Assembly: GCF_010119975.1 (NCBI RefSeq) | Contig: NZ_CP048222.1 | Coordinates: forward strand, 372,001-436,000 | DNA from: Rhodocytophaga rosea | Lineage (GTDB): Bacteria; Bacteroidota; Bacteroidia; Cytophagales; 172606-1 | Direction of reading: 5' to 3' | Length of the DNA: 64,000 bases | In this document: positions 1-64,000 of the stretch, piece by piece | Position numbering within the stretch: position 1 is the first letter of the stretch | How the letters are laid out: every line of letters starts with the position of its first letter | Notes under the pieces: model-generated | Told to the model about the DNA's origin: nothing | Seen by the model: only the letters and a program-made list of their open reading frames with translations | Database searches by the model: none | Translations under genes and position numbers: made by a program

Positions 1-23
1 AGCACAAAAAAACACCTATCCCT

Positions 24-1034
24 ATGAAACTGGTAAAAAAACAACTTTTCCCCCATTTAAAAGCTGCTTTGCTTCGAAAAGCTTATGTTTCCGCTTATTG
101 GAAAATTCCGGGATTACTCCCGGATATAAAAAATCCTGAAATCATAGAAGTAGAGCTCACCAACGACTGTAATATGGGCTGTTTGCATTGTCACAGAACC
201 CTGTTCATGAAAAGAGCCGTAGGCTTTATGGAGTTCGAGACTTTTAAAAAGATCGTCGATGAAATTGCCCAGTATCCGGTTAAGTTTTTACGCATTTGTG
301 GACAAGGGGAACCTTCGCTCCATCCGCAGTTTCGTGAGATCATGGCATATGCTTCCGGGAAAGATATCAAGATTGAAATTACCACCAATGGTGAAATATT
401 TGAACTGTTCCCTTTTGAAGAAATCCTTCGGTGGGATATCGATATCATAGGCGTATCGGTGGATGGAATCGACGGACCCTCCTACAATAAGATCAGGAAA
501 GGAGGGGATTATGATCGGTTAAAACAGAATATAACCGGATTTTACGAATTCAGGAACCGGGCTAACAAAAAGTATCCCATGCTTTGTGTGCGTAATGTCA
601 TTCTGCCCAGTTATACGCCGCAGCAAATAGAAAATTTCAATCTGCAATGGGGAAAATCAACAGATCAGGTAACCCATAATACGTTCCATGATATTATTCA
701 AAAGTCTTCCACACAAGGATATAACCGGTGCACCGATATTTTCTTTTATGCTCACTTTAACTTCGATGGAAGCATCAGGCAATGTGCTTATGGGTTTCTG
801 TATGGCAGTCATGAAAAAATAGGTAACATCAAAAATGACAGCATTCGAAATATGTGGAATTCACAGACTATGCGAAATTTACGCTGGCGCCACTACAAAA
901 AGGATTTTCCGGAAGTATGTAAAAAATGCCATGAAACTTCTAAAAAACATGTGGGGCATCAAAACTCCCGCATATATAACACCTCTAAAAATGGCGTAGT
1001 AAAGCTGCTTAACCGAGTCATTAATATCACTTAG
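24..1034 (+). CDS. Radical SAM protein with SPASM/twitch-like C-terminus
   Basis: A 336-residue radical S-adenosylmethionine enzyme. The CxxxCxxC cluster motif reads CNMGCLHC (Cys49, Cys53, Cys56), followed by a GQGEP segment near residue 95 that matches the SAM-binding GGEP region. The C-terminal third has further cysteines (about Cys254, then CKKC at 299-302), as in SPASM/twitch proteins that bind an auxiliary iron-sulfur cluster. Such proteins modify peptides, sugars or other small substrates; the substrate cannot be read here. The stop lies 8 bases before the acyltransferase start, so the two are probably cotranscribed, perhaps as the end of a surface-polysaccharide locus entering from the left. 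The family call is firm, the role is not. Confidence 0.85.
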   Translation: MKLVKKQLFPHLKAALLRKAYVSAYWKIPGLLPDIKNPEIIEVELTNDCNMGCLHCHRTLFMKRAVGFMEFETFKKIVDEIAQYPVKFLRICGQGEPSLHPQFREIMAYASGKDIKIEITTNGEIFELFPFEEILRWDIDIIGVSVDGIDGPSYNKIRKGGDYDRLKQNITGFYEFRNRANKKYPMLCVRNVILPSYTPQQIENFNLQWGKSTDQVTHNTFHDIIQKSSTQGYNRCTDIFFYAHFNFDGSIRQCAYGFLYGSHEKIGNIKNDSIRNMWNSQTMRNLRWRHYKKDFPEVCKKCHETSKKHVGHQNSRIYNTSKNGVVKLLNRVINIT

Positions 1035-1042
1035 GCAAAACT

Positions 1043-1666
1043 ATGACGCTATTAAAATTTATAAATAAGACTTACAAATTTCTATATTTTAAGTTAGCAG
1101 GTTTTATTTCATGGATAATCACTTGGATAAAGTTTAAATTAAATGGCGTTTATTTTAGTCCGGAATTTATTTCGGGTGGTGTTCCCATTATTAAGGTTGA
1201 ATTAACAGGAAGATTTACCATTGGTAAAAAATTTAAAATCAATAATGGGAAATATCATAATATGATAGGAAGGCAACAGCCATGTTATTTTCTAGTTGGA
1301 AAAAATGGTGTATTAAAAATAGGAAATAATGTAGGAATAAGTAGTAGTGCGATAGTGTGTCATCATAAAGTTGAGATCAGTGATGATGTTAAGATTGGGG
1401 GTAATGTTGTTATCTATGATACAGATTTTCATTCTTTAAATTACATGGAAAGAAATGCTACTCCCGAAATTTATGATAATATAAAGACTGCCCCGGTAAT
1501 TATAAAAGAAGGAGCTTTTATAATTACCGGGGCACATAGTATTATACTTAAAGGGGTAAGTATAGGAAAAAACTCAATCGTTGGTGCCGGTTCAGTAGTT
1601 ACCAAATCCATTCCAGACAATCAGGTATGGGCTGGAAATCCTGCCAGATTTATTAAAAGTATTTAG
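1043..1666 (+). CDS. Left-handed beta-helix (hexapeptide) O-acyltransferase
   Basis: A 207-residue acyltransferase of the WbbJ/maltose-acetyltransferase type. From about residue 85 it shows isoleucine/valine-rich hexapeptide repeats typical of a left-handed beta-helix, and it ends with the family's usual NPARFIK tail (GNPAR near 197-201). These enzymes transfer acetyl or similar groups from acyl-CoA to sugars, often of capsule, LPS or exopolysaccharide. The N-terminal 30 residues are hydrophobic and could associate with the membrane. Base composition is clearly more AT-rich than in the catabolic genes to the right, as is common for transferred polysaccharide genes. A strong hairpin follows the stop, so this gene probably closes its operon. 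Confidence 0.85.
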   Translation: MTLLKFINKTYKFLYFKLAGFISWIITWIKFKLNGVYFSPEFISGGVPIIKVELTGRFTIGKKFKINNGKYHNMIGRQQPCYFLVGKNGVLKIGNNVGISSSAIVCHHKVEISDDVKIGGNVVIYDTDFHSLNYMERNATPEIYDNIKTAPVIIKEGAFIITGAHSIILKGVSIGKNSIVGAGSVVTKSIPDNQVWAGNPARFIKSI

Positions 1667-1673
1667 GAGACTA

Positions 1674-1712
1674 AAGCTATTGATAAAGTATTACATACTT
1701 TATCAATAGCTT
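1674..1712. terminator. Perfect 17-bp inverted repeat, probable transcription terminator
   Basis: Arms at 1674-1690 and 1696-1712 are perfectly complementary over 17 bp, with a 5-base loop (ttaca), 7 bases after the acyltransferase stop. The stem is AT-rich and lacks a pronounced T-tail, so it may also protect an mRNA 3' end. Confidence 0.6.
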
Positions 1713-1772
1713 GTTTGAATATATCTTAAAGTGATAAGTTTGCATAAAAACCGCTTTTTATTTTGATAGAAT

Positions 1773-2261
1773 ATGACCTCAGAAAAGAAAATCAGACACA
1801 GAATTAAGATTTTAATCGTGTTATTTATTGTTGGACTTGTACTAAGCGGAGTTACTGCCTTTCCGATAGAATCCCAGCTTGCCATCGCATACGGGAATAT
1901 CTCGCTTTTCCCTGAGTTTATGAGAGAATGGATTACCAGTGTTTATTTTGCCGTTAAAACAACCAATGAAACTTTCCCCTATTTAAGTTATGGTACTGAC
2001 TGGCTTGCATTTGCTCATATCGTTATTGCAGTTGCATTTATTGGCCCCTTAAGAGATCCTGTAAAGAATATCTGGGTAATAGAATTCGGAATGATTGCCT
2101 GCGTGATGGTATTTCCTCTTGCGTTGATAGCAGGGCCCATCAGGCAAATTCCGTTTTATTGGAGATTGATAGACTGTTCTTTTGGAGTTTTTGGAATGGC
2201 TCTGCTCTATGTTTGCTACCAGAATATTCTGGCATTAATAAAATTGCAGGAATCAAATTAA
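1773..2261 (+). CDS. Small four-helix membrane protein, function unknown
   Basis: A 162-residue protein with four clear hydrophobic segments, roughly residues 11-30, 77-94, 101-123 and 135-155, separated by short charged loops. The N-terminus is strongly basic (MTSEKKIRHRIK), predicting it faces the cytoplasm. No catalytic motif is visible and I do not recognise the family by name. It sits alone between the upstream terminator and the TetR/rph unit. The ATG is preceded by an AT-rich promoter-like stretch and the coding density supports a real gene. Confidence 0.7.
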   Translation: MTSEKKIRHRIKILIVLFIVGLVLSGVTAFPIESQLAIAYGNISLFPEFMREWITSVYFAVKTTNETFPYLSYGTDWLAFAHIVIAVAFIGPLRDPVKNIWVIEFGMIACVMVFPLALIAGPIRQIPFYWRLIDCSFGVFGMALLYVCYQNILALIKLQESN

Positions 2262-2312
2262 GCCGCCTGACAAACGTTTGTAACGTTCCTGCATCCATTC
2301 TACGATTTATTC

Positions 2313-2429
2313 CTATAGAACCAGTTTAAATACTCCTACCAGAAATTCATCTTTTGCATGTCCCAGAGTACAGGCTTTAGGTAATCCACCCGCTTTAATA
2401 GTAAAGCCGCTCCTATCAGATAAGTACGA
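2313..2429 (-). pseudogene. Probable C-terminal remnant of a decayed gene
   Basis: On the minus strand, about 38 codons are open and read like conserved protein: a segment SDRSGFTIKAGGLPKACTLG followed by GHAKDEFLVGVFKLVL and a stop. An in-frame stop precedes it at 2430-2432. The neighbouring frame upstream of that stop also reads protein-like (SKADCSRTYL), suggesting a frameshifted fragment of one larger gene. No start codon or full domain remains. I do not recognise the family, so the parent function is unknown. Confidence 0.35.
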
Positions 2430-2553
2430 CTACAGTCTGCTTTGCTTATTACTGTTGTAGGATATAACTATTGGTAAGGGTTATCCCGCCAGTTTGATAA
2501 CTAAAAATCACCAGGATAACATTGGAATAAAAAAGTAACAGAAATACTTATAA

Positions 2554-2573
2554 ATAAATGAATATTCATTTAT
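2554..2573. promoter_or_regulatory. 20-bp perfect palindrome, probable TetR operator
   Basis: The site reads ataaatgaatattcatttat, a perfect palindrome centred between 2563 and 2564. It overlaps a Bacteroidota-type -7 element (TATATTTG, 2571-2578) and ends 25 bases before the TetR start codon. TetR proteins typically bind such palindromes next to their own gene. I infer autorepression, and possibly control of the rph-like gene downstream. Confidence 0.7.
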
Positions 2574-2598
2574 ATTTGAGAAATTTTATTTCCACAAA

Positions 2599-3186
2599 AT
2601 GCGAACCAGAGATAGAGAAAAAGAAAAACTGGTTATAGAAAAAGCCATCGAACTTCTGGTAAAAGATGGATTTGAAGGTTTTAGTATGGGAAAACTTGCA
2701 AAAGCCTGTAATATTTCCGTAGCCACCCTCTACATTTATTATAAAGACAAAGATGATCTGATTAAAAAGCTTGGCGTGGAAGAGGTCCGCCGGATGATGG
2801 AATTGATGACAAAAGACTTTTCTCCCGACATGTCTTTTAAAGAAGGCTTAAAGAAGCAGTGGGAGAACAGAGCCGGGTATGCGCTCACCAACCCGAATAG
2901 GGCTGAATTCTCTGAAATTATCCTGAATTCTCCCCACTGTAAATATGTACTGACTGAAGTAAACAGCGATTTGAAGGTGATCCTGGAAACTTTCATTCAA
3001 AAAGCAATCAAAAATAAAGAATTACTGCCAATGCCGATGGCTGTATTCTGGAGTGTGGCCTACGGACCGCTATACAATTTGCTACGTTTTCATAAAGAAG
3101 CGGAAGTTAGAGGTAAGTCTTTTACATTTTCAAATGAAATTATGTATCAAACACTTGAACTGGTATTGAAGGCATTGAAACCGTAA
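2599..3186 (+). CDS. TetR/AcrR family transcriptional regulator
   Basis: A 195-residue TetR-type repressor. The N-terminal helix-turn-helix lies at about residues 20-50, with the family pattern around FSMGKLAKACNISVATLYIY followed by YKDKDDLI. The C-terminal helical domain (about 60-195) would bind a ligand and form the dimer; its specificity cannot be read. The gene sits between a perfect palindromic operator and the rifampicin phosphotransferase-like gene, which starts 65 bases after its stop in the same direction. That arrangement suggests a drug- or stress-responsive unit. Family assignment is secure; the inducer is unknown. Confidence 0.88.
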   Translation: MRTRDREKEKLVIEKAIELLVKDGFEGFSMGKLAKACNISVATLYIYYKDKDDLIKKLGVEEVRRMMELMTKDFSPDMSFKEGLKKQWENRAGYALTNPNRAEFSEIILNSPHCKYVLTEVNSDLKVILETFIQKAIKNKELLPMPMAVFWSVAYGPLYNLLRFHKEAEVRGKSFTFSNEIMYQTLELVLKALKP

Positions 3187-3248
3187 AATCCGGGAAGATT
3201 TCCATTTATTATTTACTACCCATTTAAAAATCACCAACATCTTAATAA

Positions 3249-5885
<2,637 letters not shown>

Positions 5886-5900
5886 ACAGAAAAGAAATTT

Positions 5901-6314
5901 ATGCAAGACATGAATGAACGCCCCAAAACATTCTACGAACAGGAAGTAGAGCGGCTCACGAAAGAGTATGGCCTACCGGCACATCATTACGCTTACATCA
6001 GGCAATCCAAAGCCTTTATGGAGAAATACCATGCCGACAAAATCGAGTTAAACGAGATGGCAGCAGCAGCATGTATGTCCCGCTTCCACTACATCCGTAT
6101 TTTTCAACAGGTATATGGAAGGACGCCCAGACAATTTCTCAGAGATTTGCGGATAGAGAAGGCCAAAGAACTACTAAAAAAAGGCTATCCTGTCACCTGG
6201 GTTTGTTTTGATGTAGGGTATGAGAGCCTGCCTACTTTTTCAAAAGTATTTAAACAAGGTACAGGTCATTCGCCCAAAGTATATCAGCAACTACATATTA
6301 GCAATCCGGAATAA
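5901..6314 (+). CDS. Short AraC-type DNA-binding protein
   Basis: 137 residues made almost entirely of an AraC/XylS DNA-binding domain with two helix-turn-helix units: ELNEMAAAACMSRFHYIRIF near 50-70 and the second around VTWVCFDVGYESLPTFSKVF at 100-120. There is no ligand-binding domain, so it may act constitutively or respond through a partner. It starts 15 bases after the rph-like stop and is probably cotranscribed. An internal ATG at 5910 is an equally plausible start. Its neighbour downstream is a small VOC protein, a pair often found together in Bacteroidota. Confidence 0.82.
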   Translation: MQDMNERPKTFYEQEVERLTKEYGLPAHHYAYIRQSKAFMEKYHADKIELNEMAAAACMSRFHYIRIFQQVYGRTPRQFLRDLRIEKAKELLKKGYPVTWVCFDVGYESLPTFSKVFKQGTGHSPKVYQQLHISNPE

Positions 6315-6365
6315 GTATCTTAAATCATAAATGCTGATTTTTGTTTGAATCAAAATTTATCAGAC

Positions 6366-6755
6366 ATGATTAGAATACATGTAACAAGCGTACCAGTTCA
6401 AAATCAGGACAATGCCTTACAGTTTTACACAGAAAAGCTGGGATTCATCAAAAAAACGGATGTGCCGGTAGGTGAGTATAAATGGCTGACCGTAGTTTCT
6501 CCAACAGAACAAAATGGGGTGGAACTTCTCCTGGAACCCACTGCATTTGAACCGGCAAAACAATACCAAAAAGCGTTAAAAGAGGCTGGTATTCCCTGGA
6601 CATCCTTTATGGTGGAGGACCTGAAAAAAGAATATAACAGGCTGACCGGTCTTGGTGTTCAATTTAGCATGGAACCTAAAGAAGTAGGTCCAACCATGAT
6701 CGCCGTATTGGATGACACGTGCGGAAATAATATTCAATTGCTTGAAATGCTGTAA
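6366..6755 (+). CDS. VOC (glyoxalase/bleomycin-resistance) family protein
   Basis: A small vicinal-oxygen-chelate protein of 129 residues from the ATG at 6366. An upstream TTG (6345) would add seven residues but is a poorer start. It has the paired beta-alpha-beta-beta-beta layout, with the first module around VPVQNQDNALQFYTEKLGF and the second around ILDDTCGNNIQLLEML-like sequence at the C-terminus (here AVLDDTCGNNIQLLEM). Members bind metal and act as isomerases or dioxygenases, or sequester antibiotics. Substrate is unknown. Its place after the rph-like and AraC genes is compatible with a detoxification role. Confidence 0.82.
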   Translation: MIRIHVTSVPVQNQDNALQFYTEKLGFIKKTDVPVGEYKWLTVVSPTEQNGVELLLEPTAFEPAKQYQKALKEAGIPWTSFMVEDLKKEYNRLTGLGVQFSMEPKEVGPTMIAVLDDTCGNNIQLLEML

Positions 6756-6800
6756 ACTGGACTAATATTGAAATAACAACTAGATGCGTATTTGCTGATA

Positions 6801-6910
6801 ACAGCTTTGGCAGGAACCACCTTATACAACCTTTGGGCCAGCACTAGCCTAGAGCGGGTTGTATAGAGTGGTGGATGCAAAAGCGGGGCCTCTCCGGCCC
6901 TGGAGGAGAA
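6801..6910 (+). repeat. Dispersed repeat family A, copy 1
   Basis: About 110 bp, near 90 % identical by eye to 19230-19340 in the same orientation. Long identical blocks include ccaccttatacaaccttt and gcgggttgtatagagtggtg. Pairing of tatacaacc with ggttgtata, and of ggggcc with ggccc, predicts two stem-loops. It begins 45 bases after the VOC stop, in the gap between two convergent genes, consistent with a 3'-end element or a REP-like repeat. Confidence 0.7.
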
Positions 6911-7010
6911 ACATTTCTGATCAGAATATCATTTTTATTACCCACATTAATTTTTATAATGGTTTAATTTACCGGTTAAAATATCCAGATTCTGACGTTT
7001 CATACATTCT

Positions 7011-7910
7011 TTACCCAATCATTTGAATAACGGTCTTTACCAGAGGCGATACCTGTTTTTTCCGCCAGGCAATGGCATGATTTACTTCGATTTCAGATGG
7101 AACCAGGCTATTTCTCAGCACTTTTTTGGAAACAATTCCTGGCTCTTTGCTAAGGTCAAACAATGAAGGCATAAAGGCAATGCCGATATTTAAACTCACC
7201 AGGCTACACATCATTTCATGTGAGGAAACTTCCTGTACAATATTTTTCTCCCGGCTGAATCCGGCTTTCTGGCACATGCGCTCAATGTAATCGTAAAACG
7301 GATGCAATGGCTTGTTGATAATCACCCATTTTTCCTGTTTCAACCCTTCCAGCTGAATTGTATCGGATGAAGCCAGCGGATGATACTCCGACATGATCAC
7401 ATGAAGGTGATCCGTTTTATATACTTTATATGCCAGCGATTCATCTTTCAGCGGAAGCAAGGTCATTCCTAGATCTATTTTGTATTCCAGCAAACCATCC
7501 TGAATGCTTTCCACTGTAGGAAACTCCATGATTTTAACTTCTACATCCGGAATAAGGCGGGAGACTTCATGCATCATTTCTACGATCCATTCCCGCAGGG
7601 CGAGTTTAAAAAATCCCACCCGTAGTTCATTTGTAGATTGACCCAGATTACGGGCTTTCTCGATGGCGAGTTCACTTTGCCGGATCACCTGCATAGCATC
7701 CTCCAGAAAAGAAAGTCCCACTTCGGTAAGTTCTACCTTCCGCTGTTTGATCCGTTTGGCACGAACAAACAGATCTACCCCAATCTCTTCTTCCAGCAAC
7801 TGAATTTGCTGGCTCAGCGCTGACTGGGAAATAAACAGCTTTTCAGCCGCCTTACCAAAATGCAACTCCTGCGCTACTTCTATAAAATACCGCAACTGGC
7901 GTAATTCCAT
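7011..7910 (-). CDS. LysR-type regulator, likely controller of the aromatic-acid operon
   Basis: 299 residues with the standard LysR layout: winged helix-turn-helix at residues 1-60 (MELRQLRYFIEVAQELHFGK, then AAEKLFISQSALSQQIQLLE) and a periplasmic-binding-like effector domain from about 90-290. It is divergent from the acyl-CoA dehydrogenase gene with 148 bases between starts, and a T-N11-A palindrome lies 13 bases upstream of its own ATG. LysR proteins in this position usually activate the divergent operon in response to a pathway intermediate; I infer a hydroxycinnamate or its CoA ester. A role specific to 4-hydroxybenzoate genes is less likely given the distance. Confidence 0.88.
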   Translation of the reverse strand: MELRQLRYFIEVAQELHFGKAAEKLFISQSALSQQIQLLEEEIGVDLFVRAKRIKQRKVELTEVGLSFLEDAMQVIRQSELAIEKARNLGQSTNELRVGFFKLALREWIVEMMHEVSRLIPDVEVKIMEFPTVESIQDGLLEYKIDLGMTLLPLKDESLAYKVYKTDHLHVIMSEYHPLASSDTIQLEGLKQEKWVIINKPLHPFYDYIERMCQKAGFSREKNIVQEVSSHEMMCSLVSLNIGIAFMPSLFDLSKEPGIVSKKVLRNSLVPSEIEVNHAIAWRKKQVSPLVKTVIQMIG

Positions 7911-7922
7911 ATAACCATTTCC

Positions 7923-7939
7923 AATAAGTAAAACTTATT
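7923..7939. promoter_or_regulatory. T-N11-A palindrome, probable LysR binding site
   Basis: aataagtaaaacttatt has 7-bp arms and a 3-base spacer, and fits the LysR consensus T-N11-A (T7925, A7937). It lies between the divergent LysR and acyl-CoA dehydrogenase starts, next to the LysR gene, as expected for an autoregulatory recognition site. Confidence 0.6.
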
Positions 7940-8058
7940 ACCAAATTAGAAAATTATATTGGACTATAGAAAGAATAAATAGTAGTATTGACTTTAGTTT
8001 CTGAATGCTATACTCCTTTTGTCTTTTGAAACACTACCTATCTACCTGATCCTAAAAG

Positions 8059-9870
8059 ATGTCATTTAATAGTTTCTCCCGCCAACACCTGGACTTTGTG
8101 CTCTACGAAGTACTTGGAATGGAAGTGATACTAGCTGATGCCTATTTCCATGGACACCATCGGGAAACGTTTGATCTCACCCTGGATACTGCTACTGAAA
8201 TTGCCGATACCTATTTGGCTCCTTCTTACAAATTAGCTGATAGAAAAGAGCCGGAATTAGTGGAAGGGCAGGTAAAAGTACATCCGGCAGTTCATCAATA
8301 CTATCAGGCCTATGTGCAGTCTGGATTATTATCAGCTACATTTCCGGAAATGTGTGGTGGTCAGCAGCTTCCAAAAACCATAGCGGCAGGGGTTCAATAT
8401 ATTCTGGCAGCAGCCAATAACAGCTTTGTCATGTTTACCGACCTGGTGAAAGGAGTAGCGAATGTTATTCTCCGGTTCGGAAATGTTGAACAAAAAAACA
8501 CCTATCTTCCCAAACTATTATCCGGTGAATGGGCCGCTACCATGTGCCTGACTGAAACCCAGGCTGGCAGTTCACTTTCTGATATTACTACCTGCGCTAT
8601 ACCTGTGGAAGATGGCATATTCCGGATCACAGGTCAAAAGATTTTCATTTCGGCAGGCGACCATGATATTACCGAGAATATTGTGCATCTGGTATTGGCC
8701 AGAATTGCTGGAGCACCAGCTGGTACCAAAGGTATTTCCCTGTTCATAGTTCTCAAAAAACAGATAAATAACAAGGAAAAATGGCAAGATAATGATGTAG
8801 CCTCTATTGGCATAATCCACAAAATGGGACAGAAAGCAACACCGGCCATGCATCTTTCCTTTGGCGGCAACAATAATTGTTTAGGCTATCTGCTGGGTGA
8901 AGCGAATCAGGGCTTACAATATATGTTCCAGCTGATGAATGCGTTCCGGCTGGAAGTAGGATTGATGGGCGTATCAGTGGCCACCCATGCGTATTATACT
9001 TCGCTGCAATATGCCATAGAACGCACCCAGGGCAGAAGAACCAATGCCAAAGCAGCGAATACCCTAGCAGTTCCTATTATTCAACATCCGGATGTACGCA
9101 GAATGTTATTGAGCCAGAAAGCATTTACGGAAGGTACGCTTGCCTTTATTCTCCAATGCTACCAGTATATGGATATGCAGAAGATTAGTAAAGAAGCAGC
9201 ACAGAAAAAACATTACCAGGATCTGCTGGAACTGCTCACTCCGGTTGCCAAAACCTATGGTGCAGAAAGTGGAAATGCTTCCATCCATAATGCCTTACAA
9301 GTATTAGGTGGCTATGGGTACACGACTGACTTCCCGTTGGAGCAAATGGCCAGAGATGCCAGAATTTTTTCTATCTACGAAGGAACAACAGGTATTCAGT
9401 CCATCGCACTATTAGGGCGGCAAATCGCTCAAAATAATGGAAAATCCATAGATCTCTGGTTAGAACAAGTATTGCCTGATATCGAAAAGGCATCTGAACT
9501 GGCTACCTTACAAACTTATGCAAACCGGTTAAAACGAGAAATTGAAAACTTGCAGTCTGTAACGAGCCATCTGTTAAATATAAGATCAGAGAAAGGTGAT
9601 GAAGTTTTTCTGGCAGATGCCACCCTCTATATGCAGCTGTTTGGAATCCTCAACATCGCCTGGCAGTTGCTCAGAATGGCAACTATTGCCGAAAAAGCAT
9701 TATATAATAGCTCTTTAGCTGAAGACAAAAAGCTATTCTACCGTTCGAAGGTCAGCACCATGAAATTCTTTTTTACCTACGAATTAACCAAGTGTACCGG
9801 GCTTTGCCAGCAACTGATGAATGAAGAACAACTAACGATTTACAATGAACAGGAAGAAATGCTAATCTGA
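8059..9870 (+). CDS. Acyl-CoA dehydrogenase, long (about 600-residue) class
   Basis: 603 residues, the length of the extended acyl-CoA dehydrogenase class that includes DmdC, with an extra C-terminal helical domain beyond about 465. Visible features are the FAD/substrate segment MCLTETQAGSSLSD near 162-175, the PLEQMARDARIFSIYEGTTG motif placing the likely catalytic glutamate at about 441, and a GGYGYTTDF motif before it. It would introduce a 2,3-double bond into an acyl-CoA using FAD. As first gene of a cluster with an aryl-CoA synthetase, it may oxidise dihydro-hydroxycinnamoyl-CoA to the cinnamoyl-CoA, as HcaD does in Acinetobacter; that specificity is inferred. Confidence 0.87.
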   Translation: MSFNSFSRQHLDFVLYEVLGMEVILADAYFHGHHRETFDLTLDTATEIADTYLAPSYKLADRKEPELVEGQVKVHPAVHQYYQAYVQSGLLSATFPEMCGGQQLPKTIAAGVQYILAAANNSFVMFTDLVKGVANVILRFGNVEQKNTYLPKLLSGEWAATMCLTETQAGSSLSDITTCAIPVEDGIFRITGQKIFISAGDHDITENIVHLVLARIAGAPAGTKGISLFIVLKKQINNKEKWQDNDVASIGIIHKMGQKATPAMHLSFGGNNNCLGYLLGEANQGLQYMFQLMNAFRLEVGLMGVSVATHAYYTSLQYAIERTQGRRTNAKAANTLAVPIIQHPDVRRMLLSQKAFTEGTLAFILQCYQYMDMQKISKEAAQKKHYQDLLELLTPVAKTYGAESGNASIHNALQVLGGYGYTTDFPLEQMARDARIFSIYEGTTGIQSIALLGRQIAQNNGKSIDLWLEQVLPDIEKASELATLQTYANRLKREIENLQSVTSHLLNIRSEKGDEVFLADATLYMQLFGILNIAWQLLRMATIAEKALYNSSLAEDKKLFYRSKVSTMKFFFTYELTKCTGLCQQLMNEEQLTIYNEQEEMLI

Positions 9871-9877
9871 ACCCTTT

Positions 9878-11230
9878 ATGAAACAGACCTTAACTTTACC
9901 GGTAGAGAAGGCAGAAAAATCATCCTTAAGATATGGATGGTATGTGGTGGGTTTGCTCACCCTGGCCAATATTTCTTCCTTTATCGACCGGCAGATTCTG
10001 AGTTTGCTGGTTGGCCCTATCAAGCGGGATATGCACTTATCCGATTTTGAAGTGAGTTTACTGATGGGTTTGAGTTTTGCCTTGTTTTATACCCTTTTCG
10101 GAATTATTATTGGGCGCCTGGCCGACCAGTACAGCCGCCGAAATATCATCATTGGGGGTATTACTTTATGGAGCCTGATGACAGTGCTATGTGGTGGAGT
10201 CCGGACGTATACTCAATTCTTTCTGGCAAGAATGGGCGTAGGCGTAGGAGAAGCCACTTTGTCTCCATCGGCCTATTCCATGATCGCCGATTATTTTCCT
10301 AAAAACCGGCTGGCTACGGCTTTAAGTGTATATTCCTCCGGCATTTTTCTGGGTTCTGGCATTGCCTTACTCATTGGCGCTGGCATTATTGCTACCTTAC
10401 CTACAGAAGGTACGGTGGAAGTTCCTGTACTAGGTTCGCTGTATCCCTGGCAATTACTGTTTGTCTATATCGGTCTTCCAGGCTTACTACTTTCCCTGTT
10501 GATGCTGACGGTTAAAGAGCCCATCCGCAAGAATCTGTTAAAAAAAGAAGGAAAGATTGTTGAAGTAAATTTACCGGAAGCGCTCACCATTATTTTTAGG
10601 CATAAATGGGCTTACTTGTCCATTTGTTTTGGTCTGGCTTTTACAGCTTTGGTCAACTATGGATGCAGTGCCTGGGTACCTACCTTTTTAGTACGTACCT
10701 ATGGATGGAATATGCCGCAGGCAGGTCTGGGATATGGGATTGTACTGGTAACTTCTTCGGGTTTGGGGGTTTTATGGGGTGGTTGGTATGCCGATAAGCT
10801 CGTAAAAGAAGGCCGCACAGATGGCCGTCTCCGGGTAGGTTTGATCTCGATGATCGCCGTAACCCTGATGAGTTTTGCGCCGCTCATGCCACAAGCCTGG
10901 CTATCTCTGGCCGTGCTGTTTGTTCCTTCATTTTTCACTGCTTCCAACATAGGCGCTGCCGCTTCAGCCGTCCAGGAGCTAATGCCAAACCAGGTAAGAG
11001 TACTGGCCTCCGCCATATTCCTGTTTATTCTGAACCTGATCGGTATGGGCCTAGGGCCTACTTCGGTGGCGGCGTTTACTGATTTTGTTTTTAAAGATGA
11101 AAGTGCAATTCGCTATTCATTGTCGCTGCTGTTATTGATTGGGGGTGTAGTAGGTACGGTCTGTTTCTGGTCTGGCCTCAAACCTTATCGAAATGCCATC
11201 GAATTGAATAAAGGCCAGCTTTCCGAATAA
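9878..11230 (+). CDS. MFS transporter, probable aromatic acid uptake carrier
   Basis: 450 residues with twelve predicted membrane helices and a loop 2-3 MFS motif (IGRLADQYSRRNIIIGG near 78-95). The opening YGWYVVGLLTLANISSFIDR resembles spinster-like and ACS-type carriers. It starts 7 bases after the acyl-CoA dehydrogenase stop and 16 bases before the crotonase gene, so it is almost certainly cotranscribed with them. I infer import of the hydroxycinnamate or phenylpropanoid that feeds the operon. It is distinct from the PcaK-like carrier at 20.5 kb, so the region encodes two aromatic-acid carriers. Confidence 0.83.
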   Translation: MKQTLTLPVEKAEKSSLRYGWYVVGLLTLANISSFIDRQILSLLVGPIKRDMHLSDFEVSLLMGLSFALFYTLFGIIIGRLADQYSRRNIIIGGITLWSLMTVLCGGVRTYTQFFLARMGVGVGEATLSPSAYSMIADYFPKNRLATALSVYSSGIFLGSGIALLIGAGIIATLPTEGTVEVPVLGSLYPWQLLFVYIGLPGLLLSLLMLTVKEPIRKNLLKKEGKIVEVNLPEALTIIFRHKWAYLSICFGLAFTALVNYGCSAWVPTFLVRTYGWNMPQAGLGYGIVLVTSSGLGVLWGGWYADKLVKEGRTDGRLRVGLISMIAVTLMSFAPLMPQAWLSLAVLFVPSFFTASNIGAAASAVQELMPNQVRVLASAIFLFILNLIGMGLGPTSVAAFTDFVFKDESAIRYSLSLLLLIGGVVGTVCFWSGLKPYRNAIELNKGQLSE

Positions 11231-11246
11231 ATTAAGTAGATAAGAT

Positions 11247-12032
11247 ATGTTATTAAAATCCACGCCCAATACCATCCAGGCAGAAACCATTGGAGAGATT
11301 CTTACCCTCAGGATCAGCCGGATAGAAAAACGCAATGCCTTGAATGATGAAACCATTTTGGGCTTAGAAAGACTATTTTCCTGCATGCCTGAAGGGATCA
11401 AATGTGCCGTGATCTATGGAGAAGGCAAGCATTTTAGTGCCGGTCTGGATCTTTCGGAATTGAAAGAACGGGATGTGGTGGAAGGCATTTTTCATTCCCG
11501 CATGTGGCACCAGGCACTGGATAAAATACAGTTTGGCAAAGTACCAGTGGTAGCCGTATTGCATGGGGCTGTGGTAGGTGGCGGACTCGAACTGGCCAGT
11601 GCCGCACATATCCGGGTGGCAGAATCTTCGGCCTTTTATGCCTTACCGGAAGGGCAGCGGGGAATTTTTGTAGGCGGCGGTGCTTCTGTCCGGATACCTA
11701 AATTAATTGGCATGGCCCGGATGCAGGACATGATGTTTACAGGGCGGGTGTATACAGCGGAAGAAGGGTATACGATCGGTTTATCACAATATCTGGTAGA
11801 GGAAGGCAAAGGTTTTGAAAAGGCCATGGAACTGGCCCGTAAGATCAGTTCTAATGCTGCCATGACCAACTATGCCCTGATGCATGTATTGCCAAAAATT
11901 ACAGAATCTTCCCAGGACCAGGGGTTAATGATGGAATCGCTGATGGCGGCTATCGCCCAGAGTTCGCCGGAAGCCAAAGAAAGATTGAGGTTATTTTTAG
12001 ATGGGAAAGCTAAAAAAGTAGGAGAACAATGA
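11247..12032 (+). CDS. Crotonase-family enoyl-CoA hydratase (hydroxycinnamoyl-CoA type)
   Basis: 261 residues of the crotonase fold. The two oxyanion-hole segments are GKHFSAGLDLSELK at about 58-71 and HGAVVGGGLELASAAHIRVA at about 108-127. The PEGQRGIFVGGGASVRIPKL stretch resembles crotonases found beside feruloyl-CoA synthetases in proteobacterial hydroxycinnamate clusters. Its end overlaps the CoA synthetase start by 4 bases (ATGA), indicating translational coupling. It should hydrate p-coumaroyl- or feruloyl-CoA to the 3-hydroxyacyl-CoA. Whether it also cleaves to the aldehyde, as HCHL/Ech does, cannot be told; the HSD10-like dehydrogenase downstream favours the non-lyase route. Confidence 0.82.
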   Translation: MLLKSTPNTIQAETIGEILTLRISRIEKRNALNDETILGLERLFSCMPEGIKCAVIYGEGKHFSAGLDLSELKERDVVEGIFHSRMWHQALDKIQFGKVPVVAVLHGAVVGGGLELASAAHIRVAESSAFYALPEGQRGIFVGGGASVRIPKLIGMARMQDMMFTGRVYTAEEGYTIGLSQYLVEEGKGFEKAMELARKISSNAAMTNYALMHVLPKITESSQDQGLMMESLMAAIAQSSPEAKERLRLFLDGKAKKVGEQ

Positions 12033-13888
12033 TTGTGCAACATCATTTAAAAGACACGCCTTACCGGAAAGTACCTTTCGGCGAAGTTTCTATAGATAAA
12101 ACTGTAAAGGCAGATGGAAGCCTGTTGCTAAAATCCAATATTCCCCTGCAAGCTCATCCCCACCGCATGACCGAACGGCTGCTTCACTGGGCTGAACACC
12201 GGTCCAACCAGGTATTTATCGGGCAGCGGGATACGGCAGGCATCTGGTGGACCTATACCTACCAGCAAACACTGACTATTGTTAGAAGTATTGCCCAGTA
12301 CCTCCTCAATGCCAACTTATCTGAAAAGAGACCTATTGCGATTTTATCAGAAAACAGTGTGGAACATGCAATGGTTGCACTGGCAGCTTTACATGTAGGT
12401 ATTCCCTATTCTCCCATTACACCTGCCTATTCCCTGCGGTCGAAGGATTTTGAAAAACTCAAACATGTTATCAACCTCTTAACTCCAGGACTGATTTTCG
12501 TTTCAGACGGAAAAAAGTATGAACGGGCGCTTCAGGCGGTTGCCGGAGATGCTGAGGTAGTGATTGTAAATTACCGGCCGGATAACATTCATGCTACGCT
12601 GTACCAGGATATAGTAAAAACTACACCCACCGTTTCCGTTGACAGGGCTTATCAGGCTATTATGCCGGAAACCATAGCCAAAATATTGTTTACGTCAGGG
12701 TCTACTGGTTTACCAAAAGGGGTGATTAATACGCATGGGAATATTTCTACCAACTGGCAGCAGATCACCCAGACGTTTCCTTTTATGGCCGATGCGTTTG
12801 AAATTATCGACTGGCTGCCCTGGAACCATACCTTTGGAGGGAATCACAACTTTGGTCTTACCTTATATAATGGTGGCACAATGTACCTGGATGAAGGCAA
12901 TCCTACTCCTGCCGGAATCAAAGCTACAGTTGCCAACCTACGGGAAATTTCTCCTACCGTTTACTTCAATGTACCCAAAGGGTTTGGTGAATTAATAGGG
13001 TATTTGCGGAAAGATCGGTCTTTGCGGGAGAAGTTCTTTAGCCGCTTACAATTACTTTTTTATGCCGGTGCCGGTATGCCCCAGCATGTATGGGATGCGC
13101 TGGAAAGTTTAGCCCTGGAAACAGTTGGAGAACGTATTATTATCGCTACCGGACTGGGTTGTACAGAATCCAGTCCTTCTGCGCTTTTTTCTACCAGGCC
13201 TGATGGTTTCGCCGGATTACTTGGTCTGCCAGTACCTGGTTTGGAACTGAAGCTGGTACCGGTAGATGGCAAACTGGAAGCCAGGTACAAAGGCGGAAAT
13301 ATTACCCAAGGCTACTGGAAAAATGAGCAGGCCTCCAGGCAAGCGTATGACGAAGAAGGATTCTACAAATCGGGTGATGCGCTCAAGTTTGTCGATCCGG
13401 ATCATGTGGAAGAAGGCTTACTGTTTGATGGCCGCCTGGCTGAAGATTTTAAATTAGACACCGGCACCTGGGTAAATGTAGGAAAACTCCGGACAGACCT
13501 TCTGGCTGCCGGAAATGGATTGATCCATGATGCTGTGATTACCGGCCATGACCAGCAGTTTGTTGGAGCTATTATTTTCCCGGATATAGAAGTTTGTAAA
13601 AAGCAGCTGAGATTATCATCCGATACAAACCTACAGGAGATAGTGGCAAATCCAAGTTTTAAACAGGTAATGCATGGGGTGTTGACCGTACTGGCAAAGA
13701 GAAATACCGGAAGTACTACCCTTATCAAAAGAGCGTTACTTGCCGATTTCACCCTATCGCTGGATGCCGGAGAGCTAACAGACAAAGGTTCTGTCAATCA
13801 GAAACAGGTGTTGAAAAATTACCCGGAATGCATTCGGTTGCTGTATCAACCAGCCTTGACTTCCTTGGTACTAGAAGCAAACCCATAA
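12029..13888 (+). CDS. fcs: Feruloyl-/4-coumaroyl-CoA synthetase (AMP-dependent)
   Basis: 619 residues, the usual size for feruloyl-CoA synthases and longer than plant 4CL. The AMP-binding P-loop ILFTSGSTGLPKGV lies near residues 218-231, and the adenylate motif GLGCTESSPSA near 380. Upstream, SENSVEHAMVALAALHVGIP and the following PYSPITPAYSLRSKDFEKLK are the family-typical stretches that separate it from generic acyl-CoA ligases. It would activate ferulate, p-coumarate or caffeate with ATP and CoA, committing it to side-chain removal. Start overlaps the crotonase stop. PobA downstream argues that p-coumarate, giving 4-hydroxybenzoate, is an important substrate. Confidence 0.85.
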   Translation: MIVQHHLKDTPYRKVPFGEVSIDKTVKADGSLLLKSNIPLQAHPHRMTERLLHWAEHRSNQVFIGQRDTAGIWWTYTYQQTLTIVRSIAQYLLNANLSEKRPIAILSENSVEHAMVALAALHVGIPYSPITPAYSLRSKDFEKLKHVINLLTPGLIFVSDGKKYERALQAVAGDAEVVIVNYRPDNIHATLYQDIVKTTPTVSVDRAYQAIMPETIAKILFTSGSTGLPKGVINTHGNISTNWQQITQTFPFMADAFEIIDWLPWNHTFGGNHNFGLTLYNGGTMYLDEGNPTPAGIKATVANLREISPTVYFNVPKGFGELIGYLRKDRSLREKFFSRLQLLFYAGAGMPQHVWDALESLALETVGERIIIATGLGCTESSPSALFSTRPDGFAGLLGLPVPGLELKLVPVDGKLEARYKGGNITQGYWKNEQASRQAYDEEGFYKSGDALKFVDPDHVEEGLLFDGRLAEDFKLDTGTWVNVGKLRTDLLAAGNGLIHDAVITGHDQQFVGAIIFPDIEVCKKQLRLSSDTNLQEIVANPSFKQVMHGVLTVLAKRNTGSTTLIKRALLADFTLSLDAGELTDKGSVNQKQVLKNYPECIRLLYQPALTSLVLEANP

Positions 13889-13901
13889 TTTCCTGAAACC
13901 T

Positions 13902-15011
13902 ATGAAAAACCTGCTACTCGCTATAATCTTAATCGTATTTGCCTGGAATGCAAAAGCCCAGACGGCAAAAATAGATTCCGGAACAATTAATGGGGCTCGT
14001 TACAAAATCATTTTCCCGCCCAACTGGAAAAACAAACTGGTGATGTATGCGCATGGCTATGAGTTTATGAACAGTCCTGCTATGCTCGATAATCCCAATC
14101 TGGCCAAGGGTTTTGCTCCTTTTCTGGACAGAGGGTTTGCGGTGGCGGCTTCTGCCTACCGGATACAAGGATATGCCCTGCCGGAAGGAATTGAAGATAC
14201 AGAAGCATTGAGAAAACATTTTGTATCGAAGTATGGCAAGCCAGACACTACGTTTATGGTAGGCCATTCCATGGGTGGGGGCATTTCTTTAGGAATCAGT
14301 GAAAAATATGCGGCCAATTACCAGGGAGCTTTACCGCTTTGTCCGCTCTCCAGCAATCCGTATATCCAGACCAGGAAGGAGTTTGACCTAATCGCCGTTT
14401 TTAATGTATTGTTTCCTGAGCAAATTTCCCCGCTTTCTGAGATTATGAAAACAGGGAGTTCTGAGAAATCAGTGCAGCAGGTTTTTGCCAGTGCAGAACC
14501 TCTATACAAACATCTACAAAAAGATTCCCTGCTGGCTAAACAGCTAGCACAAACGTTTGAACTCAAACTCAAAGACCTGCCTTTTGCTGTGTTATTTGGC
14601 GAAATGGTGTTGCGGGATCTGGTGAAAAAATCAGGGGGCAATCCGTTTGATAATACCAATACGTTGTACACCGGCTTTCCCGACGACTGGATGGTGAACC
14701 AAAAAGTGGAACGGTTGTCTGCCTCTCCCACCGCATTCCAGTTTCTCCAGAAAAATTACCGTACCGGGGAAATTTCCTTTCCGGTCGTGATGATGCACAC
14801 CACTTATGACCAGTTGATACCTGCTCAACTGGCGATAGGCAACTATGATATGATGGTCCGCCAGAAAGGCAAGGAAAAGTTTATGGTTGTAAAATACACC
14901 AATGGCCAGGGTCATTGCGAGTTTACACCAGAGCAAACAGGCTTAGCCTTCGATGAACTCCGCCAATGGGTAAAATCAGGAAAAAGGCCAAAATCAGGCA
15001 GTATTCAATAA
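13902..15011 (+). CDS. Secreted alpha/beta hydrolase (esterase-like)
   Basis: 369 residues beginning with a clear signal peptide (MKNLLLAIILIVFAWNAKAQ, cleavage after residue 20). The nucleophile elbow GHSMGG puts the catalytic serine at 123. A YDQLIPAQ loop and GQGHCEF near the C-terminus offer the Asp and His of the triad. It starts 13 bases after the CoA synthetase stop. A periplasmic or outer-surface esterase in this operon could release hydroxycinnamates from plant esters before import; that role is inference. It does not show a tannase or CE1 signature, so a family-level substrate cannot be given. Confidence 0.75.
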   Translation: MKNLLLAIILIVFAWNAKAQTAKIDSGTINGARYKIIFPPNWKNKLVMYAHGYEFMNSPAMLDNPNLAKGFAPFLDRGFAVAASAYRIQGYALPEGIEDTEALRKHFVSKYGKPDTTFMVGHSMGGGISLGISEKYAANYQGALPLCPLSSNPYIQTRKEFDLIAVFNVLFPEQISPLSEIMKTGSSEKSVQQVFASAEPLYKHLQKDSLLAKQLAQTFELKLKDLPFAVLFGEMVLRDLVKKSGGNPFDNTNTLYTGFPDDWMVNQKVERLSASPTAFQFLQKNYRTGEISFPVVMMHTTYDQLIPAQLAIGNYDMMVRQKGKEKFMVVKYTNGQGHCEFTPEQTGLAFDELRQWVKSGKRPKSGSIQ

Positions 15012-15049
15012 AACAGTTTTAACTAAATAATTAATCTATCACATACACT

Positions 15050-16165
15050 ATGCACAAAATTAAACCTCCATTCAGAGCTGATCATGTAGGAAGTTTGTTG
15101 AGAACCCAGGAAGTAAAAGAAAACCGTCTGAAATGGAAAAAAGGGCTCATTTCGACAGAGGAACTTCGTGAAATAGAAAACAGAGCCATTGCTGAAACGG
15201 TGAAAAAGATGGAATCTATTGGCATGAAGTCTATCACTGATGGGGAATTCAGAAGGGATTATTTTCACCTGGATTTTTTGAAAGAACTGGCCGGCGTAAC
15301 CGTAACAGGTGGCATCGAAGCCAATCCAAATGCCAAAGTAGCCCAGGATGGGTTTACACCTCCTACACTCAGTGTGACCGGCAAGATCAAACATGTAAAA
15401 GATATTCAGGTGGCTGATTTTAATTTCTTAAAGTCTGTAGTGAGTCAAACGCCAAAAGTATCCATCCCCTCTCCCACCATGATTCACTTCCGGGGTGGAC
15501 GAAAAGCGATTGACATACATTCTTATCCGGACATGGATGAATTTTTCCATGACCTGAGTGAAGCCTACAAACAGGAAATCAATGCGCTGTATCAGGCTGG
15601 TTGCCGGTATATCCAGTTAGATGATACCAATCTCGCCTATTTATGTGATCCAAAAATGAGAGCAGCGGCCAAAGAACGTGGTGAAGACCCCAATGAACTG
15701 CCCAGAACCTACGCAGCGCTTATCAACTCCGTAATCGATGGCCGTCCGGATGATCTGACAGTAGGCATACACTTGTGCCGGGGAAATTACCGCAGTACCT
15801 GGTTTGCCGAAGGTGGTTACGAACCAGTGGCAGAAGTACTCTTTAATAATATCAATGTGGATGCATATTTTCTGGAATATGACGATGAACGAAGCGGTGA
15901 TTTTGCTCCGCTCCGGTTTGTACCGAAAAATAAATTAGTGGTGCTGGGCATTATTTCTTCCAAGTTCAGGCAACTGGAAGACATGGATGACCTGCGGGAG
16001 CGAATAGATGAGGCTTCCAAATACATGCCTTTAGAAAATATGTGCGTAAGCCCTCAATGTGGTTTCAGCAGCACCCATCATGGCAACGATCTCACGCATG
16101 ATGACCAGTGGCGGAAAATGGAACTGGTAGTAAAAACAGCTACTAAAGTATGGGGCGAGAGTTAA
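15050..16165 (+). CDS. MetE C-terminal-domain-like zinc methyltransferase/thiol transferase
   Basis: 371 residues equal to one catalytic barrel of cobalamin-independent methionine synthase, without the MetE N-terminal half. The zinc site looks complete: HLC gives His241 and Cys243, Glu276 lies in FLEYDDE, and Cys337 is in VSPQCGF. The opening PFRADHVGSLLRT is typical of the single-domain YxjG/epoxyalkane-CoM-transferase-like group. Lying between the operon's esterase and its dehydrogenase, it may have a pathway role, for example handling methyl groups from methoxylated aromatics, or adding a thiol. No classical O-demethylase gene is present in the window. It may equally be ordinary methionine metabolism; the reaction is not established. 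Confidence 0.8.
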   Translation: MHKIKPPFRADHVGSLLRTQEVKENRLKWKKGLISTEELREIENRAIAETVKKMESIGMKSITDGEFRRDYFHLDFLKELAGVTVTGGIEANPNAKVAQDGFTPPTLSVTGKIKHVKDIQVADFNFLKSVVSQTPKVSIPSPTMIHFRGGRKAIDIHSYPDMDEFFHDLSEAYKQEINALYQAGCRYIQLDDTNLAYLCDPKMRAAAKERGEDPNELPRTYAALINSVIDGRPDDLTVGIHLCRGNYRSTWFAEGGYEPVAEVLFNNINVDAYFLEYDDERSGDFAPLRFVPKNKLVVLGIISSKFRQLEDMDDLRERIDEASKYMPLENMCVSPQCGFSSTHHGNDLTHDDQWRKMELVVKTATKVWGES

Positions 16166-16258
16166 TAGAAAATCGTTGCTGCTTGGTGGTTATTGGTTGT
16201 TAGTATGAAACTGGCCAAATAGACACTGTCTGCACTATTTTAATTGAGTATAACAGAA

Positions 16259-17020
16259 ATGAATGTACAAGGAAAAGCAGCAATAGTTACCGGGGGCGCT
16301 TCTGGCTTAGGCAAAGCTACGGCACTGAAACTGGCCGCTTCCGGAGCTAAGGTGGCTATTATAGATGTTAATCAGGAATTGGCTCAAGAAGTAGCTCAGG
16401 AGATTGGTGGAATAGCGCTTAAAGCAAATGTTGCAGATGCGGATGAAGCACAAAAAGCTATTTTGCAAGCTAGGCAAAAACACGGGACAGCCAGTATATT
16501 AGTGAATTGTGCAGGCATTGGTACCTCCGGTAGGATTGTAAGTAAACAAGGGCCTATGCCCTTATCAGCATTTGAGAAAATTATCCAGGTGAACCTGATT
16601 GGCAGTTTTAACATGATGCGTTTAGCGGTAGCTGATATGATACCTGCTGAACTCAATGAAGATGGGGAACGGGGTGTAATTATCTCAACAGCTTCTGTGG
16701 CAGCCTATGAAGGCCAGATTGGTCAGGCGGCGTATGCTGCTTCCAAAGGGGGAATTGTGAGTTTAACCTTGCCAGCTGCCAGGGAATTTGCCCAGTTTGG
16801 CATCCGGGTACTGGCTATTGCTCCCGGCTTGTTTGAAACGCCACTGCTGGAAGGCTTAAATGAAGAAGCCAGACAAAGTTTGTCCACTGCTATTCCTTTT
16901 CCCAAAAGATTAGGCAAGGCAAAAGAATATGCCGGCTTGGTATTGCACCTGATTGAAAACAGTTACCTGAATGGCGAGGTCATCCGCATAGATGGGGCTT
17001 TACGCATGCAAGCTAAGTAG
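16259..17020 (+). CDS. HSD10-type short-chain 3-hydroxyacyl-CoA dehydrogenase
   Basis: 253 residues from the ATG at 16259; an upstream TTG at 16244 is in frame but weaker. It is a classical SDR with TGGASGLGKA for NAD binding near 12-21, and the Ser and YxxxK catalytic residues in STASVAAYEGQIGQAAYAAS. The sequence around GERGVIISTASVAAYEGQIG and the ending GEVIRIDGALRM match the type 2 3-hydroxyacyl-CoA dehydrogenase (HSD17B10) group rather than FabG. With the synthetase and hydratase it completes a CoA-dependent beta-oxidation of the side chain, as in Agrobacterium fabrum ferulate degradation. A family-B repeat follows the stop. Confidence 0.85.
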   Translation: MNVQGKAAIVTGGASGLGKATALKLAASGAKVAIIDVNQELAQEVAQEIGGIALKANVADADEAQKAILQARQKHGTASILVNCAGIGTSGRIVSKQGPMPLSAFEKIIQVNLIGSFNMMRLAVADMIPAELNEDGERGVIISTASVAAYEGQIGQAAYAASKGGIVSLTLPAAREFAQFGIRVLAIAPGLFETPLLEGLNEEARQSLSTAIPFPKRLGKAKEYAGLVLHLIENSYLNGEVIRIDGALRMQAK

Positions 17021-17060
17021 TTGAAGTATTATGTAAAACTAAATTATAAAACAAAATAAA

Positions 17061-17187
17061 TTCCATGCGTGAGGGCCCGGCAAAATAGCGGGGTGAGGGA
17101 TGGCTATGTGGGCAGAAGCATTATTTTGCCTAGACTTTTTTTGTTACTTTTTTGTGGCAATGACAAAAAAGTAAAAGATGCCGGAGT
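17061..17187 (+). repeat. Dispersed repeat family B, copy 1 (12-bp hairpin at its end)
   Basis: Starts with ttccatgcgtgagggccc, contains agcggggtgag and gcagaagcatta, and ends with a perfect inverted repeat: ttacttttttgt (17144-17155) and acaaaaaagtaa (17163-17174) around ggcaatg. The same layout recurs at 23922-24053 and 58758-58920, and reversed at 58530-58690. It lies between two plus-strand genes and may act as a terminator-like or REP element. Confidence 0.7.
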
Positions 17188-17224
17188 AAAGGAATGCCTC
17201 AGGTTACTATAAACATCCACTTTT

Positions 17225-18100
17225 ATGAATCTAAATGAAATAATTGCTATAGATGTTCATACCCATGCCGAAGTATCGTGCAAACAACCGCACGACGATT
17301 ACCGGCCTGAGTTTGACGAAGCATTCGCCAGATATTTTAAAACCACGCACCGGCCTACCATTCAGGAAACCATAGAATATTACCGAAGCCTGAAAATGGC
17401 CCTGGTGATGTTTACCATCGATTCGGAATATGAACTGGGACGCAGACGTATCCCCAATGAAGAAGTAGCAGAAGCAGCGATGGCCAATCCGGATGTGCTA
17501 ATTCCCTTTGCCAGCATCGATCCGCACAAAGGCCGCATGGGAGCCAGGGAGGCAAAAAGATTAATTGAAGAATTTGGCGTAAAAGGATTTAAGTTCCATC
17601 CGACTGTACAAGGGTTTTATCCCAACGACCGCATGGCGTATCACCTGTATGAAGTGATTGCCGGAGCAGGTCTTCCGATGCTCTTTCATAGCGGACATTC
17701 TGGTTTTGGAAGCGGTGTCCGGGGAGGCGGCAGTTTACGGCTGGCTTATTCTAATCCCATTTACCTGGATGATGTAGCGATCGATTTTCCGGATGTACCC
17801 ATTATCATTGCGCATCCTTCCTGGCCCTGGCAGGATGAAGCGCTCAGTGTATGCCTGCATAAACCCAATGTATATATTGACCTGTCCGGGTGGAGCCCCA
17901 AATACTTTCCGGCTCAGTTAGTACAATATGCCAACACCCAGCTGAAACACAAAATGCTATTCGGAACAGATTTTCCTTTGATCACACCTGAAAGATGGAT
18001 GAAAGATTTTGAGCAGGCAGGTTTTAAAGAAGAAGTTAAACCATTAATTCTGAAAGAAAATGCCATTAAAATGCTCAACCTGACGTCTGCTGGGAAATGA
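17225..18100 (+). CDS. Cytosolic amidohydrolase-2 family enzyme (COG2159-like)
   Basis: 291 residues, TIM-barrel metal-dependent hydrolase/decarboxylase of the ACMSD/resorcylate-decarboxylase superfamily. Metal ligands are visible as HTH (His12, His14) near the N-terminus, FHSG mid-chain, AHPSWPW, and the Asp of FGTDFP. There is no signal peptide. It lies directly after the beta-oxidation genes, which otherwise lack a step to cleave the aryl-3-ketoacyl-CoA to the benzoate. It is therefore a candidate for that missing hydrolytic or decarboxylating step, but no substrate can be read from sequence. A second, exported amidohydrolase follows 66 bases downstream. Confidence 0.8.
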   Translation: MNLNEIIAIDVHTHAEVSCKQPHDDYRPEFDEAFARYFKTTHRPTIQETIEYYRSLKMALVMFTIDSEYELGRRRIPNEEVAEAAMANPDVLIPFASIDPHKGRMGAREAKRLIEEFGVKGFKFHPTVQGFYPNDRMAYHLYEVIAGAGLPMLFHSGHSGFGSGVRGGGSLRLAYSNPIYLDDVAIDFPDVPIIIAHPSWPWQDEALSVCLHKPNVYIDLSGWSPKYFPAQLVQYANTQLKHKMLFGTDFPLITPERWMKDFEQAGFKEEVKPLILKENAIKMLNLTSAGK

Positions 18101-18166
18101 GTCTTTTAAAGTTCAAATAATCCTTAGTTATAGAATAAATAGACCCTTAAACCTTTGAAAACCTAT

Positions 18167-19192
18167 ATGCTATCTTTTACACGCCCATTCTTTTCAACTG
18201 CTATTCTTCGAAAGGCAGCATGGAATGTATTATTCTTTTTAACCACTTTTTCAGTCTATGCCCAGGAAAATTCTGCAAACAAACGGCTGCCGATTATCGA
18301 TGTACATGTACATGCCATGAAGGTAAATCCGGCTTTTGCAGGTGATATGTGTCCCTGGTTTTTAAAAAACATGCCAGGCGGCGATCCTACCCAGGCACCT
18401 CCCTCCTTTCTCAATATCGACTGTGCCGATCCGCTAAAAGCGGCTAAAACGGACCAGGAAATGCAGGATGCAGTGCTGGCAACCATGAAACGCCTGAACA
18501 TGACCATTGTTGCCTACGGCGATCCAACGATTATCCGCAAATGGATGAAAGCAGCTCCTGGCCGGGTGATTCCCGGTATTGGCGTGAGTTCTCCAAAAGA
18601 TATGACTGTAAAAGCTTTTCAGGATTCTCTCTCCTCCGGATTCTATAAAGTGATGGGTGAAGTAGCGCCCCAGTACCAGGGATTGTCCCCAAGCGATCCT
18701 TCCCTGGATGAATATTTTGCTGTAGCTGAAAAATTAAACATTCCGGTTGGCATTCACATGGGTACCGGCGGAAACGGCATGGCTAATATCACCCAGCCAA
18801 AATATAGAGCCTCCATGGGTAATCCATTTTTGCTGGAAGATGTGCTTGCCAAGCATCCCAAACTCAAGATATGGGTGATGCATGCCGGCTATCCGATGAT
18901 CGATGAAATCATTGCCCTGATGGGAGCCAATGCCTATGTATATGTAGACCTGGCTGGTTTTATCTGGAGCTACCCACTGGAAGAAATTCATGCCTACATT
19001 CAACGGTTGGTGCAGGCGGGATTTGGCAAACGCATTCTGTATGGCACCGATCTTCTGGTATGGCCCAAACTCATAGAAACGTCTGTAGGAGTAATTGAGA
19101 ATGCAAACTATTTGTCTTTTGAGCAAAAGCGCGATATTCTCTTCAACAATGCCGTCCGCTTTTTCCGCTTGGATGAAAGTAAGTATAAGTAA
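18167..19192 (+). CDS. Exported amidohydrolase-2 family enzyme
   Basis: 341 residues from the ATG at 18167; the in-frame TTG at 18155 is weaker. The first 33 residues form a signal peptide (LFFLTTFSVYAQ core), so the enzyme is periplasmic or secreted. The barrel shows the DVHVHAM metal motif, GIHMGTGG, VMHAGYP and YGTDLLVWP. It is a relative of the preceding cytosolic amidohydrolase but clearly divergent. Adjacent cytosolic and exported members of one family beside aromatic-acid genes suggest action on related phenolic compounds on both sides of the membrane; this is inference. A family-A repeat follows 37 bases after the stop. Confidence 0.78.
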   Translation: MLSFTRPFFSTAILRKAAWNVLFFLTTFSVYAQENSANKRLPIIDVHVHAMKVNPAFAGDMCPWFLKNMPGGDPTQAPPSFLNIDCADPLKAAKTDQEMQDAVLATMKRLNMTIVAYGDPTIIRKWMKAAPGRVIPGIGVSSPKDMTVKAFQDSLSSGFYKVMGEVAPQYQGLSPSDPSLDEYFAVAEKLNIPVGIHMGTGGNGMANITQPKYRASMGNPFLLEDVLAKHPKLKIWVMHAGYPMIDEIIALMGANAYVYVDLAGFIWSYPLEEIHAYIQRLVQAGFGKRILYGTDLLVWPKLIETSVGVIENANYLSFEQKRDILFNNAVRFFRLDESKYK

Positions 19193-19229
19193 TGGACTTT
19201 TTAGATAAAATAATCTTACTTTTTTTATC

Positions 19230-19340
19230 ACAGCTTTTGCAGGAGCCACCTTATACAACCTTTGGGTCAGCATGGGCCTTGTGCGGGTTGTATAGAGTGG
19301 TGGATGCGAAAGCGGGGCCCGTCCGGCCCAGGAGGACGAA
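19230..19340 (+). repeat. Dispersed repeat family A, copy 2
   Basis: Same orientation and near-identical to 6801-6910, with a few substitutions and one inserted base. It predicts the same two stem-loops: tatacaacc with ggttgtata, and gggcc-cgtcc-ggccc. It starts 37 bases after the amidohydrolase stop, close to the spacing of copy 1 from its upstream gene. Confidence 0.7.
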
Positions 19341-19448
19341 AGTAATTGCGCACAGTGTATAATTTGATTGATGCACTAATAAACTATTAATGTATAGATG
19401 ATCCGTAAAAATATTATGCAGCCTATTTCAAAACTACACCAATACCTC

Positions 19449-20384
19449 ATGAAATCTACTACTGCTTTCCTCTTCGCCTTACTTATATTGATAACAACAG
19501 TACATTCGCAATCCTCTAAACAATGGCTGGATGTAAATTATGCCGGCGATACCCTGACCGGCCACCGGATGGATATTTACCTACCCCAAGGTGGTAAAGT
19601 GCCTTATCCTGTCATTGTAACCATAGCCGGAAGTGCCTGGTTTGGCAACAATACCAAAAAGCAAGCCTATCAGAAAATGGGAATACCTATACTGAAGAAT
19701 GGGTATGCAGTAGTAGCTATCAATCACCGCTTCAGCAGGCAAGCCATTTTTCCGGCACAGATCAACGATGTAAAAGCTGCTATACGCTTCATCCGCGCTA
19801 ATGCAGCTACCTATCAACTCGATACTACTTTCATTGGCATTACCGGAGATTCTTCCGGCGGACATTTATCTGCCATGATGGGAACCACAAGAGGACTCGA
19901 TCAATATACAGTGGGTGCAAAAAGCCTCTCTCTGGAAGGAAAAGTGGGTAAGTTTCTTAACCAAAGCAGCCGAATAGATGCCGTTGTAGATTGGTATGGT
20001 CCAAGCACCTTTCAGGCCATGGATTCCTGTGGTAGCAGTTTTTCACACGATGCGCCAGATTCTCCGGAGTCTACCCTTACAGGCGGTCCTATTCAGCAAA
20101 ATGATAACATGTGCGCCTTAGCTAATCCCATTACGTATATCGACCGCAACGATCCACCCTTTTTGCTGCTGCATGGAGATGGAGATAAGATTGTGCCACA
20201 TTGTCAAAGTTTACTTTTAGATAAAGCCTTACAGGCAAAAGGGGTGCAAAGCAGGCTGATCATTGTACCCAAAGCCGGGCATGGAGAAGGTATGTGGCTG
20301 GATCAATATACTGCGGAAATGGTAAAGTTCTTTGATGCACAAAAGGCTAAGAAAAAGAAAGGAGATGTTAGGATAAAAGGCTGA
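19449..20384 (+). CDS. Secreted alpha/beta hydrolase (BD-FAE/esterase-lipase type)
   Basis: 311 residues if translation begins at the ATG at 19449, which gives a clean signal peptide (MKSTTAFLFALLILITTVHS). The longer form from 19398 adds 17 residues before it. The fold is the esterase/lipase type with GDSSGG as nucleophile elbow (GITGDSSGGHLSAM), HGDGDKIVPH for the acid and KAGHGEGMW for the histidine. Relatives include carboxylesterases and Bacteroidota feruloyl esterases. Its placement before the 4-hydroxybenzoate genes suggests release of phenolic acids from plant esters, an inference. The lysine-rich tail (AKKKKGD) is unusual but short. Confidence 0.75.
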   Translation: MKSTTAFLFALLILITTVHSQSSKQWLDVNYAGDTLTGHRMDIYLPQGGKVPYPVIVTIAGSAWFGNNTKKQAYQKMGIPILKNGYAVVAINHRFSRQAIFPAQINDVKAAIRFIRANAATYQLDTTFIGITGDSSGGHLSAMMGTTRGLDQYTVGAKSLSLEGKVGKFLNQSSRIDAVVDWYGPSTFQAMDSCGSSFSHDAPDSPESTLTGGPIQQNDNMCALANPITYIDRNDPPFLLLHGDGDKIVPHCQSLLLDKALQAKGVQSRLIIVPKAGHGEGMWLDQYTAEMVKFFDAQKAKKKKGDVRIKG

Positions 20385-20495
20385 TAATATTTAAAATGTC
20401 ACCGGCAGTTATTTGTTATCAATAAGCACATATTTACAATGACTGCTGGTCAATGATTATTTAAGTATTCGCACCTAAAACAATCCGCCTCATTT

Positions 20496-21788
20496 ATGGA
20501 CATTAAAACGGTAATAGACAACAGAAACCTAAGCTGGCTCCAGTACTCCACCATTTTCATTTGCTTTTTAATGAATATGCTCGATGGCATGGATGTATTG
20601 ATTATCTCCTATACAGCCCCTTCCATTGCAAAAGAGTGGTCTATTAGTTCGGAAGCCCTGGGTGTTGTGTTCAGTGCCGGATTACTGGGGATGACAGTAG
20701 GTGCCATGTTTCTGGCTCCTAAAACAGATGTAATTGGCCGGAAACCCATGATTTTACTCTGTGCCGTGATTATGGGAGGCAGCATCTTTGCCACTGCTTT
20801 TGCCCAGTCTATTTACCACCTGGTTTTTTTCCGGTTTGTCAGCGGCTTAGGAATTGGCTCCATGCTGGCCAGTACCCCGGCCCTGGCTTCCGAATATACA
20901 CCCAATAAAACCAAAGATTTCTGGGTGAGCCTGGTGATCAGTGGTTATCCCATGGGCGCTTTTTTGTCCGGATTGGTAGCGGCTTCTATTATTCCTGTGT
21001 ACGGATGGCGAACCATGTATCAGGTAGCCGGACTGGCAACAGCTGTAACCATTCCCCTGATCTATTTCCTGCTGGCTGAATCTCTGGATTTTTTGTTTAA
21101 GACCCGTCCTAAAAATGCCCTGGAAAAATCAAATCATATTCTGGCTAAAATGGGACTACAACCCCTTTCCCAATTACCAGTAGTGCAATTGCAGGCTTCC
21201 AAAGCATCCGTTTCCGCTTTGCTTATTCCGGAGAGAAAAAGCGCAACACTCTGGTTATGGATGGCTTTTTTTATGTCATTCGTTACCCTCTACTTTCTTA
21301 CTAGCTGGATACCCAAACTGGCCGCTAATACAGGGCTCAGCCTGGAACTGGCCATTTATGCCGGAACCGTTTTTAACCTGGGCTCTTTTGCCGGCATATT
21401 GATACAGGGTTACTTATCTGGCATGTTTGGATTACGGAAAGTAATCGGCTTGTTTTTGATTGGCGCTGCCCTGCTTATGATGACGTTTAGTGCATTTTCC
21501 GGCTCAGCCCTCATTCTGGTATTATTCGGATTTATTGGCTTTTGTATTCAAGGCGGATTTGTCGGCTTGTATTCTGTAGCAGCCAGAATTTATCCTACCG
21601 AAGTGCGGACCACCGGCATTGGCTGGGCAATTGGCGCTGGTAGGATCGGCGCTTTAGTCGGACCATTACTGGGTGGTGTACTTATCGGAATGGATGTATC
21701 TATGACTTTGAACTTTATCATTTTTGCTTTGCCAGCGATTGTTGCCGGTTTAGCTACTTTTTTAATCCGGTCAACAGGCGTAAGTTAA
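20496..21788 (+). CDS. pcaK: PcaK-like aromatic acid:H+ symporter (MFS, AAHS type)
   Basis: 430 residues with twelve predicted helices. Helix 1 carries the DGMD motif (NMLDGMDVLIISYTAP), matching the DG-D acidic motif essential in PcaK/AAHS carriers, and the loop 2-3 motif reads KTDVIGRKPMILL. The loop 8-9 side has the usual second MFS motif. These carriers import 4-hydroxybenzoate and protocatechuate with protons. Nine bases separate its stop from pobA, so carrier and hydroxylase are cotranscribed, which supports 4-hydroxybenzoate as substrate. It is independent of the spinster-like carrier at 9.9 kb. Confidence 0.82.
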   Translation: MDIKTVIDNRNLSWLQYSTIFICFLMNMLDGMDVLIISYTAPSIAKEWSISSEALGVVFSAGLLGMTVGAMFLAPKTDVIGRKPMILLCAVIMGGSIFATAFAQSIYHLVFFRFVSGLGIGSMLASTPALASEYTPNKTKDFWVSLVISGYPMGAFLSGLVAASIIPVYGWRTMYQVAGLATAVTIPLIYFLLAESLDFLFKTRPKNALEKSNHILAKMGLQPLSQLPVVQLQASKASVSALLIPERKSATLWLWMAFFMSFVTLYFLTSWIPKLAANTGLSLELAIYAGTVFNLGSFAGILIQGYLSGMFGLRKVIGLFLIGAALLMMTFSAFSGSALILVLFGFIGFCIQGGFVGLYSVAARIYPTEVRTTGIGWAIGAGRIGALVGPLLGGVLIGMDVSMTLNFIIFALPAIVAGLATFLIRSTGVS

Positions 21789-21797
21789 CCCTATACC

Positions 21798-22976
21798 ATG
21801 ACAGAAACTACACAAGTCGCCATTATCGGAGCCGGTCCGGCAGGATTGACCCTGGCTTTGCTTTTGCACCAGGCGGGAATTGAGAGTATCATCCTGGAGA
21901 ACCGGACACGTGCCTATGTGGAATCCAGGGTAAGAGCCGGACTATTGGAACAAAATACGGTTGATTTGTTCCATGAACTAAGTGTTGCAGACCGTCTCAA
22001 GCAGGAAGGATTGTTACACAAAGGGGTATATTTCAGTTTTGATGGCCAGCGTCAGCGGATTCCTTTCGATGAATTAACAGGTGGCCGCTGTATCACTATT
22101 TATGGGCAGCAGGAAGTAGTGAAAGATCTGATTGCCGCTTGTCTCTCCAGAGGTATTGACATAAGGTTTGAATCGGAAGCTTTTTTGTTAGAAGGACTGG
22201 AAACGCACGCACCTTCGGTCATTTATGTTGAGAACAATGTTCAGCAACAGCTAAGTGCCCAGTTTATAGCTGGCTGTGATGGATTTCATGGCATTTCCAG
22301 AAAAGCCTTACCCAACAAGCTTTATTCAAGCTTTATCAAAGAATATCCGTTTAGCTGGCTGGGTATACTGGCAAATGCAAAACCTTCCAGCGAGGAATTG
22401 ATCTATTCTTATACCGAACGGGGATTTGCCCTGCATAGTCTCCGATCCGAATCGGTAAGCCGCTTGTATCTACAGGTAGAAAACAACGATTCTGTCGAGA
22501 ACTGGCCCGACGACCGGATCTGGGAAGAACTGTCCAAACGCCTGCATACAGATGGTTTTGTACTCAATACGGGTACTATTTTTGAAAAAACAATCACGCC
22601 CATGCGTAGTTTTATGATCGATCATATGCAGTACGGCCGCCTTTTTCTGGCTGGCGATGCCGCTCATATTGTTCCGCCTACCGGTGGAAAGGGCTTAAAC
22701 CTGGCGGTAGCTGATATCAGATGGATGGCGGATGCTTTTATTGATTTCTTCCAGCACAACAGAGAAGAAAAGCTGAATAATTATTCTACAAATGCCTTAC
22801 GCAGAATATGGCGGGCACAGGACTTCAGTAATTTTATGACCTATCTGTTTCACAAACAAGCAGCGCATGGGTCGTTCGAATACCATTTACAAAAATCAAA
22901 GTTCGACTATATCCGCTTATCAAAAGCCTATGCCACTAGTATCGCAGAAAATTATGTTGGACTAAAGGAGGTGTAA
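21798..22976 (+). CDS. pobA: 4-hydroxybenzoate 3-monooxygenase
   Basis: 392 residues, nearly the same as Pseudomonas PobA (394). It shows the FAD-binding VAIIGAGPAGLTLALL at 8-23, the DG motif in AGCDGFHGISRK near 157, and the second FAD motif LFLAGDAAHIVPPTGGKGLN near 282-301. The C-terminal YATSIAENYVGL holds the conserved tyrosine that helps deprotonate the substrate. It converts 4-hydroxybenzoate to protocatechuate with NADPH and O2. It sits between the PcaK-like carrier and pcaD, one base before the pcaD start, so both are in one transcript. Strong family match. Confidence 0.93.
   Translation: MTETTQVAIIGAGPAGLTLALLLHQAGIESIILENRTRAYVESRVRAGLLEQNTVDLFHELSVADRLKQEGLLHKGVYFSFDGQRQRIPFDELTGGRCITIYGQQEVVKDLIAACLSRGIDIRFESEAFLLEGLETHAPSVIYVENNVQQQLSAQFIAGCDGFHGISRKALPNKLYSSFIKEYPFSWLGILANAKPSSEELIYSYTERGFALHSLRSESVSRLYLQVENNDSVENWPDDRIWEELSKRLHTDGFVLNTGTIFEKTITPMRSFMIDHMQYGRLFLAGDAAHIVPPTGGKGLNLAVADIRWMADAFIDFFQHNREEKLNNYSTNALRRIWRAQDFSNFMTYLFHKQAAHGSFEYHLQKSKFDYIRLSKAYATSIAENYVGLKEV
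22964..22973 (+). promoter_or_regulatory. Strong Shine-Dalgarno site for pcaD inside the pobA end
   Basis: aaaggaggtg ends 4 bases before the pcaD ATG at 22978 and matches the 16S anti-SD far better than other starts in the window. It encodes the last codons of pobA, so the match may be partly chance. It fixes the pcaD start. Confidence 0.55.
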
Positions 22977-22977
22977 C

Positions 22978-23766
22978 ATGCAAATTATAGACATCAACGG
23001 ACATGTGATTCATTACCAATGGCAGAATGCAGGGAAAACGCACACATTTTTGTTCATTAACTCCTTAGGCACGGATTACCGGATATGGACAGAAGTAGCC
23101 CATTCGTTAAAAGAATATGGGAATATTTTGCTGTTCGATAAACGAGGACATGGCTTATCAGATGTAGTTCCCGACACGAATGGATTAAATGATTTTGTTG
23201 ACGATACACAGGCATTACTTAACAAATTAAACATTGAGAAATGCATCATCATTGGCCTTTCGGTAGGTGGCATGATTGCCCAGGTGCTGGGCAGCCGGAT
23301 ACCGCAAAAAACAGAAAAACTGGTATTGTGTGATACCCGCCATAAAATTGGCAATCCTCCGATCTGGAACGACAGGATTAAAGCTGTTGAGAAAGGTGGA
23401 TTATCCAGAATATCGGATGGCGTGATGCAACGGTGGTTTTCGGAAAACTTCAGAAAACAGCAACCAATCAAAGTAGCTGGCTACAAAAATATGCTGGAAC
23501 GTACACCTGTGCTGGGGTATATCAAAACCTGTGAAGCCATCCGGGATGCAGACCTTACGGAAATAGCCAGCCGTATACAGATACCTACGTTATGTGTGGT
23601 AGGTTCTGAAGATAAATCTACAACCGTGAATGAAGTCAGAAATTTGTCGGAATTGATTGCAGGCAGCCGGTTTGAAATTATTGAAGGCTCCGGCCATATC
23701 CCCTGTGTAGATAATCCACAAGTGTTGGCTGAGTTGATACTCAACTTTACCGGCTTACATAGCTAA
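22978..23766 (+). CDS. pcaD: 3-oxoadipate enol-lactonase
   Basis: 262 residues of the alpha/beta-hydrolase fold. The oxyanion region NSLGTDYRIWTEV near 29-41 and the nucleophile elbow GLSVGG near 95-100 are the PcaD signatures, with the acid in VGSEDKST and the histidine in SGHIPCVDNP near the end. It hydrolyses 3-oxoadipate enol-lactone to 3-oxoadipate in the protocatechuate branch of the beta-ketoadipate pathway. Its start lies one base after the pobA stop. A family-B repeat separates it from pcaC, so the pca genes are probably in two transcripts. Confidence 0.9.
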   Translation: MQIIDINGHVIHYQWQNAGKTHTFLFINSLGTDYRIWTEVAHSLKEYGNILLFDKRGHGLSDVVPDTNGLNDFVDDTQALLNKLNIEKCIIIGLSVGGMIAQVLGSRIPQKTEKLVLCDTRHKIGNPPIWNDRIKAVEKGGLSRISDGVMQRWFSENFRKQQPIKVAGYKNMLERTPVLGYIKTCEAIRDADLTEIASRIQIPTLCVVGSEDKSTTVNEVRNLSELIAGSRFEIIEGSGHIPCVDNPQVLAELILNFTGLHS

Positions 23767-24144
23767 ATGACTTTAGAAAAACCCAGTTCAGTGTTGAAAT
23801 AATAGTAAGTCTTTTGAAGAAACTTCTACCAATAACTACTTTGAAATGATTTAAGATGTTGTGGACTTAAAGGCTATAATGATAATCGTACAAGAAACCT
23901 CAACAATAAATCAAACAAATATTCCATGCGCGCAGGGACAAATGAAAAGCGGGGTGAGTGTTGGCCTTAAGCGGAGAAGCATTTTTCATTTTGCCCTTTT
24001 GTTTTGTTACTTTTATTTTGGGCAAGCAAAATAAAAGTAAAGACGGCCGAAGTCTATCAATCACCTCTCTATTAATAAAGAAAACAGTTGACCGCAATCT
24101 GATAAATCAATTCAACTTAATGATTTTTTCTTAACACAACATAA
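23767..24144. other. 378-bp gap between pcaD and pcaC
   Basis: No gene is seen. The gap holds a family-B repeat at 23922-24053, whose end is a perfect 14-bp hairpin that could end the pcaK-pobA-pcaD transcript. The last 90 bases, AT-rich, probably carry the promoter for pcaC onward. Confidence 0.6.
23922..24053 (+). repeat. Dispersed repeat family B, copy 2 (14-bp hairpin)
   Basis: Shares ttccatgcg, agcggggtgag and gagaagcatt with copy 1. Its end is a perfect 14-bp inverted repeat, ttacttttattttg (24007-24020) and caaaataaaagtaa (24027-24040), followed by agacggccgaa. The hairpin arms are identical to those of the reversed copy at 58541-58574. Confidence 0.72.
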
Positions 24145-24543
24145 ATGACTAACGATCTATATACACAAGGCATGCAAACCCGCCGGGCAGTGTTAGGCGA
24201 CGCCCATGTAGACAAAGCCGAAGCCAACAAGACAGACTTTGACCAGGATTTCCAGGAATTCATTACCAATACGGCCTGGGGAGCCATCTGGAGCCGGCCC
24301 GGATTGACCAAACGGGAACGAAGTCTGATCACGATTGCGCTGATGACCGCCTTGAAGCACGAAGGAGAACTGGAACTGCATCTGAATGCATCTAAAAATA
24401 CCGGTGCTTCTATTGAAGATATCAAAGAAGTGCTGCTTCATACGGCTGTATATGCCGGCGTACCGGCAGTAAACCATGCCATGAAAATTGCAAAAAAAGT
24501 ATTTTTTGAAACGGATAAAACGCATACCAATGACTCAAAATAA
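24145..24543 (+). CDS. pcaC: 4-carboxymuconolactone decarboxylase
   Basis: 132 residues, the normal size for stand-alone PcaC and not fused to PcaD as in some actinomycetes. The family sequence is clear: TAWGAIWSRPGLTKRERSLI at 47-66, then a catalytic-site helix region around HEGELELHLNASKNTGAS and EVLLHTAVYAGVPA. It decarboxylates 4-carboxymuconolactone to the 3-oxoadipate enol-lactone. Its last 14 bases overlap the start of pcaH, so the two are translationally coupled, and it heads the second pca transcript. Confidence 0.92.
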   Translation: MTNDLYTQGMQTRRAVLGDAHVDKAEANKTDFDQDFQEFITNTAWGAIWSRPGLTKRERSLITIALMTALKHEGELELHLNASKNTGASIEDIKEVLLHTAVYAGVPAVNHAMKIAKKVFFETDKTHTNDSK

Positions 24544-25228
24544 ACGGGATTGGGCCATACAGCCGCCTTATCTGTATCCGGAATATAAATCTACCGTATT
24601 ACGGGCACCTACCAAACCTCTGATTCCGCTCAAACATACACTGAGCGAACTCACCGGACCGGTTTTTGGCCATGATGCGATCCGGAAATACGACAATGAC
24701 CTGACCCTGAATGCCCGCAAAAATGGAGAGCCGCTGGGCGAACGGATTGTAGTAGCCGGTACGGTAACCGATGTAAACGGCAAGCCCATCCCAAATACTC
24801 TGGTAGAAATCTGGCAGGCAAATGCAGCAGGCAGATATATCCATAAAGTAGACCAGCATGATGCGCCTCTGGACCCAAATTTTCTGGGCGCAGGTCGCTG
24901 CCTCACCGACAGTGAAGGCAATTATAAATTTTATACCATCAAACCAGGTGCGTATCCCTGGGGCAATCATCCGAAAGCTTTCCGGCCTAATCACATTCAT
25001 TTTTCTCTGTTTGGCAATCAGATTACTTCCCGGCTGGTTACCCAGATGTATTTTCCTGGCGATCCGCTGATGGATTATGATCCGGTTTTGCAAGGCGTAC
25101 CAGAAAAATACCGGCATCTATTAATATCCAAATTTAATCTTGATATCACGGAATCAGATTTTGCATTGGGCTTCCAGTTTGATATTGTGTTGCGAGGAAA
25201 TCGTGAAACCCCTTTTGAAAACAAATGA
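24530..25228 (+). CDS. pcaH: Protocatechuate 3,4-dioxygenase beta subunit
   Basis: 232 residues from the ATG at 24530, the usual size; an upstream in-frame TTG would run inside pcaC and is rejected. The iron ligands can be assigned as two tyrosines (in GRYIHKVDQHDAP and GAYPWGNHP) and the two histidines of RPNHIHFSLFG. NTLVEIWQANAAGRY is the conserved intradiol dioxygenase strand. The enzyme opens the protocatechuate ring between the hydroxyls using Fe(III) and O2, giving 3-carboxy-cis,cis-muconate. The stop overlaps the pcaG start (ATGA). Confidence 0.93.
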   Translation: MTQNKRDWAIQPPYLYPEYKSTVLRAPTKPLIPLKHTLSELTGPVFGHDAIRKYDNDLTLNARKNGEPLGERIVVAGTVTDVNGKPIPNTLVEIWQANAAGRYIHKVDQHDAPLDPNFLGAGRCLTDSEGNYKFYTIKPGAYPWGNHPKAFRPNHIHFSLFGNQITSRLVTQMYFPGDPLMDYDPVLQGVPEKYRHLLISKFNLDITESDFALGFQFDIVLRGNRETPFENK

Positions 25229-25803
25229 GCATGGATACTTTTTTACAAACTCCCTCCCAGACGGTAGGCCCCTATTTCGCTTATGGGCTTACCCCTGAGC
25301 AATACCTATATGATTACTCCAGCATTGCTAATGGAAATCTGATTAAAAGCGAACTAGTAACAGGAGAGCGTATTACTATTTTAGGACAGGTGTGGGATGG
25401 TGCCGGAAAACTGATACCAGATGCCATGATCGAAATCTGGCAGGCAGATGCAGAAGGCAAGTATTTAAATGATCCACAATTGTTTCCTGGATTTGGCCGC
25501 CTGGGTACCGGTACACATCCTCATAATAAAGTGGAATTTCACACCATCAAACCCGGTTCCGTGAATGGACAAGCCCCCCACATCAATGTGATTGTGTTTA
25601 TGCGGGGTTTACTGGTACATGCCTATACCCGGCTGTATTTTTCTGATGAAGAAGCTAACTTAACTGATGCAGTTCTCAACGCTGTCCCGCATGCGAGAAG
25701 GTCAACGTTACTAGCGTTGAGAACAGACACGCATGGTAAAGTGGAATATCACTTTAATATTTATATGCAGGGAGAGAATGAAACCGTTTTTTTCGATCTA
25801 TAA
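25225..25803 (+). CDS. pcaG: Protocatechuate 3,4-dioxygenase alpha subunit
   Basis: 192 residues, matching known PcaG. It opens with [17 protein letters not shown], the alpha-subunit signature, and contains [17 protein letters not shown] and the [20 protein letters not shown] strand. As in other alpha subunits, the iron-ligand histidine pair seen in PcaH is not preserved (here only HIN), so this chain is structural and shapes the active site. The start overlaps the pcaH stop; a second ATG two codons later is possible. Confidence 0.92.
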
Positions 25804-25811
25804 ACAAACCC

Positions 25812-27161
25812 ATGAAACAAATACCACAAATTACGGCAAGTGAAGCAGCAGCGCTGGTTAAAGATGATGACACTCTATTAGGAGGCGGTTTTGGCATGAC
25901 CGGCAATCCAGTTCATTTGTTACACGCCTTAGCCCAAACCAGTACAAAGAACTTAACATTCATCGGAAATAATGTAGGAGAACCCGGCTTAGGTGGGGGA
26001 AGATTACTCAGAAATGGCCAGATCAGGAAAATGATCGGATCGTTTTTTACCAGCAATCCGGATGCAGTAAAAGCAGCCCAGTCCGGGCAGGTGGAATATG
26101 AATTGCTGCCACAGGGTACACTCGCAGAGGCCATCCGGGCAGGAGGAGCCGGCATTGGCGGATTTTATACCCCCACTTCTGCCGGAACCTTGATGGCCCA
26201 AGGACGGGAAACTAAACTCATTGATGGCGTAGAGCAGGTATTCATAAAAGGTATCAGGGCCAATGTGGCATTTATCCGGGCCTGGAAAGCAGATACAGCC
26301 GGCAACCTCACCTACCGGATGACTGAGCAGAACTTCAATAAAGCCATGGCTACTGCCGCCGACCTGGTGATCGCCGAAGTGGAAGAAATTGTGCCGGTGG
26401 GTGCCATAGATCCTAATTTTGTTCATACGCCTGGTTGTTTTGTAGATTATCTGGTGCAGGCATCTATCACACTGGAAGATTTAGGAACTTCTGCCTCATT
26501 GAATACCGCTAGAAAATCAGATGAAGTGCGGAACAATATGGCGAAACGGGCATTCCAGGAACTAAAAAAAGGCGATATGGTCAACCTCGGAATTGGTATT
26601 CCTACGCTGGTAGCAGATTTTATTAAGCCGGAAGATGGCATTATTCTGCATACAGAAAACGGCATGCTGGGCGTAGGTCCTTCGCCGGCTGATGGAGGTG
26701 GAGCTTTGGATTATCCGGTGAATGCCGGAAAGATACCTGTAACTGCGCTTCCTGGCAGCAGTTATTTCGATAGTTCTGATTCTTTCGCTATGATCCGGGG
26801 CAAGCATGTGGACGTTGCAGTAATGGGAGGTTTGCAGGTAGATGAGGAAGCTAATCTGGCCAACTGGGCAGTTCCTGGAAAGCCCTTATTAGGTGTAGGC
26901 GGTGCCATGGATCTGGCTGCCGGAGCCAGAAAATTAATTATTGTGATGAACCATACGGATAGCGATGGTTCGAGTAAAATAGTACCCCTGTGTACCTTGC
27001 CTTTAACAGCAAAAAAAGCAGTAGATCTGGTAATCACAGAATTAGCAGTTTTTAGTTTTGAACAAGGAAAATTAACCTTAATTGAACTGATGCCAGGTGC
27101 TACCCTCGAAGAAGTACGGTCCAAAACAAAGGCAACATTTGTAGAGAAACTGAGTGCCTGA
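25812..27161 (+). CDS. pcaIJ: 3-oxoadipate CoA-transferase, fused alpha and beta subunits
   Basis: 449 residues combining both family I CoA-transferase subunits in one chain. The alpha part (about 1-225) has [10 protein letters not shown] and [13 protein letters not shown]; the beta part (about 235-449) has [13 protein letters not shown] and the catalytic glutamate in [13 protein letters not shown]. Most pathway homologues are two proteins (PcaI and PcaJ); fused forms resemble animal SCOT. It transfers CoA from succinyl-CoA to 3-oxoadipate. The context between pcaG and pcaF supports 3-oxoadipate over acetoacetate, but the sequence alone does not decide. Confidence 0.88.
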
Positions 27162-27195
27162 ATGGCTGGTAGAGAATACTAAAAAGATTATAATC

Positions 27196-28401
27196 ATGGA
27201 AGCATATATAGTAGATGGTATACGTACCCCGATCGGAAATTTTGGAGGCAGTCTTTCTTCTGTCCGGATAGATGATCTGGCAACACTGGTGATCAAAGAA
27301 TTAGTGCGGCGCAATCCACAGATTCCCACTGACAGCATTGATGATGTGATCCTGGGGTGCCATAACCAGGCCGGAGAAGATAACCGGAACGTAGCCAGGA
27401 TGGCTTTGCTGCTGGCTGGTTTACCCACTTCTGTACCAGGAGAAACTGTAAACCGGCTGTGTGCTTCTGGCATGTCGGCTGTAGTAAATGCGGCATATAC
27501 CATAAAAGCCGGTGAAGGAGATGTATTTATAGCTGGCGGCGTAGAAAACATGACCAGAGGTCCCTGGGTGATCTCTAAAACTTCCAAGTCCTTCGGCAAC
27601 GATGCCCAGATGTTTGATTCCAGTTTTGGATGGCGTTTTGTAAACCCAAAGATGCACGAAATGTATGGTACGGATGCCATGGGTGTTACTGCAGAAAATC
27701 TGGTAGATATCTATAAAATCAGCCGGGAAGATCAGGATCAATTTGCCTATCATTCACATATGCGGGCGGCCAAAGCACGGAATAACGGAAGATTCGCCGA
27801 AGAGATAGTTCCGGTTGAAATCACAGTAAAAAAGAACGAAACCACTTTGTTTGCAGCCGATGAATTTATCAAAGATAATACAACGCTGGAAAAACTATCA
27901 CAGCTCAAACCTGTTTTCCGCAAAGAAGGCGGATCAGTTACAGCCGGAAATTCCTCTGGCATTAATGATGGTGCTATTGCCTTATACATTGTATCTGAAC
28001 AAGCCCTGAAAAAATATAATCTTACGCCCAAAGCACGAATTGTAACCTCAGCCGTAGTAGGTGTAGAGCCACGTATTATGGGGATTGGTCCGGTAGGTGC
28101 CACGCAGAAAGCATTAAAAAAAGCAGGTATGCGATTAGAAGATATGGATATAATCGAGTTTAATGAAGCCTTTGCTGCACAAACCCTTGCCTGTATCCGG
28201 GAATTGGGCTTATCCGCTGATGATCCCCGCATCAACCCCAATGGAGGAGCTATTGCCTTAGGCCATCCCCTGGGCATGTCTGGGGCAAGGATTATTTATA
28301 CTGCCGCTCTTGAACTCCACAAACAGAACAAACGCTATGCACTTGCCACCTTATGTGTAGGCGTAGGCCAGGGGTATGCAACTATTATAGAAAGAGTTTA
28401 A
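27196..28401 (+). CDS. pcaF: 3-oxoadipyl-CoA thiolase
   Basis: 401 residues from the ATG at 27196; an upstream GTG lies inside the CoA-transferase and is rejected. The nucleophilic cysteine is Cys89 in NRLCASGMSAVVNAAY, and the C-terminal motifs NGGAIALGHPLGMSGAR and CVGVGQGYA supply the catalytic His and second Cys. The DGIRTPIGNFGGSLSSVRID start is typical of PcaF/PaaJ. It splits 3-oxoadipyl-CoA into succinyl-CoA and acetyl-CoA, ending the pathway. It might also cleave aryl-3-ketoacyl-CoA from the upstream cluster, but that is speculation. Confidence 0.9.
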   Translation: MEAYIVDGIRTPIGNFGGSLSSVRIDDLATLVIKELVRRNPQIPTDSIDDVILGCHNQAGEDNRNVARMALLLAGLPTSVPGETVNRLCASGMSAVVNAAYTIKAGEGDVFIAGGVENMTRGPWVISKTSKSFGNDAQMFDSSFGWRFVNPKMHEMYGTDAMGVTAENLVDIYKISREDQDQFAYHSHMRAAKARNNGRFAEEIVPVEITVKKNETTLFAADEFIKDNTTLEKLSQLKPVFRKEGGSVTAGNSSGINDGAIALYIVSEQALKKYNLTPKARIVTSAVVGVEPRIMGIGPVGATQKALKKAGMRLEDMDIIEFNEAFAAQTLACIRELGLSADDPRINPNGGAIALGHPLGMSGARIIYTAALELHKQNKRYALATLCVGVGQGYATIIERV

Positions 28402-28506
28402 ATTGTTGTTGTTTGTTCGTAGTTGTTAGCAGAATAGTTGTAAATCAATATTTTGCTAACTGACAAATTCACAGCATAAGTTTTTAAATAGTATCAACTA
28501 TATTAT

Positions 28507-29846
28507 ATGCACCTATACCAAAGCATTTTCTATGATAGGCAAGTATCTTCGCTTTTTTCATCTGAGAAAGTGATCCAGTATATGCTTCGGTTTGAAGGGG
28601 CGCTTGCCCAGGCGCAAGCAAATCATCGCGTAATACCGGCAGCAGCGGCGTCCATTATAGAATCTGGTTGCAAGGCCGATACTATCAATATAGAACAGTT
28701 AATACAGGAGGCTGCTTTGGGTGGAAATGTAGCCATACCCTTGGTAAAACAGTTAACAGCTCGTGTAAAAGAGAAGAATTCAGAAGCGGCTAAATATGTA
28801 CACTTCGGTGCTACCAGCCAGGATGTGATTGATACCGCTTTGATGCTGCAACTGAAAGATGCCTTTATTATCATTTCAAAAAATCTGGAAAGGCTCATTG
28901 GGCAATTAGTCTCCCTGATGAGAGCGCATACATCCACGGTTATGATTGGGCGGTCATTTATGCAACAGGCAAGACCAATTACCTTTGGTTATAAAGTTGC
29001 CGGCTGGCTGGAACCCTTGCTCCGGTCTCAACAATCCATTCAGAAATTATTAACAAATGGATTTTTACTTCAATTAGGGGGGCAGTAGGCACATTGTCGG
29101 GTATGCCTGAACAAGGTATGAAGGTAAGTGACACCATGAGTGAATTATTACACTTAAACAATCCCGGGCGTTCCTGGCATACACAGCGGGACCATCTTGC
29201 TATTTTAGCCACTACTTTAGGTATTTTAACAGCAAACATCGGAAAAATTGCCAAAGACATTAGTTTGCTGATGCAGACCGAAATAGCCGAAGTAATGGAG
29301 CCTGCCGCAGCAGGGAAAGGAGGTTCTTCCACGATGCCGCACAAAAGAAATCCGGTGGGCTGTGTCGCCATCCTGGCAAATGCCACCCGTGTACCAGGAC
29401 TTACGGCAATTATGCTTTCGTGTATGCTACAAGATCATGAACGGGCAACCGGGCAATGGCATGCAGAATGGGAAACGATGGCTGAGATCGTACAACTTAC
29501 CGCCGGGTGTGTTACCAAAGCCATAGAAGTAACCGATGGATTGGAAGTGAGAACAGAGCAGATGTTACAGAATCTGGAACTGACCATGGGTTTAATTTAT
29601 GCGGAAAATGTATCGCTTGTCTTAGCTGATAAAATTGGAAAACAAGAGGCACATACCCTTATAGAAAAATACAGTAAAGAAGCCTTACAAAAAAACATGC
29701 ATTTGCGGGAGTTACTTGTATCAAAATCAGATATTACCCGGCAGTTGAGCATTGTTCAGATCGAAAGCCTGTTTGATCCTTCCACATCAACCGGTTTGTG
29801 TGAAGAGATTGTAAACCGGCTGCTGGAACAATTTTCAACCGATTAA
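28507..29846 (+). pseudogene. pcaB: 3-carboxy-cis,cis-muconate cycloisomerase, split by a frameshift
   Basis: Two adjacent frames together form one PcaB of about 446 residues, the normal length. The first (28507-29088) ends LLQLGGQ and stops; the second continues with SGMPEQGMKVSDTMSELLHL and holds the fumarase/aspartase-superfamily signature GGSSTMPHKRNPVG. The break is in a run of six G at 29077-29082. One extra G restores LQLGGAVGTLSGMPEQG, as expected for the family. PcaB converts carboxymuconate to 4-carboxymuconolactone, so the pathway needs it. A missing base in the assembly is more likely than a true mutation, since nothing else is damaged. Confidence 0.85.
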
Positions 29847-29884
29847 AAGCTTACAAACTTTAATAAACTAAGTCATTTATGGCC

Positions 29885-29913
29885 TATGACACTTTTGTCA
29901 TAAAAATGTCATA
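29885..29913. promoter_or_regulatory. Three TGTCATA half-sites before the XRE/DUF4870 gene
   Basis: tatgaca (29885-29891) and tgtcata (29896-29902) form a perfect inverted repeat around cttt, and tgtcata recurs at 29907-29913. They lie about 65-90 bases before the ATG of a DNA-binding gene, so autoregulation is the simplest reading. Confidence 0.5.
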
Positions 29914-29976
29914 GATAAGCCGCAATCAAAACTTCTAAGACCTTCTACCTTTACTTGCAGAATATGAAGTATAGCC

Positions 29977-30549
29977 ATGGAAAAATCAGCGCTTAACAAA
30001 CGGGTAAAAGAATTGCGGTTGAGAAAAGGTCTTTCCCAGGAACAACTGGCAGAAGATGCTGGCTTAAGTTTAAGAACAATTCAGCGGATCGAAAATGGAG
30101 AAACACTCCCCCACGGAGATACCCTGACAAGATTAGCCATTGCCTTGAAAGTATCCCCAGATGACATTATTGACTGGCAGATCATTGAAGATAGGAGTGT
30201 ACTGATGCTACTCAATTTATCTCAATTTGGGTATGTAGCTTTTCCCATACTGGGCATTCTTATCCCTCTGGCCATCTGGATTCTGAAAAAAGACAAAGTA
30301 AAACAGGTTGACGAAATCGGGAAAGCTATTATTAATTTCCAGATTTCCTGGGTAATCCTCCTATTCCTTTTCTACATCACTATATCAGCAAGCCTGCTTT
30401 TTAATTTAGGATTTTATCCGCCTGTATTTCTTCTGATAGGTATTATTGCTTTTTATATGTATAATGCCATACTCATCGTGATCAATACCTTAAAAATCCA
30501 GAGAGGAAACAGGGTTCGATATATGCCGGCATTTACTTTTTTGCATTGA
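29977..30549 (+). CDS. XRE-type HTH protein with DUF4870-like membrane domain
   Basis: 190 residues in two parts. Residues 5-65 are an XRE/Cro helix-turn-helix (RLRKGLSQEQLAEDAGLSLR then TIQRIENGETLPHG). From about 78 the chain becomes a membrane domain with about three hydrophobic segments and the pattern WILKKDKVKQVDEIGKAIIN FQIS-like core seen in DUF4870 proteins. It is therefore a membrane-tethered candidate DNA-binding protein. Three TGTCATA half-sites lie in its upstream region. It is monocistronic and follows pcaB, with no obvious functional link to it. Confidence 0.78.
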   Translation: MEKSALNKRVKELRLRKGLSQEQLAEDAGLSLRTIQRIENGETLPHGDTLTRLAIALKVSPDDIIDWQIIEDRSVLMLLNLSQFGYVAFPILGILIPLAIWILKKDKVKQVDEIGKAIINFQISWVILLFLFYITISASLLFNLGFYPPVFLLIGIIAFYMYNAILIVINTLKIQRGNRVRYMPAFTFLH

Positions 30550-30913
30550 TAGCCAAATGTATTCGTAGCAAAGCACGTACAGGTAAATAATCTGCTAAAA
30601 CTGATGAATCAAAAAGTTAGAAATCGTGCTAATTTGATCTCAGGCGTTCTTCCTTTACAAATGCTTCTGCCAGGTCATTGGTCACAATGTAAATAATGAT
30701 ATTTGATAAATAGTGGTAGGATATATATTTCATAGTTGTAAGTGGTTTGTGAGTATATGGCTTAATGTTAATTACTTATTCAAGTAATCTCTTGACAGCC
30801 TATATTTACACTAATTACACTAAAAATTAGATAAACTCCTATTTTTCAAACACTTGACAAATACTCTTTTGTGCTAAGCGGTTATAATCAGAATAATACC
30901 ACTTATGGATAGC
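30550..30913. other. 364-bp gap with one possible very short gene
   Basis: The region is AT-rich. The only coding-like signal is a 34-codon frame on the minus strand at 30629-30733, listed separately. Nothing else is recognised. Confidence 0.5.
30629..30733 (-). CDS. Possible 34-residue small protein
   Basis: An ATG-started frame giving MKYISYHYLSNIIIYIVTND followed by LAEAFVKEERLRSN. The N-terminal half is hydrophobic, the C-terminal half is charged and reads like an amphipathic helix, with codon choice like the neighbours. It may be a real small membrane-associated protein or the end of a decayed gene. No homologue is recognised. Confidence 0.3.
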   Translation of the reverse strand: MKYISYHYLSNIIIYIVTNDLAEAFVKEERLRSN

Positions 30914-31102
30914 CTAAATACATTGCGCCTTTAATTCAGCAATAATCTGATTCAGCAGACGCACTTGCTCATCTATTGCATCAAGTAAAAGGGGAACGGT
31001 GTTCATTATATGCGGGCTTGTAAAATGATCTATTTGTAAGCTGTTACGCAATGACAACTGAGCATCTATGATCTGCTGATAAAATTTAATTTGTTCTTCC
31101 AT
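30914..31102 (-). CDS. Small coiled-coil-like protein, unknown function
   Basis: 62 residues from the ATG at 31102; a longer form from 31138 would add 12 hydrophobic residues but lacks merit as a signal peptide. The chain is mostly helical with heptad-like hydrophobics (LLLDAIDEQVRLLNQIIAEL) and no enzyme motif. It is isolated, with the next gene over 250 bases away. I do not recognise a family; the composition suggests a small oligomerising protein. Confidence 0.5.
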   Translation of the reverse strand: MEEQIKFYQQIIDAQLSLRNSLQIDHFTSPHIMNTVPLLLDAIDEQVRLLNQIIAELKAQCI

Positions 31103-31364
31103 GTGACAATAGTAGTTTAAAAAGCAAACTCTTACCAAAACGGAATGTTGAGATCGTGAGTTGTATACTTTTAAGCTTAGTTCACATTATATAAGGTGGC
31201 CTCACTATAATATTTCTCTTCGGGCAGGTAGATATTCCTGATTTAACATTCCTAATTATTCTGCTCAAATAACATATACTTGCTTCTCAACTTCAGAAAT
31301 AATATCAAATTATTGCTTTAATAAACTCCAATAATTGTGTTGGGTTTGATGGTTGAATATAAAC

Positions 31365-32135
31365 TCAACCTCTGATAAACTTTAATTTTTTACCTACCTG
31401 TATCATCCATTTCCTGGCCATCAGTTCGTGTCCTGCCGGCATCGGATGAATGCCATCCCAGATCCAGTAGTCGGCTGGTGCTTTGGTTAATGCCTTATTA
31501 AATGCCTGTTGAAACTCGACCAGAATGGCGTTATATGCTGTACTTAACTTTTTCACAATGTCCCGCCGTTGGCGAACTTCACTGCTATAGGCTTCCCATT
31601 TGTCTTTTATATTTCCAACCGGTAAAATAAATGGCTCGCAAAGCACGAGTTGTACATCTGGCAACTGCTGAACCGTCTGATCTAACAAGTTCTTGTAGCC
31701 GATCTCATATTGTTCCGCAGAAAATTCTTTATTTCCGTTCAGAAAAGCAGAAACATCATTGATTCCGATTAAGATGCTGAGTACATTGGGTTTTATATCG
31801 AGTGTATCTGTTTTCCAGCGGGTTGCCAGATCAGGGATTTTATTGCCGCTGATGCCCCGGTTATAAAAATGAAAGCCTTTCCCCGGAAATTCATATCCTA
31901 ACTTGCTGGCAATAATATAGGCATATCCATGCCCCATTATATGATTCCAGTCGTTGTTGCGGGTGCGGTTGCCATCTGTGATAGAATCGCCCTGGAACAA
32001 AAAAGTATAACCCTCACCTTCTTTTCTGGCCTTCGCTTCAACTACAGGCATTGCTTCTGTTAGCGAAGGGGCTAAAGAAGCGACTGTGCCCAGGGCAGTT
32101 ATTTGTTTGATAAAATTTCTCCGGTTATTTATCAT
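31365..32135 (-). CDS. Exported SGNH/GDSL hydrolase
   Basis: 256 residues. A signal sequence (MINNRRNFIKQITALGTVAS, Tat-like twin arginine) is followed by block I FQGDSITDGNR (catalytic Ser near residue 51), the Gly and Asn of blocks II and III (NRGISGNK; IGIND), and block V DGIHP with the catalytic Asp and His. Relatives deacetylate or de-esterify plant polysaccharides, such as xylan or rhamnogalacturonan acetyl esterases. It precedes, on the same strand, nothing closer than 200 bases, and a CE1-type lipoprotein esterase gene ends 56 bases upstream of its start, so the two may be one transcript. Confidence 0.85.
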   Translation of the reverse strand: MINNRRNFIKQITALGTVASLAPSLTEAMPVVEAKARKEGEGYTFLFQGDSITDGNRTRNNDWNHIMGHGYAYIIASKLGYEFPGKGFHFYNRGISGNKIPDLATRWKTDTLDIKPNVLSILIGINDVSAFLNGNKEFSAEQYEIGYKNLLDQTVQQLPDVQLVLCEPFILPVGNIKDKWEAYSSEVRQRRDIVKKLSTAYNAILVEFQQAFNKALTKAPADYWIWDGIHPMPAGHELMARKWMIQVGKKLKFIRG

Positions 32136-32190
32136 TGTAAAAAGCTAAAGAACTGTATTCATCTCAATTTCGCTTATCAGTATAGTAGTA

Positions 32191-33117
32191 TTAGGGCAAT
32201 TGATATTGTTTGAAAAATTCCCACAACAGGTCATTCGCATCAATAGCCGTTGAAGGAACATCAGCTCCATCCCTGCCAGGTAAACCTCCAGGCCAGGCAT
32301 GTCCCCCATCTTTTGTCAGATAGTACGCAATAGCCGTTTCATTATCACAAGCGAGCCATTCTGTTAAGGTGTAACGGCTGTTATCTACTGCTACTTGTGC
32401 AGGAATAGAACAATTATTAAGTAAGGACCATACATTCAAAACTGAATCAAGCGGTGGATTGTCGATACCAGTGATTCCGTTACCAGTGCCACCTTTATAA
32501 GGTACATGCTGGTCATTTACGGAGTGCATATGTAGAATAGGAACGGCACGTTTGGGAGAACAGAGTTGCGAAACTACCATGGTACATCCATTTGGTGCAA
32601 TGGCTGCAATTTTATCAGAAAGTTCGCAAGCCAGGCGGTAACTCATCATACCTCCGTTAGAATGACCGGTCGCATATATTTTTCCGGGATTAATTTTGTA
32701 AGCTGAAACCAGCTGGTCAATTAACAGGCTGATGAATTTTACATCATTAATGTCTTGCGAGGCAGCATACCCACAACACATGCCTGCATTCCATGTAGGA
32801 AACACTCCGGTACCTTCAGGATAAACCACAATAAACCCGGCCGCATCCGCTTTTTCGCTCAACCTGGAGGTATTTTCAAACTGGCGTGGATTACCGCCAC
32901 CTCCATGCAGGGCAATTATCAAAGAAAAATCTGAAGATTCATAGTAATTAGCAGGAAGGTGGATCGTATATGCCCTGTTAAGGCCATCAATGCGGATGAT
33001 TTTATCAAAACGGTATACCTTTTCCAGCGGTTGGCTCTCTTTTTTACAGGCGGAGATAAATACTATGGAAAAAAAACACACAAGAATAAATATGCAGCGG
33101 ATATAGCTCATAGACAT
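32191..33117 (-). CDS. Lipoprotein esterase of the LpqC/PHB-depolymerase (CE1-like) family
   Basis: 308 residues from the ATG at 33117 (33111 is also possible); longer forms lack a sensible signal. A lipobox (FISAC, Cys24) indicates a lipoprotein, likely outer-membrane anchored. The catalytic features are ALHGGGGNPRQF for the oxyanion hole, the elbow GHSNGGMMS, and KDGGHAWPGG for the histidine. This family covers polyhydroxybutyrate depolymerases and feruloyl/acetyl-xylan esterases. Given the surrounding plant-polymer genes a feruloyl or acetyl esterase is the better guess, but sequence alone does not settle it. Confidence 0.8.
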   Translation of the reverse strand: MSMSYIRCIFILVCFFSIVFISACKKESQPLEKVYRFDKIIRIDGLNRAYTIHLPANYYESSDFSLIIALHGGGGNPRQFENTSRLSEKADAAGFIVVYPEGTGVFPTWNAGMCCGYAASQDINDVKFISLLIDQLVSAYKINPGKIYATGHSNGGMMSYRLACELSDKIAAIAPNGCTMVVSQLCSPKRAVPILHMHSVNDQHVPYKGGTGNGITGIDNPPLDSVLNVWSLLNNCSIPAQVAVDNSRYTLTEWLACDNETAIAYYLTKDGGHAWPGGLPGRDGADVPSTAIDANDLLWEFFKQYQLP

Positions 33118-33427
33118 AAAATTATCAAAATCAGTATGACCCGGTTCAGTATACTCATTTGATATAGTACAGGTAAAAAAGTTTAATCTGCAGTAGAATA
33201 AAATGCATATAAAGCCAATATGGCTACCATAAACCGCAGAGCTTGTCTGAAGAATATTGCACAACAAATGTTTACATCCTTAGAAAAATGCTCTTACACA
33301 GGGCTATACTTCTGCGGCTAGAAAGATAAGATTACAGGCACTACTGAACTGAGTTACCAGAAAATATACATCCTGCCAATATTTCCTATTGTCACGGATA
33401 TGGTATAGGTTTATATGGGATATAGTG

Positions 33428-33835
33428 TTACTTAAATATTGACTGGAGTTTTTCGGGTGTAATGGGCTTGGTAATAAATCCGGCGATTGGATACCGGTAA
33501 GCCTTTTCCATATCCTTTGAATAGGCCGATGAAGTAAGAACAACGATTGATAAGTCTAATTCCTTTAACTTCTCATGATGTGTAAAGGCTTCTAAAAATT
33601 CAAAGCCGTCCATTACAGGCATATTCAGATCTAAAAATAGCAAGGCCGGACAGAAATTTCTTTCCTTACTTTCTAAACATTGTTTCGTGAGAAAATCTAA
33701 GGCTTGATTTCCATTATATACTGATTGTATCTGAGAACCTATTTTGGCTCCCTTCAGTATAGCCGTGGATACAATACAGCTGATTTCGTCATCATCTACA
33801 AGTAAAACGTTCTCAAATTGAGGTTGAGCTTTCAT
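33428..33835 (-). CDS. Stand-alone response regulator receiver protein
   Basis: 135 residues, a receiver domain only. The acidic pocket is in LLVDDDEIS near 11-19, the phosphoacceptor Asp is in LFLDLNMPVMDGFEF near 68, the Thr/Ser switch is in VVLTSSA, and the lysine is in ITKPIT. There is no output domain. Single-domain receivers in Bacteroidota usually serve phosphorelays or hybrid kinases encoded elsewhere; no kinase gene is nearby. The long upstream gap likely carries its promoter. Confidence 0.87.
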   Translation of the reverse strand: MKAQPQFENVLLVDDDEISCIVSTAILKGAKIGSQIQSVYNGNQALDFLTKQCLESKERNFCPALLFLDLNMPVMDGFEFLEAFTHHEKLKELDLSIVVLTSSAYSKDMEKAYRYPIAGFITKPITPEKLQSIFK

Positions 33836-34375
33836 TCCATGAGCTGTTTAAGTGTACAGTTAATTCTGTACCAGCTTTATCAAAAACCCGGGCTATGGCC
33901 CAGTAAGTTACCCAATCAGCCTGCTAAAACAATATTTACTGAATTAGCCATTAATTAATGATACGCAAACGTATTTCTTCAAGCAGGGTTGCTGTTTGCC
34001 GTTTAAATTAGTATAATTTCAGTTAAACACTATAGCCTGAATATAATCAGATGCCAAACAACAGCAATCTCTATGATATTCCTGCAAACATACGGGCTTA
34101 TTTATAAAAAACCTCTCAGTTGTAATGGCTTTTTATCAAATAAACAGTTTTATATCTGCTGACGGAAGATCAATAAATGTGGTAAATCTGAATAAAGCAA
34201 TCGCTCAAATAGCTGACAAGTATAGTATTAAGTTCATACTGTTCACCCATTTAAATTTTTAATCAGATTTTAATCTGGCCAAATTAACAATTCATTAACT
34301 TTATTATTCTTGTGAAGGCTGTATATCAAATGTACTGTAGAAAGAATTAAGAATATTCCTGGTCGGAAGAATCAA
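33836..34375. other. 540-bp AT-rich gap
   Basis: No conserved gene is seen. It contains one possible short frame (34125-34262, plus strand), AT-rich promoter-like sequence for the divergent genes on either side, and no clear repeat or RNA. Confidence 0.5.
34125..34262 (+). CDS. Possible 45-residue small protein
   Basis: An ATG frame beginning MAFYQINSFISADGRSINVV and ending FILFTHLNF. It has mixed composition, one plausible amphipathic helix (LNKAIAQIADKY) and no known motif. AT-rich sequence makes chance frames common here, so this is weak. Confidence 0.22.
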   Translation: MAFYQINSFISADGRSINVVNLNKAIAQIADKYSIKFILFTHLNF

Positions 34376-34690
34376 ATGGATAAGCTTCAAAAATTATTTA
34401 AACTATGTAAATCAGGTGTATTTATCGAATACAACGAGCATAAGCTTTATAATGATACGGTTGCAGAATTTTTAATTGGGCAGGAAGAGAGAGGTTTTAT
34501 TGATACAGATACCTGGGATAAAATGATTGAACGGGATACGATTGTGGGTATTGAATTCTTTCCTGAAGCTTCTTCTGATGCACATACAGTATATCATTAC
34601 GATTTGGAAAAGGCACTGGATAAATGCCTGGAAATAGTAGCAAACCTACAATCAGTTCCAATGGAACTTTCCTCCGAAAACCTGAACTAA
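34376..34690 (+). CDS. Hypothetical small acidic protein
   Basis: 104 residues, soluble and acidic, with no signal peptide or membrane segment. It opens MDKLQKLFKLCKSGVFIEYN, which reads like a small alpha/beta domain; ERDTIVGIEFFPEASSD and ALDKCLEIVANLQ follow. I recognise no family. Coding character is good and the frame is not a shadow of another gene. It converges on the secreted hydrolase gene at 34794. Confidence 0.6.
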   Translation: MDKLQKLFKLCKSGVFIEYNEHKLYNDTVAEFLIGQEERGFIDTDTWDKMIERDTIVGIEFFPEASSDAHTVYHYDLEKALDKCLEIVANLQSVPMELSSENLN

Positions 34691-34793
34691 TTCCCGCCTC
34701 TGATCGTGCGATCATTGCACAAAGCTATATTCCTTAATTCCCTATCTACCGGAATACCTATGGCAGTATCTCTAGGATATTCAAAGTTTTGCT

Positions 34794-35999
34794 TTACTTC
34801 AACCATTTATCCAGCCAGGCAAATGCATCTTCCTGCATAGCAATGGTTAAAGAGTGGGGCACATCGTAATAATTACAGGTAAACTTATCCTTTGCTTTCA
34901 TCCAGGTGTATATAGCTGAGAGTTTCTTTTCTGCGGCCTTCATCCCATCCGGATGAAAAAGCGCATCTTGCTTACAGTTCAGTACTAGTAAAGGGCGAGG
35001 GGCATTCAGTGAGGCTACATCCGGCAGATCCAGATACTGGTATTGCCGGGGTACGTACATCATCCAGGTATGGCGCACATATTCCTGCAGCATATAGGCA
35101 TAGGTAGTAGAAAAAGCGGCAATAATCCCGGCTTTGACACGGGCATCCATACCAAACAAATAGGTACTACGCAATCCGCCTAAGGAAAGCCCCATACACG
35201 CAATTTTTTGCGGATCTACTTCTGGCCTCGATAACAGAAAATCAATAGCTACCCGGTCACTTTGCAGAATTATTCCTAACCAGGTAGTACCAGCGGTAAA
35301 CATGGTTTTGGCCATGATCGTTTCCTGGCCATTCGCCAGTTTATTGAATGCTTTGATCCTGGTTGCTTCGTCTGCAGACTGCAAATCCGGAAAGTTTTCT
35401 TTTGTGAGGGAAGGCATTTTATCCAGATCCAGTTTCTGGGAGCCAAAATACAACACATCCGGACATAGCACGACATATCCCCGTTTGGCTAGTTCATCGG
35501 CATAGGTTCGGCCTTCATACAGATTTTTGATATAATCCACCAGAATCTGCGGCCTGTTATCGGTTAAGGTATGTTTCTCCTTTCCATAAAAATAAAACCC
35601 TCCGTGATCATGCAGGGCAATTACGGCTGGTGCTGACTTGGTTAAGTTATCTGGCACAAGTAAAAAAGCTTCTGTCTGCTGCAAAGCATTTACATTATAC
35701 CTCACCAGATATTGCGTATAACCTTCTCTTTTAATCGTGTCAAGTATTTGCGTAGCGAGCGGAGCTGGCGGAGGTGTAAAAGCAAGCAACTCATTCAGCT
35801 TTGCTCTGGCTTCTTTTCTCCATTCTTCCACATTTTTCCGCTCTTTGGCCAGAAAGGATAAACGGCAGTTCTGTCTGGCAGAATAGGCTTCCAGCAATGG
35901 ATAAAAGTTACCTACATCTGATACTTCTGTTTGAGCTGCTGCCCAAAAGCTGGTAAATACCAGAAACAGGCAGGCAAGGGCAAATCTTTTGAAGAACAT
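34794..35999 (-). CDS. Secreted alpha/beta hydrolase (acetyl-xylan esterase/dienelactone type)
   Basis: 401 residues from the ATG at 35999, which gives a proper signal peptide (MFFKRFALACLFLVFTSFWA); longer starts at 36023 and 36089 put charged residues first. Catalytic features are ALHDHGGFYFYGKE for the oxyanion region, GLSLGGLRS as the nucleophile elbow, NCKQDALFHPDG for the acid and YDVPHSLT for the histidine. Length and the family's large insertion place it with Bacteroidota carbohydrate esterases rather than lipases. The substrate is not known. It is convergent with the small gene at 34376. Confidence 0.78.
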   Translation of the reverse strand: MFFKRFALACLFLVFTSFWAAAQTEVSDVGNFYPLLEAYSARQNCRLSFLAKERKNVEEWRKEARAKLNELLAFTPPPAPLATQILDTIKREGYTQYLVRYNVNALQQTEAFLLVPDNLTKSAPAVIALHDHGGFYFYGKEKHTLTDNRPQILVDYIKNLYEGRTYADELAKRGYVVLCPDVLYFGSQKLDLDKMPSLTKENFPDLQSADEATRIKAFNKLANGQETIMAKTMFTAGTTWLGIILQSDRVAIDFLLSRPEVDPQKIACMGLSLGGLRSTYLFGMDARVKAGIIAAFSTTYAYMLQEYVRHTWMMYVPRQYQYLDLPDVASLNAPRPLLVLNCKQDALFHPDGMKAAEKKLSAIYTWMKAKDKFTCNYYDVPHSLTIAMQEDAFAWLDKWLK

Positions 36000-36089
36000 A
36001 CGCTTATACTTTACTTGATACATACATTTTCTAGTTGTAGAATAGCAGGCTACAAACATGCTTACTGATGATCCTATATTTCTACACAA

Positions 36090-36414
36090 ATCCTTGGTTT
36101 AGTACAAAATAAGGATTTAGACAGAATTTTGTATAAAAGTAAGCGTTTGGACTTTCTTTGGATGGTTTACAGGAGAATAAATTCGTGGCAACGATACCGA
36201 GAACGATTGCATAAAAAAAGTCAATTGTATATTTGTTTTTTTATAGTATTGGTCATAAACTAGCTAGTGTTATCCTTTTATAAAAATGTATACTGGAAGC
36301 AAAAACAGGAATAATTATACCAGTAAGTAGCTGTTTTATCTCTTGATCGCTTCGATCATCGCTGTGTCTAATGTTTGCTTATGAATCTTTTATATACCCT
36401 ATACCTATAGTTTT
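36090..36414. other. 325-bp promoter region between divergent genes
   Basis: It separates the secreted hydrolase gene (minus) from the Gfo/Idh gene (plus). It holds a LacI-type operator copy at 36190-36207, matching those near 38.5 kb and 46.5 kb. No gene is seen. Confidence 0.6.
36190..36207. promoter_or_regulatory. LacI-type operator copy 1 (before Gfo/Idh gene)
   Basis: aacgataccgagaacgat, followed by tgca, lies about 207 bases before the Gfo/Idh start. It aligns with 38472-38489 and, reversed, 46544-46561, sharing a CG centre and the half-site AACGATTGC. This copy is the least palindromic of the three. Confidence 0.5.
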
Positions 36415-37779
36415 ATGAATAATCCAGAAAAAGTATCCACCCGGAGAAGCTTTTTAGCCACTACCGGAGCTGCAGTTACAGGAAGCTTATTGCTCAATCC
36501 GTTTGCTATCACTGCACAACCGCTCACTAGGGCTGCCGGTAAATTACGGCTGGCCATGGTAGGTACCGGGAGCCGGGGTATCGGCATGTGGGGCGTAGAT
36601 GTAAATCAGCAATATAAAGATCACATCGAATTTGTGGGCCTTTGCGACACAAACCCCGGACGTCTGGAATATGCCAAAAATAAAATAGGTGTTTCTTGTC
36701 CGGTTTTTACGGATTTTGAAAAAATGATGAAAGAGGCAAAACCTGATACCCTCATTGTAACCACGGTAGATGCAACCCACCATGATTTTATAATTAAAGG
36801 CATGGAAATGGGGGCCAATATTATTACCGAGAAACCCATGACCACCGATGAAAAGAAATGCCAGGCTATTATCGATGCAGAAAAACGAACCGGAAAAAAA
36901 GTTACCGTTACTTTCAATTACCGCTACTCTCCCCACCGGGCCAAAATGTATGAACTGCTCCGCCAGGGGGCCATTGGCAAATTAACTTCCGTAGATTTTC
37001 ACTGGTATCTGGATACAAGCCACGGAGCCGATTATTTCCGCCGCTGGCACCGGCTGGAAGAAAAAAGTGGTTCTTTATGGGTACATAAAGCTACGCACCA
37101 TTTTGACCTGCTCAACTGGTGGATAGACAGCGATCCAACCGAAGTATATGCCTCTGCTGCTTTGGAACACTATGGAAAAAACAATCCGTTCCTGGATACC
37201 AATTGCCGTCCTTGTCCCCATAAAGGCAAATGCAATTTTTATTTTGATATCACCAAGAACAAGAACTACATGGAGCTGTATGTGAACAACGAAAAGCACG
37301 ATGGCTACCTGCGTGACGGCTGTGTGTTTAAAGAAGATATTAATATTTATGATAAAATGGCGGCTACCATCAAATACATGAATGGGGTACAGGTAGCGTA
37401 TTCTCTCACAACCTACTCACCCTATGAAGGATACCGCATAGCCTTCAACGGCACCGAAGGCCGGCTGGAAGCCTGGATTGAAGAAAGTAATCCGGTAGAG
37501 AAAAAAGATTATGATGAACTGATGCTGACCAAAAACTTTGGCAAACGGGAATTCTTTAAAATTCCGCATGGAACCAGCGGTCATGGTGGAGGCGACAGAC
37601 TATTAAAAGATAAAATATTTCTGCCCAATAAACCAGATCCGCTCCGGCAGTCAGCAGGTACACGAGATGGGGCTTTATCCGTACTGGTGGGAGTAGCTGC
37701 CCGGAATAGTTCTAAAAGCGGACAACCAGTAAAAATAGCTGATCTGACTTCTATTAAACCACAGGTACAAAAAGCATAG
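36415..37779 (+). CDS. Tat-exported Gfo/Idh/MocA family oxidoreductase
   Basis: 454 residues. A twin-arginine signal (STRRSFLATTGAAVTGSLLL) marks export, common for Bacteroidota members. The NAD(P)-binding fold begins LRLAMVGTGSRGIG near 44-57, and the conserved ITEKPM lysine motif lies near 140-145. A cysteine cluster, CRPCPHKGKC near 264-273, is unusual and may bind metal. These enzymes oxidise or reduce sugars or their derivatives, some through a bound cofactor that is recycled. A LacI-type operator copy upstream links it to the hexuronate genes. Substrate is unknown. A strong hairpin after the stop ends transcription. Confidence 0.87.
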   Translation: MNNPEKVSTRRSFLATTGAAVTGSLLLNPFAITAQPLTRAAGKLRLAMVGTGSRGIGMWGVDVNQQYKDHIEFVGLCDTNPGRLEYAKNKIGVSCPVFTDFEKMMKEAKPDTLIVTTVDATHHDFIIKGMEMGANIITEKPMTTDEKKCQAIIDAEKRTGKKVTVTFNYRYSPHRAKMYELLRQGAIGKLTSVDFHWYLDTSHGADYFRRWHRLEEKSGSLWVHKATHHFDLLNWWIDSDPTEVYASAALEHYGKNNPFLDTNCRPCPHKGKCNFYFDITKNKNYMELYVNNEKHDGYLRDGCVFKEDINIYDKMAATIKYMNGVQVAYSLTTYSPYEGYRIAFNGTEGRLEAWIEESNPVEKKDYDELMLTKNFGKREFFKIPHGTSGHGGGDRLLKDKIFLPNKPDPLRQSAGTRDGALSVLVGVAARNSSKSGQPVKIADLTSIKPQVQKA

Positions 37780-37858
37780 AATTGTTGCTGGTTGCTCGTT
37801 AGTAGTTGTTGGTAATATAAAAATCAATAATAAAGGGGAATAGTTTTTCATATGAATC

Positions 37859-37893
37859 ATAAAAGCCTTTCTGCAAAACAGGAAGGCTTTTAT
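37859..37893. terminator. Bidirectional hairpin terminator
   Basis: 15-bp arms at 37859-37873 and 37879-37893 with one wobble pair and a caaaa loop (core aaaagccttt...aaggctttt). A-rich and T-rich flanks on both sides suit termination of the two convergent genes, 36415-37779 and 37911-38339. Confidence 0.75.
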
Positions 37894-37910
37894 TTATTCA
37901 ACACACCGCA

Positions 37911-38339
37911 TTACAAAAGTTTAACAGCTTGCCGGGCGAGTAGTTTCCATTGCCCCTGCTGTTTTTGCCATACGAGTAATACGCTCAGGTTTACCGTTCC
38001 AGCCTGGCCACCGTTATTGGTTTCGCCGGTAAGTTTATGCCGCACCAGCGCTGTATTGCCCGCCATTTTTACAGTTTGTTCGGCTAAGTTAATAGTGACA
38101 AAGTCATTTTTGCCACTGGCCAGGGCTTCTACAAACTCTGCTTTGTTTTCAATTAATCCGTTGGAATGGCCATAACTGAGTTCATTTGCGGCTATATTTT
38201 CCAGATCTTTCCGGGTTCCATCCAGCATAGCTTTTTTCAGTGTTTCTACGGCTGTCGCTACCTCTTTTTCTTCTTTTGATTGCGCTTGTACACAAATAGC
38301 TACTATCACGCACAGAAATAATCCCAGGAGTTTTTTCAT
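37911..38339 (-). CDS. Secreted NTF2-like (DUF4440) protein
   Basis: 142 residues with a signal peptide (MKKLLGLFLCVIVAICVQAQ) and a mature domain of about 120 residues in the SnoaL/DUF4440 NTF2-like fold. The pattern runs KAMLDGTRKDLENIAANELS and LSVLLVWQKQQGQWKLLARQ, typical of the family. Members are often of unknown function, and some are isomerases or inhibitors. It is convergent with the Gfo/Idh gene and divergent from the hexuronate carrier across an operator copy. Its role cannot be read. Confidence 0.83.
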   Translation of the reverse strand: MKKLLGLFLCVIVAICVQAQSKEEKEVATAVETLKKAMLDGTRKDLENIAANELSYGHSNGLIENKAEFVEALASGKNDFVTINLAEQTVKMAGNTALVRHKLTGETNNGGQAGTVNLSVLLVWQKQQGQWKLLARQAVKLL

Positions 38340-38471
38340 TTGACAGATATAAGTTTAGTTAGAATGTTTAGCTGCGAAAAGTAATAAAAAATCATGCATT
38401 AGTAAAAACAGAGCGCAGGGAATTTCTTTGTCTTCTATGCTTATTGCCGGTGATTATACATTGGTACCGGA

Positions 38472-38489
38472 ATCGATACCGGCAACGAT
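38472..38489. promoter_or_regulatory. LacI-type operator copy 2 (before ExuT-like carrier)
   Basis: atcgataccggcaacgat, followed by tgca, has a CG centre and most positions palindromic. It lies 137 bases before the carrier ATG. A GATATTTG element (one base off the TAnnTTTG -7 consensus) occurs about 20 bases downstream, consistent with a repressor site at or near a promoter. Confidence 0.6.
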
Positions 38490-38626
38490 TGCACAGAAAA
38501 AAACAATTTGATATTTGATTATTCTTATTATTTAATGTACCATCGTGCATAAGCTCTGGTTTTCCTGGAATTGACCATAAACATTTCTCCTGAAAAACGC
38601 ATAGTCCCATTTTTACTCCCGACCGT

Positions 38627-39966
38627 ATGCAAATCCTTGAATCTGCTCCCCAAACCACTCTCACCGGTAAAATCGGGAATTTCCGCTGGCGCATTGTAGC
38701 ACTGCTCTTTTTTGCGACCACCATCAATTACATCGACCGGAATGTACTTAGCTTTGTGATGGCTGACGATGGATTCCGCAGGGAAATGCTGGGTCTGGCA
38801 GCCAATACCCCTCTTACCGATGCTGATCACAGTGCATTTCTGGCAGAATATGGACGGGTAGATGCTGTTTTTAAGTTTGCTTATGGGTTAGGTTTTATTT
38901 TGATGGGATGGTTTATCGACAAGATAGGTGTACGGAAAGGATATGCAGTAGCCATTTTTTTATGGGTAGGTTCTGCTTTATCGCATAGTTTCGCCACTAC
39001 CTTTGGGCGTTTACGGCTGTTCCGGTTTACGCTGGGTATTGGAGAAGCCGGCAATTTTCCTTCTGCGATTAAAACGGTAGCGGAATGGTTTCCCATCAAA
39101 GAACGGAGTAAAGCGGTAGGTATTTTTAATTCAGGAGCCAATATTGGCATCATCTTTACAGCCGCTCTGGTGCCTGTAATTATTACTTCCTATGGCTGGC
39201 AGGCTACGTTCCTGGTCACCAGTTCATTGGGTTTTGTCCTGCTTATCTGCTGGCTGCTGGTATACCGTCGTCCGGAAGAACACCCCAAACTGGGAAAAGC
39301 GGAACTGGCTTATATTAAAAGCGATGGAGAAGACGAAACAGGCACTGTAAAAATCAACTGGTTTAAATTGCTGAGCTACCGCCAAACCTGGGCTTTTGCC
39401 TTAGGAAAATTTCTGACAGATATGGTCTGGTGGTTTTACCTGAGTTTTCTGCCCGATTTTTTCAAACAGGCTGGCACCTTTCAGCTCGATCTCAAACAAC
39501 TCTCCCTCCCCTTTATTGTAATTTATATCGTATCGGATGCCGGCAGTATTTTATTCGGATGGCTTTCCAGCAAACTCATCAGTATGGGCTGGACACAGAA
39601 TGCAGCCAGGAAACTCACCATGCTCATTTGTGCGCTTTGTGTACTTCCGGTTTTTTTTGCTTCTATTACCGAAAGTTTACCGGTTGCCGTAGCTTTAATT
39701 GCTGTTGCTGCTGCCGCCCATCAGGGCTGGAGTGCCAACTTATTCTCCACGGCTACCGATATGTTCCCTAAAAAAGTGGTGAGTTCTGTAATCGGAATCG
39801 GGGGTTATTTGGAGCCATTGGCGGTGCCTTATTCTCCTACAATGCTGGAACCATCGCCGGCACCTATGGATATTTACCCTTATTCATCATTGCCTCCTCG
39901 GCTTACCTGCTGGCATTGGCCGTTATTCAATTTTTAGCCCCTAAACTGAAACCAGTACAGCTATAA
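38627..39966 (+). CDS. ExuT-like hexuronate MFS transporter, split by a frameshift near its end
   Basis: About 446 residues if one base is restored; as written, translation leaves frame at 39804 and stops at 39937. The frame to 39804 gives twelve-helix ACS-type MFS sequence (TTINYIDRNVLSFVMADDG; GIGEAGNFPSAIKTVAEWFP). After GIGG the true C-terminus continues in the next frame (LFGAIGGALFSYNAGTIAGT, then LPLFIIASSAYLLAL) to a stop at 39966. The break is in a run of five G (39800-39804), where six are expected. It likely imports galacturonate or glucuronate by proton symport, supported by the shared operator and the uxa genes nearby. Confidence 0.82.
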
Positions 39967-40009
39967 GTGTAAGTGCTAATGCACAAATAATGACTGAAAA
40001 TGAATACTG

Positions 40010-41157
40010 CTATGCGGCACCGAAAACATAGTTCATTAATCTGTCGATCTGTTCCTGCATGTCATTCACCGACTTTTTGGCCTTAAGAGAGGCTAGTTTT
40101 GTTTCCATATCCGATAATGAATTTTCTATAAGCTGAGTCAAGTGATCAATTCCTTTTTCCTGTGGTTTTATATTTTTATACTTTTCAGGAACAGGAAATC
40201 CTACTTTATCCTGAACATTTTGCGAAACGTAGATTGGGCAGTTGAACATCAATGCAATAGTAATGGCATCGCTAGGTCGTGAATCATAATTTTTAATACC
40301 CAACTCATTTTTCAGCCTGAGGGTAGAAATAAGAATGCCATTCAAAACTTCGGTAATGAAGGCACCTTCTGGAATCAGATGATTAGTTCGAATAATTTCA
40401 GTAATGAGGTTAAAAGTCAAAGGCCTGGGGAAATCAATACCTTTCATAGCAATTAACATGTTTTCCGCTTCTTCCTTGGTGATCACCATAGACAACACCT
40501 TTGATGAATCTTCTTCATACAATAATATGCTGCAACTTTGGTTATTCTCTCCTCCGAGAATCATGTCAATTATCCTGACTTTTTTCATACTAGTTTTGTT
40601 AATGAAGTATTGTTGGTATCCTTTAAATTCCGAATCTAGTTCCAGAATTGCTTTTAATTCTTTTCTTGCCCGATGAAGTCTGACTTTTACTAACGGCTTT
40701 GAAATCAAGAGCTTATTACAAATATAATTTATACTTTTTCCTTCATAGTAAAACAGATATACCACTTCCCGGTATTCTACATCCAAGCGTTTTATCCCTT
40801 TTAGAATAATATCCACTATTTTTTCTTCTTCGACATTCTCCCGGTTGCGGAAGTCATCATAGTACTGTCGTAGTGACAAATACTTTTTTTATTATCGCGT
40901 ATATAATTTTTGCAGATATTAGTAACAATTCCGCCAAGCCAGAATTTAAAAGAGGTTTTATCTTTCAGATTGCCCAGAGAGACATACGCCTGTATGATCC
41001 CATTTTGCACGAGGTCTTTTGCCACCTCCCTATCACCCATTATTCTACTGGCTTTATCAAGGCAATATTTGTAATACTTGTCAACCAGAATATTAAACGC
41101 CTTTTTATCGCCTTTTAAGACTTTATCTATTAACTCAATCTCCTGATTGGATTTCAT
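40010..41157 (-). CDS. ECF sigma factor fused to a bifunctional-nuclease (BFN) domain, frameshifted
   Basis: About 382 residues across two overlapping frames. The first (41157 downward) holds sigma-70 region 2 (RIMGDREVAKDLVQNGIIQA; FKFWLGGIVTNICKNYIRD). The second (stop at 40010) holds region 4 (LDVEYREVVYLFYYEGKSIN; KPLVKVRLHRARKELK). A BFN/DUF151 domain then runs for about 140 residues, with the family's DSRPSDAITIALMFNCPIYV motif, and a helical tail closes it. The frames meet at a run of seven T (40884-40890; seven A on the coding strand). One added A, or a -1 slip there, gives one continuous protein. No anti-sigma gene is adjacent. The joining of these domains is unusual. Confidence 0.8.
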
Positions 41158-41593
41158 TCAATACCTTTTTACACTTAGTGGCAAAACACACCTTAAAGGT
41201 TACAAAACACTTAATAATTTATCAGGAATTTACAGATTATGCTTTTTACCGAGGATTGCCGATGATGGGCCAAAGCTTCTCAGAAACATAGAAGGCCAAC
41301 ATTCGGTTGAAGCTAATATTGAGTGTTAGCGCTTTATAGTATTTATTTTAATTATAAAAATTTAAGGAGTTCAACATATAAGCTTAATACTTCCACATCT
41401 AACTTACGGCTATAATTGCCAATTGGGTGATAAAAGCTAAGGAAGAACATTCATACAATTAACCGGAGTTTGTCATATGGAATTCTGGTTATGGAAAGAT
41501 AGTAGTCATACGTATGCCATTCCCCCTTTCCAGAGGTATAAACCAGTACGAAAGAAGAATAGTGCAGAATATAAACTTAGGAACAGTGATTCT
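41158..41593. other. 436-bp gap between sigma-BFN and uxaC
   Basis: The region is AT-rich. Part of it must carry the sigma-BFN promoter, since that gene reads leftward from 41157; the rest follows the uxaC stop. A plus-strand frame at 41477-41713 overlaps uxaC and is not believed. No repeat or RNA was recognised. Confidence 0.5.
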
Positions 41594-43015
41594 TTAGAAA
41601 CCAAAATAGGTTTTGGCATTATAGTAGCAAATATTCTGCACCACTTGCCCCAGCCATGGAATATCAGCCGGGAGTTCTCCATTCTCTACATCTTTGCCCA
41701 GCAGGTTACATAAAATACGGCGGAAGTACTCATGCCGGGGATACGAAAGAAAACTTCTGGAATCGGTTATCATCCCAATAAAACGGCTCAGCAAGCCCAT
41801 GTTTGACAAGGAATTTAATTGACTGATCATCCCATCTTTCTGATCCAGGAACCACCATGCGGAACCAAACTGAATTTTTCCAGCAATAGAGCCATCATTG
41901 AAATTCCCGGTCATGGTTGCTATCAGGTCATTGTCTGCCGGGTTCAGGTTATACAGGATAGTTTTGGCAAGGCGGTTCTCTGCATCCAGCCGGTTGAGGA
42001 ATCTGGCTAATGATCTGGCCTGCGAAAAATCGCCAATCGAATCCCAGCCTGTATCCGGACCCAGGGTGCGCATCATGCGGGAATTATTATTGCGTAAAGC
42101 ACCCAAATGGTACTGCTGCGTCCAGCCTTTTTCCCAATCCCAGAGGGCAAACTCAAACAGCATCGCCGATTTAAATTTGAGTACTTCCTGAGCCTCTGGT
42201 TTTTCTCCTGCCCTGAGTTTATTGAAAATGGATTTGATCTCCTGCCCGGTATAATCTTCAGCATAGATTACCTCCAGTCCATGATCGGATAATTTGCAGC
42301 CCATCGAAGCAAAGAAGTCGTGCCGCTTTTTGAGGGCCGCCAGAAATTCATCCAGGTTATCAATGGTCTGGTTGGTTATTGCTTCCAGCTGATCTACGTA
42401 GACGTTAAAAACGGCGGGATTTTCGACAGCCATGGCTTTATCCGGACGGAAAGCCGGTAACACTTGTATGTCAAATCCGCTTTCTTTTATTTTCTGGTGA
42501 TATTCCAGTGTGTCGGTAGGGTCATCGGTAGTACACACTACTTCCACTTTCATTTTCCGGAGTAAGGCTCTTACCGCATACTCTTCTGTTTGAAGTAAAG
42601 CAGAACACGTATTGTAAATCTCTTCTGCCGTTTCTGCATGTAACAAGTCATACACATTAAAATACCGCTGTAATTCCAGGTGCGTCCAGTGGTAGAGTGG
42701 ATTGCGAAGGGTAAAGGGAACGGTTTGCGCCCACTTTTCAAATTTTTCATAATCAGGTTTATCACCCGTGCAAAAACTTTCGGCTATGCCATTGGTGCGC
42801 ATAGCCCGCCACTTATAGTGATCGCCATACAGCCAGATCTGCGTTAGGTTGGCGAATTGTTTGTTCTCAGCAATCTCCTTAGGCGGCAGGTGACAATGGT
42901 AGTCAATGATGGGCATATCCTTCGCAAAATCATGGTAAAGCTGCCTGGCTGTTGGGTTTTGTAAGAGAAAATCTTCATCTAAAAATTTCCTGGTGATGCC
43001 TGCGAGTGAATACAT
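41594..43015 (-). CDS. uxaC: Glucuronate/galacturonate isomerase
   Basis: 473 residues, the usual length for uronate isomerase. The amidohydrolase-superfamily metal motif HCHLPPKEIAENKQF lies near 40-54, and the family sequences DPTDTLEYHQ and the SYPRHEYFRRILCNLLG C-terminal segment are clear. It converts D-glucuronate to fructuronate and D-galacturonate to tagaturonate. It is the last gene of a kduD-kduI-uxaB-uxaC order, 30 bases after uxaB. Altronate dehydratase and the KDG kinase/aldolase, needed to finish the pathway, are not in the window. Confidence 0.95.
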   Translation of the reverse strand: MYSLAGITRKFLDEDFLLQNPTARQLYHDFAKDMPIIDYHCHLPPKEIAENKQFANLTQIWLYGDHYKWRAMRTNGIAESFCTGDKPDYEKFEKWAQTVPFTLRNPLYHWTHLELQRYFNVYDLLHAETAEEIYNTCSALLQTEEYAVRALLRKMKVEVVCTTDDPTDTLEYHQKIKESGFDIQVLPAFRPDKAMAVENPAVFNVYVDQLEAITNQTIDNLDEFLAALKKRHDFFASMGCKLSDHGLEVIYAEDYTGQEIKSIFNKLRAGEKPEAQEVLKFKSAMLFEFALWDWEKGWTQQYHLGALRNNNSRMMRTLGPDTGWDSIGDFSQARSLARFLNRLDAENRLAKTILYNLNPADNDLIATMTGNFNDGSIAGKIQFGSAWWFLDQKDGMISQLNSLSNMGLLSRFIGMITDSRSFLSYPRHEYFRRILCNLLGKDVENGELPADIPWLGQVVQNICYYNAKTYFGF

Positions 43016-43045
43016 AGTATTGAACTGATGATTGATTATACGGAC

Positions 43046-44575
43046 TTAATCAGAGTGCATTCCTAGTAGTAATGACGCTATGCAAGCCAATGCACCTTCG
43101 GATTGCAAGCGTTTCAGATTTTCTGTTACTGAAGCAGCAAAACCAGGGAGATTGCTTAGATTTTCTCCCCATAAAGCTTCATTCTGAAGTACGTCGGCTA
43201 CCAGTTCTTCTACTGACAGTGTATTCCATTTTTCATAGTAATAAGCCGCTTTGTCATCACTGATCAGATAATTTTCGCCGTTTATTTCTCCATAAAATTC
43301 TTTCCGCTCTTCTCTTACCGCTTTCATAAAAAGCAGATAGGCAGCAAATCCCAGAGATACATATTCCGGCACCCGGTTGTGAACACGGTAATAATTCAGA
43401 ATGGAGGCCACATTCCGTGTTTTCATTTTAAAGCTGTATTGGAGAGTAATGCTGATCCACTTGTGCTCAATATACGGGTTGCGGAAGCGGTCGAGTACCT
43501 GCAAACCAAATTCCTGAGCCTTTGCTTCTGTTATAGAATCAGGCAGGGAAGCCGCTAGTTCGCTCAGCATTAGTTTGCTGATAAAACCAGAAGCCGTTTG
43601 ATGTTGCATGGCTGCTTTTACCGTAGAAAAGCCGGCCATAAAAGCGAGTCCACAACTTAAGGTATGCGTGCCATTGAGCAAACGAAGTTTTAATTCCCGG
43701 TACGTATCAATACTAGGTTCAATCCTTACCCCTTCATCCACCTGATAAAACGATAACACAGATTTTACCGCTTCATTTCCTTCAATTGCCCAGAGTCGAT
43801 ATACCTCCGACATGGCAAGTAAGGCATCAGTGTAATTCAACCGCCCTTCCAGTGCTTTGATAAACTGAGCATCTGGTTTACCTGGCACAATCCGGTCAAC
43901 TAAAGAATTGCAGAAGAAATTATAGTTTTCTATCCAGTCCAGAAAATCTTCCTTCAGGCCATTCCGGTAAGCCAGTTCCAGTACAATCGATTCCAGTTTT
44001 TTGCCATTATCCACAATGAGTTCTGTTGGCACAATCACCAGTCCGGAATCTTTGCTTCCACCAAAGGCTTTGAAGCGTTCATACAGGAAAGCCAGTAATT
44101 TTCCCGGAAAAGATACCGGCGGTTTCAGGTCAATCGTATCCATTTCAAGGAGTTGAATTCCCACTTCGGTTGTATTGGAAATAACTACCTGCATATCCGG
44201 ATTTCCGGCACATGCCAGAACGGACTGCCATTGTGTTTTGGCAGATAATACCCGGCTGATGGCGGAGCAAATAATATCTTCTTCCACCACCTGCCCGTTT
44301 TCAATACCGCGAACACAAAGGGTGTATAAATTATCCTGCTTGTCAAAAGAACTACTATCGCCGGAATCGGTAGATTTGACCACAACGATGCGGCCATTAA
44401 ATATTCCCTGCCGGTTGGCTTTATCTATAAAATAATCTGGTAAACCTCGAAGCAAAACACCAGTTCCAAACTGCAATACTTTCTCAGGTAAGTTGAACAA
44501 AGCCTCATCTGGAAGTTGCAGGTCAGATGCAGGTGCAACAGAGGGCAGGTAGGCACGGGATAAATGGTTCATCAC
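43046..44575 (-). CDS. uxaB: Tagaturonate reductase (altronate oxidoreductase)
   Basis: 509 residues of the long polyol/mannonate dehydrogenase family. The NAD-binding segment is LQFGTGVLLRGLPDYFIDKA near 34-53; the catalytic region carries SLVDRIVPGKPD and KLRLLNGTHTLSCGLAFMAG. UxaB is favoured over mannonate/fructuronate reductase UxuB by its length and by the adjacent uronate isomerase. It reduces tagaturonate to D-altronate with NADH. The next gene, kduI, ends 90 bases upstream on the same strand, so it is probably in one transcript. Confidence 0.88.
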   Translation of the reverse strand: MMNHLSRAYLPSVAPASDLQLPDEALFNLPEKVLQFGTGVLLRGLPDYFIDKANRQGIFNGRIVVVKSTDSGDSSSFDKQDNLYTLCVRGIENGQVVEEDIICSAISRVLSAKTQWQSVLACAGNPDMQVVISNTTEVGIQLLEMDTIDLKPPVSFPGKLLAFLYERFKAFGGSKDSGLVIVPTELIVDNGKKLESIVLELAYRNGLKEDFLDWIENYNFFCNSLVDRIVPGKPDAQFIKALEGRLNYTDALLAMSEVYRLWAIEGNEAVKSVLSFYQVDEGVRIEPSIDTYRELKLRLLNGTHTLSCGLAFMAGFSTVKAAMQHQTASGFISKLMLSELAASLPDSITEAKAQEFGLQVLDRFRNPYIEHKWISITLQYSFKMKTRNVASILNYYRVHNRVPEYVSLGFAAYLLFMKAVREERKEFYGEINGENYLISDDKAAYYYEKWNTLSVEELVADVLQNEALWGENLSNLPGFAASVTENLKRLQSEGALACIASLLLGMHSD

Positions 44576-44664
44576 TCAATAATCATTGGAAATAATTATG
44601 CTGGTATATTTGGTAAGATACATTCGGTTGTTACCTGGAATCTGTTACGAAGAAATCAATTCGC

Positions 44665-45513
44665 TTACCGCAGGTCTTTGATGGCTACAAAATCCATGTC
44701 TGTGAAAGTATAGTTCTCTCCTGCCATGCCCCATATAAATGAATAATTGCTGGTGCCAGCGCCGGAATGAATAGACCAGGGTGGTGAAATAACGGCCTGA
44801 TGATTCGCCACCAGTAAATGGCGGGTTTGTGCAGGTTGCCCCATCAAATGAAAAACCCGTTGTTCTTCTGGTACATCAAAATAAAAATAGGCTTCCATGC
44901 GCCGGTCGTGTATATGCGCCGGCATGGTATTCCAGACGCTACCAGACTTTAGTACAGTAAGTCCCATCACCAGCTGGCAGCTTTTGATACCTTCGCCATG
45001 AATATATTTATAGATTGTGCGCTGATTAGAGGTTTTTGTTTCTCCCATTTCCACTGGCGATGCTTCGGATGAAGTCATCAAAGTAGTGGGATATTTTTGA
45101 TGGGCTGGTGCAGAGAGCAGGAAAAAACGGGCCGGTTCAGCTGCCTTTTCACTCTTGAATACTACCTGTTTATTTCCCTTTCCTATGTATAAACAGTCGA
45201 GCTTATGCAGGATATACTGCTTTCCTTCCACTTCAATACTGCCAGCACCTCCCACATTAATTATTCCGATTTCCCGGCGTTCCAGGAAATAGTCGGCTTT
45301 TAGTTCCGGATAGGTAGGCAAGGAAATATCGCCAATCGGAAGTATCCCCCCAATAATTACCCTGTCGTAGTGAGAATAGACAAATTGCAGGGTATCTGGA
45401 GTGAAAATATTTTCAATCAGGAAATTTTCCCGGAGTTGCTCCGTATTGAAGCTTGTAACCTCATTGGGACTACTGGCATATCTGGTTTGCATCATCAGAA
45501 TTTTATTGGTCAA
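44665..45513 (-). CDS. kduI: 5-dehydro-4-deoxy-D-glucuronate isomerase
   Basis: 282 residues, the normal KduI length, of the cupin fold. The zinc ligands are in MPAHIHDRRMEAYFYF (two His and a Glu) and the later WSIHSGAG histidine. The opening TRYASSPNEVTSFNTEQLRE is typical. It isomerises 4-deoxy-L-threo-5-hexosulose uronate, from unsaturated pectin or glycosaminoglycan fragments, to 2,5-diketo-3-deoxygluconate. This shows the cell takes in lyase-made unsaturated uronides as well as free galacturonate. Confidence 0.93.
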   Translation of the reverse strand: MTNKILMMQTRYASSPNEVTSFNTEQLRENFLIENIFTPDTLQFVYSHYDRVIIGGILPIGDISLPTYPELKADYFLERREIGIINVGGAGSIEVEGKQYILHKLDCLYIGKGNKQVVFKSEKAAEPARFFLLSAPAHQKYPTTLMTSSEASPVEMGETKTSNQRTIYKYIHGEGIKSCQLVMGLTVLKSGSVWNTMPAHIHDRRMEAYFYFDVPEEQRVFHLMGQPAQTRHLLVANHQAVISPPWSIHSGAGTSNYSFIWGMAGENYTFTDMDFVAIKDLR

Positions 45514-45579
45514 TCTTCATAAGTTAATGGTCATTAAGTATCCGCATTCTTTACAAATGGCTGTTGTCGAATGACTGTA

Positions 45580-46350
45580 TTATCGTCCCATCCAGCCGCC
45601 ATCTACCGTGAGAATAGTGCCATGAATATAATCGGAGGCAGCAGATGCCAGAAATACAGTGGCTCCCTGCAAATCGGTAGTTTCTCCCCAGCGGCCAGCC
45701 GGAATACGTTCCAGAATGGCTTTGTTGCGGACAGGATCGGCACGTAAGGCAGTGGTATTATCGGTAGCGATATAGCCTGGGGCAATGGCATTTACATTTA
45801 CGCCTTTACCAGCCCACTCATTCGCCAGGGCTTTGGTAAGTGAACCTACTGCACCCTTACTGGCCGCATAACCAGGTACATTTACACCTCCCTGGAAGGT
45901 GAGCAGCGATGCTGTAAAAATAATTTTGCCCTTTCCCCGGCTCAGCATCCCTTTCCCAAGTTCGCGGCTCAAAATAAACTGGGCATCCAGGTTAACGGCC
46001 ATTACTTTATCCCAGTACTCATCCGAATGTTCTGCCGCCGGGTTCCGCAGAATGGTACCCGCATTATTTACCAGAATATCAATGACCGGATGTGCTGCCG
46101 TAACTTTACCGATGAAGGTATAGATGCTTTGCCGGTCTGTAAAATCTACCTGGTAGCCTTTGAATGTTCTGCCCAGCAACATTACTTCTTTTTCAATATC
46201 ACTTCCCTGTAAAGCCAGAGAACTGGAAGCTCCAATAATATCTGCTCCAGCCTGGGCTAATGCGGTTGCCATTGCTTTCCCAATACCCCGGTTACAACCA
46301 GTAACTAGTGCGGTTTTTCCAGTTAAGTTAAACAGATCCAGTATTGCCAT
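45580..46350 (-). CDS. kduD: 2-deoxy-D-gluconate 3-dehydrogenase (diketo-deoxygluconate reductase)
   Basis: 256-residue SDR. NAD-binding ALVTGCNRGIGKAMATALAQ is near 14-33, and the catalytic serine and YxxxK are in FTASLLTFQGGVNVPGYAAS. The pairing with kduI and the LTVDGGWMGR ending support KduD over a generic SDR. It reduces 2,5-diketo-3-deoxygluconate to KDG. It is the first gene of the operon; its start is about 193 bases from the LacI-type operator that lies between it and the divergent lacI-like gene. Confidence 0.9.
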   Translation of the reverse strand: MAILDLFNLTGKTALVTGCNRGIGKAMATALAQAGADIIGASSSLALQGSDIEKEVMLLGRTFKGYQVDFTDRQSIYTFIGKVTAAHPVIDILVNNAGTILRNPAAEHSDEYWDKVMAVNLDAQFILSRELGKGMLSRGKGKIIFTASLLTFQGGVNVPGYAASKGAVGSLTKALANEWAGKGVNVNAIAPGYIATDNTTALRADPVRNKAILERIPAGRWGETTDLQGATVFLASAASDYIHGTILTVDGGWMGR

Positions 46351-46674
46351 ACATACAATAGGTTATAGCCAGGAAGGTATTTATATATGCTCCAAGTATA
46401 AAGGATAAACTTATACTTTCTCAGGAATTATTGAAATTTTCTAATATCCTTTCAAAAAAGCATAATGATGGTAAATCCTGGTATACCCGAGTATAAGGCA
46501 GGAAGATTTGGCAAACAACAGATCAAAGGCATTTATTTACGCAATCGTTACCGATAACGATGTCAGCCAATACCCCGGATTTTAATTATTACCTATGAAT
46601 TGGTATTCGTTTGAGAGAAAGCTACATTTACTAAAAATCGTACCACATCCATCCAATTGTACTAAACAGATAAG
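46351..46674. other. 324-bp divergent promoter region, kduD and LacI-type gene
   Basis: It holds the best-formed copy of the shared palindrome (46544-46561). Otherwise it is AT-rich, with no gene. Both flanking transcripts start from here. Confidence 0.65.
46544..46561. promoter_or_regulatory. LacI-type operator copy 3 (between kduD and lacI-like gene)
   Basis: atcgttaccgataacgat is palindromic at all but one base pair around a central CG, the normal LacI-family form. Its reverse complement extends into acgattgcg, the same flank as the other two copies. It lies 113 bases before the regulator ATG and upstream of the divergent uronate operon. Confidence 0.72.
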
Positions 46675-47712
46675 ATGAAGTTTGAGGCGGTAACCATTAA
46701 AGATATTGCACGGGCTCTGGGGCTTTCTACCTCCACAGTTTCGCGGGCATTGCGTGGAAGTTACGAGATTAGTGCAGATACCAAGCAACTGGTACTGGAG
46801 TATGCAGAAAAGATGAATTACCAGCCCAATCCTATTGCCAAGAGCCTCAAAGAAAACAGGAGCTGGGCAATTGGGGTGATTGTACCGGAAATTGCCAACA
46901 ACTTTTTCTCTCAAACCATTAATGGAATAGATGCCACTGCCTATAAACGGGGCTACCATGTAGTGATTACCCAAAGCCATGAATCGGTTGAAAGGGAAGT
47001 AGCAAATGTGCATAATCTGGTGGCCAGAAGAGTGGATGGATTGCTTGTTTCCCTTTCTATGCAAACAAGTGACATTGCACATTTCAAAAGCCTGCAGGAA
47101 AGAGGATTACCTATTGTATTTTTCGACAGGATTTCTGAAGATATTTCAACCTTTAAGGTGAAGGCAAATAATTATAAGGGAGCCTATTTAGCGACCAGAC
47201 ACCTGATAGAAACCGGTTGCCGCCGGATTGCCCATCTTACTACTGCCTCCTGCCTGTCTATTACCAGAGAACGTCTGGAAGGCTATAAAGCTGCCTTATC
47301 TGACTGCCATATTGATTATCACGAAGACTATGTAAAATACTTTAACGACCAGTCGGATGTGGAACAGGTGGCTACTGACCTGATTAGTATGCCTGAGAAG
47401 CCTGATGCTATTTTTTCGGCTTCTGACCGCCTGACAACAGCCTGTATTGCCGCTATTCAGAAAGCCGGCCTGCAGGTACCGGATGATATTGCGCTGGTGG
47501 GCTTTACCAATTTACATGTAGCGGAATTTCTGAATCCGGCCCTTACCGCCGTTACACAACCTGCCTATGAAATGGGACAGATCGCGACAGAGCTGTTAAT
47601 TAAACTCATTGAAAGTAAAAAGCCCATAGACACTTTTGAAACCCGCATTCTTGACACTACCCTGGTGATACGGGCTTCATCAGGAAAAAAAAGCCTGCCT
47701 CAATTGCTGTAA
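46675..47712 (+). CDS. LacI-family regulator, likely repressor of the hexuronate regulon
   Basis: 345 residues. The N-terminal helix-turn-helix and hinge (VTIKDIARALGLSTSTVSRA, then LRGSYEISADTKQLVLEYAE) occupy 1-60; a periplasmic-binding-protein-like sensor domain fills the rest (GVIVPEIANNFFSQTINGID; ASDRLTTACIAAIQKAGLQV). It is divergent from kduD-kduI-uxaB-uxaC with an operator copy between, and the same site precedes the ExuT-like and Gfo/Idh genes. I infer repression relieved by a hexuronate or KDG-like ligand. Activation cannot be excluded. Confidence 0.9.
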   Translation: MKFEAVTIKDIARALGLSTSTVSRALRGSYEISADTKQLVLEYAEKMNYQPNPIAKSLKENRSWAIGVIVPEIANNFFSQTINGIDATAYKRGYHVVITQSHESVEREVANVHNLVARRVDGLLVSLSMQTSDIAHFKSLQERGLPIVFFDRISEDISTFKVKANNYKGAYLATRHLIETGCRRIAHLTTASCLSITRERLEGYKAALSDCHIDYHEDYVKYFNDQSDVEQVATDLISMPEKPDAIFSASDRLTTACIAAIQKAGLQVPDDIALVGFTNLHVAEFLNPALTAVTQPAYEMGQIATELLIKLIESKKPIDTFETRILDTTLVIRASSGKKSLPQLL

Positions 47713-47812
47713 ATATCTGTATTCAGTAACAAGCCAACAAACTCCTACATATACTATTTATCTACAATGGATTGCCAACAACTGTCAATGAACACCTAAT
47801 AACGATTGTGTA

Positions 47813-48634
47813 TTAGCGCCTGGTTCTTTGTTCGAGCAATGCCGTGGGTGGGTAACCAAACTGTTTTTTGAAGGCATATGAAAAATGGGATAGGTTTTCA
47901 AAACCCACTTCAAAATACACTTCCACCGGGTTTTTCTTTTTTTCTGCAAACTGGTAATGGGCTAGTTCCAACCGTTTTTGGGTAAGCCATTTTTGGGGTG
48001 TCGTATGGAAAGCCTTTTTAAAATCCCGCTTAAAGGTAGTCAGGCTTCTGCCGGTGAGGTAACCAAATTTTTCTATCGGCATATTGAACATATAATTTTT
48101 TTCCATAAAACTGACCAGATCAATTTTTCCGGGTTCTTCAAAGTTGGCTAACACGCCATCAATCTCCTGATCAATCGCCCTGAGTATACTGATGGCTTCC
48201 GTTATTTTTAATGAGGCAATGTTTGCCGGGAAGGGTTGTTTCATCTCAAAATAGGGAATGAGAGAAGCCAGGCAGCTTTCCAGCAGCGGATGATGAGTAA
48301 AGCGATGGATTTTCGGTGTAGGAGAAGCTTTATGCACTCCCTCAAGATTGGCATAAAATTCCTTAAGTCGCTCTGCCGATAAGTGCATGACAACTGTTTT
48401 ATGAGGTAAGCCATCTTTGGGATAATTGATAATGGTAGCCAGTTGATTTCTCGGAATCAGGAAAATGTCTCCTGCCTTAAACAAATAGCTGGCTTCTGCC
48501 TGAACAATTTTTGTTTCACCGGAAATAAACCATATCAGCATGTGATGCTCGAAAGTAACTTCTGTTTTAAACAACTTGTCTTCATAGCATGAAAGCTTAA
48601 TTTCTGGCGTTAAATAGGTGGATGTATGCTCCAT
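47813..48634 (-). CDS. AraC-family transcriptional regulator with cupin N-terminus
   Basis: 273 residues. The N-terminal 150 residues form a cupin-like sensor region (KAGDIFLIPRNQLATIINYP), and the C-terminal 100 carry two helix-turn-helix units (MPIEKFGYLTGRSLTTFKRD; NPVEVYFEVGFENLSHFSYA). It is on the same strand as, and about 235 bases downstream of, an SDR gene. AraC genes often sit beside the SDR or aldo-keto gene they control; the inducer is unknown. Family assignment is secure. Confidence 0.88.
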   Translation of the reverse strand: MEHTSTYLTPEIKLSCYEDKLFKTEVTFEHHMLIWFISGETKIVQAEASYLFKAGDIFLIPRNQLATIINYPKDGLPHKTVVMHLSAERLKEFYANLEGVHKASPTPKIHRFTHHPLLESCLASLIPYFEMKQPFPANIASLKITEAISILRAIDQEIDGVLANFEEPGKIDLVSFMEKNYMFNMPIEKFGYLTGRSLTTFKRDFKKAFHTTPQKWLTQKRLELAHYQFAEKKKNPVEVYFEVGFENLSHFSYAFKKQFGYPPTALLEQRTRR

Positions 48635-48870
48635 GTTACCGTTAATGATTACTCTTTGTAGTAAGTCAAAATAGCTAAATTATATTTTTACATCCGGGGT
48701 TGATTTGCTGAAAGTTGAAAATCGCAGAAACGGGAAGATACGTTTTCCTCCCTGTGTTCCTTTAAATAACATATTCTTCCATTTGGCAAATACTACCTTT
48801 CTAATCCATCTGGAAAGAAATTTATACAATTGAATTCCTGTTGGTTTTAACTTTCTTATACTGTACTTTA

Positions 48871-49889
48871 TCAGTCAACCTGAAAGGATAAGCCGGTCAT
48901 TTCCTCACTCAGCTTCCACAATCGCTTTGCTGCCTCTTCCTCTACCGAATAAGGCTGCACCCCTCGCAAACTGGATGGATCATCATACCTGTGTTCAATA
49001 TTTCCTGAGTCCAGTTCGGCAATATCTGCATCTTCACAATAAACGCCACCAATATGATTCAACATAGGACTGGTTGCACACCAGACGGTTGTAGCAGCAC
49101 CCTGGGGAATCGTTTTGAGTGTGGCCGCTACCTCCGGACGAATCTTACCATCGTCGCTATGGGTGCCCATTTGTTTAAATAATTCGATTGGTGCTTCACG
49201 GCCTAAATCTGTGTCATTTACAGAACCAGGATGTACAGCATACGCTCTCACCTGAAAGTATTGGCTGCGGTTATCCAGTTCAACAGCAAATAAATTATTG
49301 GCTGTTTTTGATTGTCCATATCCCAGTAATGTGGCATATTCCCTATGTTCAAAATTAGGGTCATCGAAGTTGAAAGATGCCATCTGATGCCCATACGAAG
49401 AAACATTCACTACCCTTGCGCCATGAGCCATTTTGAGGGCAGGCCATAACCTTGCAGTGAGTTGAAAATGCCCCAGATGATTGGTTGATAATTGCGATTC
49501 ATACCCACGGCTATCCCTAGCAAAGGCACCCACATGATACCAGCATTATTGATAAGCAAGTGTAATGGACGGCCGGAAGCTAAAAACTTTTCTATAAAGG
49601 TATCTATGGAAGCAGGATTCATTAAATCCATAGATGCCATTTCAACGCTTTCTAATCCTGCCAGATTTTTCTTTGCTTTATTGATATCTCTTGCCGGAAC
49701 AATAACGGTTGCACCAGCAGCAAGTAAGGTTTTGGTAGTTTCTAATCCTATGCCAGCATAGCCTCCGGTGATGATAGCAATTTTTCCGGTAAGGTCAATG
49801 CCTTTGATGACTTCTGTGGTGGTAGATGCAGCATTAAATCCTGAGCCAATTGGTTTCTGTAACGCTCCTTGATAATTATTTTGTCCCAT
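48871..49889 (-). CDS. Short-chain dehydrogenase (retinol-dehydrogenase-like), split by a frameshift
   Basis: About 339 residues once one base is restored. The first frame (49889 downward) has the Rossmann segment IAIITGGYAGIGLETTKTLL and LLINNAGIMW. The second (stop at 48871) continues GAFARDSRGYESQLSTNHLG with VVNVSSYGHQ and the LGYGQSKTANNLFAVEL active-site region. The break is a run of three C at 49529-49531 (three G in coding sense) where four are needed to give NNAGIMWGAFARDS. This is an NAD(P)-dependent SDR of the WWOX/retinol-dehydrogenase-like group; the substrate is unknown. The AraC gene downstream may regulate it. Confidence 0.8.
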
Positions 49890-50032
49890 TGTTATATTGT
49901 TTTGTACAGGACAAAAATAGAGGGTAGTAACGCTTTCGAGTTTGTTTAAAAGTCCTAATTTACTTTGTTTTAAAGGCCATATATTAATACTGATTTTGAC
50001 ACAAGATACGCTTGCCAGTTACATTCATCCTA

Positions 50033-53000
50033 TTACTGTCCTACATCCTTAGCCAGACGTTGAAATACTTGTAAGGGTCCATTATTGACACCAACCACAT
50101 AATAGCTACTCCCCTGCCCTTTCACTCCTATCACGCTTTTACAATCACCATCGGCCAGGAAGCCGCTTTGAGGAAACAACATTGGCTGAAACTCTCCTTT
50201 TCCATCTCCTTTCAGAAATAATCCTGTGAATGCATCATACTGCCCGGCAATGGGTTCGGCATCATAGGCATTCCCAACAAGCAAAGCATCCAGATTTCCA
50301 TCCTGGTCTATATCTTCTGCCCAGATACTTTGAATGGGTGCCCATTGGGCCAGAGCAGGCAACGGTTTTATCCTGAAAGAATTTCCATTGTTTTCCAGAA
50401 TAACACTTTCCTGCCGGTATGCCCTGACCACCATGCTTGCTTTTAAGCGTTCTGGTGGCATTAGGTCAGATACCTGGGCTTTGGCATAGCTGGCATAATT
50501 GGTAAACCGGAATTTGATTAATGGTAGCTGGCGGCCTAATTCATCACGGGAAGCAATAGGGTATTCCTGCCCATTCAAAAAATAACTGGCAATGGCATCC
50601 AGGCGGCCGTTGCTATCATAATCGCCTACATAATAACTAAGTGGTTGGCTAGGAGAAAGCTTATACCGGCTGTTCAAACCCATATTACCGGCAATAAAAT
50701 CAATATCGCCATCTTTATCGAAATCTCCGGACCGGATGCAGTTCCAGAAACCCTCCGACTGTTGCAGACCTTCTATAGATGTCCTACTCAGTTTTCCACT
50801 ATTATTTTTAAATACAGTGATAGGCATAAACTCTCCCACTACGATTAAATCTACCCAGCTATCTCCATCCACATCTGCCCATACCGCATCAGTTACCATT
50901 CCTACATCCTGTAATCCTGCCGCCAGTTCTGCTGTAGCATCTGTAAAACGCTCTCCTTCATTTTTCAACAAATAACTTTTACCTGCCAAAGGATACTGCA
51001 ATGCTTTACCCCTGCCTCCCCGGAACAGATCCAGATCGCCGTCTTTATCGAAATCAATTGCTGTTACACACGATCCACTATGGCGAATCGGCGGAAGAAA
51101 GTTAGCCGCATTTTTAAAATTTCCCTTTCCTGAATTTAAATAAAGCCGGTCCTGAAAATATTCTGATCCATCGTAGTATTCATTGGAACCACTCACGATA
51201 TATAAATCCTGGTCGCCATCCTTATCTGCGTCAAAAAACAATACCCCCACATCTTCTTCATCTTTCGGCTTCGATTCATCTGTATAGGCTTTTTCTACAA
51301 ACTGCTCTGCAGGGGTTTGGATTAATAGTTTTCCATAATGCCGGAACGAACCCCCAACAAACAGATCTTCCAATCCATCGCCGTTTACATCTCCAGCCGC
51401 CAGTTTAGGTCCTTGCTGCGAAAGTTTATGCAATAACATGGGTTCCTGGTTATAATCCAGATACGATTCTTCCTGGTGCTCTACCTGTACACCTACTGAG
51501 TCGGTAACTTCCGTCAAAAGAGTAGGCTGAACAATTTCCTTCGAAACAGTTGCAGGCTTGCTCTGCGCATAGTTTACGGTCAATATTTGATTAATGGGTA
51601 GATTTTTCAAAACCTGAACCTTACCATCCGGCCAGATGACAGTGAGGGAATCAATTTGTTTCGCAGAACCAAGGCCAAAATGCTGGATATATTCTACGGA
51701 TGACTGATAACCCCGGCTCACAGCTTGATGGGACGTTTGCTCAATTCCATTGGAATACAAAATAAGTTTTGTTCCCAATCCAAAAGGATTACCTGAAGGT
51801 CCTTTCAGCTTTACTTGCAGATAATTCGCCTGTGTAATATTGTTTTGGAGAATATACGCTTCCTGGTTTATGTTATTAACGAGCAGATCCAGATCTCCAT
51901 CCCGGTCGAGATCGGCGTAAGCTGCGCCATTTGATAATGATGTTTCATTGCCAAACCAGGAGGCAGTTACATCTTCAAAAGTGAGATCCCGGCGGTTATG
52001 AAAAAACCGGTTGGTCTTCCGTAAGGTCGACATTGTAACAGCGCCTTTGCGGAGCTGGGCATTAATAGTTTCTACCGTTTGTGTACCAGAACGAGCCAGT
52101 TTATCATTGTAGGCTACAAAATCCATATCGGTAATATCACGAAGATAGCCATTGGTAATGAACAGATCCCGCCAGCCGTCATTGTCCAAGTCTGCAAGTA
52201 ATGGAGACCAGCTCCAGTCAGTGCTGAATACACCTGCAAACTGTCCGATTTCGGAAAACACCATGCGGCCATCCGGCGCTTTTCCCATGTTCACTTGCAG
52301 CATATTCCGCATAAACTGTGGGTGATAACCAGCCCGGACCGTACTTTCAAACCGCTGGGAATTGGCTGGTCCGGCCATTTTTTTGCGTTGCTCATTGTCG
52401 GCTGGCAGCATATCGGCTACAACCAGGTCAGTTAATCCATCGTTATTGATGTCAGCCGCATCGCATCCCATCGAAAATTGGCTATGGTGTTTGAAATAGG
52501 TTTTGCCTACCTCGGTAAATGTGCCGTTTTGCTGGTTGAGGTACAGAAAATCATTGGCCAGAAAGTCGTTGGCCACATAAATATCTTCCCATCCATCATT
52601 ATTAAAATCAGCCACAGAAATTCCTAAACCAAAGCCATCATGTAAAATACCTGCTGTCAGAGTAACATCAGTGTACCTGGGGCCTGAAGCGTTGGAATCA
52701 TTGCGGTATAGTTTGTCGTTCGCCAGACCAGAGCCATCGGCAATAATCGGCCGAACAATATTCGGATTACGTACCTGGTTGGTGCTTGTTAACAGATATA
52801 AGTCAAGGTCTCCGTCTTTGTCATAGTCCAGAAATGCAGCCTGGTTGGTATACGTTGTATCGGCTAATCCATACTTTTTTCCACTCTCCTGAAACTGTAA
52901 ATTTCCCTGGTTAATATATAATTGATTCGCCCGTTTTGTACCCGGATAGTTACCGGATTTGCACACATAAATATCCAGCAATCCATCCGCATTTACATCA

Positions 53001-53338
53001 GCCATGGTAACGCCGGTTGACCAGCCACCTTTGCGAATGCCTGCTTGTTCGGTAATATCTTCAAATTCCAGATTGCCTTTGTTGAGATACAGCCGGTCGC
53101 CTACCTGATTACCGGTGAAATAAATATCCGGCAGATCATCATTATTCAGGTCACCTACGGCTACTCCTCCCCCATTGTACACATAGTAATAATCCACCAG
53201 ATTGAATGAATCATTTTCTACAACGGTATTCTCAAAGTGGATGCCCGTATGTGAGCTGGATAGGGTGGTGAACAAGGTATCGGATTTTTTCTTGCAAGCC
53301 CACAACAGAGGTATCAGAATGAGAAAATAATATTTCAT
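50033..53338 (-). CDS. VCBS/FG-GAP and ASPIC/UnbV repeat lipoprotein (CRTAC1-like)
   Basis: 1101 residues from the ATG at 53338, which begins a lipoprotein signal (MKYYFLILIPLLWACKKK, lipid on Cys15). Many FG-GAP/VCBS blades follow, seen as repeated DxDxDGxxD-like calcium loops (DYDKDGDLDLYLLTS, DLDRDGDLDLLVNN, DFDKDGDLDLFRGGRG). An ASPIC/UnbV segment lies about 540-600 (GNPFGLGTKLILYSNG). Such beta-propeller proteins are surface exposed and are commonly encoded right after SusC/SusD pairs, where they probably bind glycan or partner proteins. A terminator-like hairpin separates it from susD, so its expression may be lowered relative to the pair. Confidence 0.87.
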   Translation of the reverse strand: MKYYFLILIPLLWACKKKSDTLFTTLSSSHTGIHFENTVVENDSFNLVDYYYVYNGGGVAVGDLNNDDLPDIYFTGNQVGDRLYLNKGNLEFEDITEQAGIRKGGWSTGVTMADVNADGLLDIYVCKSGNYPGTKRANQLYINQGNLQFQESGKKYGLADTTYTNQAAFLDYDKDGDLDLYLLTSTNQVRNPNIVRPIIADGSGLANDKLYRNDSNASGPRYTDVTLTAGILHDGFGLGISVADFNNDGWEDIYVANDFLANDFLYLNQQNGTFTEVGKTYFKHHSQFSMGCDAADINNDGLTDLVVADMLPADNEQRKKMAGPANSQRFESTVRAGYHPQFMRNMLQVNMGKAPDGRMVFSEIGQFAGVFSTDWSWSPLLADLDNDGWRDLFITNGYLRDITDMDFVAYNDKLARSGTQTVETINAQLRKGAVTMSTLRKTNRFFHNRRDLTFEDVTASWFGNETSLSNGAAYADLDRDGDLDLLVNNINQEAYILQNNITQANYLQVKLKGPSGNPFGLGTKLILYSNGIEQTSHQAVSRGYQSSVEYIQHFGLGSAKQIDSLTVIWPDGKVQVLKNLPINQILTVNYAQSKPATVSKEIVQPTLLTEVTDSVGVQVEHQEESYLDYNQEPMLLHKLSQQGPKLAAGDVNGDGLEDLFVGGSFRHYGKLLIQTPAEQFVEKAYTDESKPKDEEDVGVLFFDADKDGDQDLYIVSGSNEYYDGSEYFQDRLYLNSGKGNFKNAANFLPPIRHSGSCVTAIDFDKDGDLDLFRGGRGKALQYPLAGKSYLLKNEGERFTDATAELAAGLQDVGMVTDAVWADVDGDSWVDLIVVGEFMPITVFKNNSGKLSRTSIEGLQQSEGFWNCIRSGDFDKDGDIDFIAGNMGLNSRYKLSPSQPLSYYVGDYDSNGRLDAIASYFLNGQEYPIASRDELGRQLPLIKFRFTNYASYAKAQVSDLMPPERLKASMVVRAYRQESVILENNGNSFRIKPLPALAQWAPIQSIWAEDIDQDGNLDALLVGNAYDAEPIAGQYDAFTGLFLKGDGKGEFQPMLFPQSGFLADGDCKSVIGVKGQGSSYYVVGVNNGPLQVFQRLAKDVGQ

Positions 53339-53367
53339 ACAAAGAAAGTCACTGCAAAAGATAATCA

Positions 53368-53393
53368 AAAAAGGGCTTTTACAAGCCCTTTTT
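53368..53393 (-). terminator. Intrinsic terminator between SusD and the VCBS gene
   Basis: On the minus strand aaaaagggctt-gtaa-aagccctttttt forms an 11-bp stem with a 4-base loop and a T-run. It lies just after the susD stop, before the VCBS start at 53338. It should cut or attenuate the susC-susD transcript there. Confidence 0.75.
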
Positions 53394-53409
53394 ATAGTTC
53401 ATTTTAACT

Positions 53410-54987
53410 TTACTGCCATTCAGGATTTTGTTGAACATTGGAGTTACCTTGTATTTCCTTGAGCGGAATGGGCAATACGTAGTCCTGCTTTTTCGGAACA
53501 CGCCCCACATTGTATTTGGTGGAATAGTGCCGGATCTGATCGCCCAGGTAATCAGGTTGTCCGCCAAAAGTGCTCTTGCGCCTTAACTCTGGGTACATCA
53601 CTTGTTCGAAAACAAATTCCTGCATACGTTCCTTTACAATGGCATCCCGCAGGGCTTGCTGGCTCAGGCCACTTAAGGGTGCCAAACCTGCCCGTGCTCT
53701 CACCATGTTGATACCCATATAGGCATCCCCCTGGCCACTTTCGTTGCTGGCTTCTGAATGGCCAAGTAGTATATCTGCTAAGCGGATGTACACCGTATTT
53801 CTTTCCGTATTGTTGTAATTAATTCCCAGTTCCACCAGTTTACCTGACCAGGCTTTGCCGAAAATCAGTTGATTGGGATCATTGGGATTCGCATCTGTCC
53901 GAACAATACCACCAAACCTGGATAAGTTATAGTCGGCATTGGGGCTCCAGTGTACCACAGGGTATTGTCCGTTTACTTTACCCAGACGGCCAGTCGGATA
54001 TTCTTCAATGAAACTGGCATCAATCCGCTTATCATTGTTATCATAGGAAGCACGGAAGTCCTGGGTAGCACTAAGCCAGCTCCAGCCGGCTCCACCTAAT
54101 TCGCTCGGATAATCTTCCGGATTGAAGTGGGCCGAATGATTGTTGTATTCACTTGCATTGGCAGCCGCAGAAATCTGGGCTTCAAAAATCCGTTCTCCCT
54201 GATTTTCGTGTGCTATGTCGAAATTATGGCTAAAATCTGTAAATAAGGATAAGCCACTGTTATTCACGATGTCTTCTGCGGTTGCTTTGGCATCTGTCCA
54301 CTTCTGGTCCCATAACTGGGCTTTCATCAGAATGGCTTTGGCGGCCCATTTGGTAGCCCTACCGGCATCGGCTCCGCTATAAGAAGCAGGTAATACTTCA
54401 GCTGCAGCGATTGCATCTGCATAGATCTGGTCAATCAAAGCCCGTTTTCCACCACTGTTGGTAGGGAATTCGCCAATACCTTTGGTTGATTTCACAGTAA
54501 CCGGGGCGTTGTCAAAATAACTCAGTAAACCATAATAGTAAAATGCCCGCAAGAATTGCGCTTCTGCTTTTAAGCGCTTCACCAGATCCACATTGCCCGG
54601 ATCATTCATAGTCTCGGCAGTTTCGATAATGGCATTAGCCCGGTTAATTGCCCGGTAGCTCTGTCCCCAGTAAGGTTCAATATATTCATCAGCCGGGTTT
54701 ACATTTCCCAGGTTATATTGCAAGGGCCCTTTTTCCCAGCCTACCTGATACCCAACGAGGCATTCAAACACGTAGCGGTTATAGAAATAATTGAACCAAT
54801 CGCCGTTGCCCATGCCCAGGTCGTCGTAAATGGCATTTACGCCCGTTTGTAATTCACGAGCTGATTTATAGAAAGTACCTGGGTTAATGAAATCAGGTTT
54901 TTCTTCCAGATCGGAGCAACTTAGCCCTACTATGGCAATGGGAACCATCAGCAGGGATTTAATTTTTGATTTAATTATATTTTTCAT
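53410..54987 (-). CDS. SusD/RagB-family outer-membrane lipoprotein
   Basis: 525 residues. The lipobox GLSC (Cys24) anchors the protein on the outer membrane. The body is the TPR-like SusD fold: YWGQSYRAINRANAIIETAE near 104-123, RLKAEAQFLRAFYYYGLL and the C-terminal DYVLPIPLKEIQGNSNVQQN P-type ending common to the family. It binds the glycan or glycoside and lids the SusC channel encoded 30 bases upstream. The substrate cannot be read. It partners with the TonB receptor at 55018. Confidence 0.93.
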   Translation of the reverse strand: MKNIIKSKIKSLLMVPIAIVGLSCSDLEEKPDFINPGTFYKSARELQTGVNAIYDDLGMGNGDWFNYFYNRYVFECLVGYQVGWEKGPLQYNLGNVNPADEYIEPYWGQSYRAINRANAIIETAETMNDPGNVDLVKRLKAEAQFLRAFYYYGLLSYFDNAPVTVKSTKGIGEFPTNSGGKRALIDQIYADAIAAAEVLPASYSGADAGRATKWAAKAILMKAQLWDQKWTDAKATAEDIVNNSGLSLFTDFSHNFDIAHENQGERIFEAQISAAANASEYNNHSAHFNPEDYPSELGGAGWSWLSATQDFRASYDNNDKRIDASFIEEYPTGRLGKVNGQYPVVHWSPNADYNLSRFGGIVRTDANPNDPNQLIFGKAWSGKLVELGINYNNTERNTVYIRLADILLGHSEASNESGQGDAYMGINMVRARAGLAPLSGLSQQALRDAIVKERMQEFVFEQVMYPELRRKSTFGGQPDYLGDQIRHYSTKYNVGRVPKKQDYVLPIPLKEIQGNSNVQQNPEWQ

Positions 54988-55017
54988 AGTAAAGTCAAAT
55001 TTTGATACTCAATTAGA

Positions 55018-58000
55018 TTAGAAGCCGATATTTACGCCCATGGTATACATTCTGGAACGTGGATACGCATCGTAATCATCGCCACGATTCAGGTTGTTTT
55101 GTCCCTGGTTGTTTACTTCCGGATCGAAACCTTTGTACTTGGTGATCAGGAACAGATTCTGTCCGGACACATATACCCGTGCAGTGCGGATGTATTTATT
55201 TTGTATTGGAATGTTATATCCCAGGGCCAGGTTTTGCAGACGAATAAAGGAACCATCTTGAATAAAGAATGAAGAACGGCGGAAGGAAATAAAATCTCTG
55301 CGGCCATCAATCACCGGACGGGAAGCGCCTGGGTTTGTGGGAGTCCAGGAATCAGTCAGGATATTTGAAATCTGGTTGATCTTCTGCACCCCATCGCCCA
55401 TTTCAGACTGTTGCAGGTTCCGTACATCATTTCCTTGTACACCACGGAAGAATACCGCTAAATCAAAGTTTTTGAATTTTACGGTTGAATTAAAGCCCCA
55501 GGTGAATTTAGGATTTGGATTGCCAATGGTGACAAAATCATCAGCTGTGTATTTGCCATCCTTATTCACATCTTCGTATTTTGGATATCCGGCCAGAGCT
55601 GAATAGCTTTTCGCCTCATCATCTGTCTGGAATAGTCCTACATATTTATAACCCCGCCAGATACCAATTGGATTGCCTTCCTCTACCCAGCTGCCAAATA
55701 CGCCCAGGTGATCACTGGTGCTGTTAGCGAAGAAAGGTGTACTGCGGCCTAAATCCAGAATCTCATTGCGGAGGATGGATACGTTTCCACTCACATCCCA
55801 GTTGAAAGCGCCTGAGTTGAAAATTTTATAATTGGCTGCGAATTCAAGTCCTTTATTAGCCAGTGAGCCAGAGTTCAGCATAATGGTATTAAAGCCGGTA
55901 CTCTGCGGAATCGAAACGTCCAGCAGCAAATCGGTAGTTTTGTTTTTAAACGCGTCAAACGTTAAAGATAAACGGTTTTGGAGCAATTCCAGGTCTAAAC
56001 CCAGATTGAGCATACTGGTTGTTTCCCATTTTAAATCAGGATTAGCAATCCGGTTGGGGCCATACCCAGGAACCAATACGCCATTGAATACATAATTATA
56101 AGATACCAATCCGGAAACAGAACGGTACACAGGAATTTGAGAATTACCGGTGAGTCCATAGCTGGCCCGCAGTTTCACATCATTAAACACTTTACTAATG
56201 CCGGAATTTTTGAAGAAATTCTCGTTGCCTAAACGCCAGCCCAATGCTGCTGATGGGAAAGTCGCCCACTTATTATTAGGTCCGAATTTGGAAGAGCCAT
56301 CCCGGCGAACAGTTACGGTCAGCAAGTAGCGGTCTAATATGTTGTAATTAACCCGGCCTAACAGCGATTGCAATTCCCATTCAATCCGGCCAGAACTAGG
56401 CACCTGAGGCTTGCTGCCATTTTGCATGTTCACCGCTGAAGGATCATCTGAAGGAAGTCCGCGGGTCGTATTTTCTTCCAGCATATTCCGCTCTTTCTGG
56501 TAGGTATAGCCCACGGTTACGTCAACGGTATGCCCAGGCACAATCTCGCGGTTATACGACAAAATATTTTCATTGAGCAGGTTGGTAACATTCCGGTTAG
56601 CCCGCTCCAGTTGCCGGTCATACTGACGGCCAGTATAGGTATAGCTGTTGTAAAAAGAAGTCCGGTTCGAACTCACTACATCCGCACCTATGCTGGTTCT
56701 AAAATTCAGGCCTTTTAAAATCCGGATCGTAAGTGCTGAGGTACCAAACAAGCGGTTTCCATTATCACGGTCGTAGCCTTCTCTGGCTTCGGCCAAAGGA
56801 TTGATATTGAAACGTTGATCATAACTTGGGTAGTTATAATTGCCAAGATCGTTATACACCGGAACAGTAGGGTCGAGTCCCAGAGCTGTTATAATGATCC
56901 CTCCTGGTCCGCCCCGGTCGGTGGCTACGTTGCTGGTACCAGTCCGGTTATACGACCAGCTGTTGCTCAACGTGGCGATTCCTCCCAGGAAATCATTGTC
57001 GAGATTCATCCGGAATCCATAGCGCTGGAACCGGGTATTCTCAATAATACCTTTATTATCGAGGTAGTTGCCTACAAAAGCATAACGCATCCCTTTCGTA
57101 CCACCTGTAAAACTCAGCTGGTGACTGGCCAGGGAACCAGTACGGGAAACTTTATCCCACCAGTTGGTACCAGCACCGATCTGGCTGATCTGGGCATCTG
57201 TATAACGGGGGCTACCACCCTGGCTTTGTTCGAGTAAATTGATATAACGGGCATAATCAGCCCCATTCAACACTTCAATCGGACGAGCAATTTGCTGAAA
57301 GGAATGAGAACCTTCATAATCTACCCGGCTTTGTCCTTCTTTTCCGCGTTTTGTGGTGATCAGCACTACCCCATTTGAACCCCGTGAACCATAAATAGAA
57401 GTAGCAGAAGCATCTTTCAAGATTTCAATGGATTCAATCTCATTCGGGTTAATAGTTGCCATCGCATTGGTAGCCCGGCGGTTACCACTGGTTCCAATCG
57501 CCTCATTATCCGGATACATCGGAAAACCATCAATTACATATAGGGGCTCACTCCCACTATTAATAGAGTTCGCTCCCCGAACCCGGATGGAAATACCACC
57601 TCCCGGCGCTGCAGAAGTTTGTGTCACCTGCACTCCTGCCGCCCTAGATTGAATGGCCTGGTCTACCGAAACTACCGGCATTTCCTTAATAGATTCAGAC
57701 CGGATAGAAGAAACGGAACCAGTTAAATCACTTTTCTTTACAGTTCCATATCCCACTACCACTACTTCTTCCAGGTTGCGAACATCCGGGTTTAGCTTAA
57801 CAGAAAAAGCAGTACGGCTGCCAACGGTTACTTCCTGGGTTTCATATCCTAAAAAGCTAAAAACCAACACCTCTTCAGGGGAAGCATTTAAAGTAAAGCT
57901 TCCTTGTGGATCGGTAATGGTGCCACGAGTAGTACCTTTTACTAAAATAGAGGCACCAGGAATTCCCTCATCTTTCTCGTCAGTCACCCGCCCGGAAACA

Positions 58001-58077
58001 GAATTCTGCGCGAGTGCAGCCAGGCCAGTACATACTATCAGGCTGAATGTGAACAGGTATCGTAAGTAATAGTGCAT
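55018..58077 (-). CDS. SusC/RagA-family TonB-dependent outer-membrane transporter
   Basis: 1019 residues, the usual size. A signal peptide (to about residue 23) leads into a carboxypeptidase-D-regulatory-like domain (VSGRVTDEKDEGIPGASILV), then the plug that begins with the family motif VVVGYGTVKKSDLTGSV near 106-122 (NLEEV before it as TonB box), then a large beta-barrel ending TMGVNIGF. It imports sugar oligomers using TonB energy, with SusD as the lid. It is the first gene of the operon; the 900-bp upstream region holds dispersed repeats but no regulator in the same operon. Confidence 0.94.
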   Translation of the reverse strand: MHYYLRYLFTFSLIVCTGLAALAQNSVSGRVTDEKDEGIPGASILVKGTTRGTITDPQGSFTLNASPEEVLVFSFLGYETQEVTVGSRTAFSVKLNPDVRNLEEVVVVGYGTVKKSDLTGSVSSIRSESIKEMPVVSVDQAIQSRAAGVQVTQTSAAPGGGISIRVRGANSINSGSEPLYVIDGFPMYPDNEAIGTSGNRRATNAMATINPNEIESIEILKDASATSIYGSRGSNGVVLITTKRGKEGQSRVDYEGSHSFQQIARPIEVLNGADYARYINLLEQSQGGSPRYTDAQISQIGAGTNWWDKVSRTGSLASHQLSFTGGTKGMRYAFVGNYLDNKGIIENTRFQRYGFRMNLDNDFLGGIATLSNSWSYNRTGTSNVATDRGGPGGIIITALGLDPTVPVYNDLGNYNYPSYDQRFNINPLAEAREGYDRDNGNRLFGTSALTIRILKGLNFRTSIGADVVSSNRTSFYNSYTYTGRQYDRQLERANRNVTNLLNENILSYNREIVPGHTVDVTVGYTYQKERNMLEENTTRGLPSDDPSAVNMQNGSKPQVPSSGRIEWELQSLLGRVNYNILDRYLLTVTVRRDGSSKFGPNNKWATFPSAALGWRLGNENFFKNSGISKVFNDVKLRASYGLTGNSQIPVYRSVSGLVSYNYVFNGVLVPGYGPNRIANPDLKWETTSMLNLGLDLELLQNRLSLTFDAFKNKTTDLLLDVSIPQSTGFNTIMLNSGSLANKGLEFAANYKIFNSGAFNWDVSGNVSILRNEILDLGRSTPFFANSTSDHLGVFGSWVEEGNPIGIWRGYKYVGLFQTDDEAKSYSALAGYPKYEDVNKDGKYTADDFVTIGNPNPKFTWGFNSTVKFKNFDLAVFFRGVQGNDVRNLQQSEMGDGVQKINQISNILTDSWTPTNPGASRPVIDGRRDFISFRRSSFFIQDGSFIRLQNLALGYNIPIQNKYIRTARVYVSGQNLFLITKYKGFDPEVNNQGQNNLNRGDDYDAYPRSRMYTMGVNIGF

Positions 58078-58529
58078 AAAGGTATTTGGTTGTAAGTTTT
58101 TGGAATAGGTGTGAACAAATAATGGATACTATGTTAAGAAAATACAATCCAATATTTAAAAATTCATAAACAAAAATGATGGCAATTTGCTAGGAAATCA
58201 ATAGAGAGAATTCTGTTAATGATGGATAATTTTATGGTGATTATTCAATAATATTCTGGACAAAAATAATACTGTTAAATCAAGAGAATACCTCAATAAA
58301 GATCAGGAGAGAAAAAACAGAAGAATAAGCCATCAAAACCTTCCTATCAAAAATTATGATATTGCTTGTTTGATTTACTCTTCTTTATTAATTGAATAAG
58401 CAAGTATGATAAGGAATGGCTTCCTTTATTGTTCTCTATATCTGATATAATCCATTCAATCATATCTTGACTTTAGTTCAGAGTTTACTAAATTGAATTA
58501 TAGAGTTTACGGTTAGCTTTATTGAATTC

Positions 58530-58690
58530 TTACGCCGTATTTACTTTTATTTTGCTTGCCCAAAATAAAAGTAACAAAACAAAAGGGCAGCAACAACAAA
58601 GCCGGTTTTACGCTTGATTATGACTGCTCGCACAAACCTCCGGCTTACCCACATGCCAAAACCGGCCACACTGTTGCTGCACCATCAGCC
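58530..58690 (-). repeat. Dispersed repeat family B, reversed copy
   Basis: Read on the minus strand it matches the end of copies 1 and 2: tgcccttttgttttgtta then the 14-bp hairpin (arms 58541-58554 and 58561-58574, loop cttgcc) and a tacggcgtaa tail. Its body also holds a 23-base imperfect inverted repeat with gcagcaaca ends. Confidence 0.68.
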
Positions 58691-58757
58691 GCACTTTTGC
58701 TTTGTCTATAGTTTCTTTAAAACGCCTATAGCTTTTTATATTTCAATAAAACAAAAA

Positions 58758-58920
58758 TCCCATGTGTGATGGCCCGAAAAAACAGCGGGCAATGCGCAGG
58801 CCCTAAGCGGGGAAGCATTGACAACTACGTTGGTTCTCTTCGGCTCTCGCCTCGAGAATTCTAGATTTTTCTTTGCTTACTTTCTTTGTAGCAATGACAA
58901 AGAAAGTAAGGACGGCGTAA
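58758..58920 (+). repeat. Dispersed repeat family B, copy 4 (14-bp hairpin)
   Basis: Head tcccatgtgtgatggcccg and gcggggaagcatt match copies 1 and 2. The hairpin is cttactttctttgt (58876-58889) with acaaagaaagtaag (58897-58910), followed by gacggcgtaa. It sits head-to-head with the reversed copy and has an insertion before the hairpin. Confidence 0.68.
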
Positions 58921-59014
58921 GAGATAAAATAACAAATAGTTAAATCGAAGTCTACATTTGACTATAACCACTTAAAAGCAGTGTGGTATTCTAACAACCA
59001 ACAACCATACCCCC

Positions 59015-59890
59015 TTATGCTTTCTCAATTGTCCGGAACTGCTGGGGAGAAAGACCAATAAACTGGCTGAAAACCCTGGAAAAATGATAGGGATCATCAA
59101 AGCCGATCTGGTGGGCAATTTCTTTCACCCTCAAATTTGTATTCTCCAGCAACTGGCAAGACCGCTGTACTTTCAGAAACATAAAGAAATTGACAGGAGA
59201 GTTTTGCGTTTTTTGGCGAAAAATAGCTGAATAGTGTGAAGCCGAAAGACCAGCCTGTTCGGCAAGTTGCTGCAAAGTAAACTTTTGATCCAGATGGCCT
59301 TTCATAAACTCAATAGACTGCTGTACTACATCTCCCTGCTCTTCTGTAATAGCATGCTTATACACGGAATCCCGGAACGAAACCAGAAAGTGATACAGGC
59401 AATTATTCGCATAAATCACATTATCCAGGTTGAAAGACATGTTGAGGTGGGCGTAAATATCCTCAAACATGCGGAACCGTTCTTCAGTAGGCACTACAGT
59501 TAAGGGCGCATACTTATCATTCCTGTACAAATACTGCAAAAAACTACTAGCCTGGCTGCCTGTAAAATGTAACCAGTAGATAGTCCAGGGATTTTGGTTT
59601 TTGGTTCCGTATTTATGGCTGAGGTGGGCGGGTAAAATAAATAGTTGATTTGGTTTAACTGTATATTTTTGATCCTGAACCTGGTACCATCCTTCTCCCT
59701 GCACACAATAAATCAATACATGTTGCCCGCTTCCTTTCCGGCGTTCGCGGGTATGAAACCGGGCTTTGGGATAATAGCCAATATCAGTAATCAGCAAGCC
59801 CTGGCAAAGTGGAAGCTTCTCCACTTCCTCTAATAACGGAGCCGGAAGTATATAGGACCGCTGTCCTTCAAACCCTTCTTTTTTACGCAT
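59015..59890 (-). CDS. AraC-family regulator with sugar-sensing cupin domain
   Basis: 291 residues. The N-terminal AraC-type cupin (GSGQHVLIYCVQGEGWYQVQ; LFILPAHLSHKYGT) covers about 45-130, and two helix-turn-helix motifs lie at 200-285 (FTLQQLAEQAGLSASHYSAI; RVKEIAHQIGFDDPYHFSRV). It is divergent from the sugar-porter MFS gene with 103 bases between starts, a typical sensor-carrier arrangement. I infer that it responds to the sugar imported by that carrier. Confidence 0.9.
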   Translation of the reverse strand: MRKKEGFEGQRSYILPAPLLEEVEKLPLCQGLLITDIGYYPKARFHTRERRKGSGQHVLIYCVQGEGWYQVQDQKYTVKPNQLFILPAHLSHKYGTKNQNPWTIYWLHFTGSQASSFLQYLYRNDKYAPLTVVPTEERFRMFEDIYAHLNMSFNLDNVIYANNCLYHFLVSFRDSVYKHAITEEQGDVVQQSIEFMKGHLDQKFTLQQLAEQAGLSASHYSAIFRQKTQNSPVNFFMFLKVQRSCQLLENTNLRVKEIAHQIGFDDPYHFSRVFSQFIGLSPQQFRTIEKA

Positions 59891-59993
59891 GGCTAGGCAG
59901 AATAATTTTATCCATCATTTTCGTGAAAACCACTATTTAAACTTAACTTATGACTTAGCATTTTTGCAAGAAAAAATTGAAAAAAATTAGCAG

Positions 59994-61343
59994 ATGAACA
60001 GCTCTACTCAGGTATTTAATAGTTCATACATCATCGGTATCTCTTTTATTTCTGCGCTGGGAGGGTATCTGTTCGGGTTCGATTTTGCAGTAATTGCCGG
60101 TGCCCTTCCCTTTTTACGGACGGAATTTGAATTAAATGCCTGGTGGGAAGGCTTTCTGACAGGCACGCTGGCATTAGGCTGCATGGTAGGCTGTTTAATG
60201 GCTGGCAGTTTGGCCGACCGGCTGGGCCGCCGTCCGGGACTCATGATGGCCGCCGCTATCTTTGCCCTGTCTTCACTGGGAATGGCATTTGCCACCGGAT
60301 TATCCATGTTTTCTATCATGCGGTTCATTGCCGGCATTGGGGTGGGAATGGCTTCCATGCTTTCACCGATGTACATTGCAGAGATTTCTCCATCCTCCAT
60401 CCGGGGCCGCAATGTTGCCATCAATCAGCTTACCATTGTAACTGGTATTCTTATCACTAACCTGGTGAATTATTTTCTGGCGGATAATGGTCCGGATGCC
60501 TGGCGGTGGATGTTCGGGCTAGGTGCCTTGCCGTCTCTACTATTTTTACTTGGTGTACTCTGGTTACCAGAAAGTCCCAGGTGGCTTGTAAAAGCTGGTT
60601 ACCCGGAAAAAGCGGAAGCCGTACTGACCAAAATCGGAAACCGCAATTTTGTGGCTACTACATTTGAGGATATTAAAGCATCCCTATCCGGAACGCATTT
60701 GAAACAATCTTACCGGGATGTATTTCATAAAAGTGTACGGCCTGCCGTTCAGGTGGGAATTATCCTGGCAGTTTTTCAGCAGTTATGCGGGATCAATGTA
60801 GTATTTAATTATACGTCTACTATCTTCGAATCAGTAGGTGCTTCGCTGAACCAGCAGTTGTTTGAAACTGTAGCCATCGGCACAGTAAACCTGTTGTTTA
60901 CCTTAGTTGCCATGTGGCAGGTAGATAAACTCGGCCGCCGCCCACTGATGCGTTTTGGTGCCTTGGGTTTGGCTATATTGTATGTAGTGCTGGCAACTTT
61001 ACTACAACGACAGGCTGCTCCAGGCGTGGTTTCACTGGCTGTTCTTGCTGCTATCAGCATCTATTCCATGACCTTAGCGCCGGTCACCTGGGTACTTATT
61101 TCCGAAATATTTCCCAATAAAATCCGGGGACTTGCTTCTTCAGTAGCCATTGTAGCTTTATGGGGAGCTTATTTTGTGTTGGTATTTACCTTTCCCATCC
61201 TGGCTGAAAAACTGGGTACTTACGGACCATTCTGGCTCTATGCCGGTATCTGCTTACTAGGATTTTTTTTTATTACGGCAAAAGTGCGGGAGACAAAAGG
61301 CAAAACGTTAGAAGAGCTGGAAGGAGTTTTTACACCACATTAA
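59994..61343 (+). CDS. Sugar-porter family MFS transporter (XylE/GLUT-like)
   Basis: 449 residues, twelve predicted helices. Sugar-porter signatures are present: GGYLFGFDFAVIAGALPFLR at the N-terminus, DRLGRRPGLM, the PESPRWLVKAGY motif near 192-203, QQLCGINVVFNYTSTIFESV and the C-terminal EIFPNKIRGLASS. It would import a hexose or pentose with protons. The upstream divergent AraC gene and the following DUF5107 gene, in the same direction, suggest a small sugar-utilisation unit. The exact sugar is not predicted. Confidence 0.92.
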   Translation: MNSSTQVFNSSYIIGISFISALGGYLFGFDFAVIAGALPFLRTEFELNAWWEGFLTGTLALGCMVGCLMAGSLADRLGRRPGLMMAAAIFALSSLGMAFATGLSMFSIMRFIAGIGVGMASMLSPMYIAEISPSSIRGRNVAINQLTIVTGILITNLVNYFLADNGPDAWRWMFGLGALPSLLFLLGVLWLPESPRWLVKAGYPEKAEAVLTKIGNRNFVATTFEDIKASLSGTHLKQSYRDVFHKSVRPAVQVGIILAVFQQLCGINVVFNYTSTIFESVGASLNQQLFETVAIGTVNLLFTLVAMWQVDKLGRRPLMRFGALGLAILYVVLATLLQRQAAPGVVSLAVLAAISIYSMTLAPVTWVLISEIFPNKIRGLASSVAIVALWGAYFVLVFTFPILAEKLGTYGPFWLYAGICLLGFFFITAKVRETKGKTLEELEGVFTPH

Positions 61344-61404
61344 TGACCGGTATTCGCATCAGACTTTCCTATAGAATTCATGTTTAATTTTTCATCATTT
61401 GCCC

Positions 61405-64000
61405 ATGTTGAACAATAGCCTTTCTGAAGTAAAAGCCTGGGAAGAAGTAGTAATTATTCCTACCTATAAGATCGGTGAACCTGATAAAAACCCCATGTTC
61501 TTAGAGAAACGGGTATACCAGGGCAGCAGTGGCGTGGTTTATCCGCATCCGGTTATCGACAAAGTATACAACGAAAAAGAAGACAAACCATATAAAGCCC
61601 TGGTCCTCGAAAATGAGTACCTCAAAATCATGATCTTGCCCGAACTAGGGGGACGGATTCAGATGGCCTATGACAAAACCAACGATTACCACTTTGTATA
61701 CTATAACCGGGTAATTAAACCTGCTCTGGTGGGACTGGCCGGCCCATGGATTTCGGGCGGTATTGAATTTAACTGGCCGCAACACCACCGTCCCAGCACC
61801 TTTGACCCGGTGGATTACAGTATCGAAGAAAATCCGGATGGCAGCAAAACGGTATGGGTGAGTGAAATTGAAAAGATGTTTGGTACCAAAGGTATGGCTG
61901 GCTTTACCTTGTACCGGGATAAAGCCTACCTGGAAATTACCGGCAAGCTCTATAACCGGACTTCCCTGCCACAAACATTCTTGTGGTGGGCCAACCCAGC
62001 AGTGCATGTAGATGAACATTACCAATCGGTATTTCCGCCGGATGTGCATGCGGTCTATGATCATGGGAAGCGGGATGTGTCTTCTTTCCCCATTGCCACA
62101 GGTACGTATTACAAGGTAGACTACTCTCCGGGAACGGATATTTCCCGCTACCAGAACATTCCGGTGCCTACCTCTTATATGGCTGTGAATTCAGCCTTTG
62201 ATTTCGTGGGTGGCTATCACCACGGTAAAAAGGCAGGTTTGCTGCATGTGGCCAATCATCATATATCCCCAGGCAAAAAACAGTGGACCTGGGGCTGTGG
62301 AGAATTCGGGCAAGCCTGGGACCGCCAGCTTACGGATGAAGATGGGCCTTACTTTGAATTGATGGTGGGTGTTTTCACAGACAACCAACCGGATTTTAGC
62401 TGGATTATGCCCAATGAAGAACGGCAGTTTACACAGTATTTCATGCCCTACAAAAACATTGGGTATGTGAAAAATGCTACCACCGAAGCAGCCGTTAATC
62501 TTGAAATTGAGGATAATCAAGCCACCATACAAGTATATGTCACTTCTCCTCAAACAAATGTATCTGTGCTGCTACTGAATGCAGAAGAAGAGATATTGCA
62601 GGATACGGTTATTCTCTCCCCAACACAGACGTATAAAAAAAGTGCATCCATTCCTGAAGGAATAAATCCGGAGAAATTAAAAGTAGTAGTCAAAGACCAG
62701 AAAGGCCGGGAATTGGTTAGTTATACACCTGTCACCCGTAAAGAAGAAGCCATTCCTGACCCGGCTACACCCATCGGCGAACCGAAAGACATTGCTACAA
62801 ATGATGCCTTGTACCTGGCAGGGTTGCACCTGGAACAATACCGCCATGCCACGTATTCGCCTGTTGCATACTATGAAGAAGCCCTCCGCAGGAACCCGGC
62901 TGATGTTCAGAATAACAATGCTTTAGGGCGTTGGTATCTGAGGCGGGGCCAGTTGGCCAAAGCTGAGCCTTTTTTCCGCAAAGCTGTCGAATCTATGGTA
63001 CGGCATAATCCCAATCCGTATGATGGCGAACCTTTATACAACCTGGGATTGTCGCTGGTATATCAGGAAAAATGGGACGAAGCCTACGCATTTTTCTTCA
63101 AAGCTACCTGGAATGCTGCCTGGCAGGACAATGCCTATCTGCAACTAGCCCGGATCGACATGCGAAAAGGTAATTTCACCCAGGCCCTCCAATCGGCCAC
63201 TCATTCAGTAATTCGCAATTACCATGGCTTCAAAGCCCGTCACCTGAAGACAGTTGCCTTACGGAAACTGGGACGTCTTGCAGAAGCGGAGGCTTTTGCA
63301 CAAGAAACGCTTTCCATTGATTCATTTAATTTTGCCTCCAACAATGAATTATACCTGATTTTGCAAGCAAAGGGTGAAAATGAGGCGGCAGAACAAATCC
63401 TTCAGAAGCTTCTTCAGCAGATGCGGAATAATAGCCACAGTTACATCCAAGTTGCGCTTGATTATGCTCAGGCCGGTTTGTATGCCGAAGCTATTGAACT
63501 ACTCAAGCGAATCTCCGCTATTGATACACATCCCCTGACGTTTTACTATCTAGCTTATTTCTACGATCAGTCCGGTCAATCACAAAAGGCACAAGAATCA
63601 GCTGCTGAAGGCTTTGCCTGTAGTCCTGATAGGGTATTTCCCAACCACCTGGATGATATTGCAGTATTGCACAAAGTAGCTGAGCTAAATCCGAAGGATT
63701 ATAAAGTTTGGTATTACCTGGGCAATCTCTGGTACGATAAGCGGCAATACGAAGAAGCGATAGCAGCCTGGGAAAAGTCCAGAGAAATTTTTGATGCGTT
63801 TCCAACCGTGCACCGGAATCTGGGCATTGCTTACTTTAACCGCCTGGCACAAGAACAAAAAGCCCTGGAATCGTTCGAAAAAGCCTTTTTGCTGGACCGC
63901 AGCGACTCCCGTATTTTGTTTGAACTGGACCAATTATATAAACGGTTAAACCGCCCCATAGAAGAACGTCTTGCCTTCCTGAATAGGTACCCAGAACTCA
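61405..64000 (+). CDS. DUF5107/TPR protein, incomplete at the right edge
   Basis: An open frame runs from the ATG at 61405 past the last base, at least 865 residues with no stop. The first about 330 residues form a DUF5107 domain (YKALVLENEYLKIMILPELG; GGRIQMAYDKTNDYHFVYYN; FNWPQHHRPS), related to the galactose-mutarotase-like sugar fold. Tetratricopeptide repeats follow from about residue 470 (YYEEALRRNPADVQNNNALG; NLGIAYFNRLAQEQKALESF). DUF5107 proteins in Bacteroidota are linked to carbohydrate metabolism but their reaction is not known to me. It follows the sugar porter by 61 bases. Its end lies outside the window. Confidence 0.87.
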   Translation, partial: MLNNSLSEVKAWEEVVIIPTYKIGEPDKNPMFLEKRVYQGSSGVVYPHPVIDKVYNEKEDKPYKALVLENEYLKIMILPELGGRIQMAYDKTNDYHFVYYNRVIKPALVGLAGPWISGGIEFNWPQHHRPSTFDPVDYSIEENPDGSKTVWVSEIEKMFGTKGMAGFTLYRDKAYLEITGKLYNRTSLPQTFLWWANPAVHVDEHYQSVFPPDVHAVYDHGKRDVSSFPIATGTYYKVDYSPGTDISRYQNIPVPTSYMAVNSAFDFVGGYHHGKKAGLLHVANHHISPGKKQWTWGCGEFGQAWDRQLTDEDGPYFELMVGVFTDNQPDFSWIMPNEERQFTQYFMPYKNIGYVKNATTEAAVNLEIEDNQATIQVYVTSPQTNVSVLLLNAEEEILQDTVILSPTQTYKKSASIPEGINPEKLKVVVKDQKGRELVSYTPVTRKEEAIPDPATPIGEPKDIATNDALYLAGLHLEQYRHATYSPVAYYEEALRRNPADVQNNNALGRWYLRRGQLAKAEPFFRKAVESMVRHNPNPYDGEPLYNLGLSLVYQEKWDEAYAFFFKATWNAAWQDNAYLQLARIDMRKGNFTQALQSATHSVIRNYHGFKARHLKTVALRKLGRLAEAEAFAQETLSIDSFNFASNNELYLILQAKGENEAAEQILQKLLQQMRNNSHSYIQVALDYAQAGLYAEAIELLKRISAIDTHPLTFYYLAYFYDQSGQSQKAQESAAEGFACSPDRVFPNHLDDIAVLHKVAELNPKDYKVWYYLGNLWYDKRQYEEAIAAWEKSREIFDAFPTVHRNLGIAYFNRLAQEQKALESFEKAFLLDRSDSRILFELDQLYKRLNRPIEERLAFLNRYPEL

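Follow-up and report, generated by a model that had tools for sequence, protein, structure and literature searches.

A Bacteroidota gene island very probably joining CouLMNO-type hydroxycinnamate catabolism to the pob/pca route and carrying a conserved MetE-like gene

A gene island of the soil-type bacteroidete Rhodocytophaga rosea very probably combines the catabolism of plant hydroxycinnamates by a pathway of the CouLMNO type with the pob/pca route, the identities of its genes being directly established and their reactions being assigned from homology and context. The window, the whole stretch of 64,000 nucleotides that was analysed, comes from an 8.98-Mb single-contig genome, and the island occupies its positions 8059-29846, with all genes on one strand and small gaps between them, a grouping that exceeds chance by far. 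HMM searches and translations gave the gene order shown in Table 1: downstream of a divergent LysR gene lie those for an acyl-CoA dehydrogenase, an MFS carrier, a crotonase, a CoA synthetase, an exported alpha/beta hydrolase, a MetE-like protein and a short-chain dehydrogenase (SDR), followed by a cytoplasmic and then an exported amidohydrolase, an exported BD-FAE esterase, a PcaK-type carrier and PobA, and finally by PcaD, PcaC, PcaH, PcaG, a fused PcaIJ, PcaF and a split PcaB. Each of the metabolic steps is known; their joining in Bacteroidota is new. In the open-licence literature no description of such a cluster from this phylum was found, and the eLignin survey names just two genera for Bacteroidetes (PMC6486533). 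Members of the Bacteroidota, which are mostly discussed for their degradation of polysaccharides, would recurrently have a compact route from hydroxycinnamates to central metabolism accompanied by secreted esterases.

Table 1. Genes of the island and its flanking regulator (window coordinates); functional roles are predictions from homology.
Feature	Coordinates	Strand	Evidence
LysR-type regulator	7011..7910	-	LysR_substrate + HTH_1; divergent from cluster
Acyl-CoA dehydrogenase	8059..9870	+	acyl-CoA dehydrogenase HMMs
MFS carrier 1	9878..11230	+	MFS HMMs; 58-83% in related clusters
Crotonase/enoyl-CoA hydratase, CouM-type role	11247..12032	+	PRK08150 390 bits, cut-off 232
Hydroxycinnamoyl/feruloyl-CoA synthetase, CouL-type role	12029..13888	+	PRK12582 E=7e-212, AMP-binding
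Alpha/beta hydrolase with signal peptide, presumed esterase	13902..15011	+	Hydrolase_4
MetE-like zinc methyltransferase-type protein, candidate vanillate O-demethylase	15050..16165	+	PRK06520 470 bits, cut-off 313
HSD10-type short-chain dehydrogenase (SDR), CouN-type role	16244 or 16259..17020	+	SDR HMMs
Amidohydrolase, predicted hydroxyphenyl-beta-ketoacyl-CoA hydrolase, CouO/HpeF type, cytoplasmic	17225..18100	+	Amidohydro_2
Second Amidohydro_2 protein with signal peptide	18167..19192	+	Amidohydro_2; 28% to first amidohydrolase
Secreted BD-FAE family esterase, feruloyl/acetylxylan type	19398..20384	+	BD-FAE PF20434, 249 bits
PcaK-type aromatic acid/H+ symporter (MFS)	20496..21788	+	TIGR00895 360 bits, E=1.7e-107; PcaK model 257 bits
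PobA, 4-hydroxybenzoate 3-monooxygenase	21798..22976	+	PRK08243 538 bits, over cut-off
PcaD, 3-oxoadipate enol-lactonase	22978..23766	+	TIGR02427 289 bits, over cut-off
PcaC, 4-carboxymuconolactone decarboxylase	24145..24543	+	TIGR02425 186 bits, over cut-off
PcaH, protocatechuate 3,4-dioxygenase beta	24530..25228	+	TIGR02422 344 bits, over cut-off
PcaG, protocatechuate 3,4-dioxygenase alpha	25225..25803	+	TIGR02423 210 bits, over cut-off
Fused PcaI-PcaJ, 3-oxoadipate CoA-transferase, 449-aa ORF	25812..27161	+	TIGR02429 at 8-217, TIGR02428 at 239-443, both over cut-off
PcaF, 3-oxoadipyl-CoA thiolase	27196..28401	+	TIGR02430 613 bits, over cut-off
PcaB N-terminal part, terminates at frameshift	28507..29088	+	PRK09053 E=1.5e-66, residues 2-192
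PcaB C-terminal part, different frame	29094..29846	+	Lyase_1 + ADSL_C

In the route proposed, the secreted esterases would free the acids from plant esters, the MFS carriers would import them and the synthetase would form their CoA esters, after which the crotonase would hydrate the side chain, the SDR would oxidise the beta-hydroxyl, and the cytoplasmic amidohydrolase would split the resulting beta-ketoacyl-CoA, giving the free benzoic acid and acetyl-CoA. The acyl-CoA dehydrogenase, which has relatives at 54-70% in Bacteroidota loci and a counterpart in the feruloyl-CoA locus of Rhizobium sp. Q54, probably desaturates dihydro-hydroxycinnamoyl-CoA and would so probably let dihydro-acids enter. 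Ferulate would be converted to vanillate and stop there unless demethylated, for which the MetE-like protein is the candidate. A preliminary description of this DNA had seen in PobA a pointer to p-coumarate as a substrate, a reading upheld here; PobA scores over the PRK08243 cut-off and, with 475 bits against TIGR02360, below the strict cut-off of 538.7. All the enzymes named in that description were located by HMM where it had placed them, except that PcaB consists of two ORFs in different frames. The interleaved secreted hydrolases that it mentioned do comprise secreted esterases, but the set also includes the core cytoplasmic amidohydrolase, which had been overlooked together with the MetE-like and LysR genes; all three are conserved parts of the cluster.

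It is this amidohydrolase that now gives better support to the CoA-dependent beta-oxidative deacetylation already, and rightly, put forward in the preliminary description, since it is the hydrolase that defines that route. The protein is 64% identical to one of Rhizobium Q54 annotated as '4-hydroxyphenyl-beta-ketoacyl-CoA hydrolase', whose gene is grouped on plasmid 7 with those for feruloyl-CoA synthase, enoyl-CoA hydratase, SDR, acyl-CoA dehydrogenase and a MarR regulator. The gene for a 74% homologue in Pseudomonas putida YC-AE1 comes after those for a biotin carboxylase set and a HAD phosphatase, in a group that includes a CoA ligase. HpeF of the hpe cluster is a hydroxyphenyl-beta-ketopropionyl-CoA hydrolase 95% identical to CouO (PMC9618137), itself an amidohydrolase yielding the aromatic acid (PMC4737184). 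A beta-ketoacyl-CoA is the intermediate common to the Rhizobium context and to that of the P. putida homologue, which stands in the HpeF position. Five residues (H12, H14, H155, H197 and D249), invariant across 14 amidohydrolase sequences, are the likely metal ligands. The parts by which a CouLMNO-type pathway was recognised are thus a synthetase matching PRK12582 at 705 bits, under the curated cut-off of 777, a hydratase and SDR pair that is matched in Rhizobium Q54, and a hydrolase of the amidohydrolase type.

It could also be the case that the crotonase is a p-hydroxycinnamoyl-CoA hydratase/lyase, the aldehyde then being oxidised by a dehydrogenase encoded elsewhere. The synthetase and the crotonase would by themselves suffice for this, and several related clusters, including the two nearest (L127 and L128), have no SDR near the module; such absences may also mean that the dehydrogenase is replaced there or encoded elsewhere. 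Cleavage by a lyase is nevertheless very improbable, as the crotonase matches PRK08150 and no lyase model, and keeps both of the glutamates (in GGGLELA and LPEGQRG) that we take to be of the hydratase type. As the preliminary description had noted, no aldehyde dehydrogenase is present in the region, and none recurs among 33 Bacteroidota loci, in 30 of which the synthetase and crotonase are accompanied by the amidohydrolase, an enzyme of no use to a lyase route. The aldehyde (vanillin) route was rejected for the lack of an aldehyde dehydrogenase in the region, the PRK08150-type crotonase and the presence of the amidohydrolase.

The cluster is also present in Spirosoma, Runella, Emticicia, Chryseolinea, Maribacter, Saprospiraceae and further groups, and the idea that it is unique to one strain was rejected, given its occurrence in many Bacteroidota families. 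In a profile-guided scan covering named genomes, the hydrolase appeared at 75-90% in Bacteroidota and at about 70% in Burkholderiales, with the synthetase and crotonase genes adjoining it in most cases, and the synthetase-crotonase-SDR-amidohydrolase set is kept across Bacteroidota and Betaproteobacteria. The 33 Bacteroidota loci all contain the amidohydrolase, together with the crotonase (30/33), the synthetase (30/33), the exported alpha/beta hydrolase (26/33), the SDR (24/33), the PcaK-type MFS (21/33) and the MetE-like gene (21/33); many carry pca and pob genes, which often adjoin the module (L017, L022 and L028). The hydrolase is present in 3 of 396 genomes sampled across the phylum and in 43 of 151 genomes of the family to which Runella and Fibrella belong. 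The nearest clusters, L127 and L128, have almost the gene order of the window, and in L127 the hydrolase is 93%, the crotonase 90%, the MetE-like protein 86% and the synthetase 74% identical to those of the window; a tree joins both clusters with the window (support 99/96), a long L130 branch, probably a translation artefact, being disregarded. The LysR orthologue stands in the equivalent position in these two clusters at 77-78%, and at 42-47% in others. Although the genomes sampled from the genus and the family of the host lack the island, G520/G493 carry a near-copy of it, with nearly identical gene order and the grouping supported at 99/96. The simplest reading is that the island was acquired horizontally.

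As assembled, the pathway is interrupted at PcaB, which compared with the intact relative in L013 is one base short in a GGGGGG run at about 29077-29082; the junction reads CAATTAGGGGGGCAGTAGGCAC, and the same codons in L013 read CAATTGGGTGGTGCAGTAGG. The loss is due either to mutation or to a sequencing error. No second pcaB was found across the 8.98-Mb genome, the remaining matches being weak and belonging to the wider lyase superfamily, so that flux would halt at 3-carboxymuconate unless the missing base is a sequencing error. The single-base deficit and the lack of another copy could indicate a relic, that is, a genuine frameshift in a decaying cluster of a strain that has lost growth on these acids, and there is visible decay in a related cluster, that of G567. 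We consider this unlikely, since no other gene is damaged, the two halves of pcaB are open and conserved apart from the frameshift, and a G6 run is prone to the one-base error that is a common sequencing fault.

The MetE-like gene is the most unusual component of the cluster. Ferulate gives rise to vanillate, which requires O-demethylation, and the cleavage of aryl methyl ethers by thiolate is known chemistry, so that a zinc-thiolate enzyme could carry out a demethylation. We tentatively propose, as something possible though short of probable, that the MetE-like protein represents a novel kind of zinc aromatic O-demethylase. It would take the methyl group from vanillate, or from a related methoxylated ring, and hand it to homocysteine or another thiol, needing neither oxygen nor a corrinoid nor a folate enzyme of the LigM type, and would displace VanAB in many Bacteroidota. 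The protein belongs to the PRK06520 family, and Listeria 1ypx, a solved structure, matches it from end to end. The HxC and C motifs of Thermotoga maritima MetE, which we take to be zinc ligands, correspond in this protein to H241, C243 and C337, with E276 as the likely fourth ligand; the AlphaFold model is of low confidence (pLDDT 55) and was set aside.

Conservation of these zinc-site motifs would also be expected of an ordinary accessory methionine synthase, or of a methyl recycler serving an unidentified demethylase, neither of which would act on aromatics, and we give this explanation about an even chance. It is favoured too by relatives of about 50% identity that Klebsiella plasmids carry beside urea-transport genes, with no aromatic context, and by another, distant MetE-like protein in the host genome. 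A betaproteobacterial relative (L045) stands at 54%. What the methionine-synthase explanation leaves unexplained is the near-perfect link of the gene to the hydroxycinnamate module. In the phylum sample the MetE-like gene and the hydrolase occur in the same 3 of 396 genomes (Fisher P ~1e-7, shared ancestry ignored), and among the 151 genomes of the family sample the hydrolase is found in 43, the MetE-like gene in 46 and both in 42 (P ~1.6e-31, shared ancestry ignored), so that within this one family the MetE-like gene accompanies the hydrolase in 42 of 43 genomes. Four genomes have the MetE-like gene only: in G567 the MetE-like, synthetase and hydrolase genes are broken together, a co-decay for which an accessory methionine synthase gives no reason either; in G595 the gene is at a contig end with other module genes present; and in G482 and G516 it adjoins a PcaK-type carrier gene. 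Across Bacteroidota clusters the protein is 78-87% identical to that of the window, a conservation above that of the synthetase.

A P450 gene adjoins the MetE-like gene in L114, L115, L117 and L121, and its product could act as a demethylase there.

The relation of the MetE-like gene to vanAB also argues for a role in demethylation. The clusters of Muricauda and Maribacter contain vanAB inside the locus and lack the MetE-like gene there, and G497, the sole hydrolase-positive genome of the family sample without the MetE-like gene, is also the sole one whose VanA match is strong (1.6e-47, against 5e-16 for the next best), a coincidence with a chance of 1/43. This mutual exclusion depends on a small number of genomes with vanAB and does not reach significance among the 33 loci alone, and VanAB is seen in some, not all, of the clusters that lack the MetE-like gene. 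In G497, vanAB is divergent from a gene for a regulator of the PcaR/PcaU/PobR family. In G595, G500 and a Jiulongibacter MAG an orthologue of this regulator is encoded divergently to the MetE-like gene; these orthologues are about 69-73% identical to the G497 regulator and 83-85% among themselves. The intergenic spacer of all four contains the palindrome TGTTCG-N5-CGAACAAA, a predicted operator, with one mismatch in G497. Only 0 to 4 of 20,000 simulated spacers were equally good, and elsewhere in 2.4 Mb of DNA the palindrome appeared at one contig end only. Since the same type of regulator and the same palindrome are found at vanAB in G497, the MetE-like gene appears to stand in the slot of vanAB, seemingly under the same control, a position that an ordinary methionine synthase would not account for. 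Also against such a synthase is the host genome, in which no VanA_C match and a single GCV_T protein were found, hence none besides GcvT and no LigM candidate. The window contains no operator of the G497 type, so that here the MetE-like gene lies outside the control of that regulator, and its expression probably follows that of the LysR-flanked cluster. Stoichiometric methyl transfer to homocysteine would be a burden on the cell, and no methyl-disposal gene recurs beside the MetE-like gene. A demethylase of this kind, if true, would mean a new chemistry for aryl methyl ethers, useful in lignin conversion.

Compared by description, the island shares with the cou genes of Rhodococcus jostii RHA1 (CouL, M, N, O) a CoA ligase and a hydrolase of the amidohydrolase superfamily giving a free aromatic acid (PMC4737184; PMC9618137). 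The RHA1 genes are accompanied by the MarR-type CouR, whereas the regulator here is of the LysR type, and the island differs further in having MFS carriers, a MetE-like gene, secreted esterases and pca/pob genes joined to the module. Plasmid 7 of Rhizobium sp. Q54 shares the acyl-CoA dehydrogenase, HSD10-type SDR, feruloyl-CoA synthase, enoyl-CoA hydratase and hydrolase, all together, but has a MarR regulator and a TRAP transporter and, in that stretch, neither pca/pob genes nor a MetE-like gene. The hydroxycinnamate pathway of Agrobacterium fabrum is of the same Rhizobiaceae kind. In the Hpe acetovanillone pathway of Rhodococcus rhodochrous GD02, to which a plasmid cluster of P. putida YC-AE1 is similar, the hydrolase acts on the same hydroxyphenyl-beta-ketopropionyl-CoA, which is reached there by phosphorylation and carboxylation and would be reached here by beta-oxidation. 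VanAB, a Rieske oxygenase that releases formaldehyde, occurs in the clusters of Muricauda and Maribacter and, next to the shared regulator, in G497; the present island lacks it and has the MetE-like gene. The MetE-like protein has the same zinc-site motifs as the PRK06520/YxjG-type Listeria protein, which it matches over the full length, and whereas the Klebsiella plasmid relative that was checked has no such association, the Bacteroidota group of MetE-like proteins is tied to aromatic catabolism.

In the window, pcaB (28507-29846) lies in two parts as a consequence of a G6 run that is short by one base, and no second pcaB was found in the genome, the split copy being the sole one found. In several related loci of other genomes a single open reading frame corresponds to fused PcaC and PcaD, whereas these are two separate genes in the window. 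One copy of the cluster (L116, in genome G567) is decayed, with a split MetE-like gene (a candidate vanillate O-demethylase) and remnants of the hydroxycinnamoyl-CoA synthetase and the amidohydrolase.

Three exported or esterase-type proteins are encoded immediately downstream of the cluster (see table), and plant esters may be released also by these enzymes. Among the related loci, a malonyl-CoA-synthetase-like ligase and the malonate symporter subunit MadM repeatedly adjoin hydroxycinnamate or MetE-like genes, as does a DUF3237 protein, often exported, the module itself (L022, L029, L118, L119, L143 and others); in the window region no DUF3237 protein was seen. A QuiC-like 3-dehydroshikimate dehydratase and a zinc alcohol dehydrogenase, located close to some clusters, suggest use of quinate or chlorogenate.

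The PEP-synthase-like protein encoded upstream of the cluster scores far above the cut-off of 999 bits of the rifamycin-inactivating phosphotransferase model, and its relatives adjoin MetE-like and cytochrome P450 genes in L115 and L121. A P450 gene is found near the MetE-like gene in L114, L115, L117 and L121, three of which also carry a MEDS/BTAD regulator-like and a PEP-synthase-like protein. It is possible that this grouping constitutes a separate aromatic module.

Features in the window and in related loci (L)
Feature	Location	Strand	Model match
PEP-synthase-like protein	window 3252-5885		rifamycin-inactivating phosphotransferase, 1452 bits
GDSL-type esterase, PHB-depolymerase/feruloyl-esterase-like protein, another exported hydrolase	window 31365-36089	-	
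QuiC-like 3-dehydroshikimate dehydratase / zinc alcohol dehydrogenase	L121:8071-9918, L022:8999-9994		
Fused PcaC-PcaD	L022:15855-16976, L124:2487-3608		
Malonyl-CoA-synthetase-like ligase and MadM	L012, L015, L019, L020, L114-L116, L118, L127, L128

Follow-up and report, generated by a model that had tools for sequence, protein, structure and literature searches.

Proteins of the BFN/DUF151 family are widespread in bacteria, archaea, and plants, and their cellular role is poorly understood. In the discussion of the TM0160 structure, Thr57, His58, and Asp115 were proposed as a putative catalytic triad; BFN-domain dimers have also been reported, and cleavage of both DNA and RNA in vitro has been reported for plant BFN proteins (PMC7249048). 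Trapping with the Clp chaperone CLPC1 captured plastid proteins that combine DUF151 and UVR (PMC8889267). Known ECF sigma factors with a C-terminal extension include ECF238/CorE and ECF42 with TPR (PMC8999054). A preliminary description of a locus in Rhodocytophaga rosea reported an ECF sigma factor joined to a BFN domain, and offered two interpretations, namely, a coupling of transcription to nuclease activity or a sensor domain that controls the sigma factor in the absence of an anti-sigma factor. In the present analysis, both the fusion and the sensor idea were supported, whereas the coupling of transcription to a nuclease was not.

Architecture of the fusion and its intact copy in Rhodocytophaga aerolata

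The fusion locus occupies positions 40010-41157 on the minus strand of the window (the whole 64 kb stretch of DNA that was analysed), which lies on the contig of an 8.98-Mb single-contig genome. It is present as two overlapping frames, ORF1 and ORF2, with the following features.

40816-41157, minus strand: ORF1 (113 aa), which encodes the N-terminal portion of the fusion and corresponds in the alignment to R. aerolata residues 1-91
40885-41088, minus strand: sigma-70 region 2 (PF04542), in ORF1; E 1.5e-10, 41 bits, cut-off 24
40884-40890, minus strand (plus-strand T7): A7 run at the junction of ORF1 and ORF2, where the reading frame shifts by one base
40010-40888 (open frame 40013-40888), minus strand: ORF2 (292 aa), which encodes the C-terminal portion with region 4, BFN domain, and tail
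40655-40807, minus strand: sigma-70 region 4 (PF08281), in ORF2; E 2.7e-9
40013-40588, minus strand: whole BFN-derived module, from a conserved Met (MKKVRI...) onward; its start matches that of standalone relatives
40193-40528, minus strand: BFN domain (PF02577), in ORF2; E 7.8e-23, 80.9 bits, cut-off 27
40409-40426, minus strand: degenerate RPxTHD site, RPLTFN, with Phe at the position of the putative catalytic His
40013-40192, minus strand: C-terminal helical tail, not UVR, common to a standalone degenerate BFN subfamily

When the frames are read jointly, region 4 comes straight after region 2, and the domain search showed the ECF architecture, in which a short linker joins sigma2 to sigma4 and regions 3 and 1.1 are lacking. 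The sigma and BFN matches are both far above the Pfam cut-offs and therefore do not represent a chance frame. The domain search that the preliminary description had proposed thus found all three domains (PF04542, PF08281, and PF02577), and the SRPSDAI motif is present in the fused BFN domain, which bears out the described order of sigma regions 2 and 4, BFN domain, and helical tail. Its further statement, by which BFN proteins are normally standalone or bear UVR, is broadly right, as the standalone BFN protein of the window genome itself (L001) has a UVR motif (2.9e-6); the fused tail, however, is not UVR, and the domain search gave no UVR match in the fusions. No match to the SnoaL domain (ECF41-type) was obtained in the fusions in the same search, and the C-terminal domain is BFN.

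R. aerolata possesses the same sigma2-sigma4-BFN architecture as a single intact frame of 380 aa (L048:5001-6143). This protein matches the full-length ECF model TIGR02937 above the cut-off (5e-25), and its BFN domain (PF02577) scores 86.4 bits (cut-off 27). The joined window protein is 40% identical to it over the full length without large gaps, and the two fusions have linkers of equal length joining region 4 to the BFN module. The soluble C-terminal domain is therefore joined to sigma4 within one protein in R. aerolata, although the frame in the window is broken. The intact frame and the domain matches confirm that the fusion is real; the possibility raised earlier, that the two parts are separate proteins in related genomes, did not hold in this species. 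The two fusion genes are located at different genome positions, and the uronate genes on either side of the window copy lie elsewhere in R. aerolata, without the fusion between them. Because copies at unrelated places, with 40% identity, keep both halves in the same order, the comparison argues for a selected fusion.

The window copy sits within a uronate-use gene group that in R. aerolata has no fusion, and its G+C content is 35.5%, compared with 43.0% for the window. The fusion gene, being of low G+C inside this group, may have moved.

Using a profile of the two fusions, we surveyed Cytophagales (391 genomes), the phylum (396), the class (395), a second class (294), and a second order (399). 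These sets overlap and form a sample of more than 1,600 distinct Bacteroidota genomes, with the best few candidates per genome scored. This survey of genomes for the same architecture, which had been suggested at the outset, gave no sigma-BFN fusion beyond those of the two Rhodocytophaga species in the >1,600 sampled Bacteroidota genomes within those best few candidates. The fusion was also absent from six other genomes of the Rhodocytophaga family and from viral-contig, phage, and plasmid collections, which were the sole reach beyond Bacteroidota. A contig scan with the single R. aerolata protein as query found only the query itself. A phage match that seemed to reach the BFN part was rejected; it consists of an ordinary sigma protein and then an unrelated ORF.

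The fusion gene is not the only broken gene in the window. Three more genes are broken by a 1-base shift in the same sense.

38609-39970, plus strand: MFS transporter gene, 1-base break at a G run
28561-29846, plus strand: lyase gene (adenylosuccinate lyase/PcaB type), 1-base break at a G run
48871-49973, minus strand: short-chain dehydrogenase gene, 1-base break

A dioxygenase gene (25231-25803) was set aside, since its frame proved unbroken on closer inspection. In R. aerolata, the MFS gene runs intact through to the end, and the fusion gene has neither a homopolymer run nor a break at the corresponding place. Since the three other genes of the window are shifted in the same way, which points to assembly errors in this genome, the fusion gene most likely owes its break to such an error as well, and not to programmed frameshifting. 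One alternative is that the gene in the window is genuinely a pseudogene or encodes two proteins, sigma2 alone (ORF1) and sigma4-BFN (ORF2), as the deposited frame is broken and stops bound ORF2 just upstream of the junction. We consider this unlikely in view of the one intact frame in the sister species, the three further genes with the same 1-base break in the same 64 kb, and a downstream frame that is open for 292 codons and conserved up to the C-terminus. Programmed -1 frameshifting or transcriptional slippage, which would give the fusion part of the time, would fit a break located exactly at the A7 run and a shift of -1 sense. Such a mechanism is nevertheless highly improbable, given that R. 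aerolata has no run or break, that the zero-frame codons AAT AAA AAA do not make a standard X XXY YYZ slippery heptamer, and that the other broken window genes make a technical cause likelier.

Sigma relatives and a promoter-like motif

Both halves of the fusion occur unfused, mainly in one other Bacteroidota family (f163), as seen in a search of the order of genome G672. Five unfused ECF sigma factors match the sigma part (L189-L193), of which four are from family f163 and one is from G1666 of family f27; three of the five gave E values of 1e-45 to 1e-49 under a sigma-only profile.

An ECF promoter consists of two short elements with a spacing of 16 bases, the first of which contains AAC. In the 250 bases upstream of both fusion genes, we found a common TGTAACCTTT-N12-GCCACT of this form, located 17-19 nt before the ATG.

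41177-41204, minus strand: TGTAAC-N16-GCCACT, a motif resembling an ECF promoter, 19 nt upstream of the ATG; R. aerolata has the same motif, likewise placed

The plain best-28 identity of the two upstream regions is not significant alone, whereas the bipartite motif is. The exact motif has only two occurrences in each Rhodocytophaga genome, one of them at the fusion gene, and the control gave one each. In the form TGTAAC-N15/16-RCCACT, the motif is present upstream of all seven sigma genes of the subfamily (two fused and five unfused); in the five unfused genes, which were not used in defining it, the distance to the predicted start is 44 to 265 nt. The chance of such a promoter-like motif is about 8e-5 per 250-base upstream region, although RCCACT and the N15-17 class were widened after the sequences had been seen; this makes the statistic weaker but leaves the picture unchanged. 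Among 2.7 million fetched bases (both strands, redundant), the remaining matches fall in two loci that had been fetched for the pattern, and the control gave two. Because the motif stands upstream of 7/7 subfamily genes, the sigma part is probably functional, and probably still reads the subfamily promoter and activates its own gene.

With a looser motif, the matches in the two Rhodocytophaga genomes showed no clear excess over a reversed control that would indicate a regulon; most of them fall inside coding frames, and no target beyond the fusion gene itself was evident in this search.

The BFN-derived domain and its standalone relatives

The fused BFN domain was aligned with 54 ordinary BFN proteins from Cytophagales, family f163, Bacteroidales, Actinomycetota, and Thermotoga, and with four standalone f163 proteins (L194, L196, L197, and L198) that match the BFN module along its full extent, from the first Met through the tail. 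The position of His58 (TM0160 numbering) is His in all 54 ordinary proteins and in none of the six fused and standalone degenerate ones: both fusions have Phe, and the four standalone relatives have Phe or Tyr. Residue 59, which is Asp or Glu in every ordinary BFN protein, is lost in five of the six, and the Thr57 position is Val in the R. aerolata fusion. By contrast, Asp115 and the RPSD motif are retained in both fusions. The putative triad of TM0160 is therefore not complete in the fusions. The LPIxIG strand motif is also lost in the fusions; its conservation was assessed with a filter that favored the TH motif, whereas the His58 counts are unfiltered.

Because all six proteins are without the putative catalytic His58, which is invariant in the ordinary BFN proteins, a nuclease role of the fused domain is unlikely. 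That the domain is a dead nuclease is a strong prediction from the alignment rather than a fact, as the catalytic triad itself is a proposal from structure. We also considered that nuclease activity persists in the BFN domain and is delivered to RNA polymerase or to target promoters or transcripts. The PF02577 match far above the cut-off, the retained RPSDA with Asp115, and the cleavage of DNA and RNA by plant BFN proteins in vitro (PMC7249048) are in line with this explanation, and with Asp115 and RPSD in place, activity by another mechanism would be conceivable. However, the loss of His58 in 6/6 against its presence in 54/54, together with the loss of Thr57 in R. aerolata and of the LPIxIG strand motif, makes an active nuclease very unlikely, and the coupling of transcription to nuclease activity was not borne out.

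In a tree of 60 BFN sequences, the two fused and four degenerate standalone proteins group together with support of 100/99 against the 54 ordinary ones; the grouping is likely, although the branches are long. The standalone degenerate proteins and the fused module have a common start, MK[KR]V[RQ]I, and a common helical tail. No sigma gene of this subfamily was found adjoining ordinary or degenerate BFN genes when such neighbors were looked for, and the genomes with the closest unfused sigma factors are not those in which the standalone degenerate module was seen. The standalone genes (L194:1489-2109; L196, L197, and L198), whose products no longer have the THD site, lie in partly conserved surroundings that include a hydrolase and a phosphohexomutase-like gene. 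Ordinary BFN genes adjoin MerR regulator genes in Gordonia (L113:673-2903), and on a Runella plasmid (L116:1501-2688) one adjoins a TetR regulator gene.

Inside the fusion, the BFN module starts with the conserved Met of MKKVRI (window 40588; L048:5568), a possible internal translation start. This feature bears on another explanation, namely, that the BFN module has a separate function, is also made alone from the internal Met, and was joined to the sigma factor by a neutral accident. Both fusions have the Met at the module start, as do the standalone relatives, and only two species are known to have the fusion. Nevertheless, these two species, with 40% identity and unrelated genome positions, have conserved the sigma part and the promoter as well as the module, and we regard a neutral accident as quite unlikely.

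Proposed built-in regulation and comparison with known systems

We consider it fairly probable, well short of certain, that the protein is an ECF sigma factor with a built-in regulator, made up of a BFN-derived domain that is probably catalytically dead and a helical tail. The sigma part would bind core RNA polymerase and activate its own promoter, TGTAAC-N16-GCCACT. By analogy, the pseudo-BFN domain would sense a ligand (small molecule) or a partner via the former substrate pocket or dimerization, and would hold or release sigma2/sigma4 in place of an anti-sigma factor. Inspection of the neighboring frames, both in the window and in R. aerolata, revealed no recognizable anti-sigma gene beside the fusion. 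The idea of a sensor domain that controls the sigma factor without an anti-sigma factor thus gains support from a real fusion in two species, the absence of a recognizable anti-sigma gene alongside, and the conserved sigma-type promoter, and is the best available reading. The structure model of the fusion is poor (mean pLDDT of 50) and supports no claim about a domain interface. A variant acting through proteolysis may be envisaged from the CLPC1-trapped DUF151/UVR proteins; the fusions, however, have no UVR motif. More tentatively, and on balance doubtful, the degenerate BFN could be a sensor derived from a dead nuclease, with the Rhodocytophaga fusion as one-protein signal transduction and the standalone f163 copies perhaps as free regulators of related sigma factors or of RNA polymerase. 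Because the promoter of the sigma factor can be predicted, its natural fusion to a probably dead BFN domain would offer a reporter-based way to find what the domain senses, and is a new, testable handle on the poorly understood BFN/DUF151 family.

Compared with BFN/DUF151 proteins (PF02577; TM0160, Rv1829, and plant BBD proteins), the fused domain is similar in its profile match, in its alignment to TM0160 (9e-10), and in retaining Asp115/RPSDA, but differs in being joined to a sigma factor, in the loss of His58, and in having no UVR. The standalone degenerate BFN subfamily resembles the fused domain in its start, lost His, and helical tail; unlike it, these proteins are unfused and not beside a sigma gene of this subfamily. 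The unfused sigma factors L189-L193 are the closest sigma relatives and have the same promoter-like motif, whereas they end in a short tail of about 45 aa where the fusion has the BFN module. An ECF sigma factor from a Tolypothrix sp. PCC 7910 plasmid (L117:1986-2810) also combines a related sigma core (115 bits) with a C-terminal module; this module, however, is a ClpX-type C4 zinc finger (zf-C4_ClpX, PF06689, 1.3e-12) and not BFN, and the match is weaker than those of the unfused Bacteroidota relatives. With the described ECF sigma factors that have a C-terminal extension (ECF238/CorE and ECF42 with TPR), the fusion shares the sigma2 and sigma4 core, a soluble C-terminal domain, no recognizable adjoining anti-sigma gene, and probable autoregulation, but its extension is derived from BFN, which is not named among the extensions or groups of that review (PMC8999054). 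The fusion would add BFN as a new module among the ECF sigma factors that carry their own regulator.
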